Below, one piece after another: positions 1-64,000 of a stretch of 64,000 nucleotides of DNA. The notes beneath the pieces are model-generated. The model worked only from the letters and a program-made list of their open reading frames with translations, had not been told where the DNA came from and ran no database searches. Within the stretch, counting starts at the first letter, position 1; every line of letters starts with the position of its first letter. The DNA is taken from positions 2,132,001-2,196,000 of the forward strand of contig NZ_CP098323.1 of NCBI RefSeq assembly GCF_023657595.1, read 5' to 3'. The translations under genes were made by a program, and so were the position numbers. Origin of the DNA: Cytobacillus firmus. Lineage in GTDB: Bacteria; Bacillota; Bacilli; Bacillales; Cytobacillaceae.

Positions 1-1402
1 TGGTAGGTTCGTCCAGAATTAATAAATTCGTTTCTGTGTTTAATATTTTACACAATCGAACCTTCGCTTTTTCGCCACCAGAAAGGACTTCGACTTTACT
101 TTCAATATGTTTCGTCGTTAATCCGCATTTTGCAAGAGCAGCACGAACTTCAGCCTGATTCATACTTGGGAACTCGCTCCAGATTTCTTCAATACAAGTG
201 TTATAGTTGGACTGTTTAACTTCCTGTTCGAAGTAACCGATGTGTTGATACTCACCGCGTTCCACTATACCCGAAATTGGATTAATCAAGCCAAGAATAC
301 TTTTTAACAGAGTAGATTTACCAATACCGTTAGCACCCACAAATGCAATTTTTTGTCCGCGTTCCATTTTCAAATTAAGAGGGCGGGAAAGTGGTTCATT
401 GTAACCAATAACAAGATCTTCAGTCGTGAAAATCCAGCGGCTGGCTGCACGAGCTTCTTTGAAAATAAACTCTGGTTTCGGCTTCTCTCTCCCCAATTCA
501 ATAATTTCCATTTTGTCGAGCTTCTTTTGACGGGACATCGCCATATTGCGAGTCGCAACACTTGCCTTGTTGCGGGCAACGAAATCCTTTAAATCGGCAA
601 TTTCTTGTTGTTGCCGCTTGTATGCAGATTCCAGCTGCTGCTTTTTCATTTCATATACTTTTAAGAAGTTATCATAGTCCCCAGCATAGCGATTCAACTC
701 CTGGTTTTCCATGTGATAGATCAAGTTAACAACACTGTTCAGGAATGGAATATCATGTGAAATCAAAATAAATGCATTCTCATATTCCTGTAAATAGCGC
801 TTCAGCCATTCGATATGCTGTTCATCCAAATAGTTTGTAGGCTCGTCCAGTAATAGGATTTCAGGCTTTTCCAGCAAAAGCTTAGCCAGCAAAACTTTGG
901 TACGCTGCCCACCGCTAAGGTCATCTATATCTCTATCAAGTCCAACTTCGTCTAATCCCAGGCCACGGGCAACTTCCTCAACTTTTGAATTAATTTGATA
1001 GAAATCATTACTATCTAAAGTTTCTTGCAGCTCTCCAACTTCTGCAAGTAATGCATCGATATCAGCACCTTCATCACCCATTTTTGCATAAAGTTCATTG
1101 ATCTCTGTTTCAGCATCAAAAAGATATTGAAAAGCAGTACTTAAAGCTTCACGCATCGTAGTGCCTTTTTTGAGTACAGCATGCTGATCTAAGTAACCAA
1201 CACGAACTTTTCGTGACCACTCAACTTTCCCCTCGTCGGGCTGCAGCTTCCCGGTAACTATATTCATGAAAGTAGACTTACCCTCACCATTTGCCCCTAC
1301 TAGCCCAACGTGTTCACCTTTTAAAAGCCGAAAAGACACATCATTGAAAATCGCACGATCACCGAAACCGTGACTTAAGTTTTGTACGTTTAATACGCTC
1401 AT
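1..1402 (-). CDS. ykpA: ABC-F family ATPase, YkpA type (3' end outside window)
   Basis: The minus-strand frame is open from ATG 1402 to the window edge, about 467 codons, so the C-terminus is missing. Two ABC domains are visible: Walker A GANGEGKST near residues 36-44, signature LSGGQRTK and Walker B ILLLDEPTNYLDE, then a charged linker, then a second Walker A GANGIGKST and signature LSGGEKAKVRL. There are no membrane segments, as expected for soluble ABC-F proteins, many of which act on the ribosome. The sequence closely resembles my memory of B. subtilis YkpA (about 540 aa). The substrate or target cannot be read from sequence. Confidence 0.93.
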   Translation of the reverse strand, partial: MSVLNVQNLSHGFGDRAIFNDVSFRLLKGEHVGLVGANGEGKSTFMNIVTGKLQPDEGKVEWSRKVRVGYLDQHAVLKKGTTMREALSTAFQYLFDAETEINELYAKMGDEGADIDALLAEVGELQETLDSNDFYQINSKVEEVARGLGLDEVGLDRDIDDLSGGQRTKVLLAKLLLEKPEILLLDEPTNYLDEQHIEWLKRYLQEYENAFILISHDIPFLNSVVNLIYHMENQELNRYAGDYDNFLKVYEMKKQQLESAYKRQQQEIADLKDFVARNKASVATRNMAMSRQKKLDKMEIIELGREKPKPEFIFKEARAASRWIFTTEDLVIGYNEPLSRPLNLKMERGQKIAFVGANGIGKSTLLKSILGLINPISGIVERGEYQHIGYFEQEVKQSNYNTCIEEIWSEFPSMNQAEVRAALAKCGLTTKHIESKVEVLSGGEKAKVRLCKILNTETNLLILDEPT

Positions 1403-1641
1403 TTTTTTACCCCTTCTCTAATATTCCATGTGGATATCTTACTAGATTTAAACTGTTTTTTCTATCTAAAGTTATTTCCTGTGAAAAATGCAATTCAATT
1501 ATTGGGATAAAATGAATTCTGCCCTTATTTAATTATAGGCTCTTTTAAAACTGATGGTTAATTTTATAGCATTGAAAAATAGGCGGGAAGTAATATTGGG
1601 AGATCAGCAAATAGGGGGTCACATTAACACTTCAACCGGAA

Positions 1642-1673
1642 AAAAGGTGCCAATTAGGTTATTGGCACCTTTT
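1642..1673. terminator. Bidirectional terminator after katA
   Basis: A 13-bp stem (1642-1654 with 1661-1673, core GGTGCCAAT) has a 6-nt loop. On the minus strand it is followed by a T run, just beyond the katA stop. Confidence 0.85.
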
Positions 1674-1688
1674 ACTATTTCTAATGGT

Positions 1689-3146
1689 TCACTTGACTCC
1701 CTGCGGAACTGCCAGGCCAAGGCCTTTAGCAATACGTGTACCGTAATCAGGATCCGCTTTAAAGAAATGCTGAATCTGGCGCAGTTTAATTTCTTCTTTT
1801 TCTACAGGCTTCATGGCAGCAACAATGTTTGCCACAAGACGGGAGCGTTCCTCTTCACTCATTAAGCGGTATAGATCACCGGCTTGTGTGTAGTGGTCAT
1901 TATGGTCATACGCAACGCTTTCGGCTAAACCGGATACAGGGTATGCAGCCTGTTTGTGCTCCTGTACTTCAGTTGGTCCCCCAAAGCTGTTCGGCTCGTA
2001 ATAAACAGATCCTCCGCCATTGTTGTCAAAGCGCATCTGGCCGTCACGCTGATAGTTTTGCACTTCGTTTTTAGGGCGGTTGATTGGCAGCATCTGATGG
2101 TTTGCCCCTACACGGTAACGGTGTGCATCATGGTAGGCAAACAGGCGGCCCTGGAGCATTTTATCAGGTGACACATCAATGCCAGGTACTAGAGTTCCGG
2201 GAGAGAAGGTAGCCTGCTCAACTTCAGCAAAGTAGTTTTCCGGATTTCTATTGAGAACCATACGTCCTACTTCGATTAATGGGTAATCTTTTTGTGACCA
2301 CACTTTCGTGACATCGAATGGGTCGAAACGGTAAGTATTTGCATCCTCAAGCGGCATGATTTGCACGCAAAGCTTCCAGGAAGGATAGTCTCCATTCTCA
2401 ATTGCATTGAATAAGTCCTCTGTATGGTAATCCGGATTTTCGCCCGCCATTTTAGCTGCAGCTTCTACGCTGAGGTTTTTAACACCTTGCTCTGTTTTAA
2501 AGTGATATTTCACCCAGACGCCTTCGCCTTTATCATTAACCCACTTGAAGGTATGACTTCCAAATCCATGCATATGTCTTAGTGTTGCAGGAATTCCCCG
2601 GTCAGACATTAAGATGGTTACCTGGTGCAGCGACTCAGGGGATAATGACCAGAAGTCCCAGACGGCAGTCGGATTTTTCAAATGAGTCTTAGGATCACGC
2701 TTCTGTGTATGAATAAAGTCAGGGAACTTGATTGCATCCCGGATAAAGAATACAGGCGTGTTGTTTCCTACAAGATCGTAGTTTCCTTCTTCTGTATAGA
2801 ACTTAACAGCAAAGCCGCGCGGATCGCGTACAGTATCTGCAGAACCAAGTTCGCCGGCTACAGTTGAAAAACGGATGAATAAAGGCGTTCTTTTGCCTAC
2901 TTCAGACAGAAATGCGGCTTTTGTATATTTAGTGAGGTCATTTGTAACTTCAAAATAGCCATGTGCACCCGCACCTTTTGCATGAACAACACGCTCAGGC
3001 ACACGTTCTCTATTAAAATGGGCGAGCTTTTCCAGCAAGTGTACATCCTGGATCAAGGTTGGCCCTCTTGAGCCGGCAGTCATTGAATTTTGGTTGTCGC
3101 CAACTGGGGCTCCCCAGCTTGTAGTGAGATTGTTCTTTTTTGTCAT
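1689..3146 (-). CDS. katA: Vegetative haem catalase
   Basis: The 485-aa product is a small-subunit haem catalase that converts hydrogen peroxide to water and oxygen in the cytoplasm. Visible hallmarks are the distal His in [12 protein letters not shown] (H55), the catalytic Asn region [10 protein letters not shown], and the proximal haem signature [14 protein letters not shown] that supplies the axial Tyr. Length fits clade 3 catalases such as B. subtilis KatA. It is a single-gene unit with its own promoter and terminator. A perfect PerR-type box lies just upstream of the -35, so peroxide-inducible derepression is expected. Confidence 0.97.
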
Positions 3147-3191
3147 TCTATAATCACCTCATAAAAGTTTAATAACTTGCTTATATTTGTA

Positions 3192-3219
3192 ATGATAACA
3201 CTTCTCAAAGTAAAATCAA
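3192..3219 (-). promoter_or_regulatory. katA sigma-A promoter
   Basis: On the minus strand, -35 TTGATT (3214-3219) and -10 TATCAT (3192-3197) are 16 nt apart. The -10 lies about 45 nt before the katA start. Confidence 0.7.
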
Positions 3220-3226
3220 TACTTTT

Positions 3227-3241
3227 TTATAATTATTATAA
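3227..3241. promoter_or_regulatory. PerR box upstream of katA
   Basis: TTATAATTATTATAA matches the Per box consensus TTATAATNATTATAA at every position. It sits immediately upstream of the katA -35. Binding by PerR is inferred from the match and from known katA regulation in Bacillus. Confidence 0.85.
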
Positions 3242-3396
3242 ATAAATATAAATTATTAAGAGAAACATCTTATAAAAAGAGCAGGCAAATGCTTGTTTTA
3301 AAAAGGCATTAGTATATTTATATTTCCGTTTTTACCTAAAAGAACTTGTTTTTTGAAAGGGGAAGGAGTAGGAGTAGGAAGGATCTCTAATATAAA

Positions 3397-3426
3397 AAAT
3401 CGGGCGGTTTGGCAACCGCCCGATTT
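3397..3426 (-). terminator. Terminator of arcA
   Basis: A 13-bp GC-rich stem (3397-3409 with 3414-3426) with a 4-nt loop begins next to the arcA stop and runs into T residues on the minus strand. Confidence 0.88.
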
Positions 3427-3427
3427 A

Positions 3428-4663
3428 TTAGCTAATATTCTCCCTTATGATCGGCATGCTCATGCATCTTGGGCCGCCGCGACCTCTTGAAAGTTCTGAG
3501 CTGAGAATTTCAATAACTTCAACTCCATTTTGCCGGAGTATATCATTTGAAACATAGTTCCTGTCGTAAGTGACAACTACACCGGGAGCGATGGCGAGTG
3601 TATTGGAGCCATCATTCCACTGTTCGCGTGCCGATGCAATCGGGCAGCCTCCTCCGCAGGGGATTAACACTAATTCATTAAGATGAAGCACTTCTTTCAA
3701 GGTTTCTTTCAGCGAGTTTTTCTCTGTAATCTTAAGAGTATCAGAATTATTCTCCTGTTCCAGTATGTAAATTTTCATACTGCCATCTCTATCCTCAATT
3801 GCAGGATGGTAGGTGAATTTATCATGATCAATCATAGTGAAAACGGTATCCAGGTGCATGAATGCGCGAATTTTAGGGATTTCAACTGCCACAACCTTTT
3901 TAATGGCATCCTGACGGGAGAATAACTCTCGTGCAAGTTTTTCAATTCCTTGTGCAGAGGTTCTTGCACTGACGCCAATAGCAACCACTTCATCACTTAA
4001 AATCAGTTCATCTCCACCTTCAAGAGAGTAGAGATCATCACGCTTGAAGTAAGCAGGGATTTCATGTTTATTAAAACGCGGATGATGATTCATGATGCAG
4101 TCCATAAAAATGGATTCCCTTCTCCTTGCAGGCTCATGCATTCGATTAATCGTTATGCCTTCACCGATAACCGCAGCCGGATCCCGGGTAAAATAAAGGT
4201 TGGGCATAGGGTCGAGATAAAAAGGATAATGATCCGGCATCATTTCATGAAGATGAATTTTCTTATCCTGATCAATATCCGATTTAACGACACCAGCCAT
4301 CACTTTCTTAACCAGTTCATCGGGAGGAAGAGCTAAAAGATACTCTTTCACTGTATCGTAGGAACCATTGATATTTGATTGACTTTCCCGTAAGACCTTT
4401 TCAATAAAAGCCAGTCTGGGCTCGTCCTGCTGTATGGCTTCTGTCATCAATTTATCGAGATATAAGACCTCAATACCGCGGTTGCTTAATATATTGGCGA
4501 AATAATCATGTTCTTTTTGAATGGCAGGCAGAAAAGGAATGTCATCGAATAAAAGTCTTTTCAAATATTGAGGCGTAAGATTTTCGATCTCCTTACCCGG
4601 CCTATGCAGAAGGACCGTCTTTAATTCTCCTATTTCCGAAGTTACATTTAGCGGATGTTTCAT
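3428..4663 (-). CDS. arcA: Arginine deiminase
   Basis: The product hydrolyses arginine to citrulline and ammonium. The start is set at ATG 4663 ([10 protein letters not shown], 411 aa), because the upstream in-frame ATG at 4681 contains the Shine-Dalgarno GGAGG (4675-4679). Family landmarks are the N-terminal [12 protein letters not shown], the FTRDPA motif, [16 protein letters not shown] and the C-terminal catalytic Cys in [11 protein letters not shown]. The other arc genes (argF, arcC, arcD) are not adjacent, so here it is a stand-alone gene with its own terminator. No regulator site could be assigned. Confidence 0.96.
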
Positions 4664-5014
4664 TATAATAAATACCTCCAAAGGCTTAATGCCTGACCTA
4701 TTGTTCTATGTTTGATTGGTTCCCTGTGCAATCATAGAGTAAACAGATCAATTATGTGTATATTTATTCAATTGAGCTAAATATGCAGGTAAATTTTTTC
4801 GAGATAATAGGGAAAACTTATTATAAGGAAATTTCATAGAAACACTAATAGAAAATCTGTCCTTCATAAGTGTACAAAATGAAAAATTGTGTTAAAGTAT
4901 AATGTGAAAAAACCTTTACATAGCTAAGTTTGTTTAATTAAAAAATGTCCTCTCTGAAAATACAGTTGTATATGAGTTGGCGACATTCAATAAAAAGTAC
5001 TGGGGGATACTGAT
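4664..5014. other. Intergenic region between divergent arcA and kbl
   Basis: AT-rich, no gene. A TATAAT hexamer at 4898-4903 on the plus strand is a candidate -10 for kbl-tdh, but a convincing -35 is lacking. GGGGG at about 5003-5007 is the kbl ribosome binding site. I did not find a clear ArgR or FNR site for arcA. Confidence 0.4.
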
Positions 5015-6205
5015 ATGACCAGCAAAATTTTAGATGCTTTTTTACAAGAAAACCTGGAGGATTTAAAGGATAGAGGACTTTACAACGTAATTGACCCACT
5101 TGAAAGCCCAAATGGTCCAATAATTAAAATCAACGGCAGAGAACTAATTAATCTTTCATCCAATAACTATTTAGGTTTGGCAACTGATGAAAGACTAAAA
5201 AAGTCTGCAATCGAAGCAATTGAAAAATATGGGGTTGGAGCAGGTGCTGTCCGCACGATCAATGGAACACTTGAGCTTCACACGAAACTAGAAGAAAAGC
5301 TGGCTGAGTTCAAGCATACAGAAGCAGCTATCGCATACCAGTCCGGATTTAATTGTAATATGGCTGCTATTTCTGCTGTTATGGATAAAAATGATGCCAT
5401 TTTATCTGATGAGCTGAACCATGCTTCCATTATTGATGGATGCCGCTTATCCAAAGCCAAGATTATTCGCGTAAATCATTCTGATATGGAAGATTTAAGA
5501 GCTAAAGCGAAGGAAGCGAAAGAATCAGGACAGTACAACAAGATCATGGTTATTACTGACGGAGTCTTCTCGATGGATGGGGATATCGCCAAGCTTCCTG
5601 AGATCGTGGAAATCGCTGAAGAGTTCGATCTGATCACATATGTGGATGATGCACACGGTTCAGGTGTTCTTGGAAAGGGAGCAGGCACTGTTAAGCACTT
5701 CGGCCTTTCCGATAAAATCGATTTCCAGATCGGCACACTTTCAAAGGCGATTGGTGTTGTTGGGGGATATGTGGCCGGCAAAAAGGACTTGATTGATTGG
5801 CTGAAAGTACGCAGCAGACCATTCCTATTCTCTACATCTTTAACACCTGCAGATGTAGCAGCAAGTACGAAAGCTATTGAGCTGCTGATGGAAAGCACAG
5901 AGCTGAATGAAAAGCTATGGGAAAATGCCAACTACCTTAAAGACGGGCTGCAAAAATTAGGCTTTGATATTGGCGACAGCGAAACACCGATTACTCCTTG
6001 TATTGTTGGAGATGAAGTAAAAACACAGGAATTCAGTAAAAAGCTCAATGAAGAAGGCGTTTATGCAAAATCAATCGTCTTCCCGACAGTCCCTAGGGGA
6101 ACGGGCCGTGTCAGAAACATGCCATCTGCAGCACATACGAAAGAAATGCTGGATCAGGCAATTGCGATTTATGAAAAAGTCGGCAAAGAAATGGGAATTA
6201 TTTAA
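5015..6205 (+). CDS. kbl: Glycine C-acetyltransferase (2-amino-3-ketobutyrate CoA ligase)
   Basis: PLP enzyme of the alpha-oxoamine synthase family, 396 aa, that cleaves 2-amino-3-ketobutyrate with CoA to glycine and acetyl-CoA. Visible: [10 protein letters not shown] near the N-terminus, the [12 protein letters not shown] motif, and the PLP-binding lysine in [14 protein letters not shown]. It is followed after 56 nt by the threonine dehydrogenase gene, so the two form the threonine degradation operon. The start ATG follows a GGGGG Shine-Dalgarno. Confidence 0.96.
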
Positions 6206-6261
6206 GTTCGGCTATAAATGGCTTCAAAATTAAGGCAAAGAGGAAACGTTGGAGGAATAAG

Positions 6262-7206
6262 ATGAAACGGATAATGATTACAGGAGCTTTAGGCCAAATC
6301 GGCTCTGAACTAACCTTGAAATTAAGAGAAATTTATGGAACGGACAATGTTATCGCAACAGATATCAGAAAAAATGACTCCGAGGCTGCTAATTCAGGGC
6401 CATTTGAAATGGTTGACGTTACCGATGCAAAATCAATGCTGGATACAGCAAAGAAATACAATGTAGATACAGTTATTCATATGGCAGCTCTATTATCAGC
6501 TACAGCTGAGGCTAACCCTGTATTTGCATGGAATTTAAATATGGGCGGGCTTATGAATGCACTTGAAACAGCAAGAGAGTGTAATGCACAATTCTTTACG
6601 CCAAGCTCTATTGGCGCATTTGGCCCTTCTACGCCTAAAGACAACACTCCACAGGATACTATTCACCGCCCAACTACTATGTATGGCGTGAATAAGGTTG
6701 CAGGCGAATTGCTGTCAGATTACTACTATTACAAGTTTGGAGTAGATACTCGAGGCTTGAGGTTCCCTGGTTTAATCTCCTATGTAACTCCTCCAGGGGG
6801 CGGAACGACGGATTACGCTGTTGAGATCTATTATGAAGCCATTAAAAATGGCCGCTATACATCCTATATCGACAAAGGCACATATATGGATATGATGTAT
6901 ATGCCGGATGCGCTGAATGCCATCGTTGATTTAATGGAAGCTGATGCAGATAAACTCATCCACCGCAACTCCTTTAATGTAACAGCAATGAGTTTTGAAC
7001 CTGAACAGATTGCAGCTGAGATCAGAAAGCATATCCCTGGGTTTGAAATTTCTTATGAAGTGGATCCTGTGCGCCAGGGAATTGCAGACAGCTGGCCAAA
7101 CTCGATTGATGCTTCTGCAGCAAAAGAAGAGTGGGGATTCAAAGCAGATTTTGATTTAGCAAAAATGACTGCTGATATGCTTGATAAATTAAGAACAAAA
7201 TTATGA
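6262..7206 (+). CDS. tdh: L-threonine 3-dehydrogenase, extended SDR type
   Basis: 314-aa NAD-dependent extended short-chain dehydrogenase. The Rossmann motif GALGQIG is at residues 8-14 and the catalytic pair lies in YGVNK. Sequence and position after kbl fit the SDR-type threonine dehydrogenase, which oxidises threonine to 2-amino-3-ketobutyrate, the Kbl substrate. This is unrelated in fold to the zinc-dependent Tdh of E. coli. An alternative is another NAD-dependent epimerase, but the operon context makes that unlikely. Shine-Dalgarno GGAGG precedes the ATG. Confidence 0.92.
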
Positions 7207-7213
7207 TCAATTT

Positions 7214-7242
7214 AAAAGGGACGCCGCTGGGCTGTCCCTTTT
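7214..7242. terminator. Bidirectional terminator between tdh and nat
   Basis: AAAAGGGAC (7214-7222) pairs with 7234-7242 around an 11-nt loop. It serves convergent tdh and nat. Confidence 0.8.
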
Positions 7243-7984
7243 ACAATTTTATTCTGAATTGCCCGAGAAGAAATTCTCTTTTTTCCTCCTCGGTTAGTTC
7301 GAATTTATTTTTTCTGGATTCTTCAGACTTAGTGACAGTTAATCCCGAAAGTGTAATACGGCCATCCTTTGTAGCAATAGTGGCCAGGTCGCCATGTGTA
7401 AAATGGGATTCGGGTGAGGTTTGATTGAATAAACAGGCATCATGAAAGTCGCCAAGCTGCACCGGCTTATCAGAAAAACGGTATAGAATTTTCCATTTGC
7501 CATCCGCAAGCCGTTGAAGATCGAACTTTTCTCCAGCTGTTGATTTTATCCTATATGTTCCGCTGACATCGGTTCTTTCCTCACCGGTTAAAGGCAGAGG
7601 CTGCCTGACGGAATCACCAAACCCTACATCAACCAAATAAGGAAGCTGGTGCAAGTAAACCAGTATGGCTGCATGAGAATCTTCTCTGACCCATCCATCA
7701 GGCTTTTTAACGGTACAGGAAATAAGATGTGATTGAAATCCCAGTTCCGACAGCAGAAGTTGAAACAGACCGTTTAATTCATAGCAAAAGCCTCCCCGGC
7801 TCCGTTCCAGTATTTTCTCAGAAAACAAATCTGTGTCCAGCCTTATCGGGATTTTTCGTGTCACATCCAAGTTTTCAAATGGAATATTGAGCATATGCCC
7901 TCTCTGCAGTTTTGTCAGATATTCAAGATCCAGATTACGGTCAGCCGAAACTTTAATTCGCTGCAGGTATTTTTGTGCATCCAT
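7241..7984 (-). CDS. nat: Arylamine N-acetyltransferase
   Basis: Acetyl-CoA dependent N-acetyltransferase of aromatic amines, 247 aa from ATG 7984, which has GGAGT upstream; longer in-frame starts add an unsupported extension. The Cys-His-Asp triad is visible as C67 in RGGFCYELN, H104 in EDSHAAIL and D119 in LVDVGFGDS. Other family features are MLNIPFENLDV and a C-terminal TVTKSEESRKNKF segment. It is convergent with tdh and shares its terminator. The physiological substrate is unknown. Confidence 0.93.
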   Translation of the reverse strand: MDAQKYLQRIKVSADRNLDLEYLTKLQRGHMLNIPFENLDVTRKIPIRLDTDLFSEKILERSRGGFCYELNGLFQLLLSELGFQSHLISCTVKKPDGWVREDSHAAILVYLHQLPYLVDVGFGDSVRQPLPLTGEERTDVSGTYRIKSTAGEKFDLQRLADGKWKILYRFSDKPVQLGDFHDACLFNQTSPESHFTHGDLATIATKDGRITLSGLTVTKSEESRKNKFELTEEEKREFLLGQFRIKL

Positions 7985-8108
7985 CAAATCACTCCATAAA
8001 TTTTTTTGCTTTCTATTTTGAAGGAAAAACAAATCGATTTGCAGTAATAAAATAGTTATACTAGAATGTCATTATATTTTATTTTAACAAATACACGGGG
8101 GTTAAAAT

Positions 8109-8342
8109 ATGACTTATGAAGTAAAAGTTGAATTTTGCATGATGTGAAACTACGCACCTAAAGCCGCGAGTTTCGCGGAAGAGCTATTTACTCATTTTCG
8201 TTCTGATATTTCAAAAATGGAGCTGGTCCCAAGCAAGGGCGGAGCTTTTGAAGTAACAGTGAATGGAGAAAAGCTTTATTCTAAGCTGGATACAGGCGTT
8301 TTTCCTAAAACCAAAGAAATCATCGAAAAAATGCAAAATTAA
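8109..8342 (+). CDS. SelW/SelT/SelH (Rdx) family selenoprotein, in-frame TGA read as Sec
   Basis: The reading frame from ATG 8109 to TAA 8342 encodes 77 residues if TGA 8145-8147 (codon 13) is decoded as selenocysteine. The product starts MTYEVKVEFCMMU, then NYAPKAASFAEEL, and contains GGAFEVTVNG and GVFPKTKEI, which match the Rdx family (CxxU or CxxC thioredoxin-like redox motif). GGGGG at 8097-8101 gives a good ribosome binding site. A SECIS-like hairpin follows the TGA, and selA lies about 0.6 kb downstream. Gene callers that treat TGA as stop will miss it or leave a 12-codon stub. The redox partner is unknown. Confidence 0.9.
8164..8178 (+). promoter_or_regulatory. Bacterial SECIS-like hairpin
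   Basis: CCGCGA (8164-8169) pairs with UCGCGG (8173-8178) around the loop GUU, with G as first loop base. The loop starts 22 nt after the UGA, within the spacing usual for bacterial SECIS elements that bind SelB. The hairpin lies inside coding sequence, as expected in bacteria. Confidence 0.75.
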
Positions 8343-8350
8343 AACGGTAA

Positions 8351-8380
8351 AAAACCTTCTCCGGGCGGAGAAGGTTTTTT
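8351..8380 (+). terminator. Terminator of the selenoprotein gene
   Basis: AACCTTCTCC (8353-8362) pairs with GGAGAAGGTT (8367-8376) around GGGC and is followed by a T run. Confidence 0.88.
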
Positions 8381-8428
8381 CCTGATCTATGTAAACAAAG
8401 GGTATAAGGCAACCTCTAGCTCAGTTTA

Positions 8429-8836
8429 TCAATCGATGATTATCTCTCTATTGCATCCCGGTCCCGCTTCATTTTTATTGATAAAAATCTCTAATATCTC
8501 ATTTGCAAACTCTGCACTAACCATTTTATTTACAACTGAGAAAGGCAGTTTAACTTTTCGCATGCATGGATGACCGCGCCGAATTGCTTCTGTGTCATCT
8601 ATTTTAGCAGCTTTGATGATTACGCTGTCTTCTTTTAAGGAAACGGTTACATCTTTTGATGCACATCCCGTTAAAAGCGCCTCAACGATAATCTGCGCTT
8701 CCGTATCGTATAAGTCGATGCGGAATGTTATCTGATCCAAATAAGAAGAAAGCGGGTCCAGGTAATAATCCTCCATCCATTTTTCCAATTCACTCAAATT
8801 AAAAGGATGGAAATCTTCCTTTTTGTTCAACTTCAA
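8429..8836 (-). CDS. cotM: Spore coat protein CotM-like, Hsp20/alpha-crystallin fold
   Basis: 135-aa small Hsp20-like protein. The central region (about residues 40-125) has the beta-sandwich pattern: IDLYDTEAQIIVEA, VTVSLKEDSVIIKA, RKVKLPFSV and the C-terminal IFINKN. The N-terminus LEKWMEDYYLDPLSSY resembles that of B. subtilis CotM. In B. subtilis cotM precedes sspP, sspO and citB; the same neighbours occur here, with selA inserted between. Expected role: outer spore coat assembly. The assignment rests on remembered similarity plus synteny. Confidence 0.78.
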   Translation of the reverse strand: MKLNKKEDFHPFNLSELEKWMEDYYLDPLSSYLDQITFRIDLYDTEAQIIVEALLTGCASKDVTVSLKEDSVIIKAAKIDDTEAIRRGHPCMRKVKLPFSVVNKMVSAEFANEILEIFINKNEAGPGCNREIIID

Positions 8837-8922
8837 AACCCCCTTGTTTCATTCTATAGTATTCATTTCATGCAAATTAGTGAAAAATGATATAATAACG
8901 GGGGAAATGCTGGAGGGATATT

Positions 8923-10320
8923 ATGAAGAGTACAGTCAGAAATATTTTGCCGGTGCATGAACTGCAAAAAGACCGGCGTTTTACTAATTTAATGAACCAG
9001 TATGGAATTGACTTTATACATACAACCAACATGCTGAAAGAGGTAATTTCTGAAATAAGGAATACTATTCTTGCTGGGAATTGGACCGGTGAGGAGCCCG
9101 GTACGGAGAAGTTTACGGACCTAATATTTCAAAAAGCAGAAGAGGTAATCACTGTTCGGTATGGATATACACTTAAAAGAGTTATTAATGCTACTGGCAC
9201 TATTCTTCACACTAATCTTGGCCGGGCACGGTTAAGCAAGTCTGCAGCGGATCATGTGCTTGAAGCTGCCATGAACTATTCCAATTTGGAGTATAACCTG
9301 GTTGAAGGCGAACGGGGATCCAGGCATAGTCACCTGGAAAATCTGGTCAAAGAACTGACAGGTGCAGAAGCAGCCATGGCAGTCAATAATAACGCTGCTG
9401 CCGTTTATTTCATTTTAAGAGCTCTTGCGGAAGAAAAAGAAGTAATCGTTTCCCGTGGACAGCTAGTTGAAATCGGAGGCTCCTTCAGGGTATCAAGCAT
9501 AATGGAAGAGAGCGGGGCAAAGCTCGTTGAAGTGGGAACAACAAATAAAACCCACCTGGAAGATTATGAAAAAGTGATAAATGAAGATACAGCCATGATT
9601 ATGAAGGTGCACACGAGCAATTTTAAAATTATCGGTTTTACGAAAGAAGTCGGCACCGGGGAACTTGCCCGCCTATCAAAAGAAAAAAACCTCATATTTT
9701 ATGAAGATCTGGGAAGCGGTGCACTTTTTGATTTTAAAAGCAAAGGAATCGGAAATGAACCAGCAGTCAGCGATGTTTTAAAAATGGGGGCAGATATCGT
9801 TTCTTTCAGCGGAGATAAGCTTTTGGGCGGTCCACAGGCAGGAATTATTGCCGGAAGAAAGGATTTAATCGAAAAGCTGAAAAAACATCAGCTTGCCCGG
9901 GTTCTCCGGGTAGATAAAATGACCATTGCTGCTCTCGAAGGCACGCTAATTGATTACTTAAAAGGCGAAGAGGGTCTGAAAAATATTCCTGTGGTCCATG
10001 ATGTTTTGATGACCAGTGATGAACTCAAAGTGAGAACGTCCCAATTTCTTAACAGATTACAAGCCGCCGGGAACGATTATGTATGCTCAATGAGACAAAG
10101 TACAGGGCAGGTTGGGGGAGGCACGATGCCTGAGGTAGAGCTTCCATCCTGGATTGCTGTTTTAAAGCACCGTCAATATTCAGCAGATCATATCGGCCGC
10201 CAGTTAAGGATTAATTCTTCCATAATAGTCAGGATTCAAAAGGAAGAAATTCTGATTGATCTTAGGACAGTAACTGCTGAAGAAGAGGACACCATAATAA
10301 ATGCTTTAATTGCTGTATAA
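8923..10320 (+). CDS. selA: L-seryl-tRNA(Sec) selenium transferase
   Basis: 465-aa PLP enzyme that converts Ser-tRNA(Sec) to Sec-tRNA(Sec) with selenophosphate. Visible: RVINATGTILHTNLGRA near residues 87-103, the glycine-rich LVEGERGSRHSH segment and the PLP lysine K299 in FSGDKLLGGPQAG. Length is normal for bacterial SelA. Shine-Dalgarno GGAGGG is at the start. selB, selD and the tRNA(Sec) gene are not in this window and must lie elsewhere if the system works. A strong terminator follows directly, so selA is not cotranscribed with selB here. Confidence 0.96.
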   Translation: MKSTVRNILPVHELQKDRRFTNLMNQYGIDFIHTTNMLKEVISEIRNTILAGNWTGEEPGTEKFTDLIFQKAEEVITVRYGYTLKRVINATGTILHTNLGRARLSKSAADHVLEAAMNYSNLEYNLVEGERGSRHSHLENLVKELTGAEAAMAVNNNAAAVYFILRALAEEKEVIVSRGQLVEIGGSFRVSSIMEESGAKLVEVGTTNKTHLEDYEKVINEDTAMIMKVHTSNFKIIGFTKEVGTGELARLSKEKNLIFYEDLGSGALFDFKSKGIGNEPAVSDVLKMGADIVSFSGDKLLGGPQAGIIAGRKDLIEKLKKHQLARVLRVDKMTIAALEGTLIDYLKGEEGLKNIPVVHDVLMTSDELKVRTSQFLNRLQAAGNDYVCSMRQSTGQVGGGTMPEVELPSWIAVLKHRQYSADHIGRQLRINSSIIVRIQKEEILIDLRTVTAEEEDTIINALIAV

Positions 10321-10325
10321 AGAAA

Positions 10326-10356
10326 AAGCAGCTGCCTGATGATGAGGCAGCTGCTT
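10326..10356. terminator. Bidirectional terminator of selA and sspP
   Basis: A 12-bp stem AAGCAGCTGCCT (10326-10337) with 10345-10356, 7-nt loop, T-rich on both strands. Confidence 0.87.
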
Positions 10357-10364
10357 CTTTACAT

Positions 10365-10511
10365 TCACATATCGTGGTGTGAATTATGTTTTTGTCTGGT
10401 GTGGTTACGGTTTTTTACTTTCTTAGAGCCGCTTAATGGTTCAGGCTGTCCATCATTGTTATGTCCTTTAGGTGCATTTCTGCGCATGTCTTTGCCATTG
10501 TTTTTGTTCAA
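10365..10511 (-). CDS. sspP: Small acid-soluble spore protein P
   Basis: 48-aa basic protein from a TTG start at 10511, preceded by GGAGG (10521-10525). It contains [23 protein letters not shown] and ends KHNSHHDM, which matches B. subtilis SspP (CotL) closely. SspP is a minor forespore protein with no known enzymatic role. In B. subtilis it is in an operon with sspO; here a separate small gene and a repeat lie between the two. Confidence 0.93.
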
Positions 10512-10773
10512 TTGAAGCCCTCCTCGGATAATAGGATGTTTCTTCCGCTCCAGGCAACTGATATGCCGGCTGCCGTCTTAATGGCTGACGGGTAGAAAAG
10601 ATACAAGGTGATATTCACCTTCATCTCATGTGTTAGTTTGTCTCTTTTTATTGAAAAATTGCCTTGCAAAATGTGGCTGAATGTCAAGATTTCCTCCTGA
10701 GTGATTTCGCGGAATATTTTATGATGCTATTGCACAATTTAATGGTACAAATTTTATTAGGAGTGAAATAAGC

Positions 10774-11031
10774 ATGCCATATCATAAAGATAAACAGCAG
10801 GCATTTCAGGCTGCACAGCAGGGAATGGAAGATGCACAGGAGCTCTACGCTGAAATTGTAAAAGATTCTGCCAGTTATGGACATCAGCTAAAACATCTAA
10901 AGCAGGAAGTAAATGAAGCATACGCTCAAATTGAAAATGCCCTGGAGGTTGCTTCTGACCATCAGCGTGCACAGCTGGAGAGATTCCAGCAGGATTTAAG
11001 ATCCATGGTTGATGATGTAAACCAATACTAG
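10774..11031 (+). CDS. Small acidic coiled-coil protein, DUF2524-like
   Basis: 85 aa with a good AGGAG ribosome binding site (10760-10764) and its own terminator. The sequence is almost entirely helical with heptad-like spacing (AAQQGMEDAQELYAEI, LKHLKQEVNEAYAQIENAL, AQLERFQQDLRSMVDDV), rich in Gln, Glu and Asp, and has no Cys or membrane segment. It loosely recalls the YtzC/DUF2524 group; that link is weak. Function is unknown. Its place among spore genes suggests, but does not show, sporulation expression. Confidence 0.75.
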   Translation: MPYHKDKQQAFQAAQQGMEDAQELYAEIVKDSASYGHQLKHLKQEVNEAYAQIENALEVASDHQRAQLERFQQDLRSMVDDVNQY

Positions 11032-11037
11032 AAATTT

Positions 11038-11060
11038 ACCCGGCTGCAGTTCAGCCGGGT
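11038..11060 (+). terminator. Terminator of the 85-aa gene
   Basis: ACCCGGCTG (11038-11046) pairs with CAGCCGGGT (11052-11060) around a 5-nt loop and is followed by an AT-rich tail. Confidence 0.8.
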
Positions 11061-11066
11061 ATTATT

Positions 11067-11345
11067 ATTTATCGCAGTCTAACGGGCAGTAAGACCCCCA
11101 CTTCAAGACTCAAAGGTATCAAAGGAAGATAAGAGGGGGGTCAAACTGCCCAGTCTAGCTACGACTCCTAGGGGCTCGCTTGTCACCCCTGGGCAAGTCG
11201 TCTCGCTTTAAATGTAAAGGCCCGAAAGAAGGACAAAGACTAAGAACGCCACGTCCTGTGGCAACGTCTTTGTGACCCACTTCCTGTGGGCCGCAACTAA
11301 CAATCAGCGGGGAGAAAAGCACTCCCCACTGATTGAAGTTTCACT
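11067..11345. repeat. Dispersed intergenic repeat, family 1 (long form)
   Basis: About 280 nt without a credible gene. The left end TTATCGCAGTCTAA and right end CACTGATTGAAGTTTCAC recur at 19894-19940 and in part at 25264. It contains a 16-nt inverted repeat (11084-11099 with 11136-11151, GGGCAGT...GACCCCC), and a hairpin module around 11247-11277 (GCCACGTCCTGTGGC) that is also in the repeats at 16.2 and 20.3 kb. No transposase or target-site duplication was seen. Confidence 0.75.
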
Positions 11346-11495
11346 TTATTGATTCTTCTTGCGCTTTTTATTGTTTTGCCTTTGAGCTTCTGTTAATGGT
11401 TCATTCGCATATTCCTCATTATACCCTGCGCCCATGCCCTGACCTTTTGCGGCGTTCATACCCTCAATAATATGATTAGACTTTCTTTTAGCCAT
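11346..11495 (-). CDS. sspO: Small acid-soluble spore protein O
   Basis: 49-aa protein [20 protein letters not shown]..., ending [10 protein letters not shown], matching B. subtilis SspO (CotK). The ATG at 11495 follows GGAGG in GGGAGGTGATTGACT. It lies divergent from citB as in B. subtilis. The repeat at 11067-11345 abuts its stop codon, so any original sspO-sspP linkage has been broken. Confidence 0.93.
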
Positions 11496-11848
11496 AGTCA
11501 ATCACCTCCCTGATACTATTTTTCCTTGGATAATGTCAATTTATGTTGTTTTTTAGACTGGCGGATTCCCTTTTTCGTTTTTGCAGAATAATAACCAGGC
11601 AAGGTAAGGTATTTTTGTCTAATTGAAAAACACTATCAATTACGGCATTTAAAAGGCTTAATGAAGTAAATAAGAAATTATGATAAGAAAAACTTATCAA
11701 AAACAATAACTTTCTTGTTATTTACTTATATAGCAGGTTGTATTAATATAGGAATTGTGAGAAAAGTAAGGATGGATGAAAATTCAAACTTTTCGACAAT
11801 TACCTAACACTTGGTATATGATGTTTATTGAAAGAGGGGGTAATACAT
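11496..11848. promoter_or_regulatory. sspO-citB intergenic control region
   Basis: No gene in 353 nt. A citB sigma-A promoter is proposed at -35 TTTACT (11721-11726) and -10 TAATAT (11744-11749), spacer 17. An exact ATAA-N7-TTAT dyad lies at 11683-11697, centred about 66 nt before the expected transcript start, where the CcpC box I sits in B. subtilis citB. A further TTAT near 11725 could be the downstream half box. CcpC binding is inferred. Confidence 0.7.
11683..11697. promoter_or_regulatory. CcpC dyad box upstream of citB
   Basis: ATAAGAAAAACTTAT is an exact match to ATAA-N7-TTAT, the CcpC (citrate-responsive LysR-type repressor) dyad. Position relative to the predicted start matches B. 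subtilis. Confidence 0.7.
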
Positions 11849-14557
11849 TTGGCAAAGAACGATGTGTTCAATTCCCGCAAATCCTTTGATCTGGACGGGA
11901 AGCGCTATCATTACTATCATTTAGGTGCTCTGGAAGAAGCCGGAGTAGGTAATGTTTCTAAATTGCCTTATTCAATTAAGGTATTATTGGAATCAGTACT
12001 TCGTCAATATGACGGCCGTGTAATTACAAAAGAGCATGTTGAAAACCTGGCAAAATGGGGAACTTCTGAAGTGAAAGAAGTAGATGTTCCTTTCAAACCA
12101 TCACGTGTAATTCTGCAGGACTTCACTGGAGTTCCGGCAGTAGTTGACCTTGCTTCATTGCGTAAGGCAATGGCTGACATGGGTGGGGATCCTGATAAAA
12201 TTAATCCTGAGAAGCCTGTTGATCTGGTTATTGACCACTCTGTACAGGTAGATAAGTATGGAACACCTGATTCTCTTGAAGCCAACATGGAGCTTGAGTT
12301 CGAGCGAAATGCTGAGCGTTACCAGTTCTTGAGCTGGGCACAAAAAGCATTTGACAACTATCGTGCAGTTCCGCCTGCAACAGGTATTGTTCACCAGGTA
12401 AACCTTGAGTTCCTTGCAAATGTTGTTCATGCGCTTGAGACAACAGAGGGCGACTACGAAACTTTCCCTGATACTCTTGTAGGTACTGACTCCCATACAA
12501 CCATGATCAACGGTATCGGCGTTCTTGGATGGGGTGTAGGAGGAATTGAAGCTGAAGCAGGTATGCTGGGCCAGCCTTCATATTTCCCTGTTCCTGAAGT
12601 TGTAGGGGTTAAGCTTACTGGCGAGCTTCCTAACGGAACAACTGCTACTGACCTTGCATTAAAGGTAACTCAAGTACTGCGCAGCCAGGGAGTAGTTGGC
12701 AAGTTTGTAGAATTCTTCGGCCCTGGTGTTACACAGCTTCCACTGGCTGACCGCGCTACAATTGCTAACATGGCTCCAGAATACGGTGCAACTTGCGGTT
12801 TCTTCCCTGTTGATGCAGAAGCCCTTGATTACATGCGCCTGACTGGACGTCCTGAAGAGCAAATCAAGATTGTTGAAAAATACTGCAAAGAAAATGGAAT
12901 GTTCTTCGATCCATCTTTAGAGCCGGTATACACAAATGTAGTTGAAATCAATCTTTCCGAAATTGAAGCGAACCTTTCAGGTCCTAAGCGTCCGCAGGAT
13001 TTAATTCCGCTTTCAGCAATGAAAAAGGAGTTCAATGACGCGATCACTGCTCCACAGGGCAACCAGGGCTTTGGCTTGGATAAGAAAGAAATCGACAAAA
13101 AAGTCACTGTTGAATTTGCAAATGGCGATTCAACCAAGATGAAAACGGGTGCTGTTGCCATTGCGGCCATCACTAGCTGTACAAATACTTCAAACCCTTA
13201 CGTTTTAGTTGGTGCAGGTTTAGTGGCGAAAAAAGCAGTTGAACTTGGAATGGAAGTTCCTAAGTTCGTAAAAACTTCTTTAGCACCGGGATCTAAGGTT
13301 GTTACTGGATACCTGCGTGATTCAGGACTTCTTCCATACATGGAACAGCTTGGATTCAACCTTGTTGGTTATGGCTGTACAACATGTATCGGTAACTCCG
13401 GTCCATTAAGAGAAGAAATCGAAAAGGCTGTAGCCGAAACCGATCTTCTTGTAACATCTGTTCTTTCAGGCAACCGTAACTTTGAAGGACGTATCCATCC
13501 GCTTGTAAAAGCTAACTACCTGGCTTCTCCGCCATTAGTTGTCGCTTATGCACTAGCTGGTACGGTTGATATTGACCTTCAAAACGAGCCAATCGGAAAA
13601 GACAAGAATGGCAATGATGTCTTCTTTAACGATATCTGGCCTTCAACTGCTGAAGTTAATGAAGTGGTTAAACAGACTGTTACACCTGAATTGTTCCGTA
13701 AAGAATATGAGCATGTATTTGACGACAATGCTCGCTGGAATCAAATTCAAACTAGCAATGAGCCTTTATATTCATTTGATGATAATTCAACATATATCCA
13801 GAATCCTCCGTTCTTCGAAGGCTTAACTCCTAATGCTGATGAAGTTAAACCTTTATCAGGATTGCGTGTTGTCGGCAAGTTCGGTGATTCTGTAACAACT
13901 GACCATATTTCTCCGGCAGGTGCGATCGGCAAAGATACGCCAGCAGGAAAATATCTTCGCGAGAACGGTGTTGAACCACGTGACTTTAACTCTTATGGAT
14001 CCAGACGGGGTAACCATGAGGTAATGATGCGCGGTACATTTGCAAACATCCGTATCCGCAACCAAATTGCGCCAGGCACAGAAGGCGGATTCACAACTTA
14101 CTGGCCAACTGGTGAAGTTACATCTATCTATGATGCTTGTATGAAGTATAAAGAAGATGGAACTGGCCTTGTTGTTCTTGCCGGCAAAGACTATGGAATG
14201 GGATCTTCCCGTGACTGGGCTGCAAAAGGTACGAACCTGCTTGGAATTAAAACTGTTATTGCTGAAAGCTATGAGCGTATCCACCGTTCTAACCTTGTTC
14301 TAATGGGAGTTCTTCCACTTCAGTTCAAGGAAGGCGAAAGTGCAGAAACTCTCGGCTTGTCAGGAAAAGAAACGATCGATGTTCAAATCGACGAAAATGT
14401 TAGACCACGTGACTTTGTTAAGGTTACAGCTACAGATGAAAACGGCAACCAGACTACATTCGAAGTTCTTGTCCGTTTCGACTCTGAAGTTGAGATCGAT
14501 TACTACCGTCATGGCGGAATCCTGCAAATGGTTCTTCGTGATAAATTGGCTAACTAA
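11849..14557 (+). CDS. citB: Aconitate hydratase (aconitase A)
   Basis: 902 aa from TTG 11849 ([11 protein letters not shown]), with the G-rich Shine-Dalgarno in AAAGAGGGGG about 10 nt upstream. The upstream TTG at 11828 overlaps that site and is unlikely. It interconverts citrate and isocitrate in the TCA cycle; Bacillus aconitase can also bind RNA. 4Fe-4S ligand cysteines are seen in [10 protein letters not shown] and in [12 protein letters not shown]; other motifs are [22 protein letters not shown] and the domain 4 [11 protein letters not shown]. Length matches B. subtilis CitB. Confidence 0.97.
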
Positions 14558-14565
14558 TTTGACCC

Positions 14566-14600
14566 GCCGCTATGTGTTTGCTCACATAGCGGCTTTTTTA
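14566..14600 (+). terminator. Terminator of citB
   Basis: GCCGCTATGTG (14566-14576) pairs with 14583-14593, followed by seven T residues. Confidence 0.9.
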
Positions 14601-14659
14601 TTTACAAAATATACGGGTTTAGGTATCTTGATTGTATCTTTAATTTTGGAGGGCTGATA

Positions 14660-15076
14660 TTGGGTGCTTTTTTGATTGGACCATTATTAGTGAAGTACGA
14701 ATGGGTTATTGTGCTGCTTTCAGGATTTGTTACTTATTTCACTCTTCTACAAGTCCTAAGGGACAGCGAGGAATATAAAAAAGTCTTTCTGAATGTCATC
14801 TTGAATTCAGTTCTTATCGGCTATTTTACTTATAAGTTTAGTTCAATCCTTTTCCAAACAGAAAATATTCTTAGCAGCCCGATGGGATTTATATATTTCT
14901 CAGGAGGACGAAAAGGAATTATTTTAGGAACCTTTTTTGCTATATTCTATTTAGTATTAGCTATTAAGAAATACAACTATCCGCTGAATAAATGGATTCA
15001 AGGAATTGTTTACGGATCTGTCACATTTATGCTGTCTTATTGGCTGTTCAGAACCTTATTAATTTTGCTTTTCTAG
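14660..15076 (+). CDS. Small multi-pass membrane protein, unknown
   Basis: 138 aa from TTG 14660, with GGAGGG at 14648-14653. About four hydrophobic helices are visible (near residues 5-30, 42-62, 85-105 and 112-137) separated by short charged loops. A motif GFIYFSGGRKGIILG lies before the third helix. I do not recognise the family. It is followed after 55 nt by the membrane-anchored thioredoxin-like gene, which raises the possibility of a redox or envelope function; this is only a neighbourhood inference. Confidence 0.75.
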   Translation: MGAFLIGPLLVKYEWVIVLLSGFVTYFTLLQVLRDSEEYKKVFLNVILNSVLIGYFTYKFSSILFQTENILSSPMGFIYFSGGRKGIILGTFFAIFYLVLAIKKYNYPLNKWIQGIVYGSVTFMLSYWLFRTLLILLF

Positions 15077-15131
15077 GTTAAAATACAATCAAGGAAGCAA
15101 AAAGGCTTAATAAGCCGGGAGGGAAAACAGC

Positions 15132-15653
15132 ATGTTCAAAAAAATGTTTGCAGCTTCTCTGTTATTAATCATTATTACCGCGGTTTTTGCAGTGCAGGCT
15201 TTTGAAAAAAGTGATGTCGAAAGTCAGCCCGTTAATCAGACAGGATTAGGAATAGGATTGAAAGCCCCGGATTTCGAATTGAAAAACCTGCAAGGGGAAA
15301 CCGTCAAGCTCTCAGATTACAAAGGAAAAAAAGTCATGCTAAACTTTTGGGCAACCTGGTGTCCTCCATGTAAAGCTGAAATGCCTGATATTCAAAAATT
15401 TTATACTCAGAAGGGAGATAATGTTGCTATATTGGCAGTGAACATTGATCCTCAGTCTGATGTAGCAGGGTTTGCTAAGGAAATGCGAGTAAACTTTCCG
15501 ATTTTACTTGATGTGGACGAAAAAGCTTCTAACGCCTATCAAATAATAACAATTCCAACCACTTTTTTTATTGATGAAGAAGGAATTATTCGGAATAAAT
15601 ATTTAAGTGCGATGTCCGAGGAGCTTATGAATCAGTATATAGATGAAATGTAA
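15132..15653 (+). CDS. yneN: Membrane-anchored thioredoxin-like protein (TlpA/ResA type)
   Basis: 173 aa. An N-terminal hydrophobic segment (about residues 5-22) anchors or exports the protein, followed by a TlpA-like domain starting at LGIGLKAPDFELKNLQG. The redox motif is CPPC in NFWATWCPPCKAEMP, and the cis-Pro is in ITIPTTFFIDEEG. Expected role: extracytoplasmic disulfide reduction. Position between citB and sspN is that of B. subtilis yneN. Ribosome binding site GGGAGGG precedes the ATG. Confidence 0.88.
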   Translation: MFKKMFAASLLLIIITAVFAVQAFEKSDVESQPVNQTGLGIGLKAPDFELKNLQGETVKLSDYKGKKVMLNFWATWCPPCKAEMPDIQKFYTQKGDNVAILAVNIDPQSDVAGFAKEMRVNFPILLDVDEKASNAYQIITIPTTFFIDEEGIIRNKYLSAMSEELMNQYIDEM

Positions 15654-15683
15654 AAAAACATTTGCATAAGCAGATGTTTTTTT
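15653..15683 (+). terminator. Terminator of yneN
   Basis: AAAAACATTTGC pairs imperfectly with GCAGATGTTTTT around ATAA, followed by T residues. Confidence 0.75.
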
Positions 15684-15841
15684 ATAGGTTTATGCTGTAA
15701 TAAAAAGGGAAAAATTAAATTAGAATTAACGTTTTCAGAATATTTTATCAATAATTTCAAACCATATGTACTTTTTTCACGTAGTCTGGGTAAATGTGGA
15801 TTAAATTTTCGAAAAGTTGTAATAATTCAACGGTTTTCTGG

Positions 15842-15856
15842 AGATAATGATTGTTA
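15842..15856. promoter_or_regulatory. Fur-box-like site upstream of fbpB
   Basis: AGATAATGATTGTTA matches 12 of 15 positions of TGATAATNATTATCA. It overlaps TACAAT (15855-15860), a candidate -10 for the small basic protein gene. Iron-responsive repression is inferred. Confidence 0.55.
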
Positions 15857-15885
15857 CAATGTTATTAAAGGAAGGTGAAAGATTT

Positions 15886-16017
15886 ATGAGAAAGCCTAGA
15901 AAACGCTCCTTTGCTGAATTAGTACTAGAAAATAAACGCCAGCTGCTTAAAGATCATGATGCTATGGAAAAAATTGAAGAGCGCCTCGAGCTTAAACGTC
16001 TGAACAAGGCCGAATAG
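15886..16017 (+). CDS. fbpB: Fur-regulated small basic protein (FbpB/FbpC type)
   Basis: 43 aa, MRKPRKRSFAELVLENKRQL..., with the family pattern FAELVxENKxxLLxD and IEERLELK. In B. subtilis such proteins are Fur-controlled helpers of the small RNA FsrA in the iron-sparing response. GAAGGTGA gives the ribosome binding site, and a Fur-like box lies 30 nt upstream, which agrees with the family's regulation. The exact paralogue (A, B or C) cannot be settled, so treat the symbol as tentative. Confidence 0.78.
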   Translation: MRKPRKRSFAELVLENKRQLLKDHDAMEKIEERLELKRLNKAE

Positions 16018-16078
16018 AATTACTTGCCAATCATGAAACCCTCCTCAAATGCACAAACTTTAAATGAGGAGGGATATA

Positions 16079-16222
16079 ATGAGTAATCCAAAAAGACACC
16101 CTAATCATTTCAATCCGAACCATATTGGTACACAATCACGCGGATTTGGCGGCAACAAAGGCAAGAAGATGCAGGACAAATCCGGACAGCATGCTCAAGT
16201 GATACAAACTAAAGGCGAATAA
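16079..16222 (+). CDS. sspN: Small acid-soluble spore protein N
   Basis: 47 aa, [20 protein letters not shown]..., ending [13 protein letters not shown], which matches SspN. Ribosome binding site GAGGAGGG is close upstream. It is a minor forespore SASP without a known enzymatic role. Order sspN-tlp is as in B. subtilis, but a 370-nt repeat separates the two here. Confidence 0.93.
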
Positions 16223-16228
16223 TTAAGA

Positions 16229-16600
16229 AAAGCGGAAGCGCCTTGCCCACGAAGGAACGCAGACTAAGAACGCCACGTCCTGTGGCAACGTCTGCATGAC
16301 CCGCATCCTCCCAAAAGCTGTCGCTTTTGGTCGTGCGATGTTCATGCTGACGAAGCCTTCCTTGTCCTGCGGGCCTCAAGCACAAGACGAGCCTCCCGGA
16401 AAGACGTTCTTTGCCTTTTTGGGAGGATTGCCTGAAAAGTGAAGGCGACTGTCCAGGGACGACAAGCATAAGACGAGCCCTGCAAGAAGGTGTTCTTTCC
16501 TTCTGGAAGGGATTGGCTAGTCTTTCGTCCCTAGGAGCCGCAACTAGACAAGCTTGTGACCTCGAGGGGGTAGGCGCTGGAGCTGGACAGTTATCGACGT
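16229..16600. repeat. Dispersed intergenic repeat, family 2 (copy 1)
   Basis: About 370 nt beginning AAAGCGGAAGCGCC and ending GGCGCTGGAGCTGGACAGTTATC. It shares long stretches with 20262-20550, including GCCACGTCCTGTGGC hairpins, AAAGCTGTCGCTTTTGG and CTTGTCCTGCGGGCCTCAAG. Open frames inside it look spurious. The sequence is richer in G+C than its surroundings and strongly structured. Confidence 0.78.
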
Positions 16601-16616
16601 TCAAAATTATATATAA

Positions 16617-16642
16617 AACCTGCCATTTATATAGGGCAGGTT
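16617..16642. terminator. Hairpin terminator between repeat and tlp
   Basis: AACCTGCC (16617-16624) pairs with GGCAGGTT (16635-16642), followed by CTTTTGTTT. Confidence 0.65.
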
Positions 16643-16762
16643 CTTTTGTTTCTGATCATTTCTGGTAAATCAGGCAGGCGACCCACACTTTTCCGCCAAT
16701 ATTTTTCTTGTTCTTTCACAAACTAAATTTGTACCATCACCTAACAAAGGGAGGAACATACC

Positions 16763-17014
16763 ATGGCACATAATAGACCAAACCCTGATGACCGCAGCGA
16801 TAACGTTGAAAAGCTTCAATCCATGATCGTTCATACAATTGAGAACATGGACGAAGCTGAAGAATCAATGAAGTATGCAAATGCAGAAGATCTTGCCAGA
16901 ATTGAAGCTAAAAATGAACGCCGCCGGGAAAGTCTTGCTTCATTCCGTTCGGAAATAAAAGATGAATATCAGGCACAGCAAAACGGCAATAGCAGTGAGA
17001 ACAATAATTATTGA
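16763..17014 (+). CDS. tlp: Small acid-soluble spore protein Tlp
   Basis: 83 aa, MAHNRPNPDDRSDNVEKLQ..., with the Tlp family N-terminus and the helical segment VHTIENMDEAEESM. Highly charged, no cysteine; the old name thioredoxin-like does not reflect a redox site. GGGAGG precedes the ATG. Forespore-specific expression is expected from the B. subtilis orthologue. Confidence 0.92.
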   Translation: MAHNRPNPDDRSDNVEKLQSMIVHTIENMDEAEESMKYANAEDLARIEAKNERRRESLASFRSEIKDEYQAQQNGNSSENNNY

Positions 17015-17021
17015 CATCTTC

Positions 17022-17049
17022 AAGACCTAATCCAATGTGATTAGGTCTT
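17022..17049 (+). terminator. Terminator of tlp
   Basis: AAGACCTAATC (17022-17032) pairs with GATTAGGTCTT (17039-17049) around 6 nt, then TTCCTTT. Confidence 0.85.
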
Positions 17050-17140
17050 TTCCTTTGGAGCAAAGGTGCGCATCCTTATAGATAATTACAGAAATATGGT
17101 AAGATAAGTTGAGGAAACTAAGAAGAAGAAGTGATAATCG

Positions 17141-19453
17141 ATGACACAGCAGAATAGACAGGCAACATCAGAAGAAATTAAGGTCGGCCATTGGAAGAAT
17201 GAGCTTGATCAATACGGATACATACAAAATGAAGCAGAGCTGCTAAATGTAATTAAGAATATCAATGAAAAGACAGACCCAGGTCTGCTTTCGGAATTAT
17301 TGGCCATGGCTGCTATCTCCAGGCTAAACAACAATACTGATGATACTCTTGCCAGTGCATGGCTGCAAAAAGCTGTTGAACTGGACACTGGAAATACAAT
17401 GGCAGCAGCCCAATTAGGAAAATCCGAATGGAAAAATAAAAGCAATCTACTTGAAGCCCTGACTTTCCCTCCAATTCGCGAAACCGATAACAGGGCAGCT
17501 AAAAAGAAAACAGCGGAGCAATTTATTGAAATTTGCCGAAGCTTTATAAACAAAGCTGATGATGAGTTAGAAGACCTGCAGAAAAAGCAGCATGCCTATG
17601 AGGATAAGGAATACCGGAAGCTGGCTGAAATACTTGAAAAAGCTATTGAGGAGACAGCTTTACTTTTAAAGGCTTCGGAGGAATATGAGCAATCCATATC
17701 AGGTGTTTTCCATACTTCAACTTATTATACCGATATGAAAAACCACTTGAATGCCATCAGCAGGCTTAAAAATGAGTGGAAAATGATATTTGAATCAGAG
17801 GAAGAGGAGTCTGATGTGCAAACCGATCCTCTGGATGAACTAAATGAAATGGTTGGCCTGCACTCGGTCAAAAGCAGAGTTCATGATTTTTATCGGTTTT
17901 TAAAATATCAAAATGAACGGAAGTCACTTGGTTTTCAGACGAAGGATGAACTCAGCCTCAATATGATACTAACCGGGAATCCAGGTACGGGCAAAACGAC
18001 TATCGCACGGCTTTTGGCAAAGATTTATCACAGCCTTGGTGTTTTGCCTCGGGAAGAAGTAATCGAAGCTGACCGGTCACAGCTGGTTGGAGGGTTTGTC
18101 GGGCAAACAGAAGAAAATGTCAGAGCGGCAGTTGAAAAGGCGATCGGCGGTGTACTATTCATTGATGAGGCTTACAGCTTAAAGCGTGAGGGACAGACTG
18201 GCAGCGATTATGGACAAACTGCTATTGATACCCTTGTATCGTTGATGACCGGAACTGAATACGGAGGAAAGTTTGCGGTTATTATGGCCGGTTATCCTGA
18301 AGAAATGAGACAATTTCTGGACAGTAATCCTGGTCTCCGCAGCCGTTTCCCGGAGTCAAACTTTATTGCGCTACCTGATTATTCGAATATGGAGCTTTTG
18401 CAGATTGCTGAGAAGCTGTCAGCCGATAATGATTATGTTCTAACAGAAGGAGCAAAACAGGAACTGGGCAAACGTATTGAAAAAGAGCGGGTTGATGATA
18501 CATTCGGTAATGCCAGGACTGTAAGAAACATTGTTCTGGATGCGATTTTTAAAAAAGGCTCTCAAGCAAAAAGTAACGAAAACATCATGTCTTATACACT
18601 TTTGGAAAAAGAAGATTTTGAAAGTGAAGAAGAAGAAAAGCTGATGAATCCTCGGGAGCAGCTTGACCGGCTGATCGGACTTGAAACAGTTAAAAAAGAA
18701 GTTCAACATTTAGTGTCCTTTGTTAAAATGCAGCAGGTACGCCGTGAAAGAGGTCTTCCGGTTGTCCCTATCCAGCTTCATTCAGTATTTACCGGTAATC
18801 CGGGAACAGGAAAAACGACTGTAGCAAAGATCTATGCAGAATTGCTGAAGGAATGCGGATTTCTGAAACGCGGACATTTGATAGTTGCGAGCCGTGCTGA
18901 TTTTGTAGCCGGCTATGTTGGCCAAACTGCTATCAAGACAAAGAAAAAGATAAGAGAGGCATTGGGTGGTGTCCTATTCATTGATGAGGCATATTCACTT
19001 CTTTCTCAGACATCAGGAGATTTTGGCAAAGAAGTCATTGATACGTTAGTGGATGAAATGACAAAGCATAATGAAAATCTTGTTGTTGTTTTGGCTGGCT
19101 ATCCGAATGAAATGGAGAAGCTAATGTCAAGTAACCCGGGGTTAAAATCGCGATTCAAAAAGTTCTTTCATTTTAAAGATTATTCAACCCCAGAGCTCCT
19201 GGAAATTATTATTTCGTATGCTGGAAAATATGAATACACACTAACGGAGGAAGCAAAGGATTACCTTAACCACACTTTATCAAAGATTGAAGTAAACGGG
19301 AATGGACGTTTTGCGGCCAATCTTGCTGATGAGGCCATTCAGGCACAGGCTATGAGAATTGTTTCAGCACTTGCTGAGGATATTGAGCAGGTAAGTATTT
19401 TGGAGAAGCCGGATTTCGAAATAGCTTTAAATAAAATAAGTAAAGGGGAATAG
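17141..19453 (+). CDS. Twin AAA+ ATPase of the SpoVK/CbbX family
   Basis: 770 aa. Residues 1 to about 235 are helical, with a possible TPR-like start and a coiled-coil stretch rich in Glu and Lys. Two CbbX/SpoVK-type AAA+ domains follow, each with Walker A GNPGTGKTT (near residues 278 and 551), Walker B GGVLFIDEAYSL and an arginine-bearing GLRSRFPE or GLKSRFKKF. SpoVK of B. subtilis has one such domain (about 320 aa), so this is a tandem form. It inserts between tlp and yneP relative to B. subtilis and is 2 nt from yneP, hence cotranscribed. CbbX-type proteins remodel partner proteins; the client here is unknown. Confidence 0.88.
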   Translation: MTQQNRQATSEEIKVGHWKNELDQYGYIQNEAELLNVIKNINEKTDPGLLSELLAMAAISRLNNNTDDTLASAWLQKAVELDTGNTMAAAQLGKSEWKNKSNLLEALTFPPIRETDNRAAKKKTAEQFIEICRSFINKADDELEDLQKKQHAYEDKEYRKLAEILEKAIEETALLLKASEEYEQSISGVFHTSTYYTDMKNHLNAISRLKNEWKMIFESEEEESDVQTDPLDELNEMVGLHSVKSRVHDFYRFLKYQNERKSLGFQTKDELSLNMILTGNPGTGKTTIARLLAKIYHSLGVLPREEVIEADRSQLVGGFVGQTEENVRAAVEKAIGGVLFIDEAYSLKREGQTGSDYGQTAIDTLVSLMTGTEYGGKFAVIMAGYPEEMRQFLDSNPGLRSRFPESNFIALPDYSNMELLQIAEKLSADNDYVLTEGAKQELGKRIEKERVDDTFGNARTVRNIVLDAIFKKGSQAKSNENIMSYTLLEKEDFESEEEEKLMNPREQLDRLIGLETVKKEVQHLVSFVKMQQVRRERGLPVVPIQLHSVFTGNPGTGKTTVAKIYAELLKECGFLKRGHLIVASRADFVAGYVGQTAIKTKKKIREALGGVLFIDEAYSLLSQTSGDFGKEVIDTLVDEMTKHNENLVVVLAGYPNEMEKLMSSNPGLKSRFKKFFHFKDYSTPELLEIIISYAGKYEYTLTEEAKDYLNHTLSKIEVNGNGRFAANLADEAIQAQAMRIVSALAEDIEQVSILEKPDFEIALNKISKGE

Positions 19454-19455
19454 GG

Positions 19456-19893
19456 ATGCTCATCTCAACAAAAGAAATAGAGGTAAGGTATGCAGAAACA
19501 GATCAAATGGGAGTAGTATATCACGCCAATTACCTGGTATGGATGGAACTTGGCCGGACACAGATCATTAAAGATCTTGGATTCAGCTATGCTGAAATGG
19601 AGAAGGATGGAATTATCTCTCCTGTTCTGGATATTCTTGCTTCTTATAAAAAACCATTGCGCTACGGACAGACTGCAACAATTAAAACCTGGATCGAAGA
19701 GTATGACGGTTTCCGCGTCAGCTACGGATATGAAATATTCAATGATGAAGGAGAGCTTGCCGTAACAGGCTTGTCAAAGCATGTTTGCGTCAAAAAGGAT
19801 AATTTCCGCCCAATTTCAATTAAAAAGAAATATCCTGATTGGCATGAAGCATATGAAAAAGCGAAAAAGCAGCCTGAAGGTGCTGTCAGATAA
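19456..19893 (+). CDS. yneP: YbgC-type acyl-CoA thioesterase
   Basis: 145-aa hot-dog fold protein of the 4-hydroxybenzoyl-CoA thioesterase family. The active-site segment ETDQMGVVYHANYLVWMELGR (residues 15-35) carries the catalytic Asp in the DxMGVVYHxNY pattern. Orthologue of B. subtilis YneP by sequence and order. Its start lies 2 nt after the AAA+ gene stop. A short repeat begins directly after its own stop codon. Confidence 0.92.
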   Translation: MLISTKEIEVRYAETDQMGVVYHANYLVWMELGRTQIIKDLGFSYAEMEKDGIISPVLDILASYKKPLRYGQTATIKTWIEEYDGFRVSYGYEIFNDEGELAVTGLSKHVCVKKDNFRPISIKKKYPDWHEAYEKAKKQPEGAVR

Positions 19894-19940
19894 GTGAAAC
19901 TTCAATCAGTGGGAGTCTTACTGCCTTAAACTGCGATAAA
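19894..19940. repeat. Short end-to-end form of repeat family 1
   Basis: Read on the minus strand, the 47 nt begin with TTTATCGCAGTTTAAGGCAG and end with the ACTGATTGAAGTTTCAC right end of the element at 11067-11345, without the approximately 200-nt middle. It directly abuts the yneP stop codon. Confidence 0.72.
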
Positions 19941-19960
19941 CTAAAGGATGGAGAATAGAA

Positions 19961-20260
19961 ATGGCATTCGGCCTTCGAAGAAAAGATCTTCAAGAATGGA
20001 AGAGGAAAATAGACCGTGGAGAAATTGCTTTTTTAACTCATTATTGGCTGGATGAGCGATTCCCTGGGTGTAAAACGGTCACAAAGGTCGGCTGTTCAGA
20101 TTTGAAGAAATTGATAGATTGGGGAGAATCGCATGGGCTTAAGCCAGAGTGGATTGATTATCGGACTGATGGCTACTCACACTTTGATTTAATTGGTTCC
20201 AGGCAGAAGGAAATCCTTAAAAAAGAGAAGCTATTGGAGCAGCTGGAACAGCTGGAATAA
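19961..20260 (+). CDS. yneQ: Conserved protein YneQ
   Basis: 99-aa soluble protein, MAFGLRRKDLQEWKRKIDRG..., with conserved-looking LTHYWLDERFPGCKTVTKVGC and WIDYRTDGYSHFDL. Its place between yneP and yneR is that of B. subtilis yneQ. No catalytic motif is evident; function is unknown. GGATGGAGAA precedes the ATG. Confidence 0.85.
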   Translation: MAFGLRRKDLQEWKRKIDRGEIAFLTHYWLDERFPGCKTVTKVGCSDLKKLIDWGESHGLKPEWIDYRTDGYSHFDLIGSRQKEILKKEKLLEQLEQLE

Positions 20261-20261
20261 G

Positions 20262-20550
20262 AAAAGCGGAAGGCGCCCGCCTATAAAGGAGCGCAGACTA
20301 AAACCGCCACGTCCTGTGGCAACGTCTGCATGACCCGCATCCTCCCAAAAGCTGTCGCTTTTGGTCGTGCGATGTTTATGCTAACGAAGTCTTCCTTGTC
20401 CTGCGGGCCTCAAGCATAAGACGAGCCGGCTGAAAGGTTGTTCTTTAACCTTTTGGACGGATTGAAAGAAATGTTGAGGCGAGTCCCTAGGAGCCGAAAC
20501 AAGACAAGCTTATGATCTCGAGCCGATGGCGCCTGGAGCTAGACAGTTAT
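20262..20550. repeat. Dispersed intergenic repeat, family 2 (copy 2)
   Basis: About 290 nt starting GAAAAGCGGAAGGCGCC and ending GGCGCCTGGAGCTAGACAG, homologous along most of its length to 16229-16600 but missing an internal piece of about 80 nt. It begins just after the yneQ stop. No coding frame. Confidence 0.78.
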
Positions 20551-20583
20551 CTAACTTCAGAATATATACTTATTTTCTGAAAA

Positions 20584-20610
20584 AAAGAAGCAGGCGGTGT
20601 CTGCTTCTTT
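20584..20610 (-). terminator. Terminator of yneR
   Basis: AAAGAAGCAG (20584-20593) pairs with CTGCTTCTTT (20601-20610). On the minus strand a run of T follows. Confidence 0.85.
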
Positions 20611-20903
20611 TACTCATTGTTATATTTGAATTCAGGTTCCTGTGCTTTTTCATTAAATGTCACGAATAAATCGTGATTATCAAAATACCATAAGTCCTTT
20701 TCTTCGATAAAGTAAGTAATTCCGTTTTTTTCGGTCTGCACTCCAGCGTCATGTGGCTGTTCATTCGAGACCCCTAGTGAAAATCCCTGCTGCACAGTGC
20801 TGCAGCCTCCATACCTTGCAAAAAAGCGGACATAGTCACCCTTTTTTAAGAGCATTTCTTCCTGATACCATTGGGCAGCCTGATCTTCGATATGTATGTT
20901 CAT
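20610..20903 (-). CDS. yneR: HesB/IscA-like protein YneR
   Basis: 97 aa from ATG 20903, which has a strong GGAGGAGG upstream; a longer in-frame start at 21005 has no support. HesB-like features are DYVRFFARYGGCSTVQQGFSLGV, with one Cys only, so the classical three-Cys Fe-S scaffold set is incomplete as in other YneR/YqkB-type proteins. Role in iron-sulfur biology is possible but unproven. Confidence 0.85.
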   Translation of the reverse strand: MNIHIEDQAAQWYQEEMLLKKGDYVRFFARYGGCSTVQQGFSLGVSNEQPHDAGVQTEKNGITYFIEEKDLWYFDNHDLFVTFNEKAQEPEFKYNNE

Positions 20904-21009
20904 TTGAAATTCCTCCTCCTGGGTGATAGTCATATTATAGGCTAGTTTTTCCCTATGCGCGAATAAAATGTCTGCTTCATTTCTTTTTTGATGCCATGTC
21001 AGCATTCAA

Positions 21010-21822
21010 CTAGCCCGGAAAAGATATTAAACCGCTTAATATCATAAATACGTTCATGGCCATATGCCATATGAAGGCAGGAAAGATGCTTTGGGATTTC
21101 ACTGTGACGGCCGCGTAAAATATGCCGCCGACAGCAAACAGAAGACACAAAATAAATGAGTAGCCAAGCATCATATGAGAAAATCCAAATGCCAGCCCGG
21201 AAAAAAGAACTGCTGCCTTTTCTCCTGAAAGTTCAGCCATTCTGGATAAGATAATTCCTCTCCATAAGAGCTCTTCCATTAGTCCATTTACAATTGAGAA
21301 GCCAATCAGGAATATTAAAAAGCCCCTTGAAAACGAGTTATCTGCTGAAAAAATAGAATAAGCAAATGCGGCAAAATTAATTACGATAGCAATCATAAGA
21401 AAATGCTTTATTTTTATTGAATGGAAACCGCTCCATATGAATGGGAAAAATATGAGGGAATTCCAATCCGGTTTTTGCAGAAAGGGGATAGCCGTTTTAT
21501 TAAACTTTATTGAAATATAGACCAGAATCAGGATCGGGATTACCAGAAGTAGCCTATTCAATATCAATAAGATATAGTATGGAAGGGGCAGTGCATCAAG
21601 CAGCTTATCGCCATAAAGAAACAAAAGGCTGCCTGTTAAGTATCCGGCAGTGGTCCAGGAAAAAACACGCTCCTGCTTTGAGAGAAACAATAAAAAAATG
21701 ATAAGGCCAAACGAAAGAATGAAAGCGAAAGCGAAAAGCTTCACTTGAAAAAGCAATACGCCAGCGGTGAATACGCTTAGCTGCAAAAAAGGAAGAGATT
21801 TATTAACATAAGCGGTTTTCAT
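21010..21822 (-). CDS. CPBP family intramembrane glutamic endopeptidase
   Basis: 270-aa polytopic membrane protein with about seven to eight hydrophobic segments. The CPBP (Abi) signature is visible: motif 1 MEELLWRGII (EExxxR) in the second half, followed by FSGLAFGFSHMMLG and FIWHMAMNVFM with the conserved histidines. Related proteins process CAAX proteins or act in bacteriocin immunity; no partner is visible here. Confidence 0.88.
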   Translation of the reverse strand: MKTAYVNKSLPFLQLSVFTAGVLLFQVKLFAFAFILSFGLIIFLLFLSKQERVFSWTTAGYLTGSLLFLYGDKLLDALPLPYYILLILNRLLLVIPILILVYISIKFNKTAIPFLQKPDWNSLIFFPFIWSGFHSIKIKHFLMIAIVINFAAFAYSIFSADNSFSRGFLIFLIGFSIVNGLMEELLWRGIILSRMAELSGEKAAVLFSGLAFGFSHMMLGYSFILCLLFAVGGIFYAAVTVKSQSIFPAFIWHMAMNVFMILSGLISFPG

Positions 21823-21870
21823 ATTCGAACCTCCCAGTATACAAAATATTTTACCATTCTTTACAAAAAA

Positions 21871-21890
21871 AAAGCGCTAATAAGCGCTTT
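21871..21890 (-). terminator. Terminator of the CapA-family gene
   Basis: AAAGCGCT (21871-21878) pairs with AGCGCTTT (21883-21890), with nine T residues on the minus strand. Confidence 0.85.
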
Positions 21891-23052
21891 ACTGAACGTT
21901 TCCAGTCATATGTTTCATAATTTCGGCAAATTTGGACTCTGCATGTGGTAAACCAAAGCTGCCCGCATCCTCGAGCGGTACGATCCGGTAATTACTCAGC
22001 TGTTTATTGCTGACATAGGTCGGGACGAATTCCGGATTGGCAAGTGTGATATCGACCCCGTTTTGGTCAATATATTTTGTAACCTCCACAGTGGCAAGCC
22101 CGCCTATATCTTTATAATCGCGCATCTGCCCGGATAAAAAATTGCCAAGCGAGTAAACGACCAATGACCGGCCGCCGTCTTTTCTGTCAATCCACTCCAT
22201 AGGCTGCAGAACATGTGGATGGTGGCCGAAGATAATGTCAACACCTTCATTTACCAGAGTCTCAGCTAATTTCTTCTGCTCCTCTGTTGGCTGAAGCTGA
22301 TATTCATTTCCCCAATGCATACTCATCACAACGACGTCAGCTTCGTCTTTAGCCCGGTTAATTTCTTTTTTTATGGCGGTTTCATCAATGAGATTAACGA
22401 GATATTCCTTACCTTCCGGAACAGGAATTCCGTTTGTGCCATAGGTATAAGAAAGATAGGCAACTTTAATTCCGTTTTTGCTGAGTATTTTCAAGGTTTG
22501 CTGCTCACGTGGTGTTCTGCTCGTTCCCACATGCGGCAATCCAATTTGATCCATATAATCCAGAGAGGCTTCCAAGCCCTTTACTCCCTTATCGAGTGAA
22601 TGGTTATTGGCAGTTGAAACGATATCAACGCCTGCATCAATGAGGGCATTCCCCACTTCCTGAGGGCTGTTGAACATTGGGTAACTGGAAATTCCTATCT
22701 TTGGGCCGCCAAGAATAGTCTCTTGATTGGCAAGTAAGAGATCAGGCGTACTTAATAGCGATTTTGCATGTTCAAACATCGGGTTGAAATCATAGCCTGT
22801 TTTTGTTTTAGCATCATTATATACCCAATCATGAATAAGGATGTCTCCGATAGCTCCCAAGGTCACCCTTTCAATAAGGATTTTGTTGCCCTCGGCAGTT
22901 TCTCTGTTTTCAGCATGCAATTGAACAGGTTTGGCTTCAGCTGCCTCAGCCTTATATTCAGTGTGCATTTTATAGATTAAGAGACCCGAGCAAATTACTA
23001 ATGTGGTACAGAAAAATGCAGATAACAGGAAGGCTTTGGTGTATTTCATCAA
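21889..23052 (-). CDS. CapA family metallophosphatase-like protein
   Basis: 387 aa. An N-terminal hydrophobic anchor (about residues 8-27) is followed by a CapA/PGA_cap domain with LGAIGDILIHDW, LLANQETILGG, STANNHSLDKG, VMSMHWGNEYQ and IFGHHPHVLQP, the metal-binding Asp, Asn and His motifs of calcineurin-like enzymes. CapA proteins take part in poly-gamma-glutamate export or anchoring, but no capB or capC is nearby, so the substrate is open. Likely extracytoplasmic. Confidence 0.88.
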   Translation of the reverse strand: MMKYTKAFLLSAFFCTTLVICSGLLIYKMHTEYKAEAAEAKPVQLHAENRETAEGNKILIERVTLGAIGDILIHDWVYNDAKTKTGYDFNPMFEHAKSLLSTPDLLLANQETILGGPKIGISSYPMFNSPQEVGNALIDAGVDIVSTANNHSLDKGVKGLEASLDYMDQIGLPHVGTSRTPREQQTLKILSKNGIKVAYLSYTYGTNGIPVPEGKEYLVNLIDETAIKKEINRAKDEADVVVMSMHWGNEYQLQPTEEQKKLAETLVNEGVDIIFGHHPHVLQPMEWIDRKDGGRSLVVYSLGNFLSGQMRDYKDIGGLATVEVTKYIDQNGVDITLANPEFVPTYVSNKQLSNYRIVPLEDAGSFGLPHAESKFAEIMKHMTGNVQ

Positions 23053-23159
23053 AATTATCCCCTTAATATGAAGCAGAATATATTAATAGTCTAATTTTAA
23101 TATGAATTTTTGCATTTTTCATCATTTTTCTGCAATTTTCCCATTCAAATTCAATTTTT

Positions 23160-23888
23160 TTATTTGCTAAATGCCATAGGAAGTTCAATTGTAAAAATAC
23201 TGCCTTGTGAAAGTGTGGAATGGACTTTAATTCTGCCTTTATGTTCCTCTATTATTTTCCGGCATATGGATAGACCGATGCCAGTCCCTTTTTCTTTCGT
23301 TGTATAAAATGGCAAAAATAATCTGCTGATCGTTTCTCCTGTCATTCCCGGTCCATTATCCTCAATAATGATTTGGATTTTCCGGCTGTTTGATTTGGCA
23401 GTCAGGCAAACCATTCCTTCTCCTGCATGAGCTTCTTCACATGCCTCCAGTGCATTTTTTATTAAATTAATCAGTACTTGCTTTATCTTATTAGAATCAC
23501 CATAGATGGCGGGCTCTCCAGGACATAGGTTAACTGAAAGGTTTATATTTTTAATATTTGCCTGATTTTCGAAAGAAATCTTCATTTCCTGAATCAATTT
23601 GTTTAAGTCTATTTCCGTTTTCTTGTTTATTCCAGGTTTTGATGCATTTAGAAATTCATAAATCAGATCATTTGCCCTATTAATCTCATCAATCGCAATT
23701 TGGGCGTACTGTTCTTTGCCGATTTCAGTTAAATAAGGCTTTAAGAGCTCCATAAACCCTTTTACTGTTGTCAGCGGATTTCTGATTTCATGGGCTAATG
23801 CTGCTGCCAGCTGGCCGTCGTTTTCCAGGATTTTTCCTTCAGCTATTTTTAAATTCTTCATTTTTTCCTTTTCCATCTCATTATTCAT
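23160..23888 (-). CDS. Soluble sensor-less histidine kinase
   Basis: 242 aa. After a short charged N-terminus come the dimerisation and phosphoacceptor region LAHEIRNPLTTVKGF (H33) and a HATPase domain with N box NLIKNALEAC, G1 DNGPGM, F box FLPFYTTKEKG and G2 GTGIGLSIC. There is no transmembrane or PAS segment and no adjacent response regulator. The catalytic half resembles sporulation kinases such as KinC or KinE, so it might feed Spo0F. It could also be the C-terminal remnant of a longer kinase. Confidence 0.85.
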   Translation of the reverse strand: MNNEMEKEKMKNLKIAEGKILENDGQLAAALAHEIRNPLTTVKGFMELLKPYLTEIGKEQYAQIAIDEINRANDLIYEFLNASKPGINKKTEIDLNKLIQEMKISFENQANIKNINLSVNLCPGEPAIYGDSNKIKQVLINLIKNALEACEEAHAGEGMVCLTAKSNSRKIQIIIEDNGPGMTGETISRLFLPFYTTKEKGTGIGLSICRKIIEEHKGRIKVHSTLSQGSIFTIELPMAFSK

Positions 23889-24016
23889 CCTAACATTAGC
23901 GTTTTCGGCAAAATTTAAGCCTAAACTAATGTATGGCGAAAGATATCAATATATGTTCTTTTATGTATAAAGTTTATTCATGTTATTAATTAAAAAATAT
24001 TTTTTAATCAAAATAA

Positions 24017-24045
24017 AAAACAGCAGATAAAAGGTCTGCTGTTTT
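24017..24045 (-). terminator. Terminator of plsY
   Basis: AAAACAGCAGA (24017-24027) pairs with TCTGCTGTTTT (24035-24045), with a T/A-rich tail on the minus strand. Confidence 0.82.
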
Positions 24046-24062
24046 GCATTTACGGCTGGTTT

Positions 24063-24647
24063 TCAGCCAAGCCATTTTATTTTGGGCTCGGTTTTGTCCC
24101 TGATTCGTTTAATGTTTGCCCTATGCCTGTAAATAACAAAGAATCCCAGGATAGAAACGACTATTATCAAGGGTATGTCACCTAGTACAAGTGCGTAAAT
24201 GATAGATGCTGCTGCTGCCAGAATAGAGGATAAAGACACATACTTGGTTATGTAAAGGCTTAAGAAGAAAACACCCAATAGGATAAGAAACATGAACGGT
24301 ACGTAGGCTAATAGCACTCCGCCTGAAGTTGCCACTGCTTTTCCTCCGCGGAAGCCGGCAAACAGAGGATACATGTGTCCAATTACTGCAAAAATCCCGG
24401 CAATAAGGTGATGCATATCTGATCCAAAGAACAATGGCAGGGATGCAGCAAGGGTGCCTTTTAAGATATCAGCTATGGTCACGATCATGCCGGCCTTAAC
24501 TCCAAGGGTCCGAAAAGTATTGGTACCGCCAAGATTTCCGCTGCCATGCTCTCGAATATCCATTCCATAAAAAAGTTTTCCTACAATTAAACCAGAAGGA
24601 ATGGAGCCAAGTAAATAAGCTAAAATAATGATAATTCCATAAATCAT
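24063..24647 (-). CDS. plsY: Glycerol-3-phosphate acyltransferase PlsY
   Basis: 194-aa integral membrane enzyme that transfers the acyl group of acyl phosphate to glycerol 3-phosphate. Motifs: [30 protein letters not shown] and [24 protein letters not shown], and [17 protein letters not shown] near the C-terminus. Orthologue of B. subtilis yneS. In B. subtilis yneT follows; here about 29 kb of other genes separates the two. Confidence 0.96.
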
Positions 24648-24842
24648 AAGAACTCTCCTTCATACTTTCTATGTTAGTATATTGTACCATGTGAGCAAAG
24701 CAGCATACCATGTGCAATTAAAAAGTAGTCCAATTTATTTCTGAGGGGTGCTTCAAACTCTCTGGCTTGTGTTTGATATGTTTGACACCGGGTATACGTA
24801 GACTGTCACAGCAAACAAATCCAATTAAAGGAGAGATTCAGC

Positions 24843-25166
24843 ATGGAACAAAATATGAATAACGTAAATGGACAAGCAGCAAATGTAGAGGGAAAGCTGG
24901 ATAATATGGGGAGCGAAAAGAAAGATGAAATTCTTTCAAGCTTTGACGGATTTAAAGATTATTTAAGCGGAAAGGTTTCCATGGGACAGAAAATGGGCAT
25001 GGATGAGGAGCAGCTTGCTAATACTGCTCAAAAGGTAGGCGATTATCTGGCTTCCAAAGAAGAACCGAGAAACCGTGAAGAAAAGCTTCTTCAGGAATTG
25101 TGGAAGGTAGGAACAGAAGAAGAAAAGCATAAGCTGTCTCATATGCTTGTAAAGCTTGTTGGCTAA
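24843..25166 (+). CDS. DUF3243 family protein
   Basis: 107 aa, acidic and helical. The segment from about residue 27, ILSSFDGFKDYLSGKVSMGQKMGM, through EEKLLQELWKVGTEEEKHKLSHMLVKLV fits DUF3243 (B. subtilis YmfJ type). Here a longer polar N-terminus precedes it. Function is unknown. AAAGGAGAG precedes the ATG; a short hairpin follows. Confidence 0.82.
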   Translation: MEQNMNNVNGQAANVEGKLDNMGSEKKDEILSSFDGFKDYLSGKVSMGQKMGMDEEQLANTAQKVGDYLASKEEPRNREEKLLQELWKVGTEEEKHKLSHMLVKLVG

Positions 25167-25183
25167 AAAATATATATTAATGG

Positions 25184-25212
25184 CGAAGGCACCGGCCTTC
25201 GTCTTTTATTTT
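25184..25212 (+). terminator. Terminator of the DUF3243 gene
   Basis: CGAAGGC (25184-25190) pairs with GCCTTCG (25195-25201), followed by TCTTTTATTTT. Confidence 0.7.
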
Positions 25213-25263
25213 GCCTGAAAGCGCATAGATGAGTTTACAATAGTCAAAAATGGTCTATATATA

Positions 25264-25292
25264 GTTATCGCAGTCTAAGGAGCAGGGGGAGT
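25264..25292 (+). repeat. Left-end fragment of repeat family 1
   Basis: GTTATCGCAGTCTAAGGAGCAG resembles the left end of the element at 11067 (TTATCGCAGTCTAACGGGCAG). The fragment ends within the ribosome binding region of the phospholipase D-like gene. Confidence 0.5.
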
Positions 25293-25296
25293 CTTG

Positions 25297-26739
25297 GTGA
25301 AAAAGGTTCTGGGAAAAGTAAAAACAAAAAAGGTATGGATACCCATTTTGAGCCTTGTGCTGGTATTGGCAGCAACCATTATCTATCAATCCAATAAAAC
25401 TTTGCCAAAGGGTCTTTCATTTGAGGGGGAAGTATATTCTGCAGAAGATGTTCAGTTCTTATACGATTTAACATATGAAAAAGAAAATGGCAAAAGAGAA
25501 AGTGAACAGCAGATCTTTCAGCGTATTATAGAAGCAGTTGACGAGGCAGAGGATTTTATAGTGATGGATATGTTTTTATTCAATAGCTTTAACGACGGTG
25601 ATAAAGATTATCCTAATATTAGCGGTAAAATAACTGATAAGCTGATCGATAAAAAGCTTAGCCGCCCGAATATGGATATTACTGTGATCACAGATCGGAT
25701 TAACAGCACCTATGGATCGCATGAAGTTCCGGAATTCCGGAAACTCAAAGAGAATGGCATAAATGTTGTTTATACTTCATTAGTTCCTTTAAGGGATTCA
25801 AATCCCATTTATTCGGCATTTTGGCGTGTGTTTATACAATGGTTTGGCCAGGGTGGAGAAGGCTGGCTGCCCAATCCGCTCGCAGAAAATGCACCTAAAG
25901 TGACATTCCGGTCTTATCTTGATCTTATGAACATAAAAGCAAATCACCGTAAAGTCTTTGTGACAGAAAAATCAGGGATTGTAACATCTGGAAATCCCCA
26001 CAATGCCAGTGGATTTCACTCAAATATAGCATTTGAAGTAAAAGGGCCAATCTTAGGTGATCTCGTAAAAACCGAGCAGGCGGTGGCCGATTATTCAGCA
26101 TCCGGCAAACTGGCAGATTTCAAGCCTGAAAAGAGCAACAAAACCGGCCCGCTTAAGGTCCAGGTACTGACTGAAGGAAAGATTTATAAACACATTCTGC
26201 AGGAAATTAATAAAGTTAAGAAAGGGGAAACCATCTGGCTTGGCATGTTTTATCTTGCTGACCGAAAAGTAGTTGATGCACTTAAAGAAGCAGCCGACCG
26301 GGGAGTTATAGTAAAAATGATCCTGGATCCCAACCAGAACGCTTTCGGATCTGAAAAAATTGGGCTGCCTAATATACCTGTTGCAGCTGAATTGGATAAA
26401 CTAGGCCATGAAAACATAAATATCAAATGGTACAATACTGGATTTGAACAATACCATCCGAAAATCATGTATGTAACTGGCAAAGAAAAAAGTTTGATCA
26501 TAGCTGGTTCAGCTAATTTTACAAAAAGAAATCTGGATGATTTAAACCTGGAGACAAATTTAAAAATCATTGCCCCAGCCCAATCCCAGGTTATAAGGGA
26601 TGTTGACAGGTATTTTAATAAGCTTTGGAATAATAACGGTGCCATTTATACAAATAACTATTCATCCAATGAGAAAATGCCGGGGGTTAAATATATTACT
26701 TACAGACTGCAGAAGTTTACTCACTTTACAACATACTGA
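25297..26739 (+). CDS. Phospholipase D-like protein (cardiolipin synthase-type)
   Basis: 480 aa from GTG 25297, spaced 6 nt from GGGGGA; a TTG 3 nt upstream is the alternative. An N-terminal membrane anchor (about residues 14-32) is followed by two PLD domains with HxK motifs: IKANHRKVFVT with SGNPHNASG, and EQYHPKIMYV with AGSANFTKRN. The sequence fits extracytoplasmic PLD-family hydrolases or transferases rather than a typical three-segment Cls. Substrate unknown. Confidence 0.85.
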   Translation: MKKVLGKVKTKKVWIPILSLVLVLAATIIYQSNKTLPKGLSFEGEVYSAEDVQFLYDLTYEKENGKRESEQQIFQRIIEAVDEAEDFIVMDMFLFNSFNDGDKDYPNISGKITDKLIDKKLSRPNMDITVITDRINSTYGSHEVPEFRKLKENGINVVYTSLVPLRDSNPIYSAFWRVFIQWFGQGGEGWLPNPLAENAPKVTFRSYLDLMNIKANHRKVFVTEKSGIVTSGNPHNASGFHSNIAFEVKGPILGDLVKTEQAVADYSASGKLADFKPEKSNKTGPLKVQVLTEGKIYKHILQEINKVKKGETIWLGMFYLADRKVVDALKEAADRGVIVKMILDPNQNAFGSEKIGLPNIPVAAELDKLGHENINIKWYNTGFEQYHPKIMYVTGKEKSLIIAGSANFTKRNLDDLNLETNLKIIAPAQSQVIRDVDRYFNKLWNNNGAIYTNNYSSNEKMPGVKYITYRLQKFTHFTTY

Positions 26740-26795
26740 CAAAAACATGAAACCTTTCTTATATAAATTCCGTTAATATAGGAGGGGTGAAATAA

Positions 26796-26831
26796 TTGGA
26801 AAACATTTTAAATTTTCTTCCCATTTTTTGA
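26796..26831 (+). CDS. Possible 11-codon leader peptide
   Basis: TTG GAA AAC... encodes MENILNFLPIF and then TGA. It is preceded by an excellent ribosome binding site AGGAGGGGTGA at good spacing, and ends 36 nt before the GH18 start. Translation is inferred from the site alone. Confidence 0.3.
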   Translation: MENILNFLPIF

Positions 26832-26867
26832 TAATTTCGTTACGATGAATGCAGGGGAGGAAAAGGA

Positions 26868-28589
26868 ATGTATGAAATTGAAACAAGACCACAAAAGCCT
26901 TCCGCTAAAAAAATTATTTTTGCGGGGCTTTTGTTTGCTTTTACACTGATAACTTCGAGTGTCATCCTATTATTATATCCTTTTGCTTCAAAAGAGAAGG
27001 TATCTTACTTTAAAGGAGATCATCCGATTTTGTTTATGGGCAAACAAGCGGGAAATGCTTATATAGAAGGCAAAACGATCTACCTGCCGTTAACTTTTCT
27101 GCAGGAATTTGTTGACGAAGCTATTATTTTTGATGAACATTCACAATCTATCATTACTGCCACTACAAATAAAGTAGTGCAGCTGCCGTCTGAATCTTCG
27201 AGCTATTATGTGAATGAGAAACCTGTGAAATTGGACTTTTCTGTTGTTAAACAGATAGAAGGAAACAGGTATTTAGCGATTGAGCCCTTATTGGCTTTCT
27301 ATCCAATAATTTATTCAATACTCTCTGATACAGGTGCAGTTTGGGTTAAAAAGAATGGAGAGACCTTTGCTGCCGGTAAAGTGCAGGAAAAAGATATTCG
27401 TGAAGAATTGCTCCGGCTGCGGACAAAAGCAAGCCTGGATTCTCCATATACGGCCACCGTATCTCCGAAAGAGAATGTATTTATAGAACAGGAAAAAGAA
27501 GACTACTATTTTATAAGAAAAGAAGACGGCAGAGCCGGCTATTTGAAAAAGAAATACATAAAAAAGGGAGAGAGAAAGGAGATAGCTATTTCTCTTGAAG
27601 AAGCAAAAAACACAGTGCCGAAAATGGAAGGTCCAATTCAGCTGACCTGGGAAGCTGTATATACAAAAAACCCGAATACTTCGAGCATCCCGAAGATGGC
27701 TGACGTGAATGTCATTTCACCAACATGGTTTGAGCTGGCGGACGGAAAAGGGGCTATCAAAAACCTGGGTTCGAAGGATTATGCAAAATGGGCCAAAAAA
27801 CAGGGATACCAAATTTGGGGCTTGTTTTCAAATGCATTTGACCCTGAATTAACACATGAAGCTTTTGGTGTTTTTGAAACAAGGCAGAATATGATTCGCC
27901 AGCTTCTGCATTTCAGTCAATTATATGAATTAAACGGGATCAATCTTGACATTGAAAATGTTAATCCTGAAGACGGGCCTTTCATAACACAGTTTGTGAG
28001 GGAAGCCACTCCATATTTTCATGACGCAGGTTTAGTAGTGTCGATGGATATCACCTTCATTTCATCAAGCGGCAATTGGTCGGCTTTTTATGAAAGGGAT
28101 AAGCTTGCCCGGATAGCAGATTACATGGTAGTCATGGCTTATGATGAGCATTGGGGCAGCTCTCAGGTTGCTGGAAGTGTTGCAAGCCTCCCGTGGGTGG
28201 AGAAAAACCTGAAACTTTTGCTAGAGGTTGTGCCCAATGAGAAATTAATATTGGGTGTGCCTTTATATACAAGATTATGGGAACAAAAATCAAATGGGGA
28301 TGTTTCTTCCAAAGCCCTTTCTATGGGAAAAGTGAAAGAATGGCTCAGTCAAAATAAAATTACTCCGGTATACGATCCGGTAAGCGGGCAAAATTATGCG
28401 GAGCATTATTCAGAAAAAGATAAAGTCACATACAAAGTGTGGCTTGAAGATGAAATCTCACTGACAAAACGGGCTGAATTAGCAAAGAAATATCATTTGG
28501 CCGGTGTGGCAAGCTGGAGCAGGTACTTTGCTGATGAAACAGCCTGGTCTGCCTTAACTTTAACTAATAAGGAAGCAGCTAAAAAATGA
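26868..28589 (+). CDS. GH18 family glycoside hydrolase with membrane anchor
   Basis: 573 aa. A hydrophobic anchor (about residues 17-40) is followed by a copper-amine-oxidase-N-like region (about 50-165), an SH3-like segment (about 185-235) and a GH18 barrel from about residue 245. The catalytic strand reads GINLDIENVNPEDG, which retains the acidic DxE of GH18 with a divergent context, then DYMVVMAYDEHWGSS and a C-terminal WSRYFADETAW. Such proteins act on peptidoglycan or other GlcNAc polymers; several relatives work on spore cortex. GGGGAGG precedes the ATG. Confidence 0.85.
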   Translation: MYEIETRPQKPSAKKIIFAGLLFAFTLITSSVILLLYPFASKEKVSYFKGDHPILFMGKQAGNAYIEGKTIYLPLTFLQEFVDEAIIFDEHSQSIITATTNKVVQLPSESSSYYVNEKPVKLDFSVVKQIEGNRYLAIEPLLAFYPIIYSILSDTGAVWVKKNGETFAAGKVQEKDIREELLRLRTKASLDSPYTATVSPKENVFIEQEKEDYYFIRKEDGRAGYLKKKYIKKGERKEIAISLEEAKNTVPKMEGPIQLTWEAVYTKNPNTSSIPKMADVNVISPTWFELADGKGAIKNLGSKDYAKWAKKQGYQIWGLFSNAFDPELTHEAFGVFETRQNMIRQLLHFSQLYELNGINLDIENVNPEDGPFITQFVREATPYFHDAGLVVSMDITFISSSGNWSAFYERDKLARIADYMVVMAYDEHWGSSQVAGSVASLPWVEKNLKLLLEVVPNEKLILGVPLYTRLWEQKSNGDVSSKALSMGKVKEWLSQNKITPVYDPVSGQNYAEHYSEKDKVTYKVWLEDEISLTKRAELAKKYHLAGVASWSRYFADETAWSALTLTNKEAAKK

Positions 28590-28593
28590 AAGA

Positions 28594-28617
28594 AAGGCCG
28601 GAGAACATCCCGGCCTT
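28594..28617. terminator. Bidirectional terminator between GH18 gene and adeC
   Basis: AAGGCCGG (28594-28601) pairs with CCGGCCTT (28610-28617), followed by ATTTTT. Confidence 0.85.
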
Positions 28618-30358
28618 ATTTTTCTGCCTCGGCTTTAATGTGGCTAAAGGATTTTACGGAGAATAGACCTTTATCAGTTAATTTGAGTTCAGGGATAACT
28701 GGAAGCGCTAAAAATGAGAGCGTCAAAAACGGGTTGAATTCCATACTGCATCCGATTGTCATAAGTGCATGATTCAATTGGGATAAACGTGCATGGATAA
28801 ATGAAGAATCCCGATCAGTCATGAGTCCTGCAATAGGCAGGGGCAGTTCGGCAAGAATTTTCCCATCCTGGACAACAGCAAGGCCGCCACTCATTGCTTC
28901 GGTATGCTTAATGGCAGCCAGCAAATCTTCATCAGAAGTGCCTGCTGCGACAATGTTATGGGAATCGTGGGCAACTGTTGAAGCAATCCCGCCTCTTGTA
29001 ATCCCTAATCCCTTAACAATGCCAAGTCCAATGCTGCCTGTGCAATTGTGGCGCTCCACAACAGCCAGCTTTAAAAGATCACTTTGAGGATTTGGCTGGA
29101 AATATCCATCAATTGATTCTGTCTTTTCCACCAGGTGTCTGGTCACAATGCTGTTCGGTATAATGCCAATGATATTGCAGTCACCCTTGCCAATGCTAAT
29201 ACTTAAATCTTCATAGTTCAGGCTGCTGATTTTGACACTGTTCAAGATGGGTTCTGCAGGTGCAATTCTGTTTGGAACAGAATTCTTCATGGCCCCGTTT
29301 TCTGCAGCAAGTATTCCGCTCTTTAATACTTTATCAACCTTGATATTCCTGAGGTCATTAAGAAAAATCAAGTCGGCTTCATAACCGGGAGCAATAGCCC
29401 CTTTATCTTTCAGTCCGAAGCATTCTGCTGCATTCAGAGTAGCGATTTGTACCGCAAGGATAGGATCCATCCCTTCCTTAATGGCCATTCTGACATTATG
29501 GTCGATGCTGCCTTCATTGATCAGGTCATCCAGGTGCTTGTCATCTGTAACAAATAAACAGCGCCGTGCGTTTTGTTCGCTGACAGATTTGAGAAGTGAC
29601 AATAAGTCTCTTGCTGCAGACCCTTCCCGCAGCATAACATACATCCCTTTCCGAATTCGGTCCAGTGCTTCTTCAGGAATGATGCATTCATGGTCTGTTC
29701 TTATGCCGGCAGCCATGTAAATATTGATTTCATCCGCATTAAGTCCTGCTGCATGCCCATCAATGCATTTCCTTTTGCTATAGGCTGCTTCCAGTTTTTT
29801 CAGCATATCATCAACGTTGTTCATAACAGCGGGATAATCCATAACTTCACCGAGCCCCAGCACTCTTGGGTGACTGTAATACTTTTCTAGATCCGTGTCA
29901 CTGAGGGACGCGCCGGCATTTTCAAATGGAGTTGCAGGCACGCAGGATGGAAGCATAAAAAATACATCAAGCGGGATATCTTCCGAAGATTCCAGCATGA
30001 AATCAATGCCGTCAGTTCCGCTGACATTGGCTATTTCATGAGGGTCTGCAATCACAGTCGTTACTCCATGTGGGAGGACAACATTACTAAACTCGGCAGG
30101 AGTCACCATCGCCGACTCAATATGGACATGCCCATCAATAAAGCCGGGGGCGATATAGCTGCCCCCAGCATCAATAATTTCCTTGCCTTCATAGCTTCCT
30201 AAGCCAGCTATAAATCCATCGGAAATTGCTATGTCTTCCTCAATGATTTCACGTGTAAATACGTTTATAACTTTTCCGTTTTTAATAACCAGATCGGCAG
30301 GAGTTCTTTTGGCCGCCACATCAATTCTTTTTCGTAACGTTTCAATGGTAAGCTTCAT
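28616..30358 (-). CDS. adeC: Adenine deaminase
   Basis: 580-aa amidohydrolase that deaminates adenine to hypoxanthine. All expected motifs are present: FIDGHVHIESAM (76-84), DPHEIANV, the bridging Glu in GLGEVMD (E171), DGHAAGL (H202), TDHECI (H223), MLREGSA and VTDDKHLDDL. It is the last gene of the leftward purine unit, 38 nt after the permease, so it supplies hypoxanthine to the xanthine dehydrogenase encoded upstream. A divergent paralogue lies at 46801. Confidence 0.96.
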   Translation of the reverse strand: MKLTIETLRKRIDVAAKRTPADLVIKNGKVINVFTREIIEEDIAISDGFIAGLGSYEGKEIIDAGGSYIAPGFIDGHVHIESAMVTPAEFSNVVLPHGVTTVIADPHEIANVSGTDGIDFMLESSEDIPLDVFFMLPSCVPATPFENAGASLSDTDLEKYYSHPRVLGLGEVMDYPAVMNNVDDMLKKLEAAYSKRKCIDGHAAGLNADEINIYMAAGIRTDHECIIPEEALDRIRKGMYVMLREGSAARDLLSLLKSVSEQNARRCLFVTDDKHLDDLINEGSIDHNVRMAIKEGMDPILAVQIATLNAAECFGLKDKGAIAPGYEADLIFLNDLRNIKVDKVLKSGILAAENGAMKNSVPNRIAPAEPILNSVKISSLNYEDLSISIGKGDCNIIGIIPNSIVTRHLVEKTESIDGYFQPNPQSDLLKLAVVERHNCTGSIGLGIVKGLGITRGGIASTVAHDSHNIVAAGTSDEDLLAAIKHTEAMSGGLAVVQDGKILAELPLPIAGLMTDRDSSFIHARLSQLNHALMTIGCSMEFNPFLTLSFLALPVIPELKLTDKGLFSVKSFSHIKAEAEK

Positions 30359-30396
30359 TTGTACTCCTCGCTTTTTAAAAAATGGCCATCGTCAGA

Positions 30397-31764
30397 TTAA
30401 TGTCCGCCCATAATGAAATTAATAATAAAGGCAGCACTGACAAAATACATGATCCAATGGATTTGCTTATGCTTGCCTGTAAGAAGCTTGAGCAGTGTGT
30501 AAGAGATAAAGCCGAATGCCAGTCCCTGTGCGATACTGAAAGTTAAAGGCATGAGAACAATCGTTAAAAATACAGGAATAACATCCGTAAAGTCATCAAA
30601 GCTAATATGTTTTATTTCACTAAGCATTAAGGCGCCAACAAGAATAAGAATAGGCGCAGTGGCGACAGACGGTATGAAATAGATGAGCGGAGCAAAAATG
30701 AGCGAAAGGAAAAATAGTACAGCTACAGTTAAAGAAGTTAAGCCAGTGCGTCCGCCTTCCGAGATCCCTGTGGCGTTTTCCACATAAGCGTTTAAAGCAG
30801 TGCTTCCGAAGGCTGCACTTGCCATCGTTCCAACTGCATCTGCCTGAAGGGCACGATCCAGGTTTTCAATTTTTCCATTTTCATCTGTGAGGCCGGCTTT
30901 TCTTGATAATCCGATGAGGGTAGCTAAATTGTCAAATAATTCTACGATCGTAAAGGAAAAAATGACTGAGATGATGCCATATTTTACTGCTCCCATAATA
31001 TCCATAGCTAAAAACGTCTCAGACATGCTAGGGAGATTGAGGGAAACGATGTCACCTACGGCTTTTGGATAGGCAATAAAGCCAACAATCATGGCTGCTG
31101 CACTTGTACCCAAGATACTAATAAGCAGGGCGCCTTTTACTTTCTTTGCCATTAGGAGGGCGGCAATAATTAATCCGAATAAGGCAAGAAGCGGTCCCTT
31201 GCTTGTGATGCTTCCCAGGCCGACAAATGTAGCTTCATTAGCGACCACAAGTTCTGCATTTTTCAACCCGATAAAAGCAATAAACAAACCAATTCCAACA
31301 CCTATGGCTGACTTTAAGACATCCGGGACACCATCTACAATCTTCTGCCGGACTCCGGTAACAGTTAAAATTAAAAACACAATCCCCGATATAAATACAG
31401 CACCAAGCGCTGTTTGCCAGGAAAGACCCTGACCAAGTACAACTGTATAGGCAAAAAAGGCATTCAGCCCCATACCCGGGGCAACTGCTACAGGGAAATT
31501 TGCCCACAGTGCCATTAGAAGAGTACAGAAGACACTTGCGTAAATAGTTGCAGCCAATGCGGCTTCTTTTGGTATTCCTGCATCAGCTAAGATAATCGGG
31601 TTGACAAAGATGATATAACTCATTGTCATAAATGAAGTAATGCCTGCCAGTATTTCTGTCTTAACATTTGTGTTCCGTTCGGAAAGCTTAAAGAGCCGTT
31701 CTAAGAGGTTCGCATTAGAGGCAGGCGGAAGGCCCGACCCAAGATCCTTTTCAATCATCGACAT
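30397..31764 (-). CDS. NCS2 purine permease, AzgA type (PbuG/PbuO-like)
   Basis: 455-aa membrane transporter with about 12-14 hydrophobic segments. AzgA-subfamily features: TEILAGITSFMTMSYIIFVNP, GMGLNAFFAYTVV, and the conserved ATGISEGGRTGLTSL. Family members import adenine, guanine or hypoxanthine with protons. AAGGAGTGA precedes the ATG. It sits between the xanthine dehydrogenase genes and adeC on the same strand, consistent with purine uptake for catabolism. Confidence 0.93.
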   Translation of the reverse strand: MSMIEKDLGSGLPPASNANLLERLFKLSERNTNVKTEILAGITSFMTMSYIIFVNPIILADAGIPKEAALAATIYASVFCTLLMALWANFPVAVAPGMGLNAFFAYTVVLGQGLSWQTALGAVFISGIVFLILTVTGVRQKIVDGVPDVLKSAIGVGIGLFIAFIGLKNAELVVANEATFVGLGSITSKGPLLALFGLIIAALLMAKKVKGALLISILGTSAAAMIVGFIAYPKAVGDIVSLNLPSMSETFLAMDIMGAVKYGIISVIFSFTIVELFDNLATLIGLSRKAGLTDENGKIENLDRALQADAVGTMASAAFGSTALNAYVENATGISEGGRTGLTSLTVAVLFFLSLIFAPLIYFIPSVATAPILILVGALMLSEIKHISFDDFTDVIPVFLTIVLMPLTFSIAQGLAFGFISYTLLKLLTGKHKQIHWIMYFVSAAFIINFIMGGH

Positions 31765-31854
31765 GAAAGGTCACTCCTTATTCATGGTTAATGTTCATCC
31801 TGAGACACGAACTGACTTGACCATGGAATAGGCGGGAGATCTATTTTCTTGAGG

Positions 31855-32169
31855 TTAGATGGGTTCAATAAAAACATCCATAATTCCACCGCATATTCCG
31901 CCATCTTCATAAAACAGCCCTTTTGTTAAATCAACGCGCTTTTGAGTTGGGGTATTTGTTTGTATGACCTGAAAAGCCTTCTCAATTACTTCTGCTTCAC
32001 CGCAGCCTCCGCCAATTGTTCCTTCGATTCTTCCGCAGGGGAACACAATCATTCGGCTTCCAGTTTTTCTTGGGGTAGAGCCCTTCGTGCGGATAATTGT
32101 AGCGAGTGCTGCTTTCTCACCTCCTTTCCTGATATCGAGGGTGCGCTTTATAAGCTGCATTTGGTCCAT
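31855..32169 (-). CDS. XdhC/CoxI N-terminal-domain protein
   Basis: 104-aa protein equivalent to the XdhC_CoxI N-terminal domain: ALATIIRTKGSTPRKTGSRMIV and EGTIGGGCGEAEVIEKA. The C-terminal Rossmann domain of a full-length XdhC is absent; it is encoded by the preceding gene (32148-32981), whose end overlaps this start by 22 nt. Together the two probably form the molybdenum cofactor insertion and sulfuration factor for the xanthine dehydrogenase. The split order (C-terminal half first) shows this is not a simple frameshift. Confidence 0.85.
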   Translation of the reverse strand: MDQMQLIKRTLDIRKGGEKAALATIIRTKGSTPRKTGSRMIVFPCGRIEGTIGGGCGEAEVIEKAFQVIQTNTPTQKRVDLTKGLFYEDGGICGGIMDVFIEPI

Positions 32170-32981
32170 TTGCCAGCCCCCTCATGGAAACCCATTTTTG
32201 CAAATCTTTTAATTTGCGAACTTAAGGAATCTCCTGATTTTTGATTTTTCACTTTCAGAATTTCTGCCATGATACTGACTGCAATTTCTGCAGGAGTTTC
32301 AGCACCAATATCGAGACCCACAGGGGTGTATAAATTTTCAAAGCTTTCATCCGGAAAATCCCGCTGAAGTTCTTCAAATACACCCGAAATACGTCTTCTG
32401 CTGCCGATCATGCCAATATATCCTGCCTGACATTTCCTTTTTAAAAGTTCATCCAAACTGAGAACGTCATACTTATGTCCCCGGGTAAGAAGGAGAATAT
32501 AAGTTTTTTCTGAAATGTCGACATGCCTGAAATAATCCAGATAGGATTGGCAAACCACTTCATTTGCATTTGGAAAGCGTTCTCTGTTTGCAAACTCTTT
32601 CCGATCATCTATTACTGTCACGAAAAATCCGAGCATACGTCCCATTTCTGCCACGGGTTCACACACATGGCCGGCACCGGCTACTATCATATGAAGAGGA
32701 GAAGGGAAGTACTCAGCAAAACATTCAACTAAACGATCCTTCCACATAAATCTCACAGTGCCGGACCGTTTTTTGGTGACCAGTTTATTGCAATGTACCA
32801 ATAATAAATCCCTCACATCCAGGGGCAGAAGGGAGGCTTCAGTGCAGAAATCTCCGTCTGGCCATAATAAAGCTTTCACTCCAATGAGTTCTTCATCAGG
32901 ATAATCTGTTATAGTCAGCAGAAATGTATCTTTCCGGTTTTTGATTGATTCTTCTAATCTGGCAAATAAACTGCGGCTCAT
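32148..32981 (-). CDS. pucA: XdhC Rossmann-domain maturation factor (PucA-like)
   Basis: 277 aa from ATG 32981, spaced 7 nt from AAGGTGAT; the GTG at 32993 overlaps that site. The C-terminal part holds the XdhC_C Rossmann domain: MIVAGAGHVCEPVAEMG, VTVIDDRKEFANRERFP, LLTRGHKYD, IGMIGSRRR and GLDIGAETPAEIAVSIMAEI. The N-terminal region is divergent. Expected role: delivery of sulfurated molybdenum cofactor to the large XDH subunit. Adjacent to that subunit gene. Confidence 0.88.
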   Translation of the reverse strand: MSRSLFARLEESIKNRKDTFLLTITDYPDEELIGVKALLWPDGDFCTEASLLPLDVRDLLLVHCNKLVTKKRSGTVRFMWKDRLVECFAEYFPSPLHMIVAGAGHVCEPVAEMGRMLGFFVTVIDDRKEFANRERFPNANEVVCQSYLDYFRHVDISEKTYILLLTRGHKYDVLSLDELLKRKCQAGYIGMIGSRRRISGVFEELQRDFPDESFENLYTPVGLDIGAETPAEIAVSIMAEILKVKNQKSGDSLSSQIKRFAKMGFHEGAGKWTKCSL

Positions 32982-32989
32982 CAATAGGA

Positions 32990-35278
32990 TCACCTTGAGG
33001 ATTGGACTTTTTGTTTTTTGAGATCTTTTAATGCATTAAACACTCTTTCTGGAGTAGCGGGCAGATGGCGGATTCTGGCTCCTGTTGCATCATATATGGC
33101 TGACATGATGGCAGCAATAATCGGAATCATCACCACTTCTCCGATTCCCTTCGCCCCAAAGGGCCCTGATTGTTCAGGCTCTTCTACCGGAAAGGTCTCA
33201 ATCAAAGGAGTCTCTCGAATAGTAGGGATGATATAATCAGTGAAATTCCGCGTTTTATGATAACCATTTTCGATCAGTACATCTTCATAAAGGGTATAGC
33301 CGATGCCCATTACGGCTCCGCCTTCAGTCTGGCCCTCCAGCCCCTGCGGATTAATGACTTTGCCCGCATCCGGGATGGATACAACCCGCAGAACTTCTGT
33401 TTCACCTGTTAAAGTATCAACTTCCACCATCACTACATGTGTCAAATATCCGTATAAATGGTGGGGAGCACCGCCGGAACCTTTGATTTCTTCTTTTTCT
33501 TTCGGCAGGTAGAAGTGACCTTCTACTCTAGTTGCCTGATGATGATCATAAAGGTATTTATAGATAGACTTATAAGGTATGATCTCTCCATGGGCTGAAA
33601 TATGGTTCGGTTTTAAGTCAATTTGAGAAGAATCTAAATTCAGCATTTCAGCAGCAGTTTGAATAAGAAGCTCAGTCATCCTGGGTGCTGCTGCCGCAAC
33701 AGCTCTTCCACCGGTATAGGTAGAGCGGGATGCAGTTACAGTACCGCCATCAAGTGTTTTTTGTGTATCACCTTGAACGATTTTAATATTGCTGATATCA
33801 CAGTTCAGCATTTCAGCGGCTATCTGGGCATAGGCGGTGCTATTGCCTCCTCCGATCTCCTCGCATCCCACACCTACAAGGAATGTTCCATCCGGCAGAA
33901 GTTCAATAGAGGCGGCACCATAGTCAGGAAGGCCAATGCCCATTCCGATGCCATGAAAGGATGTTGCAACGGAAACTCCCCGTTTTTTCCATGGCTCACT
34001 TACTTCGGATTTATACTTTTCCCGGTTCTTCCACAGCTCACAATTCTCTGCTGTTTCCAGGGTTTTATAGGTGCCAACACTGGATTTCACAATATGGCCG
34101 ACACTTGAAACCTCCCCCTGGTGATAGACATTTTTTTTGCGCAATTCGATAGGGTCCATTCCCAGCTTTTCTGCAATCATGTCCATATGTGTTTCAATTC
34201 CCATGCATACCTGATTGACGCCAAACCCTCTGAAAGCACCGGCAATGCCATTATTGGTATACACACAGAAGCCTTCGAGATCCACATTGGGAATTTTATA
34301 AGGGCCGCATGAATGTTCGATCGCCAATGCAATGACTGCCCCTCCAAGTGATGCATAAGCACCAGTATCTCCAATGGCTTTAACCTGATTGGCAAGAAGT
34401 GTCCCGTCTTTTTTAGCAGCGGTCTTCATCTGAACTTTAAAAGGATGCCTTTTTATACCCGCAATGACAGACTCTTCCCGGCTCAAATGGATTTTTACAG
34501 GCCGTCCCTTTGTATGCAGTGCAAGGAGGGCAAGGTATATTTGAACCGTGATCTCATCCTTCCCGCCGAAAGCACCGCCAATTGGGCTTGAAATGACTCT
34601 TATTCTTTCAGGATTATAAGCCAGGGACCTCGCAATTTGCATTCGATCGCGGTATGCGTATTGGCCAGGGCAGCGAATCGTTAGGAACCCTTCGTCATCC
34701 ATTACCCCCCAGCCGCCTTCTGTTTCGATAAAAGCATGCATTTGCCGGGGAGAGTAGAAGGTATTCTCTACAATGATGTCAGCTTCCTCGAAGGCCTTCT
34801 CAATGTTTCCGTTATTAATTTTGACATGGCTGTGCAGATTGCCATCCGGATGAAGCTTCGGAGCAGAATCTGTCAGGGCATATTCAGCATCTGCGACAAC
34901 CTCGATGGGCTCATAATCCACTTTAATTAAACTCAAAGCCTGTTCGGCGATTTCCAGTGTTTCTGCAGCTACCAGGGCTACAGCGTCCCCTGTGCACCGG
35001 ACGACATCAGAACACAGAACAGGCTGGTCGGGAACCACAATCCCAAATCCATTAAAGCCGGGAATATCTTTATGGGTTAGTACGCATATAACACCAGGCA
35101 GATTTTTGGCTGCTTCAATATCAATGGAATTAATTTTTGCGTGCGGATACTCAGACCGCAGCACTTTGCCCCAAACCATATTGTCAAAATGGTAATCGGT
35201 CATATATTTTAATTCTCCGGTTACTTTTTCCGGGCCATCAATTCTTTTCACCCTTTTTCCAACCCATTTGGTGTTCAC
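32990..35278 (-). CDS. pucD: Xanthine dehydrogenase, molybdenum-binding subunit
   Basis: 762-aa large subunit of the xanthine oxidase family, oxidising hypoxanthine to xanthine and, in many members, xanthine to urate. Motifs: SPIGGAFGGKDE, AGAFRGFGVNQ, GVGCEEIGGGN, and the catalytic Glu in PFGAKGIGE near the C-terminus. The start overlaps the FAD-subunit stop (ATGA-type). Substrate specificity versus other purine or nicotinate hydroxylases cannot be fixed from sequence; the riboswitch and neighbours favour purines. Confidence 0.93.
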   Translation of the reverse strand: MNTKWVGKRVKRIDGPEKVTGELKYMTDYHFDNMVWGKVLRSEYPHAKINSIDIEAAKNLPGVICVLTHKDIPGFNGFGIVVPDQPVLCSDVVRCTGDAVALVAAETLEIAEQALSLIKVDYEPIEVVADAEYALTDSAPKLHPDGNLHSHVKINNGNIEKAFEEADIIVENTFYSPRQMHAFIETEGGWGVMDDEGFLTIRCPGQYAYRDRMQIARSLAYNPERIRVISSPIGGAFGGKDEITVQIYLALLALHTKGRPVKIHLSREESVIAGIKRHPFKVQMKTAAKKDGTLLANQVKAIGDTGAYASLGGAVIALAIEHSCGPYKIPNVDLEGFCVYTNNGIAGAFRGFGVNQVCMGIETHMDMIAEKLGMDPIELRKKNVYHQGEVSSVGHIVKSSVGTYKTLETAENCELWKNREKYKSEVSEPWKKRGVSVATSFHGIGMGIGLPDYGAASIELLPDGTFLVGVGCEEIGGGNSTAYAQIAAEMLNCDISNIKIVQGDTQKTLDGGTVTASRSTYTGGRAVAAAAPRMTELLIQTAAEMLNLDSSQIDLKPNHISAHGEIIPYKSIYKYLYDHHQATRVEGHFYLPKEKEEIKGSGGAPHHLYGYLTHVVMVEVDTLTGETEVLRVVSIPDAGKVINPQGLEGQTEGGAVMGIGYTLYEDVLIENGYHKTRNFTDYIIPTIRETPLIETFPVEEPEQSGPFGAKGIGEVVMIPIIAAIMSAIYDATGARIRHLPATPERVFNALKDLKKQKVQSSR

Positions 35279-36150
35279 TGGTTATTCCACCTCCTGATTA
35301 AACGGTACAATCCTCTTTCTAATAAAGCGCTCGCCATATCCCTTCTATATGTAGCGGTTGCTCTTCCATCTGTGATAGGCATGACCTCTTTCCAGGCAAT
35401 TTTGGCGATATTCCGGATTAATTCATCGTTAAGCGTTCCCAGGGGAAGCATAGATTCACACTTGCGTGCCCGGATAATAGTTGGTGCCACAGATCCGAAA
35501 GCGATTTTTCCTTCCCTGCATTTCAGATCCTGGTCCATTGTGAGTGAAATAGCAACATTCACAATGGAAATAGATTGTGCTTTGCGGGGTCCGAGCTTCT
35601 GGAAAATGCCTATTTCATTTGGTTTTTGCGGTTTTATGAGGATTTTTGTGATCATTTCATTTTCTTTTAAAACTGTCCTGCCGGGACCAAGGATAAACTC
35701 TTCGATTGGAAGGATTCGTTTATTCGACATAGAAGTGAGTTCAAGCCTTGCTCCAAGAACATACAAAGCCGGAAGGGTATCGCCTGCAGGAGAGGCAGTG
35801 CCAATATTGCCGCCGATGGTTCCCATATTCTGCATCTGAGTGGCGCCGACTTCCCTCGCTGCATCCACGAGAACATCCGCTTTTCTTTGCAGAAGCGGAG
35901 AATGAATAATATCCGTATGTGTGGTCAATGGGCCTATTTGAATACAATCTTCACTTTCATTGATATACCGCAGCTCATTTAAGTTTTTTATATTGATCCA
36001 AATCTCCGGCCGCCATTTGCCTTCCTTCATCCGGACTGCAGCATCTGTACCGCCTGCTATCAATCTATGAATCCTGCCTTCCTCGGATAGCTGCATCAGA
36101 CATTCGGATAGAGAGGAAGGGGTAATCATGTCAATCTCTGAAACAAGCAT
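35275..36150 (-). CDS. pucC: Xanthine dehydrogenase, FAD-binding subunit
   Basis: 291 aa from ATG 36150, which follows GGAGG (in CCAGGAGGTAAGCCG). FAD-binding motifs IAGGTDAAVRMKEG and GTIGGNIGTASPAGDTLPAL are clear. The C-terminal CO-dehydrogenase flavoprotein domain follows. It passes electrons from the 2Fe-2S subunit to NAD or another acceptor. Overlaps the large subunit gene by 4 nt. Confidence 0.93.
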   Translation of the reverse strand: MLVSEIDMITPSSLSECLMQLSEEGRIHRLIAGGTDAAVRMKEGKWRPEIWINIKNLNELRYINESEDCIQIGPLTTHTDIIHSPLLQRKADVLVDAAREVGATQMQNMGTIGGNIGTASPAGDTLPALYVLGARLELTSMSNKRILPIEEFILGPGRTVLKENEMITKILIKPQKPNEIGIFQKLGPRKAQSISIVNVAISLTMDQDLKCREGKIAFGSVAPTIIRARKCESMLPLGTLNDELIRNIAKIAWKEVMPITDGRATATYRRDMASALLERGLYRLIRRWNNQ

Positions 36151-36154
36151 CGGC

Positions 36155-36751
36155 TTACCTCCTGGTATATTTATTAAGCGCATTTATATAATCTTCCTGA
36201 TGATTCAGGTTGAGATGAATCTGCTCATCTTCCACTGGCACCTCAAGGAGGAATTTTTCATGCTGCTGAATTACATGTCTCAAGCCCATTTTCTCTTCCT
36301 TTAACGATAAAAGCTCGTTCCTCAATCCAGAGGAAAAGAGGATTGGGTGACCTCTTTTGCCCTGGTGGCTGGGGACTGCAATCAGGCAGCGACTTCTTCT
36401 AAGATTCCCGGCGAGCTTATTAATGATGACAGAATGAAGCGGCTGGTCCACGGATGTAATCAGAATCGTTTCTGATAACGTGTCTGCAGCTTTCACCCCT
36501 GCAATGATGGACGAGCATTTACCATCTTGAAAATGTTCATTTATTATCAATTTAGCAGAATACTTTTTTGCGATTGAAAGGAATTTTTCAGCTTCATATC
36601 CCAATACAACTACAATATCTGTGAACACCGATTTTTTGAGAGTATTGAGCTGATGCTCGAATAATGTCGTTCCATTCCATGGCAGCAGTCCTTTTAGAGT
36701 ACCCATTCTGCTGGAATGGCCCGCTGCAAGCAAAATGGCTGTATGTGTCAT
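36155..36751 (-). CDS. pucB: MocA/PucB-type molybdenum cofactor nucleotidyltransferase
   Basis: 198-aa MobA-like NTP transferase: nucleotide-binding LLAAGHSSRMGTLKGLLPW at residues 7-25, then TSVDQPLHS and VPSHQGKRGHPILF. MocA adds CMP to molybdopterin to give the dinucleotide form used by bacterial xanthine dehydrogenases. Position between the 2Fe-2S and FAD subunit genes supports a dedicated role in this enzyme's maturation. Confidence 0.9.
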   Translation of the reverse strand: MTHTAILLAAGHSSRMGTLKGLLPWNGTTLFEHQLNTLKKSVFTDIVVVLGYEAEKFLSIAKKYSAKLIINEHFQDGKCSSIIAGVKAADTLSETILITSVDQPLHSVIINKLAGNLRRSRCLIAVPSHQGKRGHPILFSSGLRNELLSLKEEKMGLRHVIQQHEKFLLEVPVEDEQIHLNLNHQEDYINALNKYTRR

Positions 36752-36754
36752 GGA

Positions 36755-37243
36755 CTACCTCATTGTTTCCGGCTCAGATATCTTTTGGCTGGCAGCTGTC
36801 TGAACGGCCTTAATGATTTTGGTATAGCCTGTACAGCGGCATAGGTTGCCTCCTAATGCAGTTTTAATATCCTCGACGGATGGAACATGGTCAATTCCAT
36901 CCAAGAAAGCTTTTGCTGATACGATGATTCCCGGAGTACAATAGCCGCATTGTGTTGCTCCTTCAGCTATAAATGATTCCTGAATCACATCCAGATTTGG
37001 TGATAATCCGACTCCTTCACAAGTGGTGATCACCTGGTTTTCAGCCTGGCCAGCGAGGACAAGACAGGAACATACAACCTCATTATCGATTAAAACAGAG
37101 CATGATCCGCATTCTCCCTTTCCGCAGCATTCCTTGCTGGCAGTCAGACCCAGATCCTCCCTCAAAACATCAAGGAGCGTTTTCGCAGGCGGGCAAAGGA
37201 CCGTACATTCCTTTCCATTAACAATAAATTGAATACTTTTCAA
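36755..37243 (-). CDS. pucE: Xanthine dehydrogenase, 2Fe-2S subunit
   Basis: 162 aa with two 2Fe-2S clusters: a plant-type N-terminal site in ECCGKGECGSCSVLID plus a later Cys, and the helical C-terminal site in QCGYCTPG and CRCTGYTKI. First gene of the leftward unit and directly downstream of the purine riboswitch leader. The next gene starts after only 3 nt, so all XDH genes are one operon in the order E, B, C, D, A, then xdhC-N. Confidence 0.95.
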   Translation of the reverse strand: MKSIQFIVNGKECTVLCPPAKTLLDVLREDLGLTASKECCGKGECGSCSVLIDNEVVCSCLVLAGQAENQVITTCEGVGLSPNLDVIQESFIAEGATQCGYCTPGIIVSAKAFLDGIDHVPSVEDIKTALGGNLCRCTGYTKIIKAVQTAASQKISEPETMR

Positions 37244-37387
37244 ATCTTCGCCTCCTCATAGATTATGAAACTATAATGGCAATGAAAAAATAGTGTGAGC
37301 AGTTTGTAGGGATATTAGTCTGGCGAGCAAGCAGAGGTATTTAAATTATGATATTATGCTTCTTCTTCTAAATAGACTAATAAGCAC

Positions 37388-37433
37388 AAAAAAATTCCTG
37401 CACAAAAGGTTCCCTGTTTGAAGTCCACAGGAA
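37388..37433 (-). terminator. Riboswitch expression platform: terminator hairpin
   Basis: On the minus strand UUCCUG (37433-37428) can pair with CAGGAA (37400-37395), enclosing an inner CAAA/UUUG hairpin, followed by seven U residues (37394-37388). AAAGG at the 3' side of aptamer P1 could instead pair with CCUUU in the terminator, giving an antiterminator. This is the usual logic of a ligand-OFF guanine switch. Confidence 0.65.
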
Positions 37434-37440
37434 ATATACC

Positions 37441-37505
37441 TTTCGTAGATAGGAATTCCGGTTCCCGGTAGAAACCCTCAAACCGATTATTGAGGTTATA
37501 CGAAA
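37441..37505 (-). ncRNA. Purine riboswitch, guanine type
   Basis: The 65-nt minus-strand aptamer has P1 UUUCGUA/UACGAAA (37505-37499 with 37447-37441), P2 CCUCAA/UUGAGG, the junction GUUUCUACC, and P3 GGGAA/UUCCU. Loop L2 carries GG and L3 begins CC, as needed for the kissing-loop pair. The specificity base in the P3-P1 junction (before UACG) is C48 of the window's 374xx block, which predicts guanine or hypoxanthine rather than adenine. It lies about 70 nt after a predicted promoter and about 200 nt before pucE. Confidence 0.88.
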
Positions 37506-37583
37506 AATTCTATTTAATTTTTCATGGTGCTGTAGGGAGGTTTTATTGGAACAATTATAGAAATAGAGGGGGAGTTGATTTGT

Positions 37584-37613
37584 AGTGTAATAGTTAAGTC
37601 AATATTTTGTCAA
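37584..37613 (-). promoter_or_regulatory. Promoter of the leftward XDH unit
   Basis: On the minus strand, consensus -35 TTGACA (37613-37608) and -10 TACACT (37589-37584) are 18 nt apart. It is upstream of the riboswitch. Confidence 0.7.
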
Positions 37614-37644
37614 GTACGAATTTTCTGAAAAAAGATATTGACTT
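37596..37644. promoter_or_regulatory. Inverted repeat between divergent promoters, candidate operator
   Basis: AAGTCAATAT (37596-37605) and ATATTGACTT (37635-37644) form a perfect 10-nt inverted repeat 29 nt apart. One arm lies in the spacer of the leftward promoter, the other covers the -35 of the rightward promoter, so one regulator could control both. The regulator is not identified. Confidence 0.5.
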
Positions 37645-37666
37645 ATAAAATAGCCTTGTTTAATAT
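37638..37666 (+). promoter_or_regulatory. Promoter of the DUF2294 gene
   Basis: -35 TTGACT (37638-37643) and -10 TAATAT (37661-37666) are 17 nt apart, about 20 nt before the ATG at 37688. Confidence 0.65.
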
Positions 37667-37687
37667 ATTGATTAACAGGAGGATTAC

Positions 37688-38038
37688 ATGACTGTTTCTA
37701 CCTCAAAATTATCTCAGACCATAAAAAAAGATCTCGCTTATCTCTATAATCGTGTGAACCAGGAGATCTATGGAACAGGCGTAAAAAAACAGCGTATTGA
37801 AACTTTTGATGATAGAGTCATCATCTTTGCCCAGCATAAGCGTGTTCAGGCACTGCATATGCTGAGCCAGAACTTCCATCACCTGACCATTTCGGTTGAT
37901 TCAGCATTGATTGTTGAATTCAAATCGCTTTTTAAAGGGATGATTGAAGATGCTCTTCATTTGAAAGTCAAGACGATTTTAAAAGATTATGATCCTGTTA
38001 CTGAAGAAGCATGCACCATTATTTATTTTGAAGAATAG
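37688..38038 (+). CDS. DUF2294 domain protein
   Basis: 116 aa. Features of the family: KKDLAYLYNRVNQEIYGTGVKKQRIETFDDRVII and a second half HHLTISVDSALIVEFKSLFKGMIEDAL. No membrane segment or Cys pair. Function is unknown; family members often sit beside redox or formate genes. Ribosome binding site AGGAGG. It is the first gene right of the divergent promoter region, but a strong hairpin terminator separates it from the permease and shell operon. Confidence 0.85.
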   Translation: MTVSTSKLSQTIKKDLAYLYNRVNQEIYGTGVKKQRIETFDDRVIIFAQHKRVQALHMLSQNFHHLTISVDSALIVEFKSLFKGMIEDALHLKVKTILKDYDPVTEEACTIIYFEE

Positions 38039-38056
38039 CAGTTTTACATTATGTTA
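38028..38056 (+). promoter_or_regulatory. Candidate promoter of the microcompartment operon
   Basis: TTGAAG (38028-38033) and TATGTT (38050-38055) are 16 nt apart at the end of the DUF2294 gene. Transcription from here would yield a leader of about 230 nt before the permease start. Confidence 0.4.
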
Positions 38057-38063
38057 GGGAGAG

Positions 38064-38085
38064 CTGTGCATGCCGCAGTTTTTCT
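38064..38085 (+). terminator. Short hairpin with U-run in leader
   Basis: CTGTG (38064-38068) can pair with CGCAG (38074-38078) around a short loop, followed by TTTTTCTT. It may end the DUF2294 transcript, and its CCGCAG (38073-38078) may also compete with the downstream hairpin. Confidence 0.4.
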
Positions 38086-38138
38086 TAAACCTGAATATAG
38101 GAGCGGTTCCTTTGTCTTTTGTTTAACGGAAGCTGAAT

Positions 38139-38201
38139 GAAACCGCAGTAATAGAACATCTATGGTTTACTTTGATGTTATCTATTGCTGCGGTTTTTTT
38201 T
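38139..38201 (+). terminator. Strong terminator or attenuator ahead of the permease
   Basis: AAACCGCAG (about 38140-38148) pairs with CTGCGGTTT (38188-38196), extended by TAATAGA (38149-38155) with 38181-38187 and by ACATC/GATGT. The stem exceeds 18 bp and ends in eight T residues (38194-38201). It stands only about 90 nt before the first gene of the microcompartment operon, so regulated read-through is likely. Confidence 0.75.
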
Positions 38202-38292
38202 ATACAAATTTTTCTTTTGGGAGGTGATGTCGTTTTTTAAAAGCTGGAGTAGGCTATGGCATAACAAAGAATTAAACCTGGGGGGAAAATCT

Positions 38293-39621
38293 TTGGAAAA
38301 GCTAAATCCTTGGAAGGTAGGGACTTTGGGATTTCAGCATGTGCTAGCCATGTATGCAGGTGCTGTCATTGTACCGCTGATTGTGGGACCGGCAATTGGG
38401 CTTAATGCCCAGCAGCTTGCTTACTTAATATCGATTGATTTGTTTACCTGCGGGATTGCTACATTGCTTCAAGTTATAGGGGGGAAGCATTTTGGCATTA
38501 GGCTGCCTGTCATTCTGGGATGTACTTTTACAGCAGTCGGCCCGATGATTGCCATCGGGAATTTGCAGGGCATTACTGCCATTTACGGGGCTATTATTGC
38601 TTCAGGTATTATCGTCATGATTCTATCACAATTTATGAGTAAAATTATGAGGTTTTTCCCGCCGGTCGTTACCGGTTCAGTCGTCGCTATTATCGGGGTA
38701 TCACTGATTCCTGTTGCCATGAATAATGCTGCAGGCGGGCTGGGATCACCTGGTTATGGAAGCTCGAAAAATCTATTCCTGGCTGCATTTACACTGGTCC
38801 TGATTATTTTAATGAACAGGTTTTTTAAAGGCTATATGAAAGCGATCTCTGTCCTGCTGTCATTGGTGGCAGGGACAATAGCAGCTTACTTTATGGGGCT
38901 TGTCAGTTTTGCCGAAGTCAGCCAGGCTTCCTGGTTTCATGTCGTTCAGCCGTTTTATTTCGGATTCCCGACATTCAATGCCTCAGCCATCCTTACGATG
39001 ACTTTAGTAGCAATTGTGAGCATGATTGAATCTACTGGAGTATTTCTTGCTCTCGGAGATGTCTGTGAAAGAAAACTGGACTCTAAAGACATTAAGAAAG
39101 GGCTGCGTGCAGAAGGACTGGCTGTTGTTATAGGGGGCATTTTTAACGCGTTTCCTTATACCTCCTTTTCCCAGAATGTGGGGCTGGTAGCTTTGACTAA
39201 AGTAAAAACACGGAATGTTGTTATCGCAGCTGGTGTCATATTGATGACTTTAGGTCTTTTGCCTAAAGTGGCTGCTCTGACTACGATTATTCCTATGGCT
39301 GTCCTTGGAGGAGCCATGATTCCGATGTTTGGGATGGTTATCTCATCAGGAATCAGAATGCTTTCTGCAGTGGATTTCAGCAAAAATGAAAACTTGCTGA
39401 TTGTTGCCTGTTCAATAGGAATTGGACTTGGTTCGGCAGTTGTTCCGCAGATTTTTGAGAGTCTGCCGACAAGTGCACGCCTGCTGGTTGAAAATGGAAT
39501 CGTACTGGGAAGCATCACAGCAATTTTATTAAATTTGGTATTTAATTATAAAGATTTAAATATAAGTGAAAGTGAAAGAATCGAACAGCTGAAAGGAGAT
39601 CACTCAGCTGAAATGATTTAA
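38293..39621 (+). CDS. NCS2 uracil/xanthine permease (PbuX/PucJ-like)
   Basis: 442-aa transporter from TTG 38293, 7 nt after GGGGGG, giving the usual family N-terminus LNPWKVGTLGFQHVLAMYAGA. ATG 38227 is an alternative but lies only 2 nt after GGAGG. About 12-14 membrane segments; the NAT/NCS2 signature is seen in FSQNVGLVALTKVK. Best fit is the xanthine/urate branch rather than uracil. As first gene of the shell operon it would supply the pathway substrate. Confidence 0.9.
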   Translation: MEKLNPWKVGTLGFQHVLAMYAGAVIVPLIVGPAIGLNAQQLAYLISIDLFTCGIATLLQVIGGKHFGIRLPVILGCTFTAVGPMIAIGNLQGITAIYGAIIASGIIVMILSQFMSKIMRFFPPVVTGSVVAIIGVSLIPVAMNNAAGGLGSPGYGSSKNLFLAAFTLVLIILMNRFFKGYMKAISVLLSLVAGTIAAYFMGLVSFAEVSQASWFHVVQPFYFGFPTFNASAILTMTLVAIVSMIESTGVFLALGDVCERKLDSKDIKKGLRAEGLAVVIGGIFNAFPYTSFSQNVGLVALTKVKTRNVVIAAGVILMTLGLLPKVAALTTIIPMAVLGGAMIPMFGMVISSGIRMLSAVDFSKNENLLIVACSIGIGLGSAVVPQIFESLPTSARLLVENGIVLGSITAILLNLVFNYKDLNISESERIEQLKGDHSAEMI

Positions 39622-39691
39622 TAGCAGCTGCTGTAACCATCTGCCTCTTATTTTGAGGCAGAAATCAAATTAATAGATAGGAGCAGTGTAA

Positions 39692-41152
39692 ATGGATTTA
39701 ATTCTGAAAAATGCAAATATTCCGCAGGGAGATCGTCAGGTTTTAACGAATATTCTAGTAAACGAGGGAAAGATTGTTGGCTATACGAATGACATTTCTT
39801 TTCTGAATGCAGCCAAGGTTATTGATATTCAAGGAAAATTAGTTGTTCCAGGCTGTATTGATCCACATACCCACTTTATGGATCCCGGGTTTACTCACAG
39901 AGAAACATTTGCAACCGGCAGCCGTTCTGCAGCAGCTGGAGGCTTGACAACCATTATCGATATGCCATGCTGCAGCAAGCCATCTGTTCGGGATGGGGAT
40001 AGCTTCAATAAAAAAATCGGTCCAATCAGAGATCAGGCTTATATTGATTACTGCTTCTGGGGCGGCATGACTGGTGAAGATGCACGTGAAGGCTGGATTG
40101 ATAATATTTACCCTCAGATAGACCAGGGAGTTGTTGCATTTAAAGTTTACATGACTCCTTCTGTGCCTACCTTCCCTAAAGTATCTGACGCAGAAATGCT
40201 GGAGATTTTTAAAAACGTTGCAAAAACCGGTCTTCCTATTGGTGTTCATGCTGAAAACTATGATATCTGCACATTCAATTCGAAAAAACTTGAAAAAGAA
40301 GGCCGCCTTGACGGACCGGCATGGGCTGAAGCTCGTTCAAGCCTCGCTGAGAAAGTGGCCATTGAACTGATTCTCAGCTTCGCGGAAGCTACAGACGCAC
40401 GTGTACATGTCGTACATATGAGCACAAAGGAAGGCGTCGAGCTGGTAAAAGCTGCAAAGAAGCGTGGTGTCAAGGTTACAGCTGAAACCTGCCCTCACTA
40501 CCTTGTTTTAAATGCTCAGGATTCCATGTCAGAGCGGGGCTCCTATGCCAAAATTGCTCCTCCGCTGCGAGGAAAAGAGGATAACGAATCCCACTGGCAG
40601 GCACTGGCTGATGGAACAATCGACTTCGTCGGAACCGACCATGCCCCATATGAAATTGCCACCGAAAAGGATTATCCAGGTGCAACGATTTGGAACACCT
40701 TCCCTGGCATTCCGGGTGTAGAAACGATGGTGCCGATCCTTGTCAGTGAAGGCTTAAATAAAGGACGCATATCCTTATCGAGATTTGTAGAAGTAACGAG
40801 CCGTAATGCCGCCATTCATTATGGAATTTACCCTAAGAAAGGCTCAATGGAAATTGGCAGCGATGCTGATTTCACGGTTATCGACCTTGAAAAAGAGTAT
40901 GTAATTGATGAACAGAAAACAGAATCAATGGCTAAATACAACCCGCTGCATGGCATGAAACTAAAAGGGAAGCCAGTACAAACCATTATCCGCGGAAGCG
41001 TGGTCTTCGAAGAAGATAAGGGGATAGTTGGAGAAGCGGGATATGGAGAATATGTTCCTCGTCAAAGCATCCAGAGACTTGAAAGAACATTGAAGTATGA
41101 AAAATACGAGGCGGTAAATGTGAAAACAAAAGATCCTGTAGCACAGCAATAA
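39692..41152 (+). CDS. Cyclic amidohydrolase (allantoinase/hydantoinase/dihydroorotase superfamily)
   Basis: 486 aa. Binuclear metal site: GCIDPHTHFMDPG (H59, H61), a carboxylated Lys in VAFKVYM (K151), H186 in GVHAEN, H242 in HVVHMS, and D316 in GTDHAPY. It therefore hydrolyses a cyclic amide or ureide ring. Candidates are allantoinase, hydantoinase or a xanthine-ring-opening xanthine amidohydrolase; the TDHAPY motif differs from the SDHSPC of classical allantoinases as I recall it. Second in the shell operon, directly after the xanthine-type permease, which favours xanthine. That last step is inference. Confidence 0.9.
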   Translation: MDLILKNANIPQGDRQVLTNILVNEGKIVGYTNDISFLNAAKVIDIQGKLVVPGCIDPHTHFMDPGFTHRETFATGSRSAAAGGLTTIIDMPCCSKPSVRDGDSFNKKIGPIRDQAYIDYCFWGGMTGEDAREGWIDNIYPQIDQGVVAFKVYMTPSVPTFPKVSDAEMLEIFKNVAKTGLPIGVHAENYDICTFNSKKLEKEGRLDGPAWAEARSSLAEKVAIELILSFAEATDARVHVVHMSTKEGVELVKAAKKRGVKVTAETCPHYLVLNAQDSMSERGSYAKIAPPLRGKEDNESHWQALADGTIDFVGTDHAPYEIATEKDYPGATIWNTFPGIPGVETMVPILVSEGLNKGRISLSRFVEVTSRNAAIHYGIYPKKGSMEIGSDADFTVIDLEKEYVIDEQKTESMAKYNPLHGMKLKGKPVQTIIRGSVVFEEDKGIVGEAGYGEYVPRQSIQRLERTLKYEKYEAVNVKTKDPVAQQ

Positions 41153-41178
41153 ATATATATCGAGGGAGGCTGAAGGGA

Positions 41179-41769
41179 TTGGAACTTAGGGGAAAAAAGC
41201 ACTGTGTAGTCATTATTGATATGTTAAACGACTTTATCGGTGAAAAAGCAGCATTAAGGTGTGAAAATGGCGAAAAAATTGTTCCTAAAATTCAAGAACT
41301 TATTGAATTCGCACATAATCACAATATTCAGGTTGTGCATGTTCAGGAAGCTCACAGAAAGAATGACCGTGATTTCCGTGTAAGACCTGTCCATGCAGTA
41401 AAAGGGACCTGGGGTTCGGAGTTCATTCCAGAGCTTCAGCCCGATGAGAGCAAAGGAGATTATGTGATCCAAAAGAGGCGGCATAGTGCATTCAGTTATA
41501 CTGATTTTGATCTCTTCCTGAGAGAAGAAGAAATTGATACGGTCGTCCTTACTGGAGTCTGGACCAATGTATGTGTACGCAGTACCGCCTCTGATGCCTT
41601 GTATCATGGCTATAATGTGATTTGCGTATCAGATGCCACCGCTTCGCAGGATGATGATATGCACGTATCAGGTCTAAGGGACATTGACATTTTCGGAGAT
41701 ATATTATCAACAGAAGAATACAAAGAACTGGCTAAAAAGAAATTCTCCCAAGACGAATCCGTTGTATAA
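41179..41769 (+). CDS. Isochorismatase-family cysteine hydrolase
   Basis: 196 aa from TTG 41179 (GGGAGG upstream). Catalytic triad residues are D14 in VIIDMLNDF, K99 in IQKRRHSAF and C132 in WTNVCVRSTASDA, with the preceding cis-peptide region TGVWTN. The family includes N-carbamoyl hydrolases, biuret and triuret hydrolases and ureidoacrylate hydrolase, so cleavage of a ureido or carbamoyl group is plausible. Here it could turn 4-ureidoimidazole-5-carboxylate into the 4-amino compound, CO2 and ammonia. Confidence 0.9.
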   Translation: MELRGKKHCVVIIDMLNDFIGEKAALRCENGEKIVPKIQELIEFAHNHNIQVVHVQEAHRKNDRDFRVRPVHAVKGTWGSEFIPELQPDESKGDYVIQKRRHSAFSYTDFDLFLREEEIDTVVLTGVWTNVCVRSTASDALYHGYNVICVSDATASQDDDMHVSGLRDIDIFGDILSTEEYKELAKKKFSQDESVV

Positions 41770-42349
41770 CTCATCTCAAGTTCCAAGGAAAAAACGAATT
41801 TTAGTGGGCATAACCGGAGCAAGCGGATCATTGTATGCATATACACTGATCCGAGCTCTTCATCAATTAGAGATCGAAACGCATTTAATTGCTACGGAGA
41901 TGGGAGAAAAAGTAATGCAATTTGAATGCGGGATCAAGATGGACGAGCTGAAGGAATATGCCGCTATCCACAGCAACCGGAATCTTTTCGCTGCGGTTGC
42001 CAGCGGATCCTTTAAAACAGACGGAATGGTGATTGTGCCATGTTCGATGAATACATTGGGTGCGATTGCAAATGGAGTCGGCGATACGCTTCTAAGCAGG
42101 GCTGCCAGTGTGGTTTTAAAGGAGAATAGAAAGTTTATTATTGTTCCGAGAGAAGCCCCTTTTAATTTGATTCACCTGCGCAATATGACTCTCCTAGCTG
42201 AGAGCGGGGCTTGCATAATGCCAGCATCTCCAGGCTTTTATCATAAGCCGACGGAAATCTGGGAGCTGGCCAACTTTATGGTGGCGAGGATATTGGACAT
42301 GCTGGATATTGACCATGAGCTCTTGGAGAGATGGGGGGAAAAGGCATGA
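41762..42349 (+). CDS. UbiX-type flavin prenyltransferase
   Basis: 195 aa from TTG 41762, which overlaps the upstream stop (TTGTATAA). This start is uncertain, because no strong ribosome binding site is seen and the conserved part begins at RILVGITGASGSLYAY. Other motifs: VIVPCSMNTLGAIANG, IIVPREAPFNLIHLRNM and MPASPGFYHKPTEIWE. UbiX makes prenylated FMN for UbiD decarboxylases. The partner UbiD gene follows with an ATGA overlap. Confidence 0.92.
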   Translation: MYNSSQVPRKKRILVGITGASGSLYAYTLIRALHQLEIETHLIATEMGEKVMQFECGIKMDELKEYAAIHSNRNLFAAVASGSFKTDGMVIVPCSMNTLGAIANGVGDTLLSRAASVVLKENRKFIIVPREAPFNLIHLRNMTLLAESGACIMPASPGFYHKPTEIWELANFMVARILDMLDIDHELLERWGEKA

Positions 42350-43683
42350 ACCCTGTAACAATGAGGGCTTTGCTGGACAGATGGGATAGCATGGGACTTC
42401 TTTATCGGGTGAAAAAAGAGGTGGACCCTCTCTATGAACTGGGAGCAGTGATAAACACGAAAAATGGCAGACAGCCTTTCTTATTTCAGAAAATCAAAGG
42501 CTATCAATCTTCCATGGCTGCCGGTTTGGGAGGAGACAGAGAGCTTTTGGCTGACAGCATGGGAATCACCCCATCTGAACTTATTCCTAAAATCATTGAA
42601 TCAATTGTGAATCCTATTCCGACAACTTTAAGGCAAACTGGTCCTGTCCAGGAGAATCTTGTAACCGGGGAATTCGACCTGGCAGATTTGTTTCCTATAC
42701 CAACCTATCATGCAGAAGACTCAGGTGCATATTATGTGGCAGGAATTCTGGTAGTTAAAGACTTATCCGGCAAAAAGAGGTATACCTCGATTCGCAGGAT
42801 GCAATACCTTGGCGGTAATCGAACGAACATTCTTATAACCTCACCGGAACTGATGGAGCAATATGCCCATTATGAAAGCATCGGCGAACCGATGGAGGTG
42901 GCTGTTATGTTTGGTGTTGTTCCAGCGGTTGTCCTAAGTTCTCAGATCAGTACGCATTTGTACCATACCGACAAATTGGATGTAGCAGGTGCACTGCTTG
43001 GCCAGTCTCTGGATGTGGTTCAGTGCAAAACGGTCGATTTGGAAGTGCTGGCTGATGCGGAAATTGTTCTGGAAGGCAAGATGCTTCCATTTGAAAGAGA
43101 ACTGGAAGGTCCGTTTGGCGAACTGGCCGGTTATTATGGCACCAGAACGCCACAGCCGATAGTAGAATTTTCAGCCGTTACTTACCGGAATAACGCTATC
43201 TCACAGACTATTTTTCCATCAAGTTATGAAGAAAGGCTGCCAATGGCGCTTGTTAGGGAAGCTACACTTTTAAGCACCGTCAGGCAGGTTGTTCCAAATA
43301 TCAAAGCTGTACATATCCCGATGGGCGGTGTCGCCCGCTATCATGCAGTCATACAAATTGAAAAGAAGCATGATGGTGACGGCAAACAGGCGGCACTTGC
43401 AGCTTTTGCAAGCGATAAGGATTTAAAGCATGTGGTTGTTGTGAATGATGACGTCGATATCTTTGATTCGGATGATGTTGAGTGGGCTATTGCGACAAGA
43501 GTGCAGGCGGGGGATGATATTTTTATCGTACAGGGTGCGAAGGGATCACCGCTCGAGTCTTCCCATCATTTAAAAGGAGTCAGTGATAAGATGGGCATCG
43601 ATGCCACCTATCCGCTTGGAAAAGAAGAGTTATTTAAAAGAACTTCAATCCCCATTGAAGTGAATCTTGAAGACTATCTTTAA
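42346..43683 (+). CDS. UbiD-family prenyl-FMN decarboxylase
   Basis: 445 aa from ATG 42346, overlapping the UbiX stop and preceded by GGGGGGAAAAGG. UbiD landmarks are YTSIRRMQYLGGNRT, the acidic ELEGPFGELAGYYG that contributes the catalytic Glu, and VVNDDVDIFDSDDVEWAIATR. UbiD enzymes carry out reversible decarboxylation of unsaturated or (hetero)aromatic acids. Its place between a ureido hydrolase and the shell genes suggests 4-aminoimidazole-5-carboxylate as substrate (inference). No obvious encapsulation peptide is seen at either end. Confidence 0.92.
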   Translation: MNPVTMRALLDRWDSMGLLYRVKKEVDPLYELGAVINTKNGRQPFLFQKIKGYQSSMAAGLGGDRELLADSMGITPSELIPKIIESIVNPIPTTLRQTGPVQENLVTGEFDLADLFPIPTYHAEDSGAYYVAGILVVKDLSGKKRYTSIRRMQYLGGNRTNILITSPELMEQYAHYESIGEPMEVAVMFGVVPAVVLSSQISTHLYHTDKLDVAGALLGQSLDVVQCKTVDLEVLADAEIVLEGKMLPFERELEGPFGELAGYYGTRTPQPIVEFSAVTYRNNAISQTIFPSSYEERLPMALVREATLLSTVRQVVPNIKAVHIPMGGVARYHAVIQIEKKHDGDGKQAALAAFASDKDLKHVVVVNDDVDIFDSDDVEWAIATRVQAGDDIFIVQGAKGSPLESSHHLKGVSDKMGIDATYPLGKEELFKRTSIPIEVNLEDYL

Positions 43684-43708
43684 GCTTTTGCAGTAGAGGA
43701 GGTCAAAA

Positions 43709-43972
43709 ATGAAGGCAATTGGCTTGATAGAAACTAGGGGCTTGACAGCAGCTATTGAAGCGCTGGACGCAATGGCAAAAGCAGCAAATGTCAGCTTAGT
43801 AGATTTAAAGAGAGTCGGATCCGGACTTGTCACCGTCATTATTGAAGGGGATGTGGCAGCAGTCACAGCTGCTGTTGAGGTTGGGAAGACTGCTCACACC
43901 ACGGCTGGAGGAGAACTGGTTTCGGCAAATGTAATACCCCGCCCTCATTCAGAACTTCGTAAAATTTTATAA
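43709..43972 (+). CDS. BMC-H microcompartment shell protein (PduA-like)
   Basis: 87 aa, one BMC domain: MKAIGLIETRGLTAAIEALD, pore loop RVGSGLVTVI and the hexamer-edge motif [11 protein letters not shown]. The GSG pore sequence matches that of PduA, which favours passage of small polar molecules. GGAGG precedes the ATG. First of three BMC-H genes here. Confidence 0.96.
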   Translation: MKAIGLIETRGLTAAIEALDAMAKAANVSLVDLKRVGSGLVTVIIEGDVAAVTAAVEVGKTAHTTAGGELVSANVIPRPHSELRKIL

Positions 43973-44004
43973 GAGTATGTGTCAAAAGTGGAGGTGCATA
44001 ATGT

Positions 44005-44964
44005 GTGTCTGACTTTATTAAAAGTGTTGTAGAAGAAGTAATGAAGCCCTACAGCAAGCAAAAAGAAAATCCTATTAATGGAGCTCCCAGTTTTCCCCCG
44101 CCCCGCAGCCAGCCGGGATTGAAGTCGGGTATACCGGGCATAAACCGGCCAAATTATCAGAAAGAAAAAATGAAAAAAAGAATAGCTGTTAATCATGCGG
44201 ATGCGCCACAGTCTGCTAATCCACACCAAAACGTTAGAAGGCAGACAGTTTCACTTTCTTCACCTATGCCTTCCGCTAAAGGAAAAATGGCACAGCTTCA
44301 GACCCTGTCCCTGGTACAAGGGAAACAGCGGGTTACTGCCAGGGCTGAATCCGCAGAAACAAAACCCTGCCGAAATGCAAGAGAAAGCCAGCTTATCGGA
44401 CAAACGCCGGAGGGTGTGAAAGTCTGGCTATTCTCTGATCTTCACCCCACCTTGGAAGGCTCCTTCCAGCGGGAATTAAAAACAGCCTCCATCGGGGTAG
44501 TGACTGCAAAAAAATGTACGCCCGGACAGCTATTTTTACTGAATGACCTTTTAAGAGAGTTTCCTTCTTTAAAATATTGCCTGTCATGGGACAAAAACAG
44601 CGGGCAATCCTTTTCGCTGGAGCTTTATGAAGAGGATTATGAAGTACTGTTAAACGCCTTAAAGAGCTTCTTCAAAAAACTTTCCCAAAAATCATTTAAA
44701 ACGATTACAGCACATAAAGAAAAATCCCCCAGTCCGTGGCTTACAAAACAATTAGGGATTAACTCGTCAATTGGCGGTGTAGCTGTCATTGAAGGAATTG
44801 ACTATTATTCGGGTATTTTGCTCCTTGACCGGCAGATGAAAAAAAATACGGCTGAACACATTAATTTTTTAATAGAGAAGGAATATGTGCTTCTTCACGG
44901 TCAGTTTGATGAGGTATCCCGGATCACGGATCTGCTTTGTAAGGAATTCGACAGGATTAAATAA
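44005..44964 (+). CDS. Putative microcompartment cargo or scaffold protein, new family
   Basis: 319 aa from GTG 44005; the ATG at 44001 opens a frame that ends at once. The first 17 residues, SDFIKSVVEEVMKPY, form an amphipathic helix like known encapsulation peptides. Residues about 18-130 are low-complexity and rich in Pro, Gln, Ser and basic residues (FPPPRSQPG, QSANPHQNV), probably disordered. The C-terminal 190 residues are globular, with VWLFSDLHP, KKCTPGQLFLLNDLLREFPSLKYC and SIGGVAVIEGIDYYSGILLLDRQM. I do not recognise a family. Position between shell genes supports a microcompartment role. Confidence 0.8.
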   Translation: MSDFIKSVVEEVMKPYSKQKENPINGAPSFPPPRSQPGLKSGIPGINRPNYQKEKMKKRIAVNHADAPQSANPHQNVRRQTVSLSSPMPSAKGKMAQLQTLSLVQGKQRVTARAESAETKPCRNARESQLIGQTPEGVKVWLFSDLHPTLEGSFQRELKTASIGVVTAKKCTPGQLFLLNDLLREFPSLKYCLSWDKNSGQSFSLELYEEDYEVLLNALKSFFKKLSQKSFKTITAHKEKSPSPWLTKQLGINSSIGGVAVIEGIDYYSGILLLDRQMKKNTAEHINFLIEKEYVLLHGQFDEVSRITDLLCKEFDRIK

Positions 44965-45049
44965 GGCTTGGCCAGCAAGTCACAGATCAGCTCAATAATT
45001 CCAGAAAATTTAGCCGGTCTGACAATTTCATATGAGGAGGATTTTTCAG

Positions 45050-45463
45050 TTGCAAGCATTGGGTTTGATTGAAACCGTTGGTTATTCAACAGCAGTTTCT
45101 GCAGCAGATGCAGCCGTAAAAGCAGCAGATGTAGAAATTGTAGGAATTGAAAAAGTAATAGGAGTGGATGGCTACCTTGGCGTCACAATCCATTTTAACG
45201 GTGATGTTGCGGCTGTAAAGTCTGCAGTCGATGCCGGTGTGAGTTCAGCAGAGAGAATAGGAAAAGTAATTTCTGCTCATGTAATCCCGCGTGCACACAG
45301 TGAAGTGGCAGGGAAGCTGCTTCCGAATTTCAAACTGAAAGACATGCATCCGGAAGCAGGTGCTGAAAAAGAGGTTAAATCCGTAGATAAGCCACATGAA
45401 AAAAAGCAAGTTAAAAAACAAATTGAACCTGATGAAAATGATAATGATAAACCATCAGTTTAA
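45050..45463 (+). CDS. BMC-H shell protein with altered pore and charged C-terminal tail
   Basis: 137 aa from TTG 45050; the upstream ATG at 45032 contains the ribosome binding site AGGAGG. A BMC domain [27 protein letters not shown] and [11 protein letters not shown] is followed by about 45 residues of Lys- and Glu-rich tail. The pore region reads [13 protein letters not shown] instead of KVGSGLVTVI, so the central pore probably differs in size and charge. The tail may face the lumen or the cytosol and bind cargo. Confidence 0.93.
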
Positions 45464-45486
45464 TAAACTTAAGGAGGAAACACACA

Positions 45487-45771
45487 ATGGGTGAAGCATT
45501 GGGATTAATCGAGACGAAAGGCCTTGTTGGCGCAGTAGAGGCAGCGGATGCAATGGTTAAAGCAGCAAATGTGGAGATCTGCGGATATGAAAAAGTGGGA
45601 TTTGGTCTTGTAACAGTTATGGTCAGAGGAGATGTTGGAGCGGTTAAAGCAGCGACCGATGCAGGAGCCGAAGCTGCCAGCCGAGTAGGAGAACTCATCT
45701 CGGTCCATGTCATTCCGAGACCGCACAGCGAAGTTGAAAGAGCTCTATTATCAAAAAATATCGGTGAATAA
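45487..45771 (+). CDS. BMC-H shell protein (PduA/PduJ-like)
   Basis: 94 aa: [27 protein letters not shown], pore [10 protein letters not shown] with GFG instead of GSG, and [15 protein letters not shown]. Ribosome binding site AAGGAGG. Probably the main hexamer of the shell facets, judged only from its canonical length and sequence. Confidence 0.96.
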
Positions 45772-45773
45772 GC

Positions 45774-46505
45774 ATGAGGAGCAAAAAGCAGAGTGTTATG
45801 GCAAAAAACACTCTGCAGGCGCTTTATATGCGAAATGAAAACTGGAGAGACAGAAAACCTCATATCCTGGCTCTATTAACCTCTCATTTGATAGGAATGG
45901 ATCCGGGATTTTCTTACTTGAAAAAGTTAACAGAGGAAGATATTACACTTAGAATGACTGCTGAAGAAGAATTGCTGACCCAATTTCCGCTTGAGGAGTT
46001 AGTTTCTCTGACCGGAAATGACGATTGGATCTCTGCTTCCATGATTAATGATCAGCTTCTTGATCAGTTTGATGAAATTCTTTTGCCAATTCTATCATTT
46101 TCTCTGATAGCAGATCTATTGAACTGTAACGAACAAAGGCCTTTGGTGCGGATTATACTAATGGGTTTATTAAAAGGAAAACGGGTCACGGCGTTGAAGG
46201 CTGGAGGTGATCCTTTCAGTCAGTATTGGAAACTGAAAGGAATGGATAAAGGGCCGGACATATTAAAAAGAAAGCTTAATGGGCAGATGGCAGAGCTGAA
46301 GGTGCTTGGCATAAGATTAATAGATTTCAATGATAGGGCAGACTTTGCTGTTCATCAAATGAAGAAAACGGTTATTACCGATGAGACAGTCCGATTTGCC
46401 TATTTGAACAATCTTGATCAGCTGACTGTTCCAAAAGGGGCTATCATAACCCCCCTGGCAAAAGATACAGCAAAGGAACTTAAGATCGAAATTATTTTAC
46501 ATTAA
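45774..46505 (+). CDS. Flavoprotein-like microcompartment-associated protein
   Basis: 243 aa, start 3 nt after the preceding stop. Motifs such as ILPILSFSLIADLLNCNEQRPLVRI, LMGLLKGKRVTALKAGGDP and the C-terminal LTVPKGAIITPLAKDTAKEL recall the flavoprotein-like proteins found in several microcompartment loci. The FMN site cannot be confirmed by eye. An inner ATG at 45798 is an alternative start. Function unknown; a role in redox handling or cargo assembly is possible. Confidence 0.65.
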   Translation: MRSKKQSVMAKNTLQALYMRNENWRDRKPHILALLTSHLIGMDPGFSYLKKLTEEDITLRMTAEEELLTQFPLEELVSLTGNDDWISASMINDQLLDQFDEILLPILSFSLIADLLNCNEQRPLVRIILMGLLKGKRVTALKAGGDPFSQYWKLKGMDKGPDILKRKLNGQMAELKVLGIRLIDFNDRADFAVHQMKKTVITDETVRFAYLNNLDQLTVPKGAIITPLAKDTAKELKIEIILH

Positions 46506-46518
46506 GGGGTAGGTCTTT

Positions 46519-46797
46519 ATGCAAATGGGAATAGTGGTTGGCCGTGTAACTGCCACAAGAAAAGATGATAATCTGGTGGGCACAAAACTATTAATTACCC
46601 AGCCTATAGGATTGGACGGCTCAATGTTACCGAACCCCATTATAACCGTTGATACTGTTGGTGCAGGCATTGGCGAGAAAGTCATCTATGTGACTGGAAG
46701 CATGGCATCAAGAGCGGTTCAGAATAAAGATGCACCTATCGATGCTGCCATTATCGGAATTATTGACAGTGTAGAAGGAATGGAAACAGGGGGTTAA
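46519..46797 (+). CDS. EutN/CcmL-type pentameric vertex protein (BMC-P)
   Basis: 92 aa: MQMGIVVGRVTATRKDDNLVGTKLLITQPI, VDTVGAGIGEKVIYVTGSMASRA and DAAIIGIIDSVE, the full BMC-P pattern. It forms the pentamers that close the icosahedral shell. The single copy and the three BMC-H genes suffice for a minimal shell; no trimeric BMC-T gene is visible. Confidence 0.96.
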   Translation: MQMGIVVGRVTATRKDDNLVGTKLLITQPIGLDGSMLPNPIITVDTVGAGIGEKVIYVTGSMASRAVQNKDAPIDAAIIGIIDSVEGMETGG

Positions 46798-46800
46798 TAA

Positions 46801-48612
46801 ATGGATGCAAAAAATATCAAAAAGGCAGTGCAGTACCGCAAGCTTATTGATGTTTTGCTTGATTCCAGCCAGTATGCCGATGTAGTTCTGAAAGGGGGAT
46901 ACTTTATTAATGTAATCACCCGTGAGATCTATGAAGCGGACGTTGCGATGAAAGGCGAATATATATTAATGGCAGGGGACGCAAAAGACTTAATTGGGCC
47001 AAAAACGATAGTTGAAAACATTCAGGGGAAATTCGTTTGTCCAGGGTTCATTGATTCTCATATGCATTTTGAGAGTGCGATGCTGACTTGTACGGAATTC
47101 TCCAAGCTTTCCATTCCGACAGGAACCACCACGCTGATAGGTGATCCGCATGAAATAGGGAACGTCCTGGGTGTTCACGGAATGCAGGCAATGATTGAAG
47201 AAGCTAAGACACTTCCAAACCGGGTATTATTCACGGTACCTTGTGCTGTGCCTGATGCTCCCGGTCTTGAAACATCCGGCTTTGATGTGACATCAAAGGA
47301 TATGAAAGAGCTCCTGGCAGACCCATATGTGCAGGGAATTGGGGAGATTCAAAGCTTCAGCAATATAGGTCCCGTGTATGAGCATGCACCGGAATTAATA
47401 GACGATCTTGTTGCCGCAGTTTCATATGCAAACAGCATAGGAAAAACCGTTGAAGGGAACGCCCCAGGATTGTTTGGCAAAGAGCTTGCCGCCCATATTA
47501 TCAGCGGAGGTAACCATGTGTCCTGCCATGAAACTACAACGAAAGAAGAAACAGTCGAAAAGCTGCGCAATGGGGTAAGTGTGTTCATGCGTGAAGGCTC
47601 TTCCCAAAGGAATATGGCCGACTGTATTCGTGCCATAACAGAGGATGGGCTGGATTCCCGCCGTGCAATCCTCGTATCAGATGATATGGTGCCTGCTGAT
47701 CTATTAAATTACGGACATATGAATGATATCGTCCGCCGAACCATTGCAGTGGGGATTGATCCAGTGGAAGCCATCCAAATGGCGACCATTAATCCTGCCA
47801 CCCACTTTGGCTTTAAGGATGTGGGGGTTATTGCACCAGGCAAAAGAGCAGATGTCGTTGTGATCAGTGATCTGAACAATATGACAATTGATCAGGTATA
47901 CCTGGCAGGTAAAAAAGCAGCTGAAAAAGGCGAATTAACTATAGATATTGCTCCTTACATATATCCGGAAAGTGTGAAAAAGTCAGTGAAGCGGAAGCCT
48001 GTAACAGTGAAGGAAATCGCCATTGAAGCTCCAGGCAGCCGTGCAAAAGTAAGGGCAATTGAAGCGATACCTTTCCAGAACTTAACCGGCGGAAGCGAAT
48101 ATACGCTGAATGTCAAAGAAGGCATTGTGCAGCCATGCCTAAAGCAGGATGTTCTGCCTCTGCTGGTTGTTGAGCGCCACGGCAGAACCGGAAAAATCGG
48201 CAAGACGTTTCTTCATGGCTTTGATTTGAAAAGCGGAGCCATAGCAGAAAGTGTAGCCCATGATACACACAATATCATTGTTACAGGAACTAACTACGTA
48301 GACATGGCCATGGCGGTTAACCGTGTCATTGCCATGGATGGCGGAATAGCGATGATAAAGGATAGCAAAGTAGTAGGTGATCTTCCTCTCCGGATTGGCG
48401 GTTTAATGACAGATGAATTAACTGGAAAAGAAATGAGTGAAAAGGTCGACGAATTATCGCAGCTTGCCAAAGAAGTTCTGGGCTGCGGTATGGAAGTTCC
48501 CTTTATGCATTTATCATTCTGGTCATTGGTAACAAGCCCCAAATGGAAAATTACAGATATGGGGCTTATTGATGTAGATAAGTTTGAGGTCATTCCGACC
48601 ATTATTAATTGA
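46801..48612 (+). CDS. Adenine-deaminase-family amidohydrolase, divergent active site
   Basis: 603 aa, 4 nt after the BMC-P gene. The whole length aligns with adenine deaminase: GFIDSHMHFESAM, GDPHEIGNV, bridging Glu E182 in GIGEIQ, H243 in VSCHETT, MREGSS and SDDMVPADL. The His of the GHA motif (H202 in the canonical copy at 28616) is Asn here (N220 in VEGNAPGLF), and TDHE has become SCHE. A changed metal or substrate site is therefore likely. I infer an aminoimidazole or related aminoheterocycle deaminase; adenine remains possible. Confidence 0.88.
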   Translation: MDAKNIKKAVQYRKLIDVLLDSSQYADVVLKGGYFINVITREIYEADVAMKGEYILMAGDAKDLIGPKTIVENIQGKFVCPGFIDSHMHFESAMLTCTEFSKLSIPTGTTTLIGDPHEIGNVLGVHGMQAMIEEAKTLPNRVLFTVPCAVPDAPGLETSGFDVTSKDMKELLADPYVQGIGEIQSFSNIGPVYEHAPELIDDLVAAVSYANSIGKTVEGNAPGLFGKELAAHIISGGNHVSCHETTTKEETVEKLRNGVSVFMREGSSQRNMADCIRAITEDGLDSRRAILVSDDMVPADLLNYGHMNDIVRRTIAVGIDPVEAIQMATINPATHFGFKDVGVIAPGKRADVVVISDLNNMTIDQVYLAGKKAAEKGELTIDIAPYIYPESVKKSVKRKPVTVKEIAIEAPGSRAKVRAIEAIPFQNLTGGSEYTLNVKEGIVQPCLKQDVLPLLVVERHGRTGKIGKTFLHGFDLKSGAIAESVAHDTHNIIVTGTNYVDMAMAVNRVIAMDGGIAMIKDSKVVGDLPLRIGGLMTDELTGKEMSEKVDELSQLAKEVLGCGMEVPFMHLSFWSLVTSPKWKITDMGLIDVDKFEVIPTIIN

Positions 48613-48617
48613 TCATT

Positions 48618-48642
48618 AAAGCGGCGTTCTCTGCCGCTTTTC
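48618..48642 (+). terminator. Weak internal hairpin in the shell operon
   Basis: AAAGCGGC (48618-48625) pairs with GCCGCTTT (48633-48640) but only four T follow. It probably lowers, rather than stops, transcription into the last four genes. Confidence 0.45.
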
Positions 48643-48671
48643 ATATATACAGCAGGTAAAGGAGGAATAGC

Positions 48672-49355
48672 ATGGGAGTTAAGCTTGTCGACTTAACACA
48701 GGAAATTTATCAGGGGATGCCTGTTTTTCCCCTTCATCAGAAAACAATGATCTTCCCGAATATCTCCCACGAAGAAAGTGAAAAGCAAATTGGATTTATG
48801 TTTGCTACTAATAATCTATTAATCAATGAACATGGTCCAACTCATAGTGATGCAACTTATGAGTATGATCCTAACGGCCAATACATCGATGAAATGCCGC
48901 TTGAGTATTTTTACGGGCCGGCAGTTTGCCTTGATGTATCCCACATCCAGCCTCATCAATATATAACAGACCGTGATCTCGAGGATGCACTGAGGAAATC
49001 ACAGCAGTTTATTGAAAAAGGAGATATCGTCCTCCTCTATACAGGCCATTACAATCGGTCTTATGGTACCGACAAATGGCTCACCACTTATACCGGCCTG
49101 GATTATCAGGCAGCAAAATGGCTGGCTGATAAAGGTGCAGTCAATATAGGCATTGATGCCCCGGCCATTGACCATCCGGATGATCCAAAGTACTCCGGAC
49201 ATCTTATTTGCCGTGAATACGGAATAACCAATACTGAAAATCTTTGCAATCTCGACCAGATCGCAGGCATGCGATTTCTATATTTCGGACTCCCTCTCAG
49301 AATTCGGAAAGGAACGGGATCTCCGATTCGTGCGGTTGCAGTTTTCATTGAATAA
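48672..49355 (+). CDS. Cyclase-family metal-dependent hydrolase (KynB/isatin hydrolase-like)
   Basis: 227 aa. N-terminal VDLTQEIYQGMPVFP and the motif INEHGPTHSDATYEYD correspond to the HxGTHxDxPxH metal site of the cyclase family, with deviations (PTH for GTH, TYEYD for PxHF). VLLYTGHYNR, GIDAPAIDHPDDP and a C-terminal LYFGLPLRIRKGTGSPIRAVA fit as well. The family hydrolyses formamides and opens small lactam rings. Here imidazolone ring opening to formiminoglycine is a reasonable guess. Confidence 0.85.
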   Translation: MGVKLVDLTQEIYQGMPVFPLHQKTMIFPNISHEESEKQIGFMFATNNLLINEHGPTHSDATYEYDPNGQYIDEMPLEYFYGPAVCLDVSHIQPHQYITDRDLEDALRKSQQFIEKGDIVLLYTGHYNRSYGTDKWLTTYTGLDYQAAKWLADKGAVNIGIDAPAIDHPDDPKYSGHLICREYGITNTENLCNLDQIAGMRFLYFGLPLRIRKGTGSPIRAVAVFIE

Positions 49356-49376
49356 CAACAAAGGCTGGTGTTCTAA

Positions 49377-50003
49377 ATGAAAGAGGTTTTTAACAGAGGC
49401 AAGATCCGGGACGAAATTATTATCCCGCCGTATGAAGGAAGAAGCGCACTGATTCACAAAGGGGAAGAGCTGATTATTATTGATATGGAAGGAAAACAGG
49501 TTGGGGACTTTGTCTGTTTTAACTATGAAGATCCCGAGGAACATGTTTCACCTGTCCATATGCGGGCTTCACTAAGCAGCATACGGCTTAAAACGGGAGA
49601 CTGGCTATACAGCAACCGCCGCCGTCCGCTAATGCAGCTTTTGGAAGATACTGTTGGAAAACATGATTTCTTCTTTCCGGCATGTGATTATTACCGCTAC
49701 AAAGTTGATTTCGACAAAGAGGACCATCCTAATTGCCATGATAATATTGCGGATGCATTGAAAAAGTATAATATTCATCCTGCTGTTATTCCGGATCCTA
49801 TTAATATCTTTATGAATAATGTTCTTGATGATGCCGGGGATTATGTCATTGCCGAACCCCTTTCCAAGCCTGGCGATTACATAAGGCTGAAAGCGTTGTG
49901 TGATGTTGTCATTGCCTGTACAACATGTTCACAGGACATGGCGCCTGTTAATGGGTTTAAGGTGACCCCTATTAAAATGCAAATTATGGAGGCGGATTCA
50001 TGA
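49377..50003 (+). CDS. DUF1989 (urea carboxylase-associated) family protein
   Basis: 208 aa: RDEIIIPPYEGRSALIHKGEELIIIDMEGKQVGDF, SPVHMRASLSS, DYYRYKVDFDKEDHPNCHDN and ALCDVVIACTTCSQDMAP, the DUF1989 pattern with conserved Cys and His. Known members include the two subunits of carboxyguanidine deiminase, which hydrolyse a C=N group. Deimination of formiminoglycine to N-formylglycine is my inference here. Its stop overlaps the next start (ATGA). Confidence 0.88.
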   Translation: MKEVFNRGKIRDEIIIPPYEGRSALIHKGEELIIIDMEGKQVGDFVCFNYEDPEEHVSPVHMRASLSSIRLKTGDWLYSNRRRPLMQLLEDTVGKHDFFFPACDYYRYKVDFDKEDHPNCHDNIADALKKYNIHPAVIPDPINIFMNNVLDDAGDYVIAEPLSKPGDYIRLKALCDVVIACTTCSQDMAPVNGFKVTPIKMQIMEADS

Positions 50004-51172
50004 ATGATATTCAGTTTCTTCAGCATCTGCTCCAGATTGACAGCTCCAATCCGCCCGGAAACGAGCATTTAGTGACTGAAGCCTTTATTAACAGATGCAA
50101 GCAAAATGGTCTGCCGTTTAAAGTGACCATGCTTGATGCGACCCGAAGCAATTTTGAAGTTACGCTTCCAGGAAAAAGCGGTAAACAGCTATTCTTATGC
50201 GGGCATATGGATACAGTTTCACCTGGAACAGGAGAATGGGTTTACTCCCCTTTTTCAGGAGAAATCGCAAATGGCCGGATTTATGGCAGAGGAGCTTCTG
50301 ATATGAAGAGCGGCCTTGCAGCAATGTTCCTGGCTTTGGAGCAGCTGTATCTCTCCAATACTGATCTGCCTGCAGACGTTACCTTTCTGGCAACAGCCGG
50401 GGAAGAAGTCGACAGCTGCGGTGCCAGGACTTTTTTAAAAGAAAACGATGGCCGAAAAATTGATGCACTTGTCATTGCCGAACCGACAAATGAAAAAATT
50501 GTGATTGGCCATAAGGGAGCCCTTTGGCTTGAGATCACAGCTTATGGGAAAACCTCTCACGGTTCCATGCCGGAACAGGGAATCAATGCAGTAGATCATA
50601 TGCTGAAAATAATCCGGGTATTGGATGAAATGAAAATTGAATGGAAGACAGAAAAGAAGCCCCTCGGACAAAGCAGCCTGGCTGTTACTATGATTGAAGG
50701 CGGAGTGCAGACCAATGTCATTCCAGATAAATGCAGCATCAGAGCAGATATTAGAACAGTTCCCCCTCAATCCCATTCCCTTTTTATAAACAAGCTAAAA
50801 TCCAAACTCGATGTTCTCTTGGATCAGGGAGAAATTTATAAATACAGTATTGAGACCCTTCTTGACCGTCCATCTATTTTAACTGATCCTGCCCGGGACA
50901 TTATTCAAATTGCGCAGATGGTAAAGGACGAATCGGAAGCGGACCATTACGGGGTGTCCTACTATACAGATGGTGCCGTACTTAATCCAAGAAGTGAAAT
51001 TCCTACCTTGATTTATGGCCCAGGTGATGAAAAGCTGGCGCATAAGCCAAATGAGTGGGTTAGTCTGGCGGCATATCAGCGCTCCATTCAATTTTACAGA
51101 CAGCTTATTATGTCATATGGGAAGCTGGAGCCGTCAGAAGTCAGTCCAATACGAGGGGGAGGAAGAAATTGA
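50000..51172 (+). CDS. M20 family deacylase (ArgE/DapE-like)
   Basis: 390-aa dizinc amidohydrolase. Metal ligands and catalysis: H69 and D71 in FLCGHMDTVSPG, D101 in GRGASDMKSG, E135-E136 in TAGEEVDS and E161 in VIAEPTNE. The dimerisation domain GHKGALWLEITAYGKTSHGSMPEQGINA follows. Such enzymes cleave N-acyl amino acids; N-formylglycine would fit the proposed pathway, while N-carbamoyl or peptide substrates are alternatives. GGAGG precedes the ATG. Confidence 0.9.
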   Translation: MNDIQFLQHLLQIDSSNPPGNEHLVTEAFINRCKQNGLPFKVTMLDATRSNFEVTLPGKSGKQLFLCGHMDTVSPGTGEWVYSPFSGEIANGRIYGRGASDMKSGLAAMFLALEQLYLSNTDLPADVTFLATAGEEVDSCGARTFLKENDGRKIDALVIAEPTNEKIVIGHKGALWLEITAYGKTSHGSMPEQGINAVDHMLKIIRVLDEMKIEWKTEKKPLGQSSLAVTMIEGGVQTNVIPDKCSIRADIRTVPPQSHSLFINKLKSKLDVLLDQGEIYKYSIETLLDRPSILTDPARDIIQIAQMVKDESEADHYGVSYYTDGAVLNPRSEIPTLIYGPGDEKLAHKPNEWVSLAAYQRSIQFYRQLIMSYGKLEPSEVSPIRGGGRN

Positions 51173-52506
51173 GCAGTATTCTGATAAAAAACGCTGAAAT
51201 TATTACAATGAATGCAGCTGAAGAAATCATTTTCGGGGATTTATATATTGTAGATGACCGCATTGCCGACATTGGACAGAATTTAACACATAAAGCGGAT
51301 AAAGTAATCGATGCCACTGGAAAGACGGTCATTCCAGGATTTATTCAGACACATATCCATCTGTGCCAGACATTATTCCGCGGGCAGGCTGATGATTTGG
51401 AGCTTCTTGATTGGCTGAAGCAGAAGATCTGGCCGCTTGAGGCATCACATGATGAAGAGTCTATCTATTATTCTGCTATGCTCGGAATTGGCGAATTGCT
51501 CCAGAGCGGAACAACAACTGTAGTGGACATGGAAACCGTTAATCATACGGAATATGCCTTTCAGGCCATTGCCGAAAGCGGCATTCGGGCACTTGCCGGA
51601 AAGGTCATGATGGATAAAGGGGATGAGGTCCCTGTTCCGTTAAGAGAAAATACCTCTAAATCCATCCAGCAAAGCGTGGATCTCCTTGAAAGATGGCATA
51701 ATCGTGAAAACGGTCGCATACAATATGCCTTCTGTCCCCGATTTGTCGTTTCCTGCACAGAGGAATTGCTGACAAATGTCAGGGATCTCTCAGCACAGTA
51801 CAACGTAAGGGTCCATACTCATGCATCCGAAAATGCCAGTGAAATTCTCCTTGTTGAAAGAGAGCTTGGCATGCGGAATGTAGTCTATCTGGACAGCATT
51901 GGCCTTGCCAATGAAAGGCTGATACTTGCCCATTGTGTTTGGCTTAATGAAGAAGAAAAAAGAATCATTAAAGAACGGGGCGTAAAGGTCAGCCATTGTC
52001 CGGGATCCAATCTAAAACTGGCATCAGGTGTGGCAGAGATTCCATCATTACTGGATCAGCAGGCATTTGTCAGCCTTGGTGCTGATGGGGCTCCCTGCAA
52101 TAACAACCTGGATATGTTTAATGAAATGAGATTGGCTGCAATCATTCAGAAGCCTGTGCACGGCCCAACTGCAATGAATGCAAGAACCGTCTTCCGAATG
52201 GCGACAATCGGCGGAGCGAAGGCAGTTGGAATGGAACAGGAAATCGGAAGTCTGGAGCCCGGAAAGAAAGCAGACCTTGCTATCCTTAATCTGAATGATT
52301 TTCATATATATCCGTCATTTGATATCGATACTATCTCAAGGATAGTCTATTCAGCCACTCGTGCAGATGTTGAATCCACCATTGTGAACGGCAAAATGGT
52401 GATGGAAAATCGGAAGCTGAACACAGTCGATAAAGAAATGGTTTTAAATGAAGCGAACACCAGCATAAAGAGGCTGCTCAAAAGATTAGAGACAGCAGTT
52501 TATTAA
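51169..52506 (+). CDS. Amidohydrolase, guanine-deaminase-like
   Basis: 445 aa from TTG 51169, overlapping the M20 stop and preceded by GGGGGAGG. Cytosine/guanine deaminase-type motifs: PGFIQTHIHLCQTLFRG, CPRFVVSCTEELL, VHTHASEN, LILAHCVWL, VSHCPGSNLKL and SLGADGAPCNNNLDM. The PRFxxSCTEELL segment is typical of guanine deaminases, which would make xanthine. Other members deaminate 8-oxoguanine, methylthioadenosine or triazines, so the substrate is not certain. Last gene of the operon. Confidence 0.88.
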   Translation: MSSILIKNAEIITMNAAEEIIFGDLYIVDDRIADIGQNLTHKADKVIDATGKTVIPGFIQTHIHLCQTLFRGQADDLELLDWLKQKIWPLEASHDEESIYYSAMLGIGELLQSGTTTVVDMETVNHTEYAFQAIAESGIRALAGKVMMDKGDEVPVPLRENTSKSIQQSVDLLERWHNRENGRIQYAFCPRFVVSCTEELLTNVRDLSAQYNVRVHTHASENASEILLVERELGMRNVVYLDSIGLANERLILAHCVWLNEEEKRIIKERGVKVSHCPGSNLKLASGVAEIPSLLDQQAFVSLGADGAPCNNNLDMFNEMRLAAIIQKPVHGPTAMNARTVFRMATIGGAKAVGMEQEIGSLEPGKKADLAILNLNDFHIYPSFDIDTISRIVYSATRADVESTIVNGKMVMENRKLNTVDKEMVLNEANTSIKRLLKRLETAVY

Positions 52507-52516
52507 TCTTCTAATT

Positions 52517-52545
52517 CGGCTGAAAGCAAATCAGCCGTTTTTTTT
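52517..52545 (+). terminator. Terminator of the microcompartment operon
   Basis: CGGCTGA (52517-52523) pairs with TCAGCCG (52531-52537), followed by eight T residues. Confidence 0.9.
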
Positions 52546-52576
52546 ATGGTAAAATATAGTAAAGGGGTGTGGTGTT

Positions 52577-53437
52577 GTGAAAGTGGAAGTTTTAGATCAT
52601 GCAAATCTTATGCAGGCAGCTGAGTTTATTGCAAAAATGAACATCTTGCCAGAGTGTCATATAGGTTATTTGGGGACCAGTCAAAACGATATTTTTCAAA
52701 GTCTGGAAGAAATGAATCGTGATGCCGAGTCAGCTGCGTTCATTGTCCGGGAGGGTGATGCTCTTGCTGGTTTTCTGGGTGCAGATGCCGATCTTAATAA
52801 AGGGACAGCTGAGTTATGGGGACCTTTTGGACAGGAAAATGAGCTTATGGGACTACTATGGGAAAAAGCACTCCATTTTTTTGAAGGAAAGCTGCATACA
52901 TATTTTTTATTTGCTGATACAGCCAACCATGATGCTGCAGAATTTGCATCAAAAAACGGATTCATGCTGCAATCGGCTCAAACATACATGGAACTGATAG
53001 ATAATTCATTCAATGGTTTAAGAAAGGTTAGTTTATTGCCGATTCACTGTCATAGTGCATTTATTCATTTGCATGATGCCTTATTTCCTCAAACATATTA
53101 TTCAGGAAAAGAGATTATCGAAAGAATGAATGATAATTACAAAGTCTATACATCTCTTGATGCTGACGGATTAAATGGCTATTTATATGCAGAATACAAT
53201 CGTGAAGAAAAAGAAGGAAGCATTGAATTTATTGGTGTGTACCCCTGTAAGCGCAAGAATGGAATTGGACGGAATCTGCTGGAAATGGCGGTTCATGATC
53301 TTTTTGTGAATAGTGGAGCCAATAGCATTAAGCTTTGTGCAGGGACAGCAAACGAGAAAGCGCTGTCTATTTATAAAAAAGCAGGGTTTACAATTGAGAG
53401 GTCATTGAATTTTTATAAATTCGATATCCGGGAATAA
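52577..53437 (+). CDS. GNAT acetyltransferase, two-domain
   Basis: 286 aa from a GTG start. Two GNAT-like halves: a degenerate N-terminal half (AESAAFIVREGDALAGFLGA, about residues 45-70) and a C-terminal half with the acetyl-CoA loop GVYPCKRKNGIGRNLLEMAV and the NEKALSIYKKAGF motif. Acceptor unknown. Monocistronic, between the operon terminator and yneT. Confidence 0.85.
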   Translation: MKVEVLDHANLMQAAEFIAKMNILPECHIGYLGTSQNDIFQSLEEMNRDAESAAFIVREGDALAGFLGADADLNKGTAELWGPFGQENELMGLLWEKALHFFEGKLHTYFLFADTANHDAAEFASKNGFMLQSAQTYMELIDNSFNGLRKVSLLPIHCHSAFIHLHDALFPQTYYSGKEIIERMNDNYKVYTSLDADGLNGYLYAEYNREEKEGSIEFIGVYPCKRKNGIGRNLLEMAVHDLFVNSGANSIKLCAGTANEKALSIYKKAGFTIERSLNFYKFDIRE

Positions 53438-53509
53438 GAGCAATAAGTTAGTGTGCTTTTGCGATTTTAGGTAAAATATAAATAACCAGATAAAATTGGA
53501 GGGAACAAA

Positions 53510-53923
53510 ATGGCTATTGAAAACCCGAGCAGGGACGAAATCGGTGTCCTTTTAAAAAAGTCGAAGCGGATTGCTGTTGTAGGATTAAGCGGAAATCCTG
53601 ATCGTACATCCTATATGGTATCAGAGGCGATGCAAAAAGCCGGCTATGAAATCATTCCGGTTAATCCGTCGGTTGATGAAGTACTTGGTGTAAAGGCAGT
53701 GCCCAGCCTTAAAGACATCGAGGGGCATGTAGATATCGTTAATATTTTCAGGCGATCTGAGTTTCTTCCGGAAATTGCACGGGAATTTGCTGAAATAGAT
53801 GCTGATATCTTCTGGGCTCAGCTCGGAGTGGCAAACCAGGAAGCATACGATTTTCTTAAAGAAAAACGGTACACTGTCATCATGGACCGCTGCATTAAAG
53901 TTGAGCATGCTCTGACAAAGTAA
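53510..53923 (+). CDS. yneT: CoA-binding domain protein YneT
   Basis: 137-aa Rossmann protein of the CoA-binding (YccU/YneT) family: KRIAVVGLSGNPDRTSYMVSEAM, GYEIIPVNPSVDEVLG, VDIVNIFRRSEF and the C-terminal MDRCIKVEH. It resumes the B. subtilis order (yneS-yneT-parE) after the purine island. Precise role unknown. GGAGGG precedes the ATG. Confidence 0.93.
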   Translation: MAIENPSRDEIGVLLKKSKRIAVVGLSGNPDRTSYMVSEAMQKAGYEIIPVNPSVDEVLGVKAVPSLKDIEGHVDIVNIFRRSEFLPEIAREFAEIDADIFWAQLGVANQEAYDFLKEKRYTVIMDRCIKVEHALTK

Positions 53924-53930
53924 ACTAAAG

Positions 53931-53960
53931 CATGAGGTCTATATAAGATCTCATGTTTTT
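53931..53960 (+). terminator. Terminator of yneT
   Basis: CATGAGGTC (53931-53939) pairs with GATCTCATG (53947-53955), then TTTTTTATTTTTT. Confidence 0.87.
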
Positions 53961-54237
53961 TATTTTTTGTAGAATCCCTGTAAATAAAGGGTTCGTGTAA
54001 CGGAAATAATCATGATAAATCTCTTAAATCCCAAGATCTTATTTGCCAAAACCAAATAAATAGATAAAATAAAGCATAGACCATCCTAATTTATATGGTA
54101 AAATATAAATATAGAACATCTGTTCGAACATTGTTTTTCAAGATGAAAATTGGCTGTATAGCCGAATTCTTATAGGGGTGTTCCAATGCCGTGTTTTCGG
54201 CGGCAAGTGTTTTGCAGGAAATGAAAGGGGTATGTTC
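53956..54237 (+). promoter_or_regulatory. parE upstream region with promoter
   Basis: No gene. A candidate promoter is TAGACC (54077-54082) with TAAAAT (54099-54104), spacer 16. A LexA-type box lies just downstream. The rest is AT-rich without recognised structure. Confidence 0.45.
54113..54126. promoter_or_regulatory. LexA (SOS) box upstream of parE
   Basis: AGAACATCTGTTCG matches 13 of 14 positions of the Bacillus-type GAAC-N4-GTTC core with flanks (first base A instead of C). It sits near the predicted transcript start; parE-parC belong to the LexA regulon in B. subtilis as I recall. Confidence 0.65.
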
Positions 54238-56220
54238 GTGGCAAGAAATCAGGAAGCTTTTGACTACAATGATGATGCCATACAGGTACTCGAAGGGCTG
54301 GAAGCGGTTAGAAAACGCCCTGGGATGTACATTGGAAGTACGGATGCAAGGGGTTTGCACCATCTTGTATATGAGATTGTCGATAATGCTGTCGATGAAG
54401 CACTGGCAGGTTACGGGGATCATATCATTGTCAGAATACATAAAGATAATTCTATTAGTGTACAAGATAAAGGACGCGGAATGCCTACAGGTATGCATAG
54501 AATGGGCAAGCCGACTCCAGAAGTCATATTAACTGTCCTTCATGCAGGGGGAAAGTTTGGCCAGGGAGGCTATAAGACGAGCGGCGGGCTTCATGGTGTT
54601 GGTGCATCTGTCGTCAACGCCCTTTCCGAATGGCTTGTGGTTAAAATTAAACGTGACGGCTTTGTATATGAACAGCGTTTCGAGCTGGGCGGCAAGCCGG
54701 TGACCACATTGGAAAAGACCGGCAAAACAAATCAATCAGGGACTACCATTCATTTTAAGCCGGATCCGTCGATTTTCTCGACAACCACATATAATTACGA
54801 AACGCTCTGTGAGCGTCTTCGTGAATCTGCTTTCCTTCTTAAAGGAATGAAAATAGAAATCATAGATGAGCGTAGTGATTTTCATGACGTTTTTCACTAT
54901 GAAAACGGCATAGAAGCATTTGTAGAATATTTAAATGAAGAAAAGGATGTTCTGCACCCTGTCGTAAGCTTTGAAGGCGAAAGCAATGCAATTGAAGTGG
55001 ATTTTGCTTTTCAATTCAATGATGGCTACTCAGAAAATGTTCTTTCATTCGTCAACAACGTCCGCACAAAGGACGGCGGTACGCATGAGGCTGGAAGCAA
55101 AACTGCGATGACAAGGGCTTTTAATGAATATGCCCGCAAAGTGAATCTTCTGAAGGAAAAAGATAAAAACCTGGATGGAGCGGATCTGCGTGAAGGATTC
55201 ACGGCGATCATATCTGTTCGTGTTCCTGAGGAGCTTCTGCAGTTTGAGGGTCAGACGAAAGGCAAGCTGGGGACCAGTGAAGCACGTTCTGCTGTTGATT
55301 CAGTTGTTTCCGAGCATTTATCTTATTTCCTTGAAGAAAACCCTGAGACAAGCTCTCTGTTAATTAAAAAGGCGATAAAAGCTTTCCAGGCGAGAGAAGC
55401 GGCCCGCAAAGCACGTGAGGAAGCAAGAAGCGGGAAAAAGAGGAAAAAATCGGAAGCGATGCTTTCGGGAAAACTGACTCCGGCCCAATCGCGGAACCCT
55501 CAAAGAAACGAATTATATCTGGTTGAGGGTGATTCCGCCGGTGGGTCTGCCAAACAGGGACGGGACAGGCGTTTTCAGGCTGTGCTTCCGCTTAGAGGTA
55601 AAGTAATCAATACAGAAAAAGCAAAGCTTGCGGATATCTTTAAAAATGAAGAAATCAATACCATTATCCATGCCGTTGGGGCAGGTGTAGGCGCGGATTT
55701 TAATCTGGATGATGTCAACTATGATAAGGTAATCATCATGACAGATGCCGACACTGATGGAGCGCATATCCAGGTGCTCCTGCTCACGTTCTTTTACAGG
55801 TATATGAAACCGCTGCTTGAAGCGGGAAAGGTATTCATTGCGCTGCCTCCTTTATATAAAGTCAGCAGGGGGTCAGGCAAAAAAGAAGTGATTGAGTATG
55901 CATGGAGTGATGATGATCTTCAGGATACCATTAAAAAAGTGGGTAAAGGCTATATGCTTCAGCGCTATAAAGGGCTTGGAGAAATGAACGCCGACCAGTT
56001 GTGGGAGACAACTATGGATCCGGAGTCGCGCACATTGATCCGCGTTAAAATTGATGATGCAGCCAGAGCTGAACGCCGTGTAACCACCTTGATGGGCGAT
56101 AAAGTTGAACCCCGCCGCAAATGGATCGAATCGAATGTGGCATTCGGCCTTGAAGAAGATGGAAGCATACTTGAAAATGAAAATATTTCAGTACTAGAGG
56201 AGGAGGGTGTTGACTCATGA
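54238..56220 (+). CDS. parE: DNA topoisomerase IV subunit B
   Basis: 660 aa from GTG 54238, 7 nt after AAAGGGG; longer in-frame starts upstream add residues foreign to the family. ATPase (GHKL) motifs [13 protein letters not shown] and [14 protein letters not shown], then the TOPRIM part [17 protein letters not shown] and [13 protein letters not shown]. It decatenates daughter chromosomes with ParC. Stop overlaps the parC start (ATGA). Confidence 0.97.
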
Positions 56221-58661
56221 GTTCTGCTGAAAAATTCCGGGACCTTCCTCTTGAAGATGTATTAGGCGACCGCTTTGGGCGTTATAGTAAATATATTATT
56301 CAGGATCGTGCCCTTCCAGATGCACGTGATGGGCTAAAGCCCGTTCAAAGACGGATACTTTATGCCATGCACGTAGAAGGAAACACACATGAAAAGGGCT
56401 TTAGAAAGTCCGCAAAAACAGTCGGGAATGTAATCGGCAATTATCATCCGCATGGCGATACTTCAGTTTATGACGCGATGGTGCGGATGAGCCAGGATTG
56501 GAAGGTCCGTAACCTTCTTGTGGAAATGCACGGCAATAATGGGAGCATCGATGGAGATCCCCCAGCAGCCATGCGTTATACAGAAGCCCGTTTATCTCCC
56601 CTTTCTTCCGAATTGCTGAGAGATATTGAGAAAAGAACCGTTGAATTCATCCCTAACTTTGATGACACGTCCAATGAGCCAACCGTTTTGCCGGCAGTTT
56701 ATCCGAATTTGCTTGTCAATGGCTCAACAGGCATTTCTGCAGGGTATGCAACTGATATTCCGCCCCATCATCTAAATGAGATAATTGATGGCGTTATTTT
56801 ACGGATGGATAAGCCTGATTGTTCCATAGATGATCTGATGGAGCATATTAAAGGCCCGGACTTCCCTACGGGGGGCATTATCCAGGGAGTCGATGGAATA
56901 AAAAAAGCTTATGAAACAGGAAGAGGCAAAATCATTGTCCGCGGAAAGGCTGAATTTGAGGATTTGCGCGGAGGGAAAAAGCAGATCGTTATCACTGAGA
57001 TTCCTTATGAAGTGAATAAAGCGAACCTGGTTAAGAAGATTGATGAATTCCGCCTTGACCGGAAAGTTGAAGGCATTGCCGAAGTCCGTGATGAAACAGA
57101 CCGGACCGGCCTCCGAATTGTAATCGAGTTAAAAAAGGATGCAGATCCTGAAGGTGTCCTTCACTACCTGTACAAAAACAGTGACCTGCAGATCCCATAT
57201 AACTTCAATATGGTTGCCATTCACAATCGCCATCCGAAATTAATGGGATTACGAGAGCTGCTGGATGCTTATATAGGCCATCGTAAAGAAGTCGTAACAC
57301 GGAGATCCCAGTATGAGCTGCAAAAAGCTGAGGCGCGCCAGCATATCGTTGAGGGACTCATGAAGGCTCTTTCTATCCTGGACGAAGTGATTGCAGCGAT
57401 CCGCGCTTCTAAAGACAAACGGGATGCGAAAGATAATCTGATTGCAAAGTTTGAGTTCACTGAACCTCAGGCAGAAGCAATTGTTTCCCTGCAGCTATAT
57501 CGCTTAACAAATACCGATATAACCGCCTTAAGAGCAGAGGCCGAGGAACTTGCTAAGCTAATCGGCGAGCTTAAAGCTATTCTCGAAAGCGAGAAGAAGC
57601 TGCTCTCGGTTATTAAAAAAGAGTTAAGGGATGTTAAAAAGCGCTTTGCGGATGAACGACGTACCAGAATTGAAGCGGAAATCGAGGAAATCAAGATCAA
57701 TCTTGAGGTTCTGGTAGCAAGTGAAGATGTTATTGTTACGGTAACGAAGGAAGGCTATGTCAAGCGTACCAGCCAGAGATCGTTTGCCGCCTCTAACGGA
57801 CAGGATTTCGGCATGAAGGATTCAGACAGAATTATTGCCCAGCTTGATATGAATACAACTGATGTTCTCCTTGTATTTACGAATAAAGGCAACTATCTGT
57901 ACTGCCCTGTTCACCAGCTGCCGGATATCCGCTGGAAAGATCTTGGTCAGCATATTGCCAATATCATTCCGATTGACCGGAATGAATCGATTGTCCGTGC
58001 CATTCCTGTAAAAGATTTTGAAACGGAAGAATATCTTTTGTTCATGACCAAGAACGGCATGGTAAAGAAAACCGAGCTGAAATCATATAAGGCACAGCGA
58101 TATTCTAAACCGCTGGTTGCTGTCAATGTTAAGCGCGATGATGAAGTTCTTGACGTTTATTTAACTGATGGCACGAAGGAAATTTTCCTTGCGACCCACC
58201 AGGGATATGGCCTCTGGTTCCACGAGGAAGAGGTCAGCATTGTAGGGGCAAGGGCTGCCGGAGTTAAAGGCATCAATCTCAAAGACGGCGACTTTGTTAC
58301 AGGCGCTCAGCTTATAGAGGACCCGAAAGAACAGGCTGTTGTGATTGTTACACAGCGGGGCTCCATTAAAAAAATGAAGCTGACTGAATTTGAACGCACC
58401 TCACGTGCCAAGAGAGGCGTAGTGATGCTTCGTGAATTGAAATCAAACCCTCATCGCATTATTGGGTGTGTAATTGTCCGCAGCAAAGATGATTTATACA
58501 TTGAAACAGAAAAAGGCCATATAGAAGCAGTTAATGCTTCGGCAATCCGTTATAATGACCGCTATTCAAATGGATCGTTCATCCTTGACGATTCCGAAAG
58601 CGGCAAAGCAAAATGCATCTGGAAAGCTGAGGCAGAAAATACTGTCAATGCAACTGAATAG
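56217..58661 (+). CDS. parC: DNA topoisomerase IV subunit A
   Basis: 814 aa. The DNA-cleaving tyrosine is Y121 in [11 protein letters not shown]. The quinolone-determining region reads [17 protein letters not shown], with T82 and D86 at the usual resistance positions (wild-type-like residues for Bacillus). The C-terminal beta-pinwheel with GQ and RG-type repeats follows. Cotranscribed with parE. Confidence 0.97.
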
Positions 58662-58670
58662 AATTACTAG

Positions 58671-58696
58671 CCCCTGTGAATACAGGGGTTTATTTG
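58671..58696 (+). terminator. Terminator of parE-parC
   Basis: CCCCTGT (58671-58677) pairs with ACAGGGG (58682-58688), followed by TTTATTTG. Confidence 0.78.
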
Positions 58697-59005
58697 TCTG
58701 CTAAATTAATAATTTCCGGTGTGTATATCATCTTTTTAAATTAAAACTGAATCCAAAATAGTTTGAATAATGTTATTCTTATGAAAGTTTATTTGTATAA
58801 AAAATTAATACTAGTTTAAATGAAAGCGATTAAAAATATTTAATTGGCTTGTGCAGAAATCCATTTTAATTCGCTTAATATCAATGTTTTTATTGAATTT
58901 TCTCTCCTGCGAATGAATATTCGACTTGTCTATTAAAAATTCTTTTGATAGATTATAAGGAGTGTGTTGTTTTTGCAAGATAATAAAATATTTAGGGGGA
59001 ATAGC
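58697..59005. other. AT-rich intergenic region before alsT
   Basis: About 310 nt without a gene. TAGGGGGAATAGC at the end is the alsT ribosome binding site. No certain promoter or riboswitch was recognised. Confidence 0.5.
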
Positions 59006-60436
59006 ATGGCTTTATTGGAAACAATCGTAGGCTTTCTAAATGATCTTTTATGGACGTACATTTTGATTGCCGCATTAATTATTCTAGGTCTATATTTTAG
59101 TTTTAAAAGCAAGTTTGTCCAATTAAGATATTTTAGTGAAATGTTCAGAATATTGGGCGATAAAGCAATGATATCTGCTGAAGGCAAAAGAGGAATATCA
59201 TCTTTTCAAGCCTTCACTATAAGTGCAGCCTCCCGTGTTGGTACAGGTAATATTGCCGGCGTAGCAACTGCGATTGCTGCAGGTGGACCTGGCGCTGTCT
59301 TCTGGATGTGGCTTATCGCATTTATTGGGGGAGCTTCAAGCTTCATTGAAAGTACTCTTGCGCAGATTTACAAAGTCAAAGATAAAGATGGTTTCCGCGG
59401 TGGACCTGCCTACTATATGGAAAAAGGACTTAATAAACGCTGGATGGGAATAATCTTTGCAATCATCATTACTTTCTGTTTCGGATTGGTTTTTAACTCT
59501 GTCCAATCGAACACCATCTCTTTAGCGTTTAATGAAGCGTTTGGCACAAGCCGTCTAACCATCGGAATTGTACTGGCGGTATTAACGGCGGCTATCATTT
59601 TCGGTGGTGTTAAACGGATTGCGTATGTATCTCAAGTCGTTGTGCCAATCATGGCAGTTATATATTTAGTTGTTGCTATTGTGATTGTCATCATGAATAT
59701 TACTGAAATTCCAAATCTGGTAAGCAGCATAGTGAAAGGGGCATTCGGAATTGATCAGGCTGCAGGAGGAGCAATGGGTGCAGCTGTGATGATGGGTATT
59801 AAAAGAGGTTTATTTTCAAATGAAGCAGGTATGGGTAGTGTACCAAATGCCGCGGCAACAGCAGCCGTTTCCCATCCTGTAAAACAAGGACTGATCCAAA
59901 CCCTTGGAGTATTTGTGGATACGATCTTAATCTGTTCTGCTACCGCGTTTATTATCCTGTTATCAGGTGATTATGCGAATTCAGATCTTACTGGCATAGA
60001 ATTGACTCAGGCAGCTCTTAGCACACATGTTGGATCATGGGCACCTATTTTTATTGCAATTGCTATTTTCCTATTTGCCTTTACTTCGGTTATTGGAAAT
60101 TATTATTACGGAGAAACCAATATTGAATTTATTAAAGAGAGCCGCACTGCCTTGTTTACTTATCGCATTGCTGTAATCGGTATGGTCATCTTCGGATCTG
60201 TAGTTGATCTTGCCATCGTTTGGAGCCTTGCTGATTTATTCATGGGCTTAATGGCGATTATTAACTTTATAGCGATTATATTGCTTGCTAAAGTTGCTTA
60301 TGCCGCTTTGAATGATTATAAGGCACAGAGGAAAGAAGGAAAAGACCCTGTGTTTTATGCTGATTCTATCCCAGGTCTAAAAGGGATTGAATCCTGGGAA
60401 ACAAAAGAAAGTGCTTTAAAAAAAGCAGCTAAATAA
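59006..60436 (+). CDS. alsT: Sodium/alanine (or glutamine) symporter AlsT
   Basis: 476 aa from ATG 59006, after GGGGG; the TTG start at 58964 would add a polar stretch that the family lacks. Polytopic, about 11 membrane segments. Alanine:cation symporter motifs: SSFQAFTISAASRVGTGNIAGVATAI, GGPGAVFWMW and KRGLFSNEAGMGSVPNAAA. Downstream of parC, as in B. subtilis. Amino acid specificity (alanine, glycine or glutamine) is not fixed. Confidence 0.94.
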   Translation: MALLETIVGFLNDLLWTYILIAALIILGLYFSFKSKFVQLRYFSEMFRILGDKAMISAEGKRGISSFQAFTISAASRVGTGNIAGVATAIAAGGPGAVFWMWLIAFIGGASSFIESTLAQIYKVKDKDGFRGGPAYYMEKGLNKRWMGIIFAIIITFCFGLVFNSVQSNTISLAFNEAFGTSRLTIGIVLAVLTAAIIFGGVKRIAYVSQVVVPIMAVIYLVVAIVIVIMNITEIPNLVSSIVKGAFGIDQAAGGAMGAAVMMGIKRGLFSNEAGMGSVPNAAATAAVSHPVKQGLIQTLGVFVDTILICSATAFIILLSGDYANSDLTGIELTQAALSTHVGSWAPIFIAIAIFLFAFTSVIGNYYYGETNIEFIKESRTALFTYRIAVIGMVIFGSVVDLAIVWSLADLFMGLMAIINFIAIILLAKVAYAALNDYKAQRKEGKDPVFYADSIPGLKGIESWETKESALKKAAK

Positions 60437-60450
60437 TTTAGAACTCACAG

Positions 60451-60479
60451 CCTCTTATCCTTAGGATAGGAGGTTTTTT
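60451..60479 (+). terminator. Terminator of alsT
   Basis: CCTCTTATCC (60451-60460) pairs with GGATAGGAGG (60464-60473), followed by six T residues. Confidence 0.87.
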
Positions 60480-60541
60480 GTGATTTTACATGTTATTTCC
60501 AAAACTGGGTAAGATAATAAAAAAATAGGGAGGATACGTAA

Positions 60542-61303
60542 ATGAAGAAGGAATTGCTTTTTGCGTTTGCGGCTTTCTTTTTTATGTCTTTATCCGCTAT
60601 AACCGGTGTATATGCAGGTGAACAAGAACAAAAGACTGTAACGCTGTCGAAAGATAAAGTGGATGTTACCGGTGATAATAAGGCAGACACTATCTATATT
60701 AAAGGTGTCTATTATGAGGAGGGCGCTTCATTTTTAAAGGAGATTTCACTTGAAGTTAAGGCCTCAGACGGTAATACGTATAATGCGGAGCTTGAAGGTG
60801 GATATGAACCTCAAATACAGTTTGAAGATTTAAACCGTGATTCCATCAAAGATATGTATATTAGTATTCCAACTGGCGGAAGCGGAGGGCTGTCAAATTT
60901 TTATTTATATACCTTAAAGGACTTTAAGATGGTTGACCTCTCTGTTCCAGATCCTTTAGTTATCAATAGTCAATTTGAAAATGGCTACAAAGCGAATATC
61001 AGCATCCAGGATACAAAACAATCGTATACGTTCGATTTACGGGACAGGAGTGAAGAGTATGAACGGCTCGGTCTGTATGTTAACGGCAAGCTTAGCGAGC
61101 CAACGGAGCTTATGGTAAATCCATATAGCACTTTGAAGATCATCCCTGTTGAAGGGAAAAAGGGATTAATGGGAATTCAGAGAATAAGCGGGGCATATAA
61201 TGCAGATACCATTGCCTTTGTAGAGTCCTTTTGGCTGTATGAAGATGGGATATGGAATTTAAAAGACACCAAAGTGATGAAAATGAATTCCCGTAAGCGT
61301 TAG
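60542..61303 (+). CDS. Secreted VCBS/FG-GAP-like protein, unknown
   Basis: 253 aa. A signal peptide (about residues 1-25, likely cleavage after GVYA) precedes a beta-rich domain. An acidic calcium-binding-like repeat VTGDNKADTIYIKG and a second FEDLNRDSIKDMYISI resemble VCBS/FG-GAP loops, seen also in spore and cell-surface proteins. The C-terminal part is all beta. No enzyme motif. GGGAGGA precedes the ATG. Confidence 0.8.
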   Translation: MKKELLFAFAAFFFMSLSAITGVYAGEQEQKTVTLSKDKVDVTGDNKADTIYIKGVYYEEGASFLKEISLEVKASDGNTYNAELEGGYEPQIQFEDLNRDSIKDMYISIPTGGSGGLSNFYLYTLKDFKMVDLSVPDPLVINSQFENGYKANISIQDTKQSYTFDLRDRSEEYERLGLYVNGKLSEPTELMVNPYSTLKIIPVEGKKGLMGIQRISGAYNADTIAFVESFWLYEDGIWNLKDTKVMKMNSRKR

Positions 61304-61378
61304 TGACTGGGCATTTGTCACGTTTCTATATGGCTCCCATATACTGGGCATAAGGAAATTTGTATAGGGGGCCTTCAT

Positions 61379-61852
61379 GTGAGCAAATTTAATCCATCTA
61401 AGCTGTTGGTAAAATATTTGCCTCCTGCGACGGAATTCAGACCCGTAGACAGCAGGAAATATACACTTACACACTCAGATGCAACCGGGGAGTTATTTTT
61501 GGCAATAGGCGGATGCTATGATTTTAGTGCCATTAATCCTAAATTCCGTGATGAAGTTTTTGCTGAATGGATACCGCAAATGGGGCAGTATGTTCTGAGT
61601 GGGAGGGTGTATATCAGCAGCGGGGAATTTGATCATCAATACTCAAAAATAAGGTTTCTCATTTTCCAGAAAGAATTAGATCTGGCGCTGACAGCCATGG
61701 TCTATGGTGACCGGTCATTTTATTCCAACTATCCATGGCTGCTTGATTCGCCAATCTTTATATACTTTGAATCTGTTTATCCGGAATTCAGCAAGCTGAT
61801 TTATTATGGGACACCCAGAAAGTATTTAACTGCCGCACTGCTGCCAGTGTGA
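61379..61852 (+). CDS. Staygreen (SGR) family protein
   Basis: 157 aa from GTG 61379, after AGGGGG (the overlapping ATG at 61377 is followed at once by TGA). The N-terminus FNPSKLLVKYLPPATEF, with HSDATGELFLAIGG, matches the staygreen family, known in plants as magnesium dechelatase of chlorophyll a. Bacillaceae do not make chlorophyll, so the natural substrate here is unclear. Bacterial homologues have been reported to have dechelatase activity, as I recall. Confidence 0.82.
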   Translation: MSKFNPSKLLVKYLPPATEFRPVDSRKYTLTHSDATGELFLAIGGCYDFSAINPKFRDEVFAEWIPQMGQYVLSGRVYISSGEFDHQYSKIRFLIFQKELDLALTAMVYGDRSFYSNYPWLLDSPIFIYFESVYPEFSKLIYYGTPRKYLTAALLPV

Positions 61853-61945
61853 AAAGTATTTAGGAAACATATGTTCTAATGGCGTCAAAACGCATTTATT
61901 AATATAAAACACTGTACTAAATATCAAAACAATGGAGCGATCGAA

Positions 61946-62083
61946 ATGAAAAAGGAACCAGAGAATACATTTGAATTAAGTTATGAATCTGATGGGAAAA
62001 TGGGTGAAAAAGAAAATAACAATGGAAAGGAAAATAAAGATCAGGCAGAAATATTCTTTAATAGTACACAGGATAGTGAATAA
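61946..62083 (+). CDS. Small acidic hypothetical protein
   Basis: 45 aa, MKKEPENTFELSYESDGKMG..., ending NSTQDSE, rich in Glu, Asn and Lys. GGAG with 8-nt spacing precedes the ATG. Composition and absence of hydrophobic stretches suggest an unstructured peptide. No family recognised. Confidence 0.5.
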   Translation: MKKEPENTFELSYESDGKMGEKENNNGKENKDQAEIFFNSTQDSE

Positions 62084-62459
62084 GTTCAGATAAAGGTTGG
62101 CATAAAAATATTATGTAAACTAGATAAGTTAAATATAAAATATAAGAGGGGTTTATAAATCTTCAAAAATATCCCTTAAATAAGGATTAAACTAATATCA
62201 GCTGGAGCATCAGAACATAAAACCAGGAATTTTAGTGTAAATGAAACTGGCTTTAAATAAATTCAGCTAAAATTCATTTCAAAATTCTACAAATGTAAAT
62301 TAAACAAGCAGAATTAATTTGATGAAAAATTTAATGCTGTCTCACTATCTTAAGTATACTTTGATAATGAGACAGTGTTTTTATTCCATTTTATTACTTC
62401 CTATAATATATATTATGTTCGGGGCGTTTTAAGAAAATATAAGAATAAAGCAGCATCTG
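62084..62459. other. AT-rich intergenic region with one hairpin
   Basis: No gene recognised. CTGTCTCA (62337-62344) pairs with TGAGACAG (62368-62375), extended by TATC/GATA, followed by TGTTTTT; it may be a terminator although no long gene precedes it. Confidence 0.5.
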
Positions 62460-62831
62460 CTACTCTACCCTGTTCTTATAGCTGCTGTTTTTTATTTTCT
62501 CCAGATTGATAAAACGTACACTGTATTCAATAACATCATTAATAAAGAGTCCATGGTTGTTAGCGAAATCTTTAACTTTTTCTAATAAGACCTTATCGTA
62601 GGTTGTCTTGTATTGAACTCGATCCTTCGGCCGAGTTTTTTTATCATATGAAATAAAATCCTGATTCAAGACTTCCTGAAGTCCGTTTTCAAGCAAATAG
62701 TTAATATGAGTGTCATGGTCTGCTGATAGAGTTTCTAATTGATTCAGTATAGTTTTACTGATATTTGTCCGGAATTTTACTCTTGACTCATCAGTTTTTT
62801 GAATTAACTTGCCATTTACTAATTCCCACAT
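62460..62831 (-). CDS. Two-repeat ribbon-helix-helix-like protein
   Basis: 123 aa. Two segments share one pattern: RVKFRTNISKTILNQLETLSADHDTHINYLLENGLQEVL (residues 17-55) and RVQYKTTYDKVLLEKVKDFANNHGLFINDVIEYSVRFI (about 71-108). Each has a short strand, then two helices, as in Arc/MetJ DNA-binding domains, so one chain could mimic a dimer. Function unknown; a regulatory or mobile-element role is possible. Ribosome binding site GGAGG (in AGGAGGCGGGC). Confidence 0.7.
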   Translation of the reverse strand: MWELVNGKLIQKTDESRVKFRTNISKTILNQLETLSADHDTHINYLLENGLQEVLNQDFISYDKKTRPKDRVQYKTTYDKVLLEKVKDFANNHGLFINDVIEYSVRFINLEKIKNSSYKNRVE

Positions 62832-62857
62832 TATTAAGCCCGCCTCCTGTTAAATGG

Positions 62858-63742
<885 letters not shown>

Positions 63743-63997
63743 CTATTGCTTCTTCTTCTCAAAACCAAGCTCATCTGCCATTTCAGTGAGTGCTGACAGG
63801 TTTTGGTTCTTAAAAGCATTGTTCATATTTGATTTGCTCATGATTTGCTGCATAGGATGCATATTGGCGTTGTGGTTTCGGTTTCGTGTAAAAGCTACCG
63901 CTGCTGTGCTCAGCACTACACTGATCAGCGATCCCCACAGCCATCCCCAGTTGCTCTTTCTTTTTACGCCAAACATATTCATCATTGGCCTGCGCAT
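63743..63997 (-). CDS. Small membrane protein, DUF3918-like (start may lie outside)
   Basis: 84 aa to ATG 63997, only 3 nt from the window edge, so the true start could be further upstream or at an inner Met. One hydrophobic segment (about residues 18-36, WGWLWGSLISVVLSTAAVAF) precedes a polar tail rich in Asn, Met and His, ending ADELGFEKKKQ. It recalls the YrzQ/DUF3918 group. Function unknown. Confidence 0.65.
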   Translation of the reverse strand: MRRPMMNMFGVKRKSNWGWLWGSLISVVLSTAAVAFTRNRNHNANMHPMQQIMSKSNMNNAFKNQNLSALTEMADELGFEKKKQ

Positions 63998-64000
63998 ATT

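Follow-up and report, generated by a model that had tools for sequence, protein, structure and literature searches.

A Probable Xanthine-Utilization Microcompartment Locus in a Bacillaceae Genome With a Proposed Folate-Independent Ending

Gene Content of the Locus

The window, a stretch of 64,000 nucleotides of DNA from a Bacillaceae genome, contains a tightly packed run of 16 genes on the forward strand (38293..52506; Table 1). Family profile searches recovered all of the shell genes and the enzyme set described in an earlier note, in the same places and on the same strand, including three BMC-H genes (whole-genome matches to PF00936) and one BMC-P gene (PF03319). As that note had also claimed, none of the 16 ORFs matched an aldehyde dehydrogenase, a phosphotransacylase or a signature lyase in the profile libraries searched, and the aldehyde dehydrogenase with a signature enzyme that characterizes Eut, Pdu and GRM loci is thus not represented among them; this combination of BMC-H and BMC-P genes with a lack of aldehyde dehydrogenase is a feature of the Xau type of microcompartment. 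The note did not cover the ORF at 44005-44964, roles for the DUF1989 and M20 proteins, or the missing known last enzyme of the pathway.

Table 1. Features of the purine cluster; scores are in bits, given against the model cut-off.
Feature	Position	Strand	Basis
True adenine deaminase (adenine to hypoxanthine)	28616..30358	-	TIGR01178, 678.6 vs 472.5
Purine (hypoxanthine/guanine-type) permease, putative	30397..31764	-	Resemblance
Xanthine dehydrogenase operon: XdhC-like, molybdenum, FAD, MocA-like and iron-sulfur subunits	32148..37243	-	
Purine riboswitch aptamer, leader of the divergent xanthine dehydrogenase operon	37426..37523	-	RF00167
Small MpsC/DUF2294-like protein	37688..38038	+	PF10057, 27.0 vs 23
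Xanthine permease	38293..39621	+	TIGR03173 (pbuX), 562 vs 414
XauA, cyclic amidohydrolase, predicted xanthine ring opening	39692..41152	+	Allantoinase/hydantoinase/dihydroorotase family
Isochorismatase-family cysteine hydrolase, predicted carbamoyl removal	41179..41769	+	PF00857
UbiX flavin prenyltransferase (prFMN cofactor)	41684..42349	+	TIGR00421, 207 vs 108.9
UbiD-family decarboxylase, predicted 4-aminoimidazole-5-carboxylate decarboxylation	42331..43683	+	TIGR00148, 310 vs 244.85
BMC-H shell protein 1	43709..43972	+	PF00936 whole-genome match; EutM-like, below cut-off
Tandem BMC-T-like shell protein	44005..44964	+	Predicted fold
BMC-H shell protein 2, C-terminal extension	45032..45463	+	PF00936
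BMC-H shell protein 3	45487..45771	+	PF00936
BMC-associated protein, UbiX-like flavoprotein fold (predicted)	45774..46505	+	
BMC-P vertex shell protein	46519..46797	+	PF03319, 100.9 vs 25
XauE, adenine-deaminase paralogue, predicted 4-aminoimidazole deaminase	46801..48612	+	TIGR01178, 468.9, just under 472.5
Cyclase-family hydrolase, predicted imidazolone ring opening	48672..49355	+	PF04199
DUF1989 protein, proposed formiminoglycine deiminase	49377..50003	+	PF09347, 177.2 vs 27
M20 deacylase, proposed N-formylglycine deformylase	50000..51172	+	TIGR01910, 252.8 vs 217.6
TRZ/ATZ-type aminohydrolase, proposed guanine deaminase	51169..52506	+	

Beyond these 16 genes the purine cluster goes on along the other strand (28616-37243), where a permease and a true adenine deaminase follow a divergently oriented xanthine dehydrogenase operon. 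The flanking deaminase is 38% identical to XauE, its paralogue in the operon. The permease, which we take to be of the hypoxanthine/guanine type, had no match in an NCBIfam search, and its homologues lie within many clostridial xau loci. The molybdenum subunit of the xanthine dehydrogenase operon scores 696.5 bits with the PucD model, under the equivalog cut-off of 783.65, the XdhC-like and MocA-like members are likewise under their cut-offs, and the FAD and iron-sulfur subunits were assigned from their place in the operon and from homology with xdh genes linked to xau loci. With the scores so qualified, the xanthine dehydrogenase genes that go with an Xau locus are present close by. The riboswitch aptamer in the leader of this operon (65.1 bits against an Rfam gathering threshold of 37, E 2.1e-9) keeps the C that presumably contacts the ligand in guanine-type aptamers; a purine riboswitch is also present in the xdh leader of three of the six relatives scanned, and immediately 5' of the orthologue of the TRZ/ATZ aminohydrolase in two of six loci scanned (L072 and L077). 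The MpsC/DUF2294-like gene that sits upstream of the xanthine permease is found in 33 of the 38 DUF1989-type loci.

The allantoinase model TIGR03178 taken alone would label XauA an allantoinase, at 358.2 bits against a cut-off of 357.85. XauA falls far under the cut-offs of the other allantoinase models, exceeds that of a dihydroorotase-type subfamily model (316 against 279) and lies near the hydantoinase models. What we take to be its metal-binding and Lys motifs are unchanged in all 56 aligned ORFs, and the presumed D, K and C motifs of the cysteine hydrolase are kept in 57 of 57 aligned sequences. The latter enzyme matches PDB 3hb7 (E 2e-73), a structure that is itself 82-89% identical to the 12 best-matching hydrolases of clostridial xau loci. 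The start of UbiX is probably downstream of the listed TTG, and the cyclase-family hydrolase is kin to kynurenine formamidase and isatin hydrolase. The last gene of the run, which had been called guanine-deaminase-like, does encode a TRZ/ATZ-type aminohydrolase, but it does not reach the NCBIfam guanine deaminase model (262.5 against 375.4 bits), and its best above-cut-off NCBIfam name is 5'-deoxyadenosine deaminase (PRK07228, 733 against 522).

Conservation of the Locus and Its Substrate

The gene set returns, somewhat varied, in 65 loci of other genomes that bear BMC genes, and because of this recurrence, a check which the earlier note had suggested, its assembly is beyond chance. All 65 of these XauE loci have UbiD and three BMC-H genes, 64 have UbiX, 58 the cyclase, 56 the cysteine hydrolase and 55 XauA, and a xanthine dehydrogenase subunit lies inside the fetched stretch in 41. 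Within the family, XauE orthologues are 79-100% identical in 26 genomes, the remaining matches there being at most 40% identical. Where XauA is absent, a creatininase-family gene takes its place in three loci (L088, L090 and L107), so the entry substrate may vary. A complete xau locus is also present in a MAG labelled Andreesenia angusta, an organism that grows on urate, xanthine or guanine only.

These data bear on two other readings of the locus. It is doubtful that the compartment breaks down a cyclic ureide other than xanthine, such as allantoin or a hydantoin, or else an imidazole carboxylate, with xanthine dehydrogenase merely a neighbor: the bare margin of XauA over the allantoinase (AllB) cut-off, its dihydroorotase- and hydantoinase-type scores, the UbiD-XauE-cyclase core found beside a creatininase-family gene where XauA is lacking, and the 24 of 65 fetched stretches without an xdh gene would be in keeping with this, but the xanthine permease far exceeds its model cut-off, most stretches do contain xdh genes, purine riboswitches are present, an obligate purine fermenter has the complete locus, and it is hard to see what a UbiD decarboxylase would do with allantoin. 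That the locus serves ordinary aerobic purine catabolism via urate and allantoin, the shell genes being passengers, is highly improbable even with xanthine dehydrogenase and an allantoinase-like enzyme in place, as uricase (PF01014) was not found in the whole genome, in agreement with the earlier note and with a positive Bacillus subtilis control, no ureidoglycolate-type enzyme is among the family matches of the operon, and UbiD and shell genes, both foreign to that route, are together in all 65 BMC loci.

The Shell and Its Role

The ORF at 44005-44964 has no Pfam match, its shell identity being missed by sequence models, but it is predicted from its modeled fold to be a divergent PduB/EutL-like BMC-T protein with two fused BMC domains. 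It bears a conserved N-terminal helix and a disordered linker, and the helix may tether cargo. The BMC-associated protein at 45774..46505 falls below the cut-off of TIGR02536 (44.6 against 152.6 bits), and its AlphaFold2 model (pLDDT 87.6) has a UbiX structure, 6qlg, as best Foldseek match (E 1.8e-6).

Retention of 4-aminoimidazole, the function that the earlier note had given to the shell, is its likely job by genomic context, as UbiD accompanies the deaminase (XauE) in all 65 BMC loci, which had been picked by the presence of that deaminase. XauE and the cyclase are found without a shell in L116, L118 and L125 (L116 and L125 are MAGs), whose genomes have no UbiD match, and Thermosyntropha has XauA, the cysteine hydrolase, UbiD and XauE and lacks BMC-P; hence a shell is not strictly required.

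The Last Steps of the Pathway

A profile search of the host genome with FTCD_N found no formimidoyltransferase, and XauG, the enzyme of step 7 of the Xau pathway, is therefore lacking. The absence of this known last enzyme is the informative point of the locus. XauG is treated here as a pathway step and not as a locus-defining feature; the two founding Bacillus members are also reported to be without XauG in the cluster. From the sequences, the last steps appear to be carried out by a folate-free pair, DUF1989 and M20, replacing the formimidoyltransferase, and this is the part that seems to be new.

The genes for M20 and DUF1989 overlap by 4 bases. Residues C103, C120, C184, H117 and D187 of DUF1989 are present in 36 of 36 aligned rows, and in the alignment they match the metal site of Tdm (three Cys, one His and one Asp; PMC12560246). 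The replacement extends across genomes: among 50 named genomes with XauE, 25 have the operon-type DUF1989 (at least 67% identity), 22 have FTCD_N, none has both and three have neither. FTCD_N is scarce in Bacilli generally (1 of 16), so that much of this exclusion reflects shared ancestry. Of the 26 XauE-bearing Bacillaceae genomes, 24 have DUF1989 without FTCD_N and two the reverse (Fisher p 0.003). This contrast hangs on the two exceptions, which fall on separate branches of a quick tree; G081 has genes for FTCD and cyclodeaminase inside the xau operon, and G011 has formimidoyltransferases elsewhere in the genome. The operon-type DUF1989 is present in 24 of the 151 family genomes, each with XauE, and in none of the 125 without XauE, and its identity to other DUF1989 proteins in the family is at most 39%. 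Outside the Bacilli, FTCD_N is found in 10 of 11 XauE genomes versus 131 of 371 others in a phylum sample. In the Andreesenia MAG, which may be incomplete, neither FTCD_N nor the operon-type DUF1989 was found. Of the 38 DUF1989 loci, 28 also have an M20 match of at least 400 bits and nine lack M20, and no M20 gene was seen together with a formimidoyltransferase in 72 loci.

The pathway and compartment could be as proposed while DUF1989 and M20 act in a side reaction or on some other nitrogen compound; formiminoglycine would then be excreted or cleared by an unlinked enzyme. This is somewhat unlikely: the nine loci without M20 and the general lack of FTCD_N in Bacilli would fit, but the DUF1989 subtype tracks XauE within the family, and the sole two exceptions have FTCD_N, one of them within the operon. 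HutG cleaves formiminoglutamate directly, and in an analogous way DUF1989 might split formiminoglycine straight to glycine and formamide, leaving M20 with another task. Such a cleavage would account for the loci that lack M20, but we regard it as unlikely, given the overlap and frequent company of the two genes and a reported DUF1989 chemistry that, in the accessible portions of the literature, is deimination (carboxyguanidine deiminase) or demethylation.

Proposed Pathway and Its Significance

With fair probability, the locus is a Bacillaceae version of the xanthine-utilization microcompartment Xau (BUF1), one in which the pathway ends without folate; the designation BUF1 is reportedly from Axen 2014. 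Gene content, conservation, the genome-wide replacement pattern and the prediction of the BMC-T fold are what the analysis itself shows. In the scheme that follows, all substrates are inferred, as is whether each step lies inside the shell or outside of it. The flanking deaminases and xanthine dehydrogenase would feed adenine, hypoxanthine and guanine into xanthine, the six-membered ring of which would be opened by XauA to give 4-ureidoimidazole-5-carboxylate, and the cysteine hydrolase would take off the carbamoyl group to yield 4-aminoimidazole-5-carboxylate. Within a shell of three BMC-H proteins, BMC-P and the cryptic PduB-like BMC-T, UbiD, with prFMN supplied by UbiX, would generate reactive 4-aminoimidazole, to be deaminated immediately by XauE to 4-imidazolone, and the cyclase-family hydrolase would open the five-membered ring to formiminoglycine. 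We propose that DUF1989 then deiminates formiminoglycine to N-formylglycine and ammonia by amidine hydrolysis, in place of the clostridial tetrahydrofolate formimidoyltransferase, and that M20 deformylates this product to glycine and formate. The combined claim, in which DUF1989 is the formiminoglycine deiminase that opens a folate-independent ending and a shell with a cargo-tethering BMC-T keeps 4-aminoimidazole between UbiD and XauE, has in our judgment an even chance of being correct.

The reactions of anaerobic xanthine breakdown have been known since the 1950s, yet a 2012 report on a purine fermenter did not detect the genes (PMC3519856), and in 2019 they were no more than predicted (PMC6620236). 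A locus in a culturable member of the Bacillaceae that is linked to an obligate purine fermenter, and that has a natural swap of the end enzyme, offers a direct way to test both the pathway and what a non-aldehyde microcompartment does. If true, the proposal means that Bacilli can use a clostridial fermentation pathway with no need of formimidoyltransferase, gives a function to one branch of DUF1989, amends the published model at its last step where Bacilli are concerned, and reveals the purpose of a shell when no aldehyde arises.

Comparison With Known Systems

The earlier note had read the operon as a step-by-step xanthine pathway in gene order and had taken this assignment to be new. Substrate class and pathway order are backed by genomic context, but the pathway had already appeared in print in 2019 under the name of the Xau (BUF1) microcompartment, Bacillus members being among its carriers (Ravcheev et al., 2019; PMC6620236), and later work cites BUF1 as related to xanthine (PMC8156839). 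Nor does gene order follow step order in general, as many clostridial loci have the cyclase on the opposite strand and the formimidoyltransferase first. The present locus and Xau/BUF1 share the amidohydrolase, second amide hydrolase, UbiD-type decarboxylase, adenine-deaminase-like enzyme, cyclase, shell, permease and xanthine dehydrogenase, and an identical proposed route as far as formiminoglycine. XauA, the cysteine hydrolase, UbiD, XauE and the cyclase are together with the shell here, with homologues in Alkaliphilus transvaalensis (L119) and in L070, which was equated through its strain number with the Bacillus fordii DSM 16014 of PMC6620236. The published last enzyme is missing from both the host genome and that of L070 (G560); in place of the published formimidoyltransferase ending the operon has DUF1989 and M20, and the BMC-T-like shell protein is additional. 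For two Bacillus genomes, PMC6620236 states that the cluster lacks the formimidoyltransferase gene, and takes this to mean that the step occurs outside the shell.

The intermediates are assumed to be those of the purinolytic clostridial pathway of Gottschalkia/Andreesenia (Rabinowitz and Pricer, 1956, cited in PMC3519856), a link to which is the locus in the MAG labelled Andreesenia angusta. The known enzymology of that pathway finishes with a folate-dependent transfer, unlike the ending proposed here, and a report on C. acidurici did not detect candidate genes (PMC3519856). Among solved UbiD enzymes the closest to that of the operon, across nearly the full length, is HmfF (best PDB match 6h6v, E 1.1e-122), the furan-dicarboxylate decarboxylase PtHmfF (PMC8988006), which acts on a furan, whereas an imidazole is the expected substrate here. 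That the nearest solved enzyme works on a five-membered heteroaromatic ring is in favor of the proposed step. The tandem BMC-T proteins PduB, EtuB and EutL have ~10% identity to the ORF at 44005-44964, which differs from them in having no Pfam BMC match and a long linker with the conserved N-terminal helix. The DUF1989 family includes carboxyguanidine deiminase, whose amidine-type hydrolysis (PMC11271267) is similar to the proposed formiminoglycine step. CgdAB and TMAO demethylase have a fold family in common with the DUF1989 protein of the operon, which is a single gene in contrast to the CgdA/CgdB pair and stands in a different genomic setting.

Gene Content of the xau Locus

The xau locus of Cytobacillus firmus was resolved by ORF listing and family searches into 16 tightly spaced open reading frames on a single strand, and the set of hydrolases, decarboxylase and shell genes that the earlier note had named is present in its entirety within this run (see the table). 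The names XauA, XauE and so on follow the nomenclature of Ravcheev et al. (2019). The genome is a single contig of 4.98 Mb, and its XauE is 99% identical to the XauE of Cytobacillus firmus strains. What we take to be the catalytic motifs of the enzyme families are unbroken in the window proteins, and their key residues are almost all invariant among the aligned relatives. No annotation was found for the 319-residue predicted shell component. The 243-residue protein has a predicted flavoprotein-like fold from which no function can be read. The same genome carries another microcompartment locus, L146, which presumably is of the ethanolamine (Eut) type and includes an ORF with a weak match (36 bits) to the 243-residue protein family. 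A small MpsC/DUF2294-like protein is encoded close to the operon, as it is in 33 of the 38 DUF1989-type xau loci listed.

Features of the xau locus and of related loci (window positions unless a locus is named)
Feature	Position	Strand	Content or remark
ORFs 1-5, in order	38293-52506	+	xanthine permease, XauA amidohydrolase, cysteine hydrolase, UbiX, UbiD
ORFs 6-9, in order	38293-52506	+	BMC-H, 319-aa protein (44005-44964), BMC-H, BMC-H
ORFs 10-12, in order	38293-52506	+	243-aa protein (45774-46505), BMC-P, XauE (adenine-deaminase paralogue)
ORFs 13-16, in order	38293-52506	+	cyclase-family hydrolase, DUF1989 (49377-50003), M20 (50000-51172), TRZ/ATZ aminohydrolase
Xanthine dehydrogenase operon, permease, true adenine deaminase	28616-37243	-	directly upstream of the xau operon
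Purine riboswitch RF00167	37426-37523	-	65.1 bits; leader of the xanthine dehydrogenase operon
MpsC/DUF2294-like small protein	37688-38038		
Purine riboswitch	L072:14374-14473		within the xau operon, immediately 5' of the aminohydrolase gene
Purine riboswitch	L077:13139-13241		within the xau operon, immediately 5' of the aminohydrolase gene
Microcompartment locus L146	G000:C1:2492955-2502097		same genome as the window

Distribution and Conserved Core

XauE orthologues occur in 26 of 151 genomes of the same family at 79-100% identity, with all remaining matches at or below 40%, and by sequence comparison they are cleanly set apart from adenine deaminases. In a sample of 398 genomes from the phylum, XauE was found in one Bacilli genome beyond the window's own and in 11 non-Bacilli genomes (56-63% identity). 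A scan of named-species genomes gave at least 80 loci, and 72 of those listed are true XauE by the set threshold. BMC-H and BMC-P genes lie in the fetched stretch of 65 of these 72. All 65 listed loci contain UbiD and three BMC-H genes, 64 contain UbiX, 58 the cyclase, 56 the cysteine hydrolase, 55 XauA and 41 a xanthine dehydrogenase subunit gene. These counts make UbiD, the shell and XauE the invariant core, in which UbiD would make, and XauE would consume, 4-aminoimidazole.

Full XauA is missing from the fetched stretch in 10 of the 65 listed loci. L088, L090 and L107 have a creatininase-family gene in the locus, which may be another ring-opening enzyme or the sign of another entry substrate, the stretches of L098 and L106 end at contig ends, and no full XauA lies within the stretches of L084, L085, L087, L110 and L113. 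XauA and the hydrolase are nearby on the opposite strand in L082, L086 and L130.

One or both kinds of shell gene are missing from the stretch in seven of the XauE loci listed, and a genome-wide search for BMC-P in four of these cases (L108, L116, L118, and L125, with L116 and L125 being MAGs) found none, so the chemistry is apparently possible without a shell. The Clostridiales MAGs of L116 and L125 combine formimidoyltransferase, cyclase and XauE with no UbiD match, possibly for salvage of 4-aminoimidazole or imidazolone produced elsewhere. Thermosyntropha lipolytica (L108, L144) has XauE, with UbiD, the cysteine hydrolase and XauA elsewhere, and apparently has the pathway without a compartment. 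The grouping in Mycolicibacterium litorale (L118) of XauE, cyclase, M20, a RidA-like protein, aminohydrolase and a purine-type permease would be the actinobacterial counterpart of the last pathway steps.

Purine Fermentation and the Urate Route

The locus L143, in a MAG labelled Andreesenia angusta (a species confined to growth on urate, xanthine or guanine), has XauA, the cysteine hydrolase, UbiX, UbiD, three BMC-H genes and BMC-P consecutively, and in the same row XauE and xanthine dehydrogenase genes as well. Neither FTCD_N nor window-type DUF1989 was found in this MAG, which has a second XauE copy (L120) beside a cyclase with no shell genes. The main text of the Andreesenia angusta paper does not use the word microcompartment. 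A search of the whole window genome for uricase gave no match, and on this ground we reject the urate route, in agreement with the argument previously made against it.

A Proposed Alternative Ending with DUF1989

The published Xau pathway ends with a formimidoyltransferase, in contrast to the window genome, in which its domain (PF07837) is absent by a search whose Thermotoga control was positive, and to the genome of L070, fordii DSM 16014 (G560), where it is likewise absent. Of the 72 XauE loci listed, 38 contain DUF1989 and 24 contain formimidoyltransferase; no locus has the two together, and 10 have neither. Genome-wide, in the genomes of 50 of 73 loci, 25 have window-type DUF1989, 22 have formimidoyltransferase, no genome has the two together and three have neither (Thermosyntropha, Mycolicibacterium litorale, and the MAG labelled Andreesenia angusta); the other 23 loci consist largely of near-duplicates and short contigs (L058, L059, L061, L064, L066, L067, L069, L071, L073, L079, L081, L091, L094, L098, L106, L111, L116, L122, and L124-L128). 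Much of this contrast is explained by shared ancestry, since the domain is rare in Bacilli (in the phylum sample, 1 of 16 genomes). Among non-Bacilli of that sample, 10 of 11 XauE genomes have it vs. 131 of 371 others (p ~3e-4, from a calculation with 241 negatives, of which 240 are listed).

Comparison within one family is the better test. There, 24 of 26 XauE genomes have window-type DUF1989 and no formimidoyltransferase (Fisher p 0.003), and the other two, G011 and G081, have no DUF1989 and alone carry formimidoyltransferase. In G081 the formimidoyltransferase and cyclodeaminase genes lie in the operon downstream of the cyclase and aminohydrolase, and in G011 both formimidoyltransferase genes are elsewhere in the genome. 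In a quick XauE tree, built without 11 rows that were short or nearly identical to others (L058, L059, L061, L066, L067, L069, L071, L079, L094, L098, and L124), these two fall on different branches and each has a locus with DUF1989 as its neighbor (L074 and L072; both 100), which implies that the ending changed on two separate occasions. The locus L107, from an uncultured Coprococcus MAG, was considered as a further independent change; we gave this reading less weight, as the XauE of L107 clusters among the Bacilli (98, long branch), a placement consistent with the entire locus having been transferred. No window-type DUF1989 was found in the 125 family genomes without XauE, the other DUF1989 proteins there being at most 39% identical. 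Replacement of formimidoyltransferase by DUF1989, alone or together with M20, is in our view likely.

The DUF1989 family includes a carboxyguanidine deiminase (PMC11271267, PMC11410670), and as formiminoglycine is amidine-type like the substrate of that enzyme, a natural guess is that DUF1989 would hydrolyze it to N-formylglycine and ammonia, with M20 deformylating N-formylglycine to glycine and formate. The DUF1989 protein looks catalytically intact, as C103, C120, C184, H117, and D187, which by our reading of the alignment are the counterparts of the residues given for the metal site of TMAO demethylase (PMC12560246), are present in all 36 aligned rows. The M20 and DUF1989 genes overlap by four bases. 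The weak point of the proposed ending is that M20 is missing from 9 of the 38 DUF1989 loci listed, in Fictibacillus and Paenibacillus. From outside, the shell-less Mycolicibacterium litorale grouping of XauE and cyclase with a more distant M20 (256 bits) lends the M20 link weak support.

Individual Enzymes and Riboswitches

Relatives of the cyclase are kynurenine formamidase and isatin hydrolase, of which the second hydrolyzes a five-ring lactam. XauA scores 358.2 bits against the NCBIfam allantoinase model, just at the cut-off of 357.85, so database naming would make it an allantoinase, which counts against the xanthine reading. The nearest solved structure to the cysteine hydrolase is 3hb7 (E 2e-73), and as this shares 82-89% identity with the 12 hydrolases of clostridial xau loci that match it best, the structure of one Xau enzyme is very probably available already. 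For UbiD it is PDB 6h6v (E 1.1e-122), which is PtHmfF, a furan-dicarboxylate decarboxylase (PMC8988006).

The earlier description of the last gene as guanine-deaminase-like is at odds with its NCBIfam name, 5'-deoxyadenosine deaminase, and agrees with a purine riboswitch directly 5' of the orthologue in two of six loci scanned (L072 and L077), which favors guanine as the substrate. We lowered a HutF-like formiminoglycine deiminase as a reading of this gene because its homologues adjoin formimidoyltransferase in 16 of the 24 such loci listed and in G081, HutF models give 55-120 bits vs. 733 for PRK07228, and the gene has no presence in 13 of the 38 DUF1989 loci listed.

Riboswitch matches like that of the window were found in L062, L065, and L072 in the scan of six loci. 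As the J3/1 letters of the window and L065 aptamers depart from the common form, the ligand in the window may be other than guanine. Xanthine-II riboswitches are described as having U51G and insertions (PMC9295807), and we did not adopt this class for the window aptamer, which keeps the common J2/3 letters.

Comparison with Known Systems

The central claim of the earlier note, a new stepwise xanthine pathway in a microcompartment, was anticipated in 2019, when the same pathway was predicted for this gene set in five Firmicutes (PMC6620236), and we therefore reject the novelty of the assignment. The authors of that paper state that no Xau enzyme had been characterized, note that in two Bacillus genomes, 2_A_57_CT2 among them, the transferase gene is not in the cluster, and read this as pointing to a step outside the shell. 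A BUF1 has been equated with the Xau microcompartment (PMC8156839). Searches of the open literature gave no publication that connects a microcompartment with a DUF1989 protein or with a formiminoglycine deiminase.

We are confident that the locus is a Xau-type xanthine compartment, and somewhat less firmly than for the replacement of the transferase we favor the full mechanism as proposed. The locus is real, widely conserved and already catalogued, with its pathway already in print. It is present here as a variant whose last module differs and can be tested, and which includes a predicted shell component that we did not find annotated.
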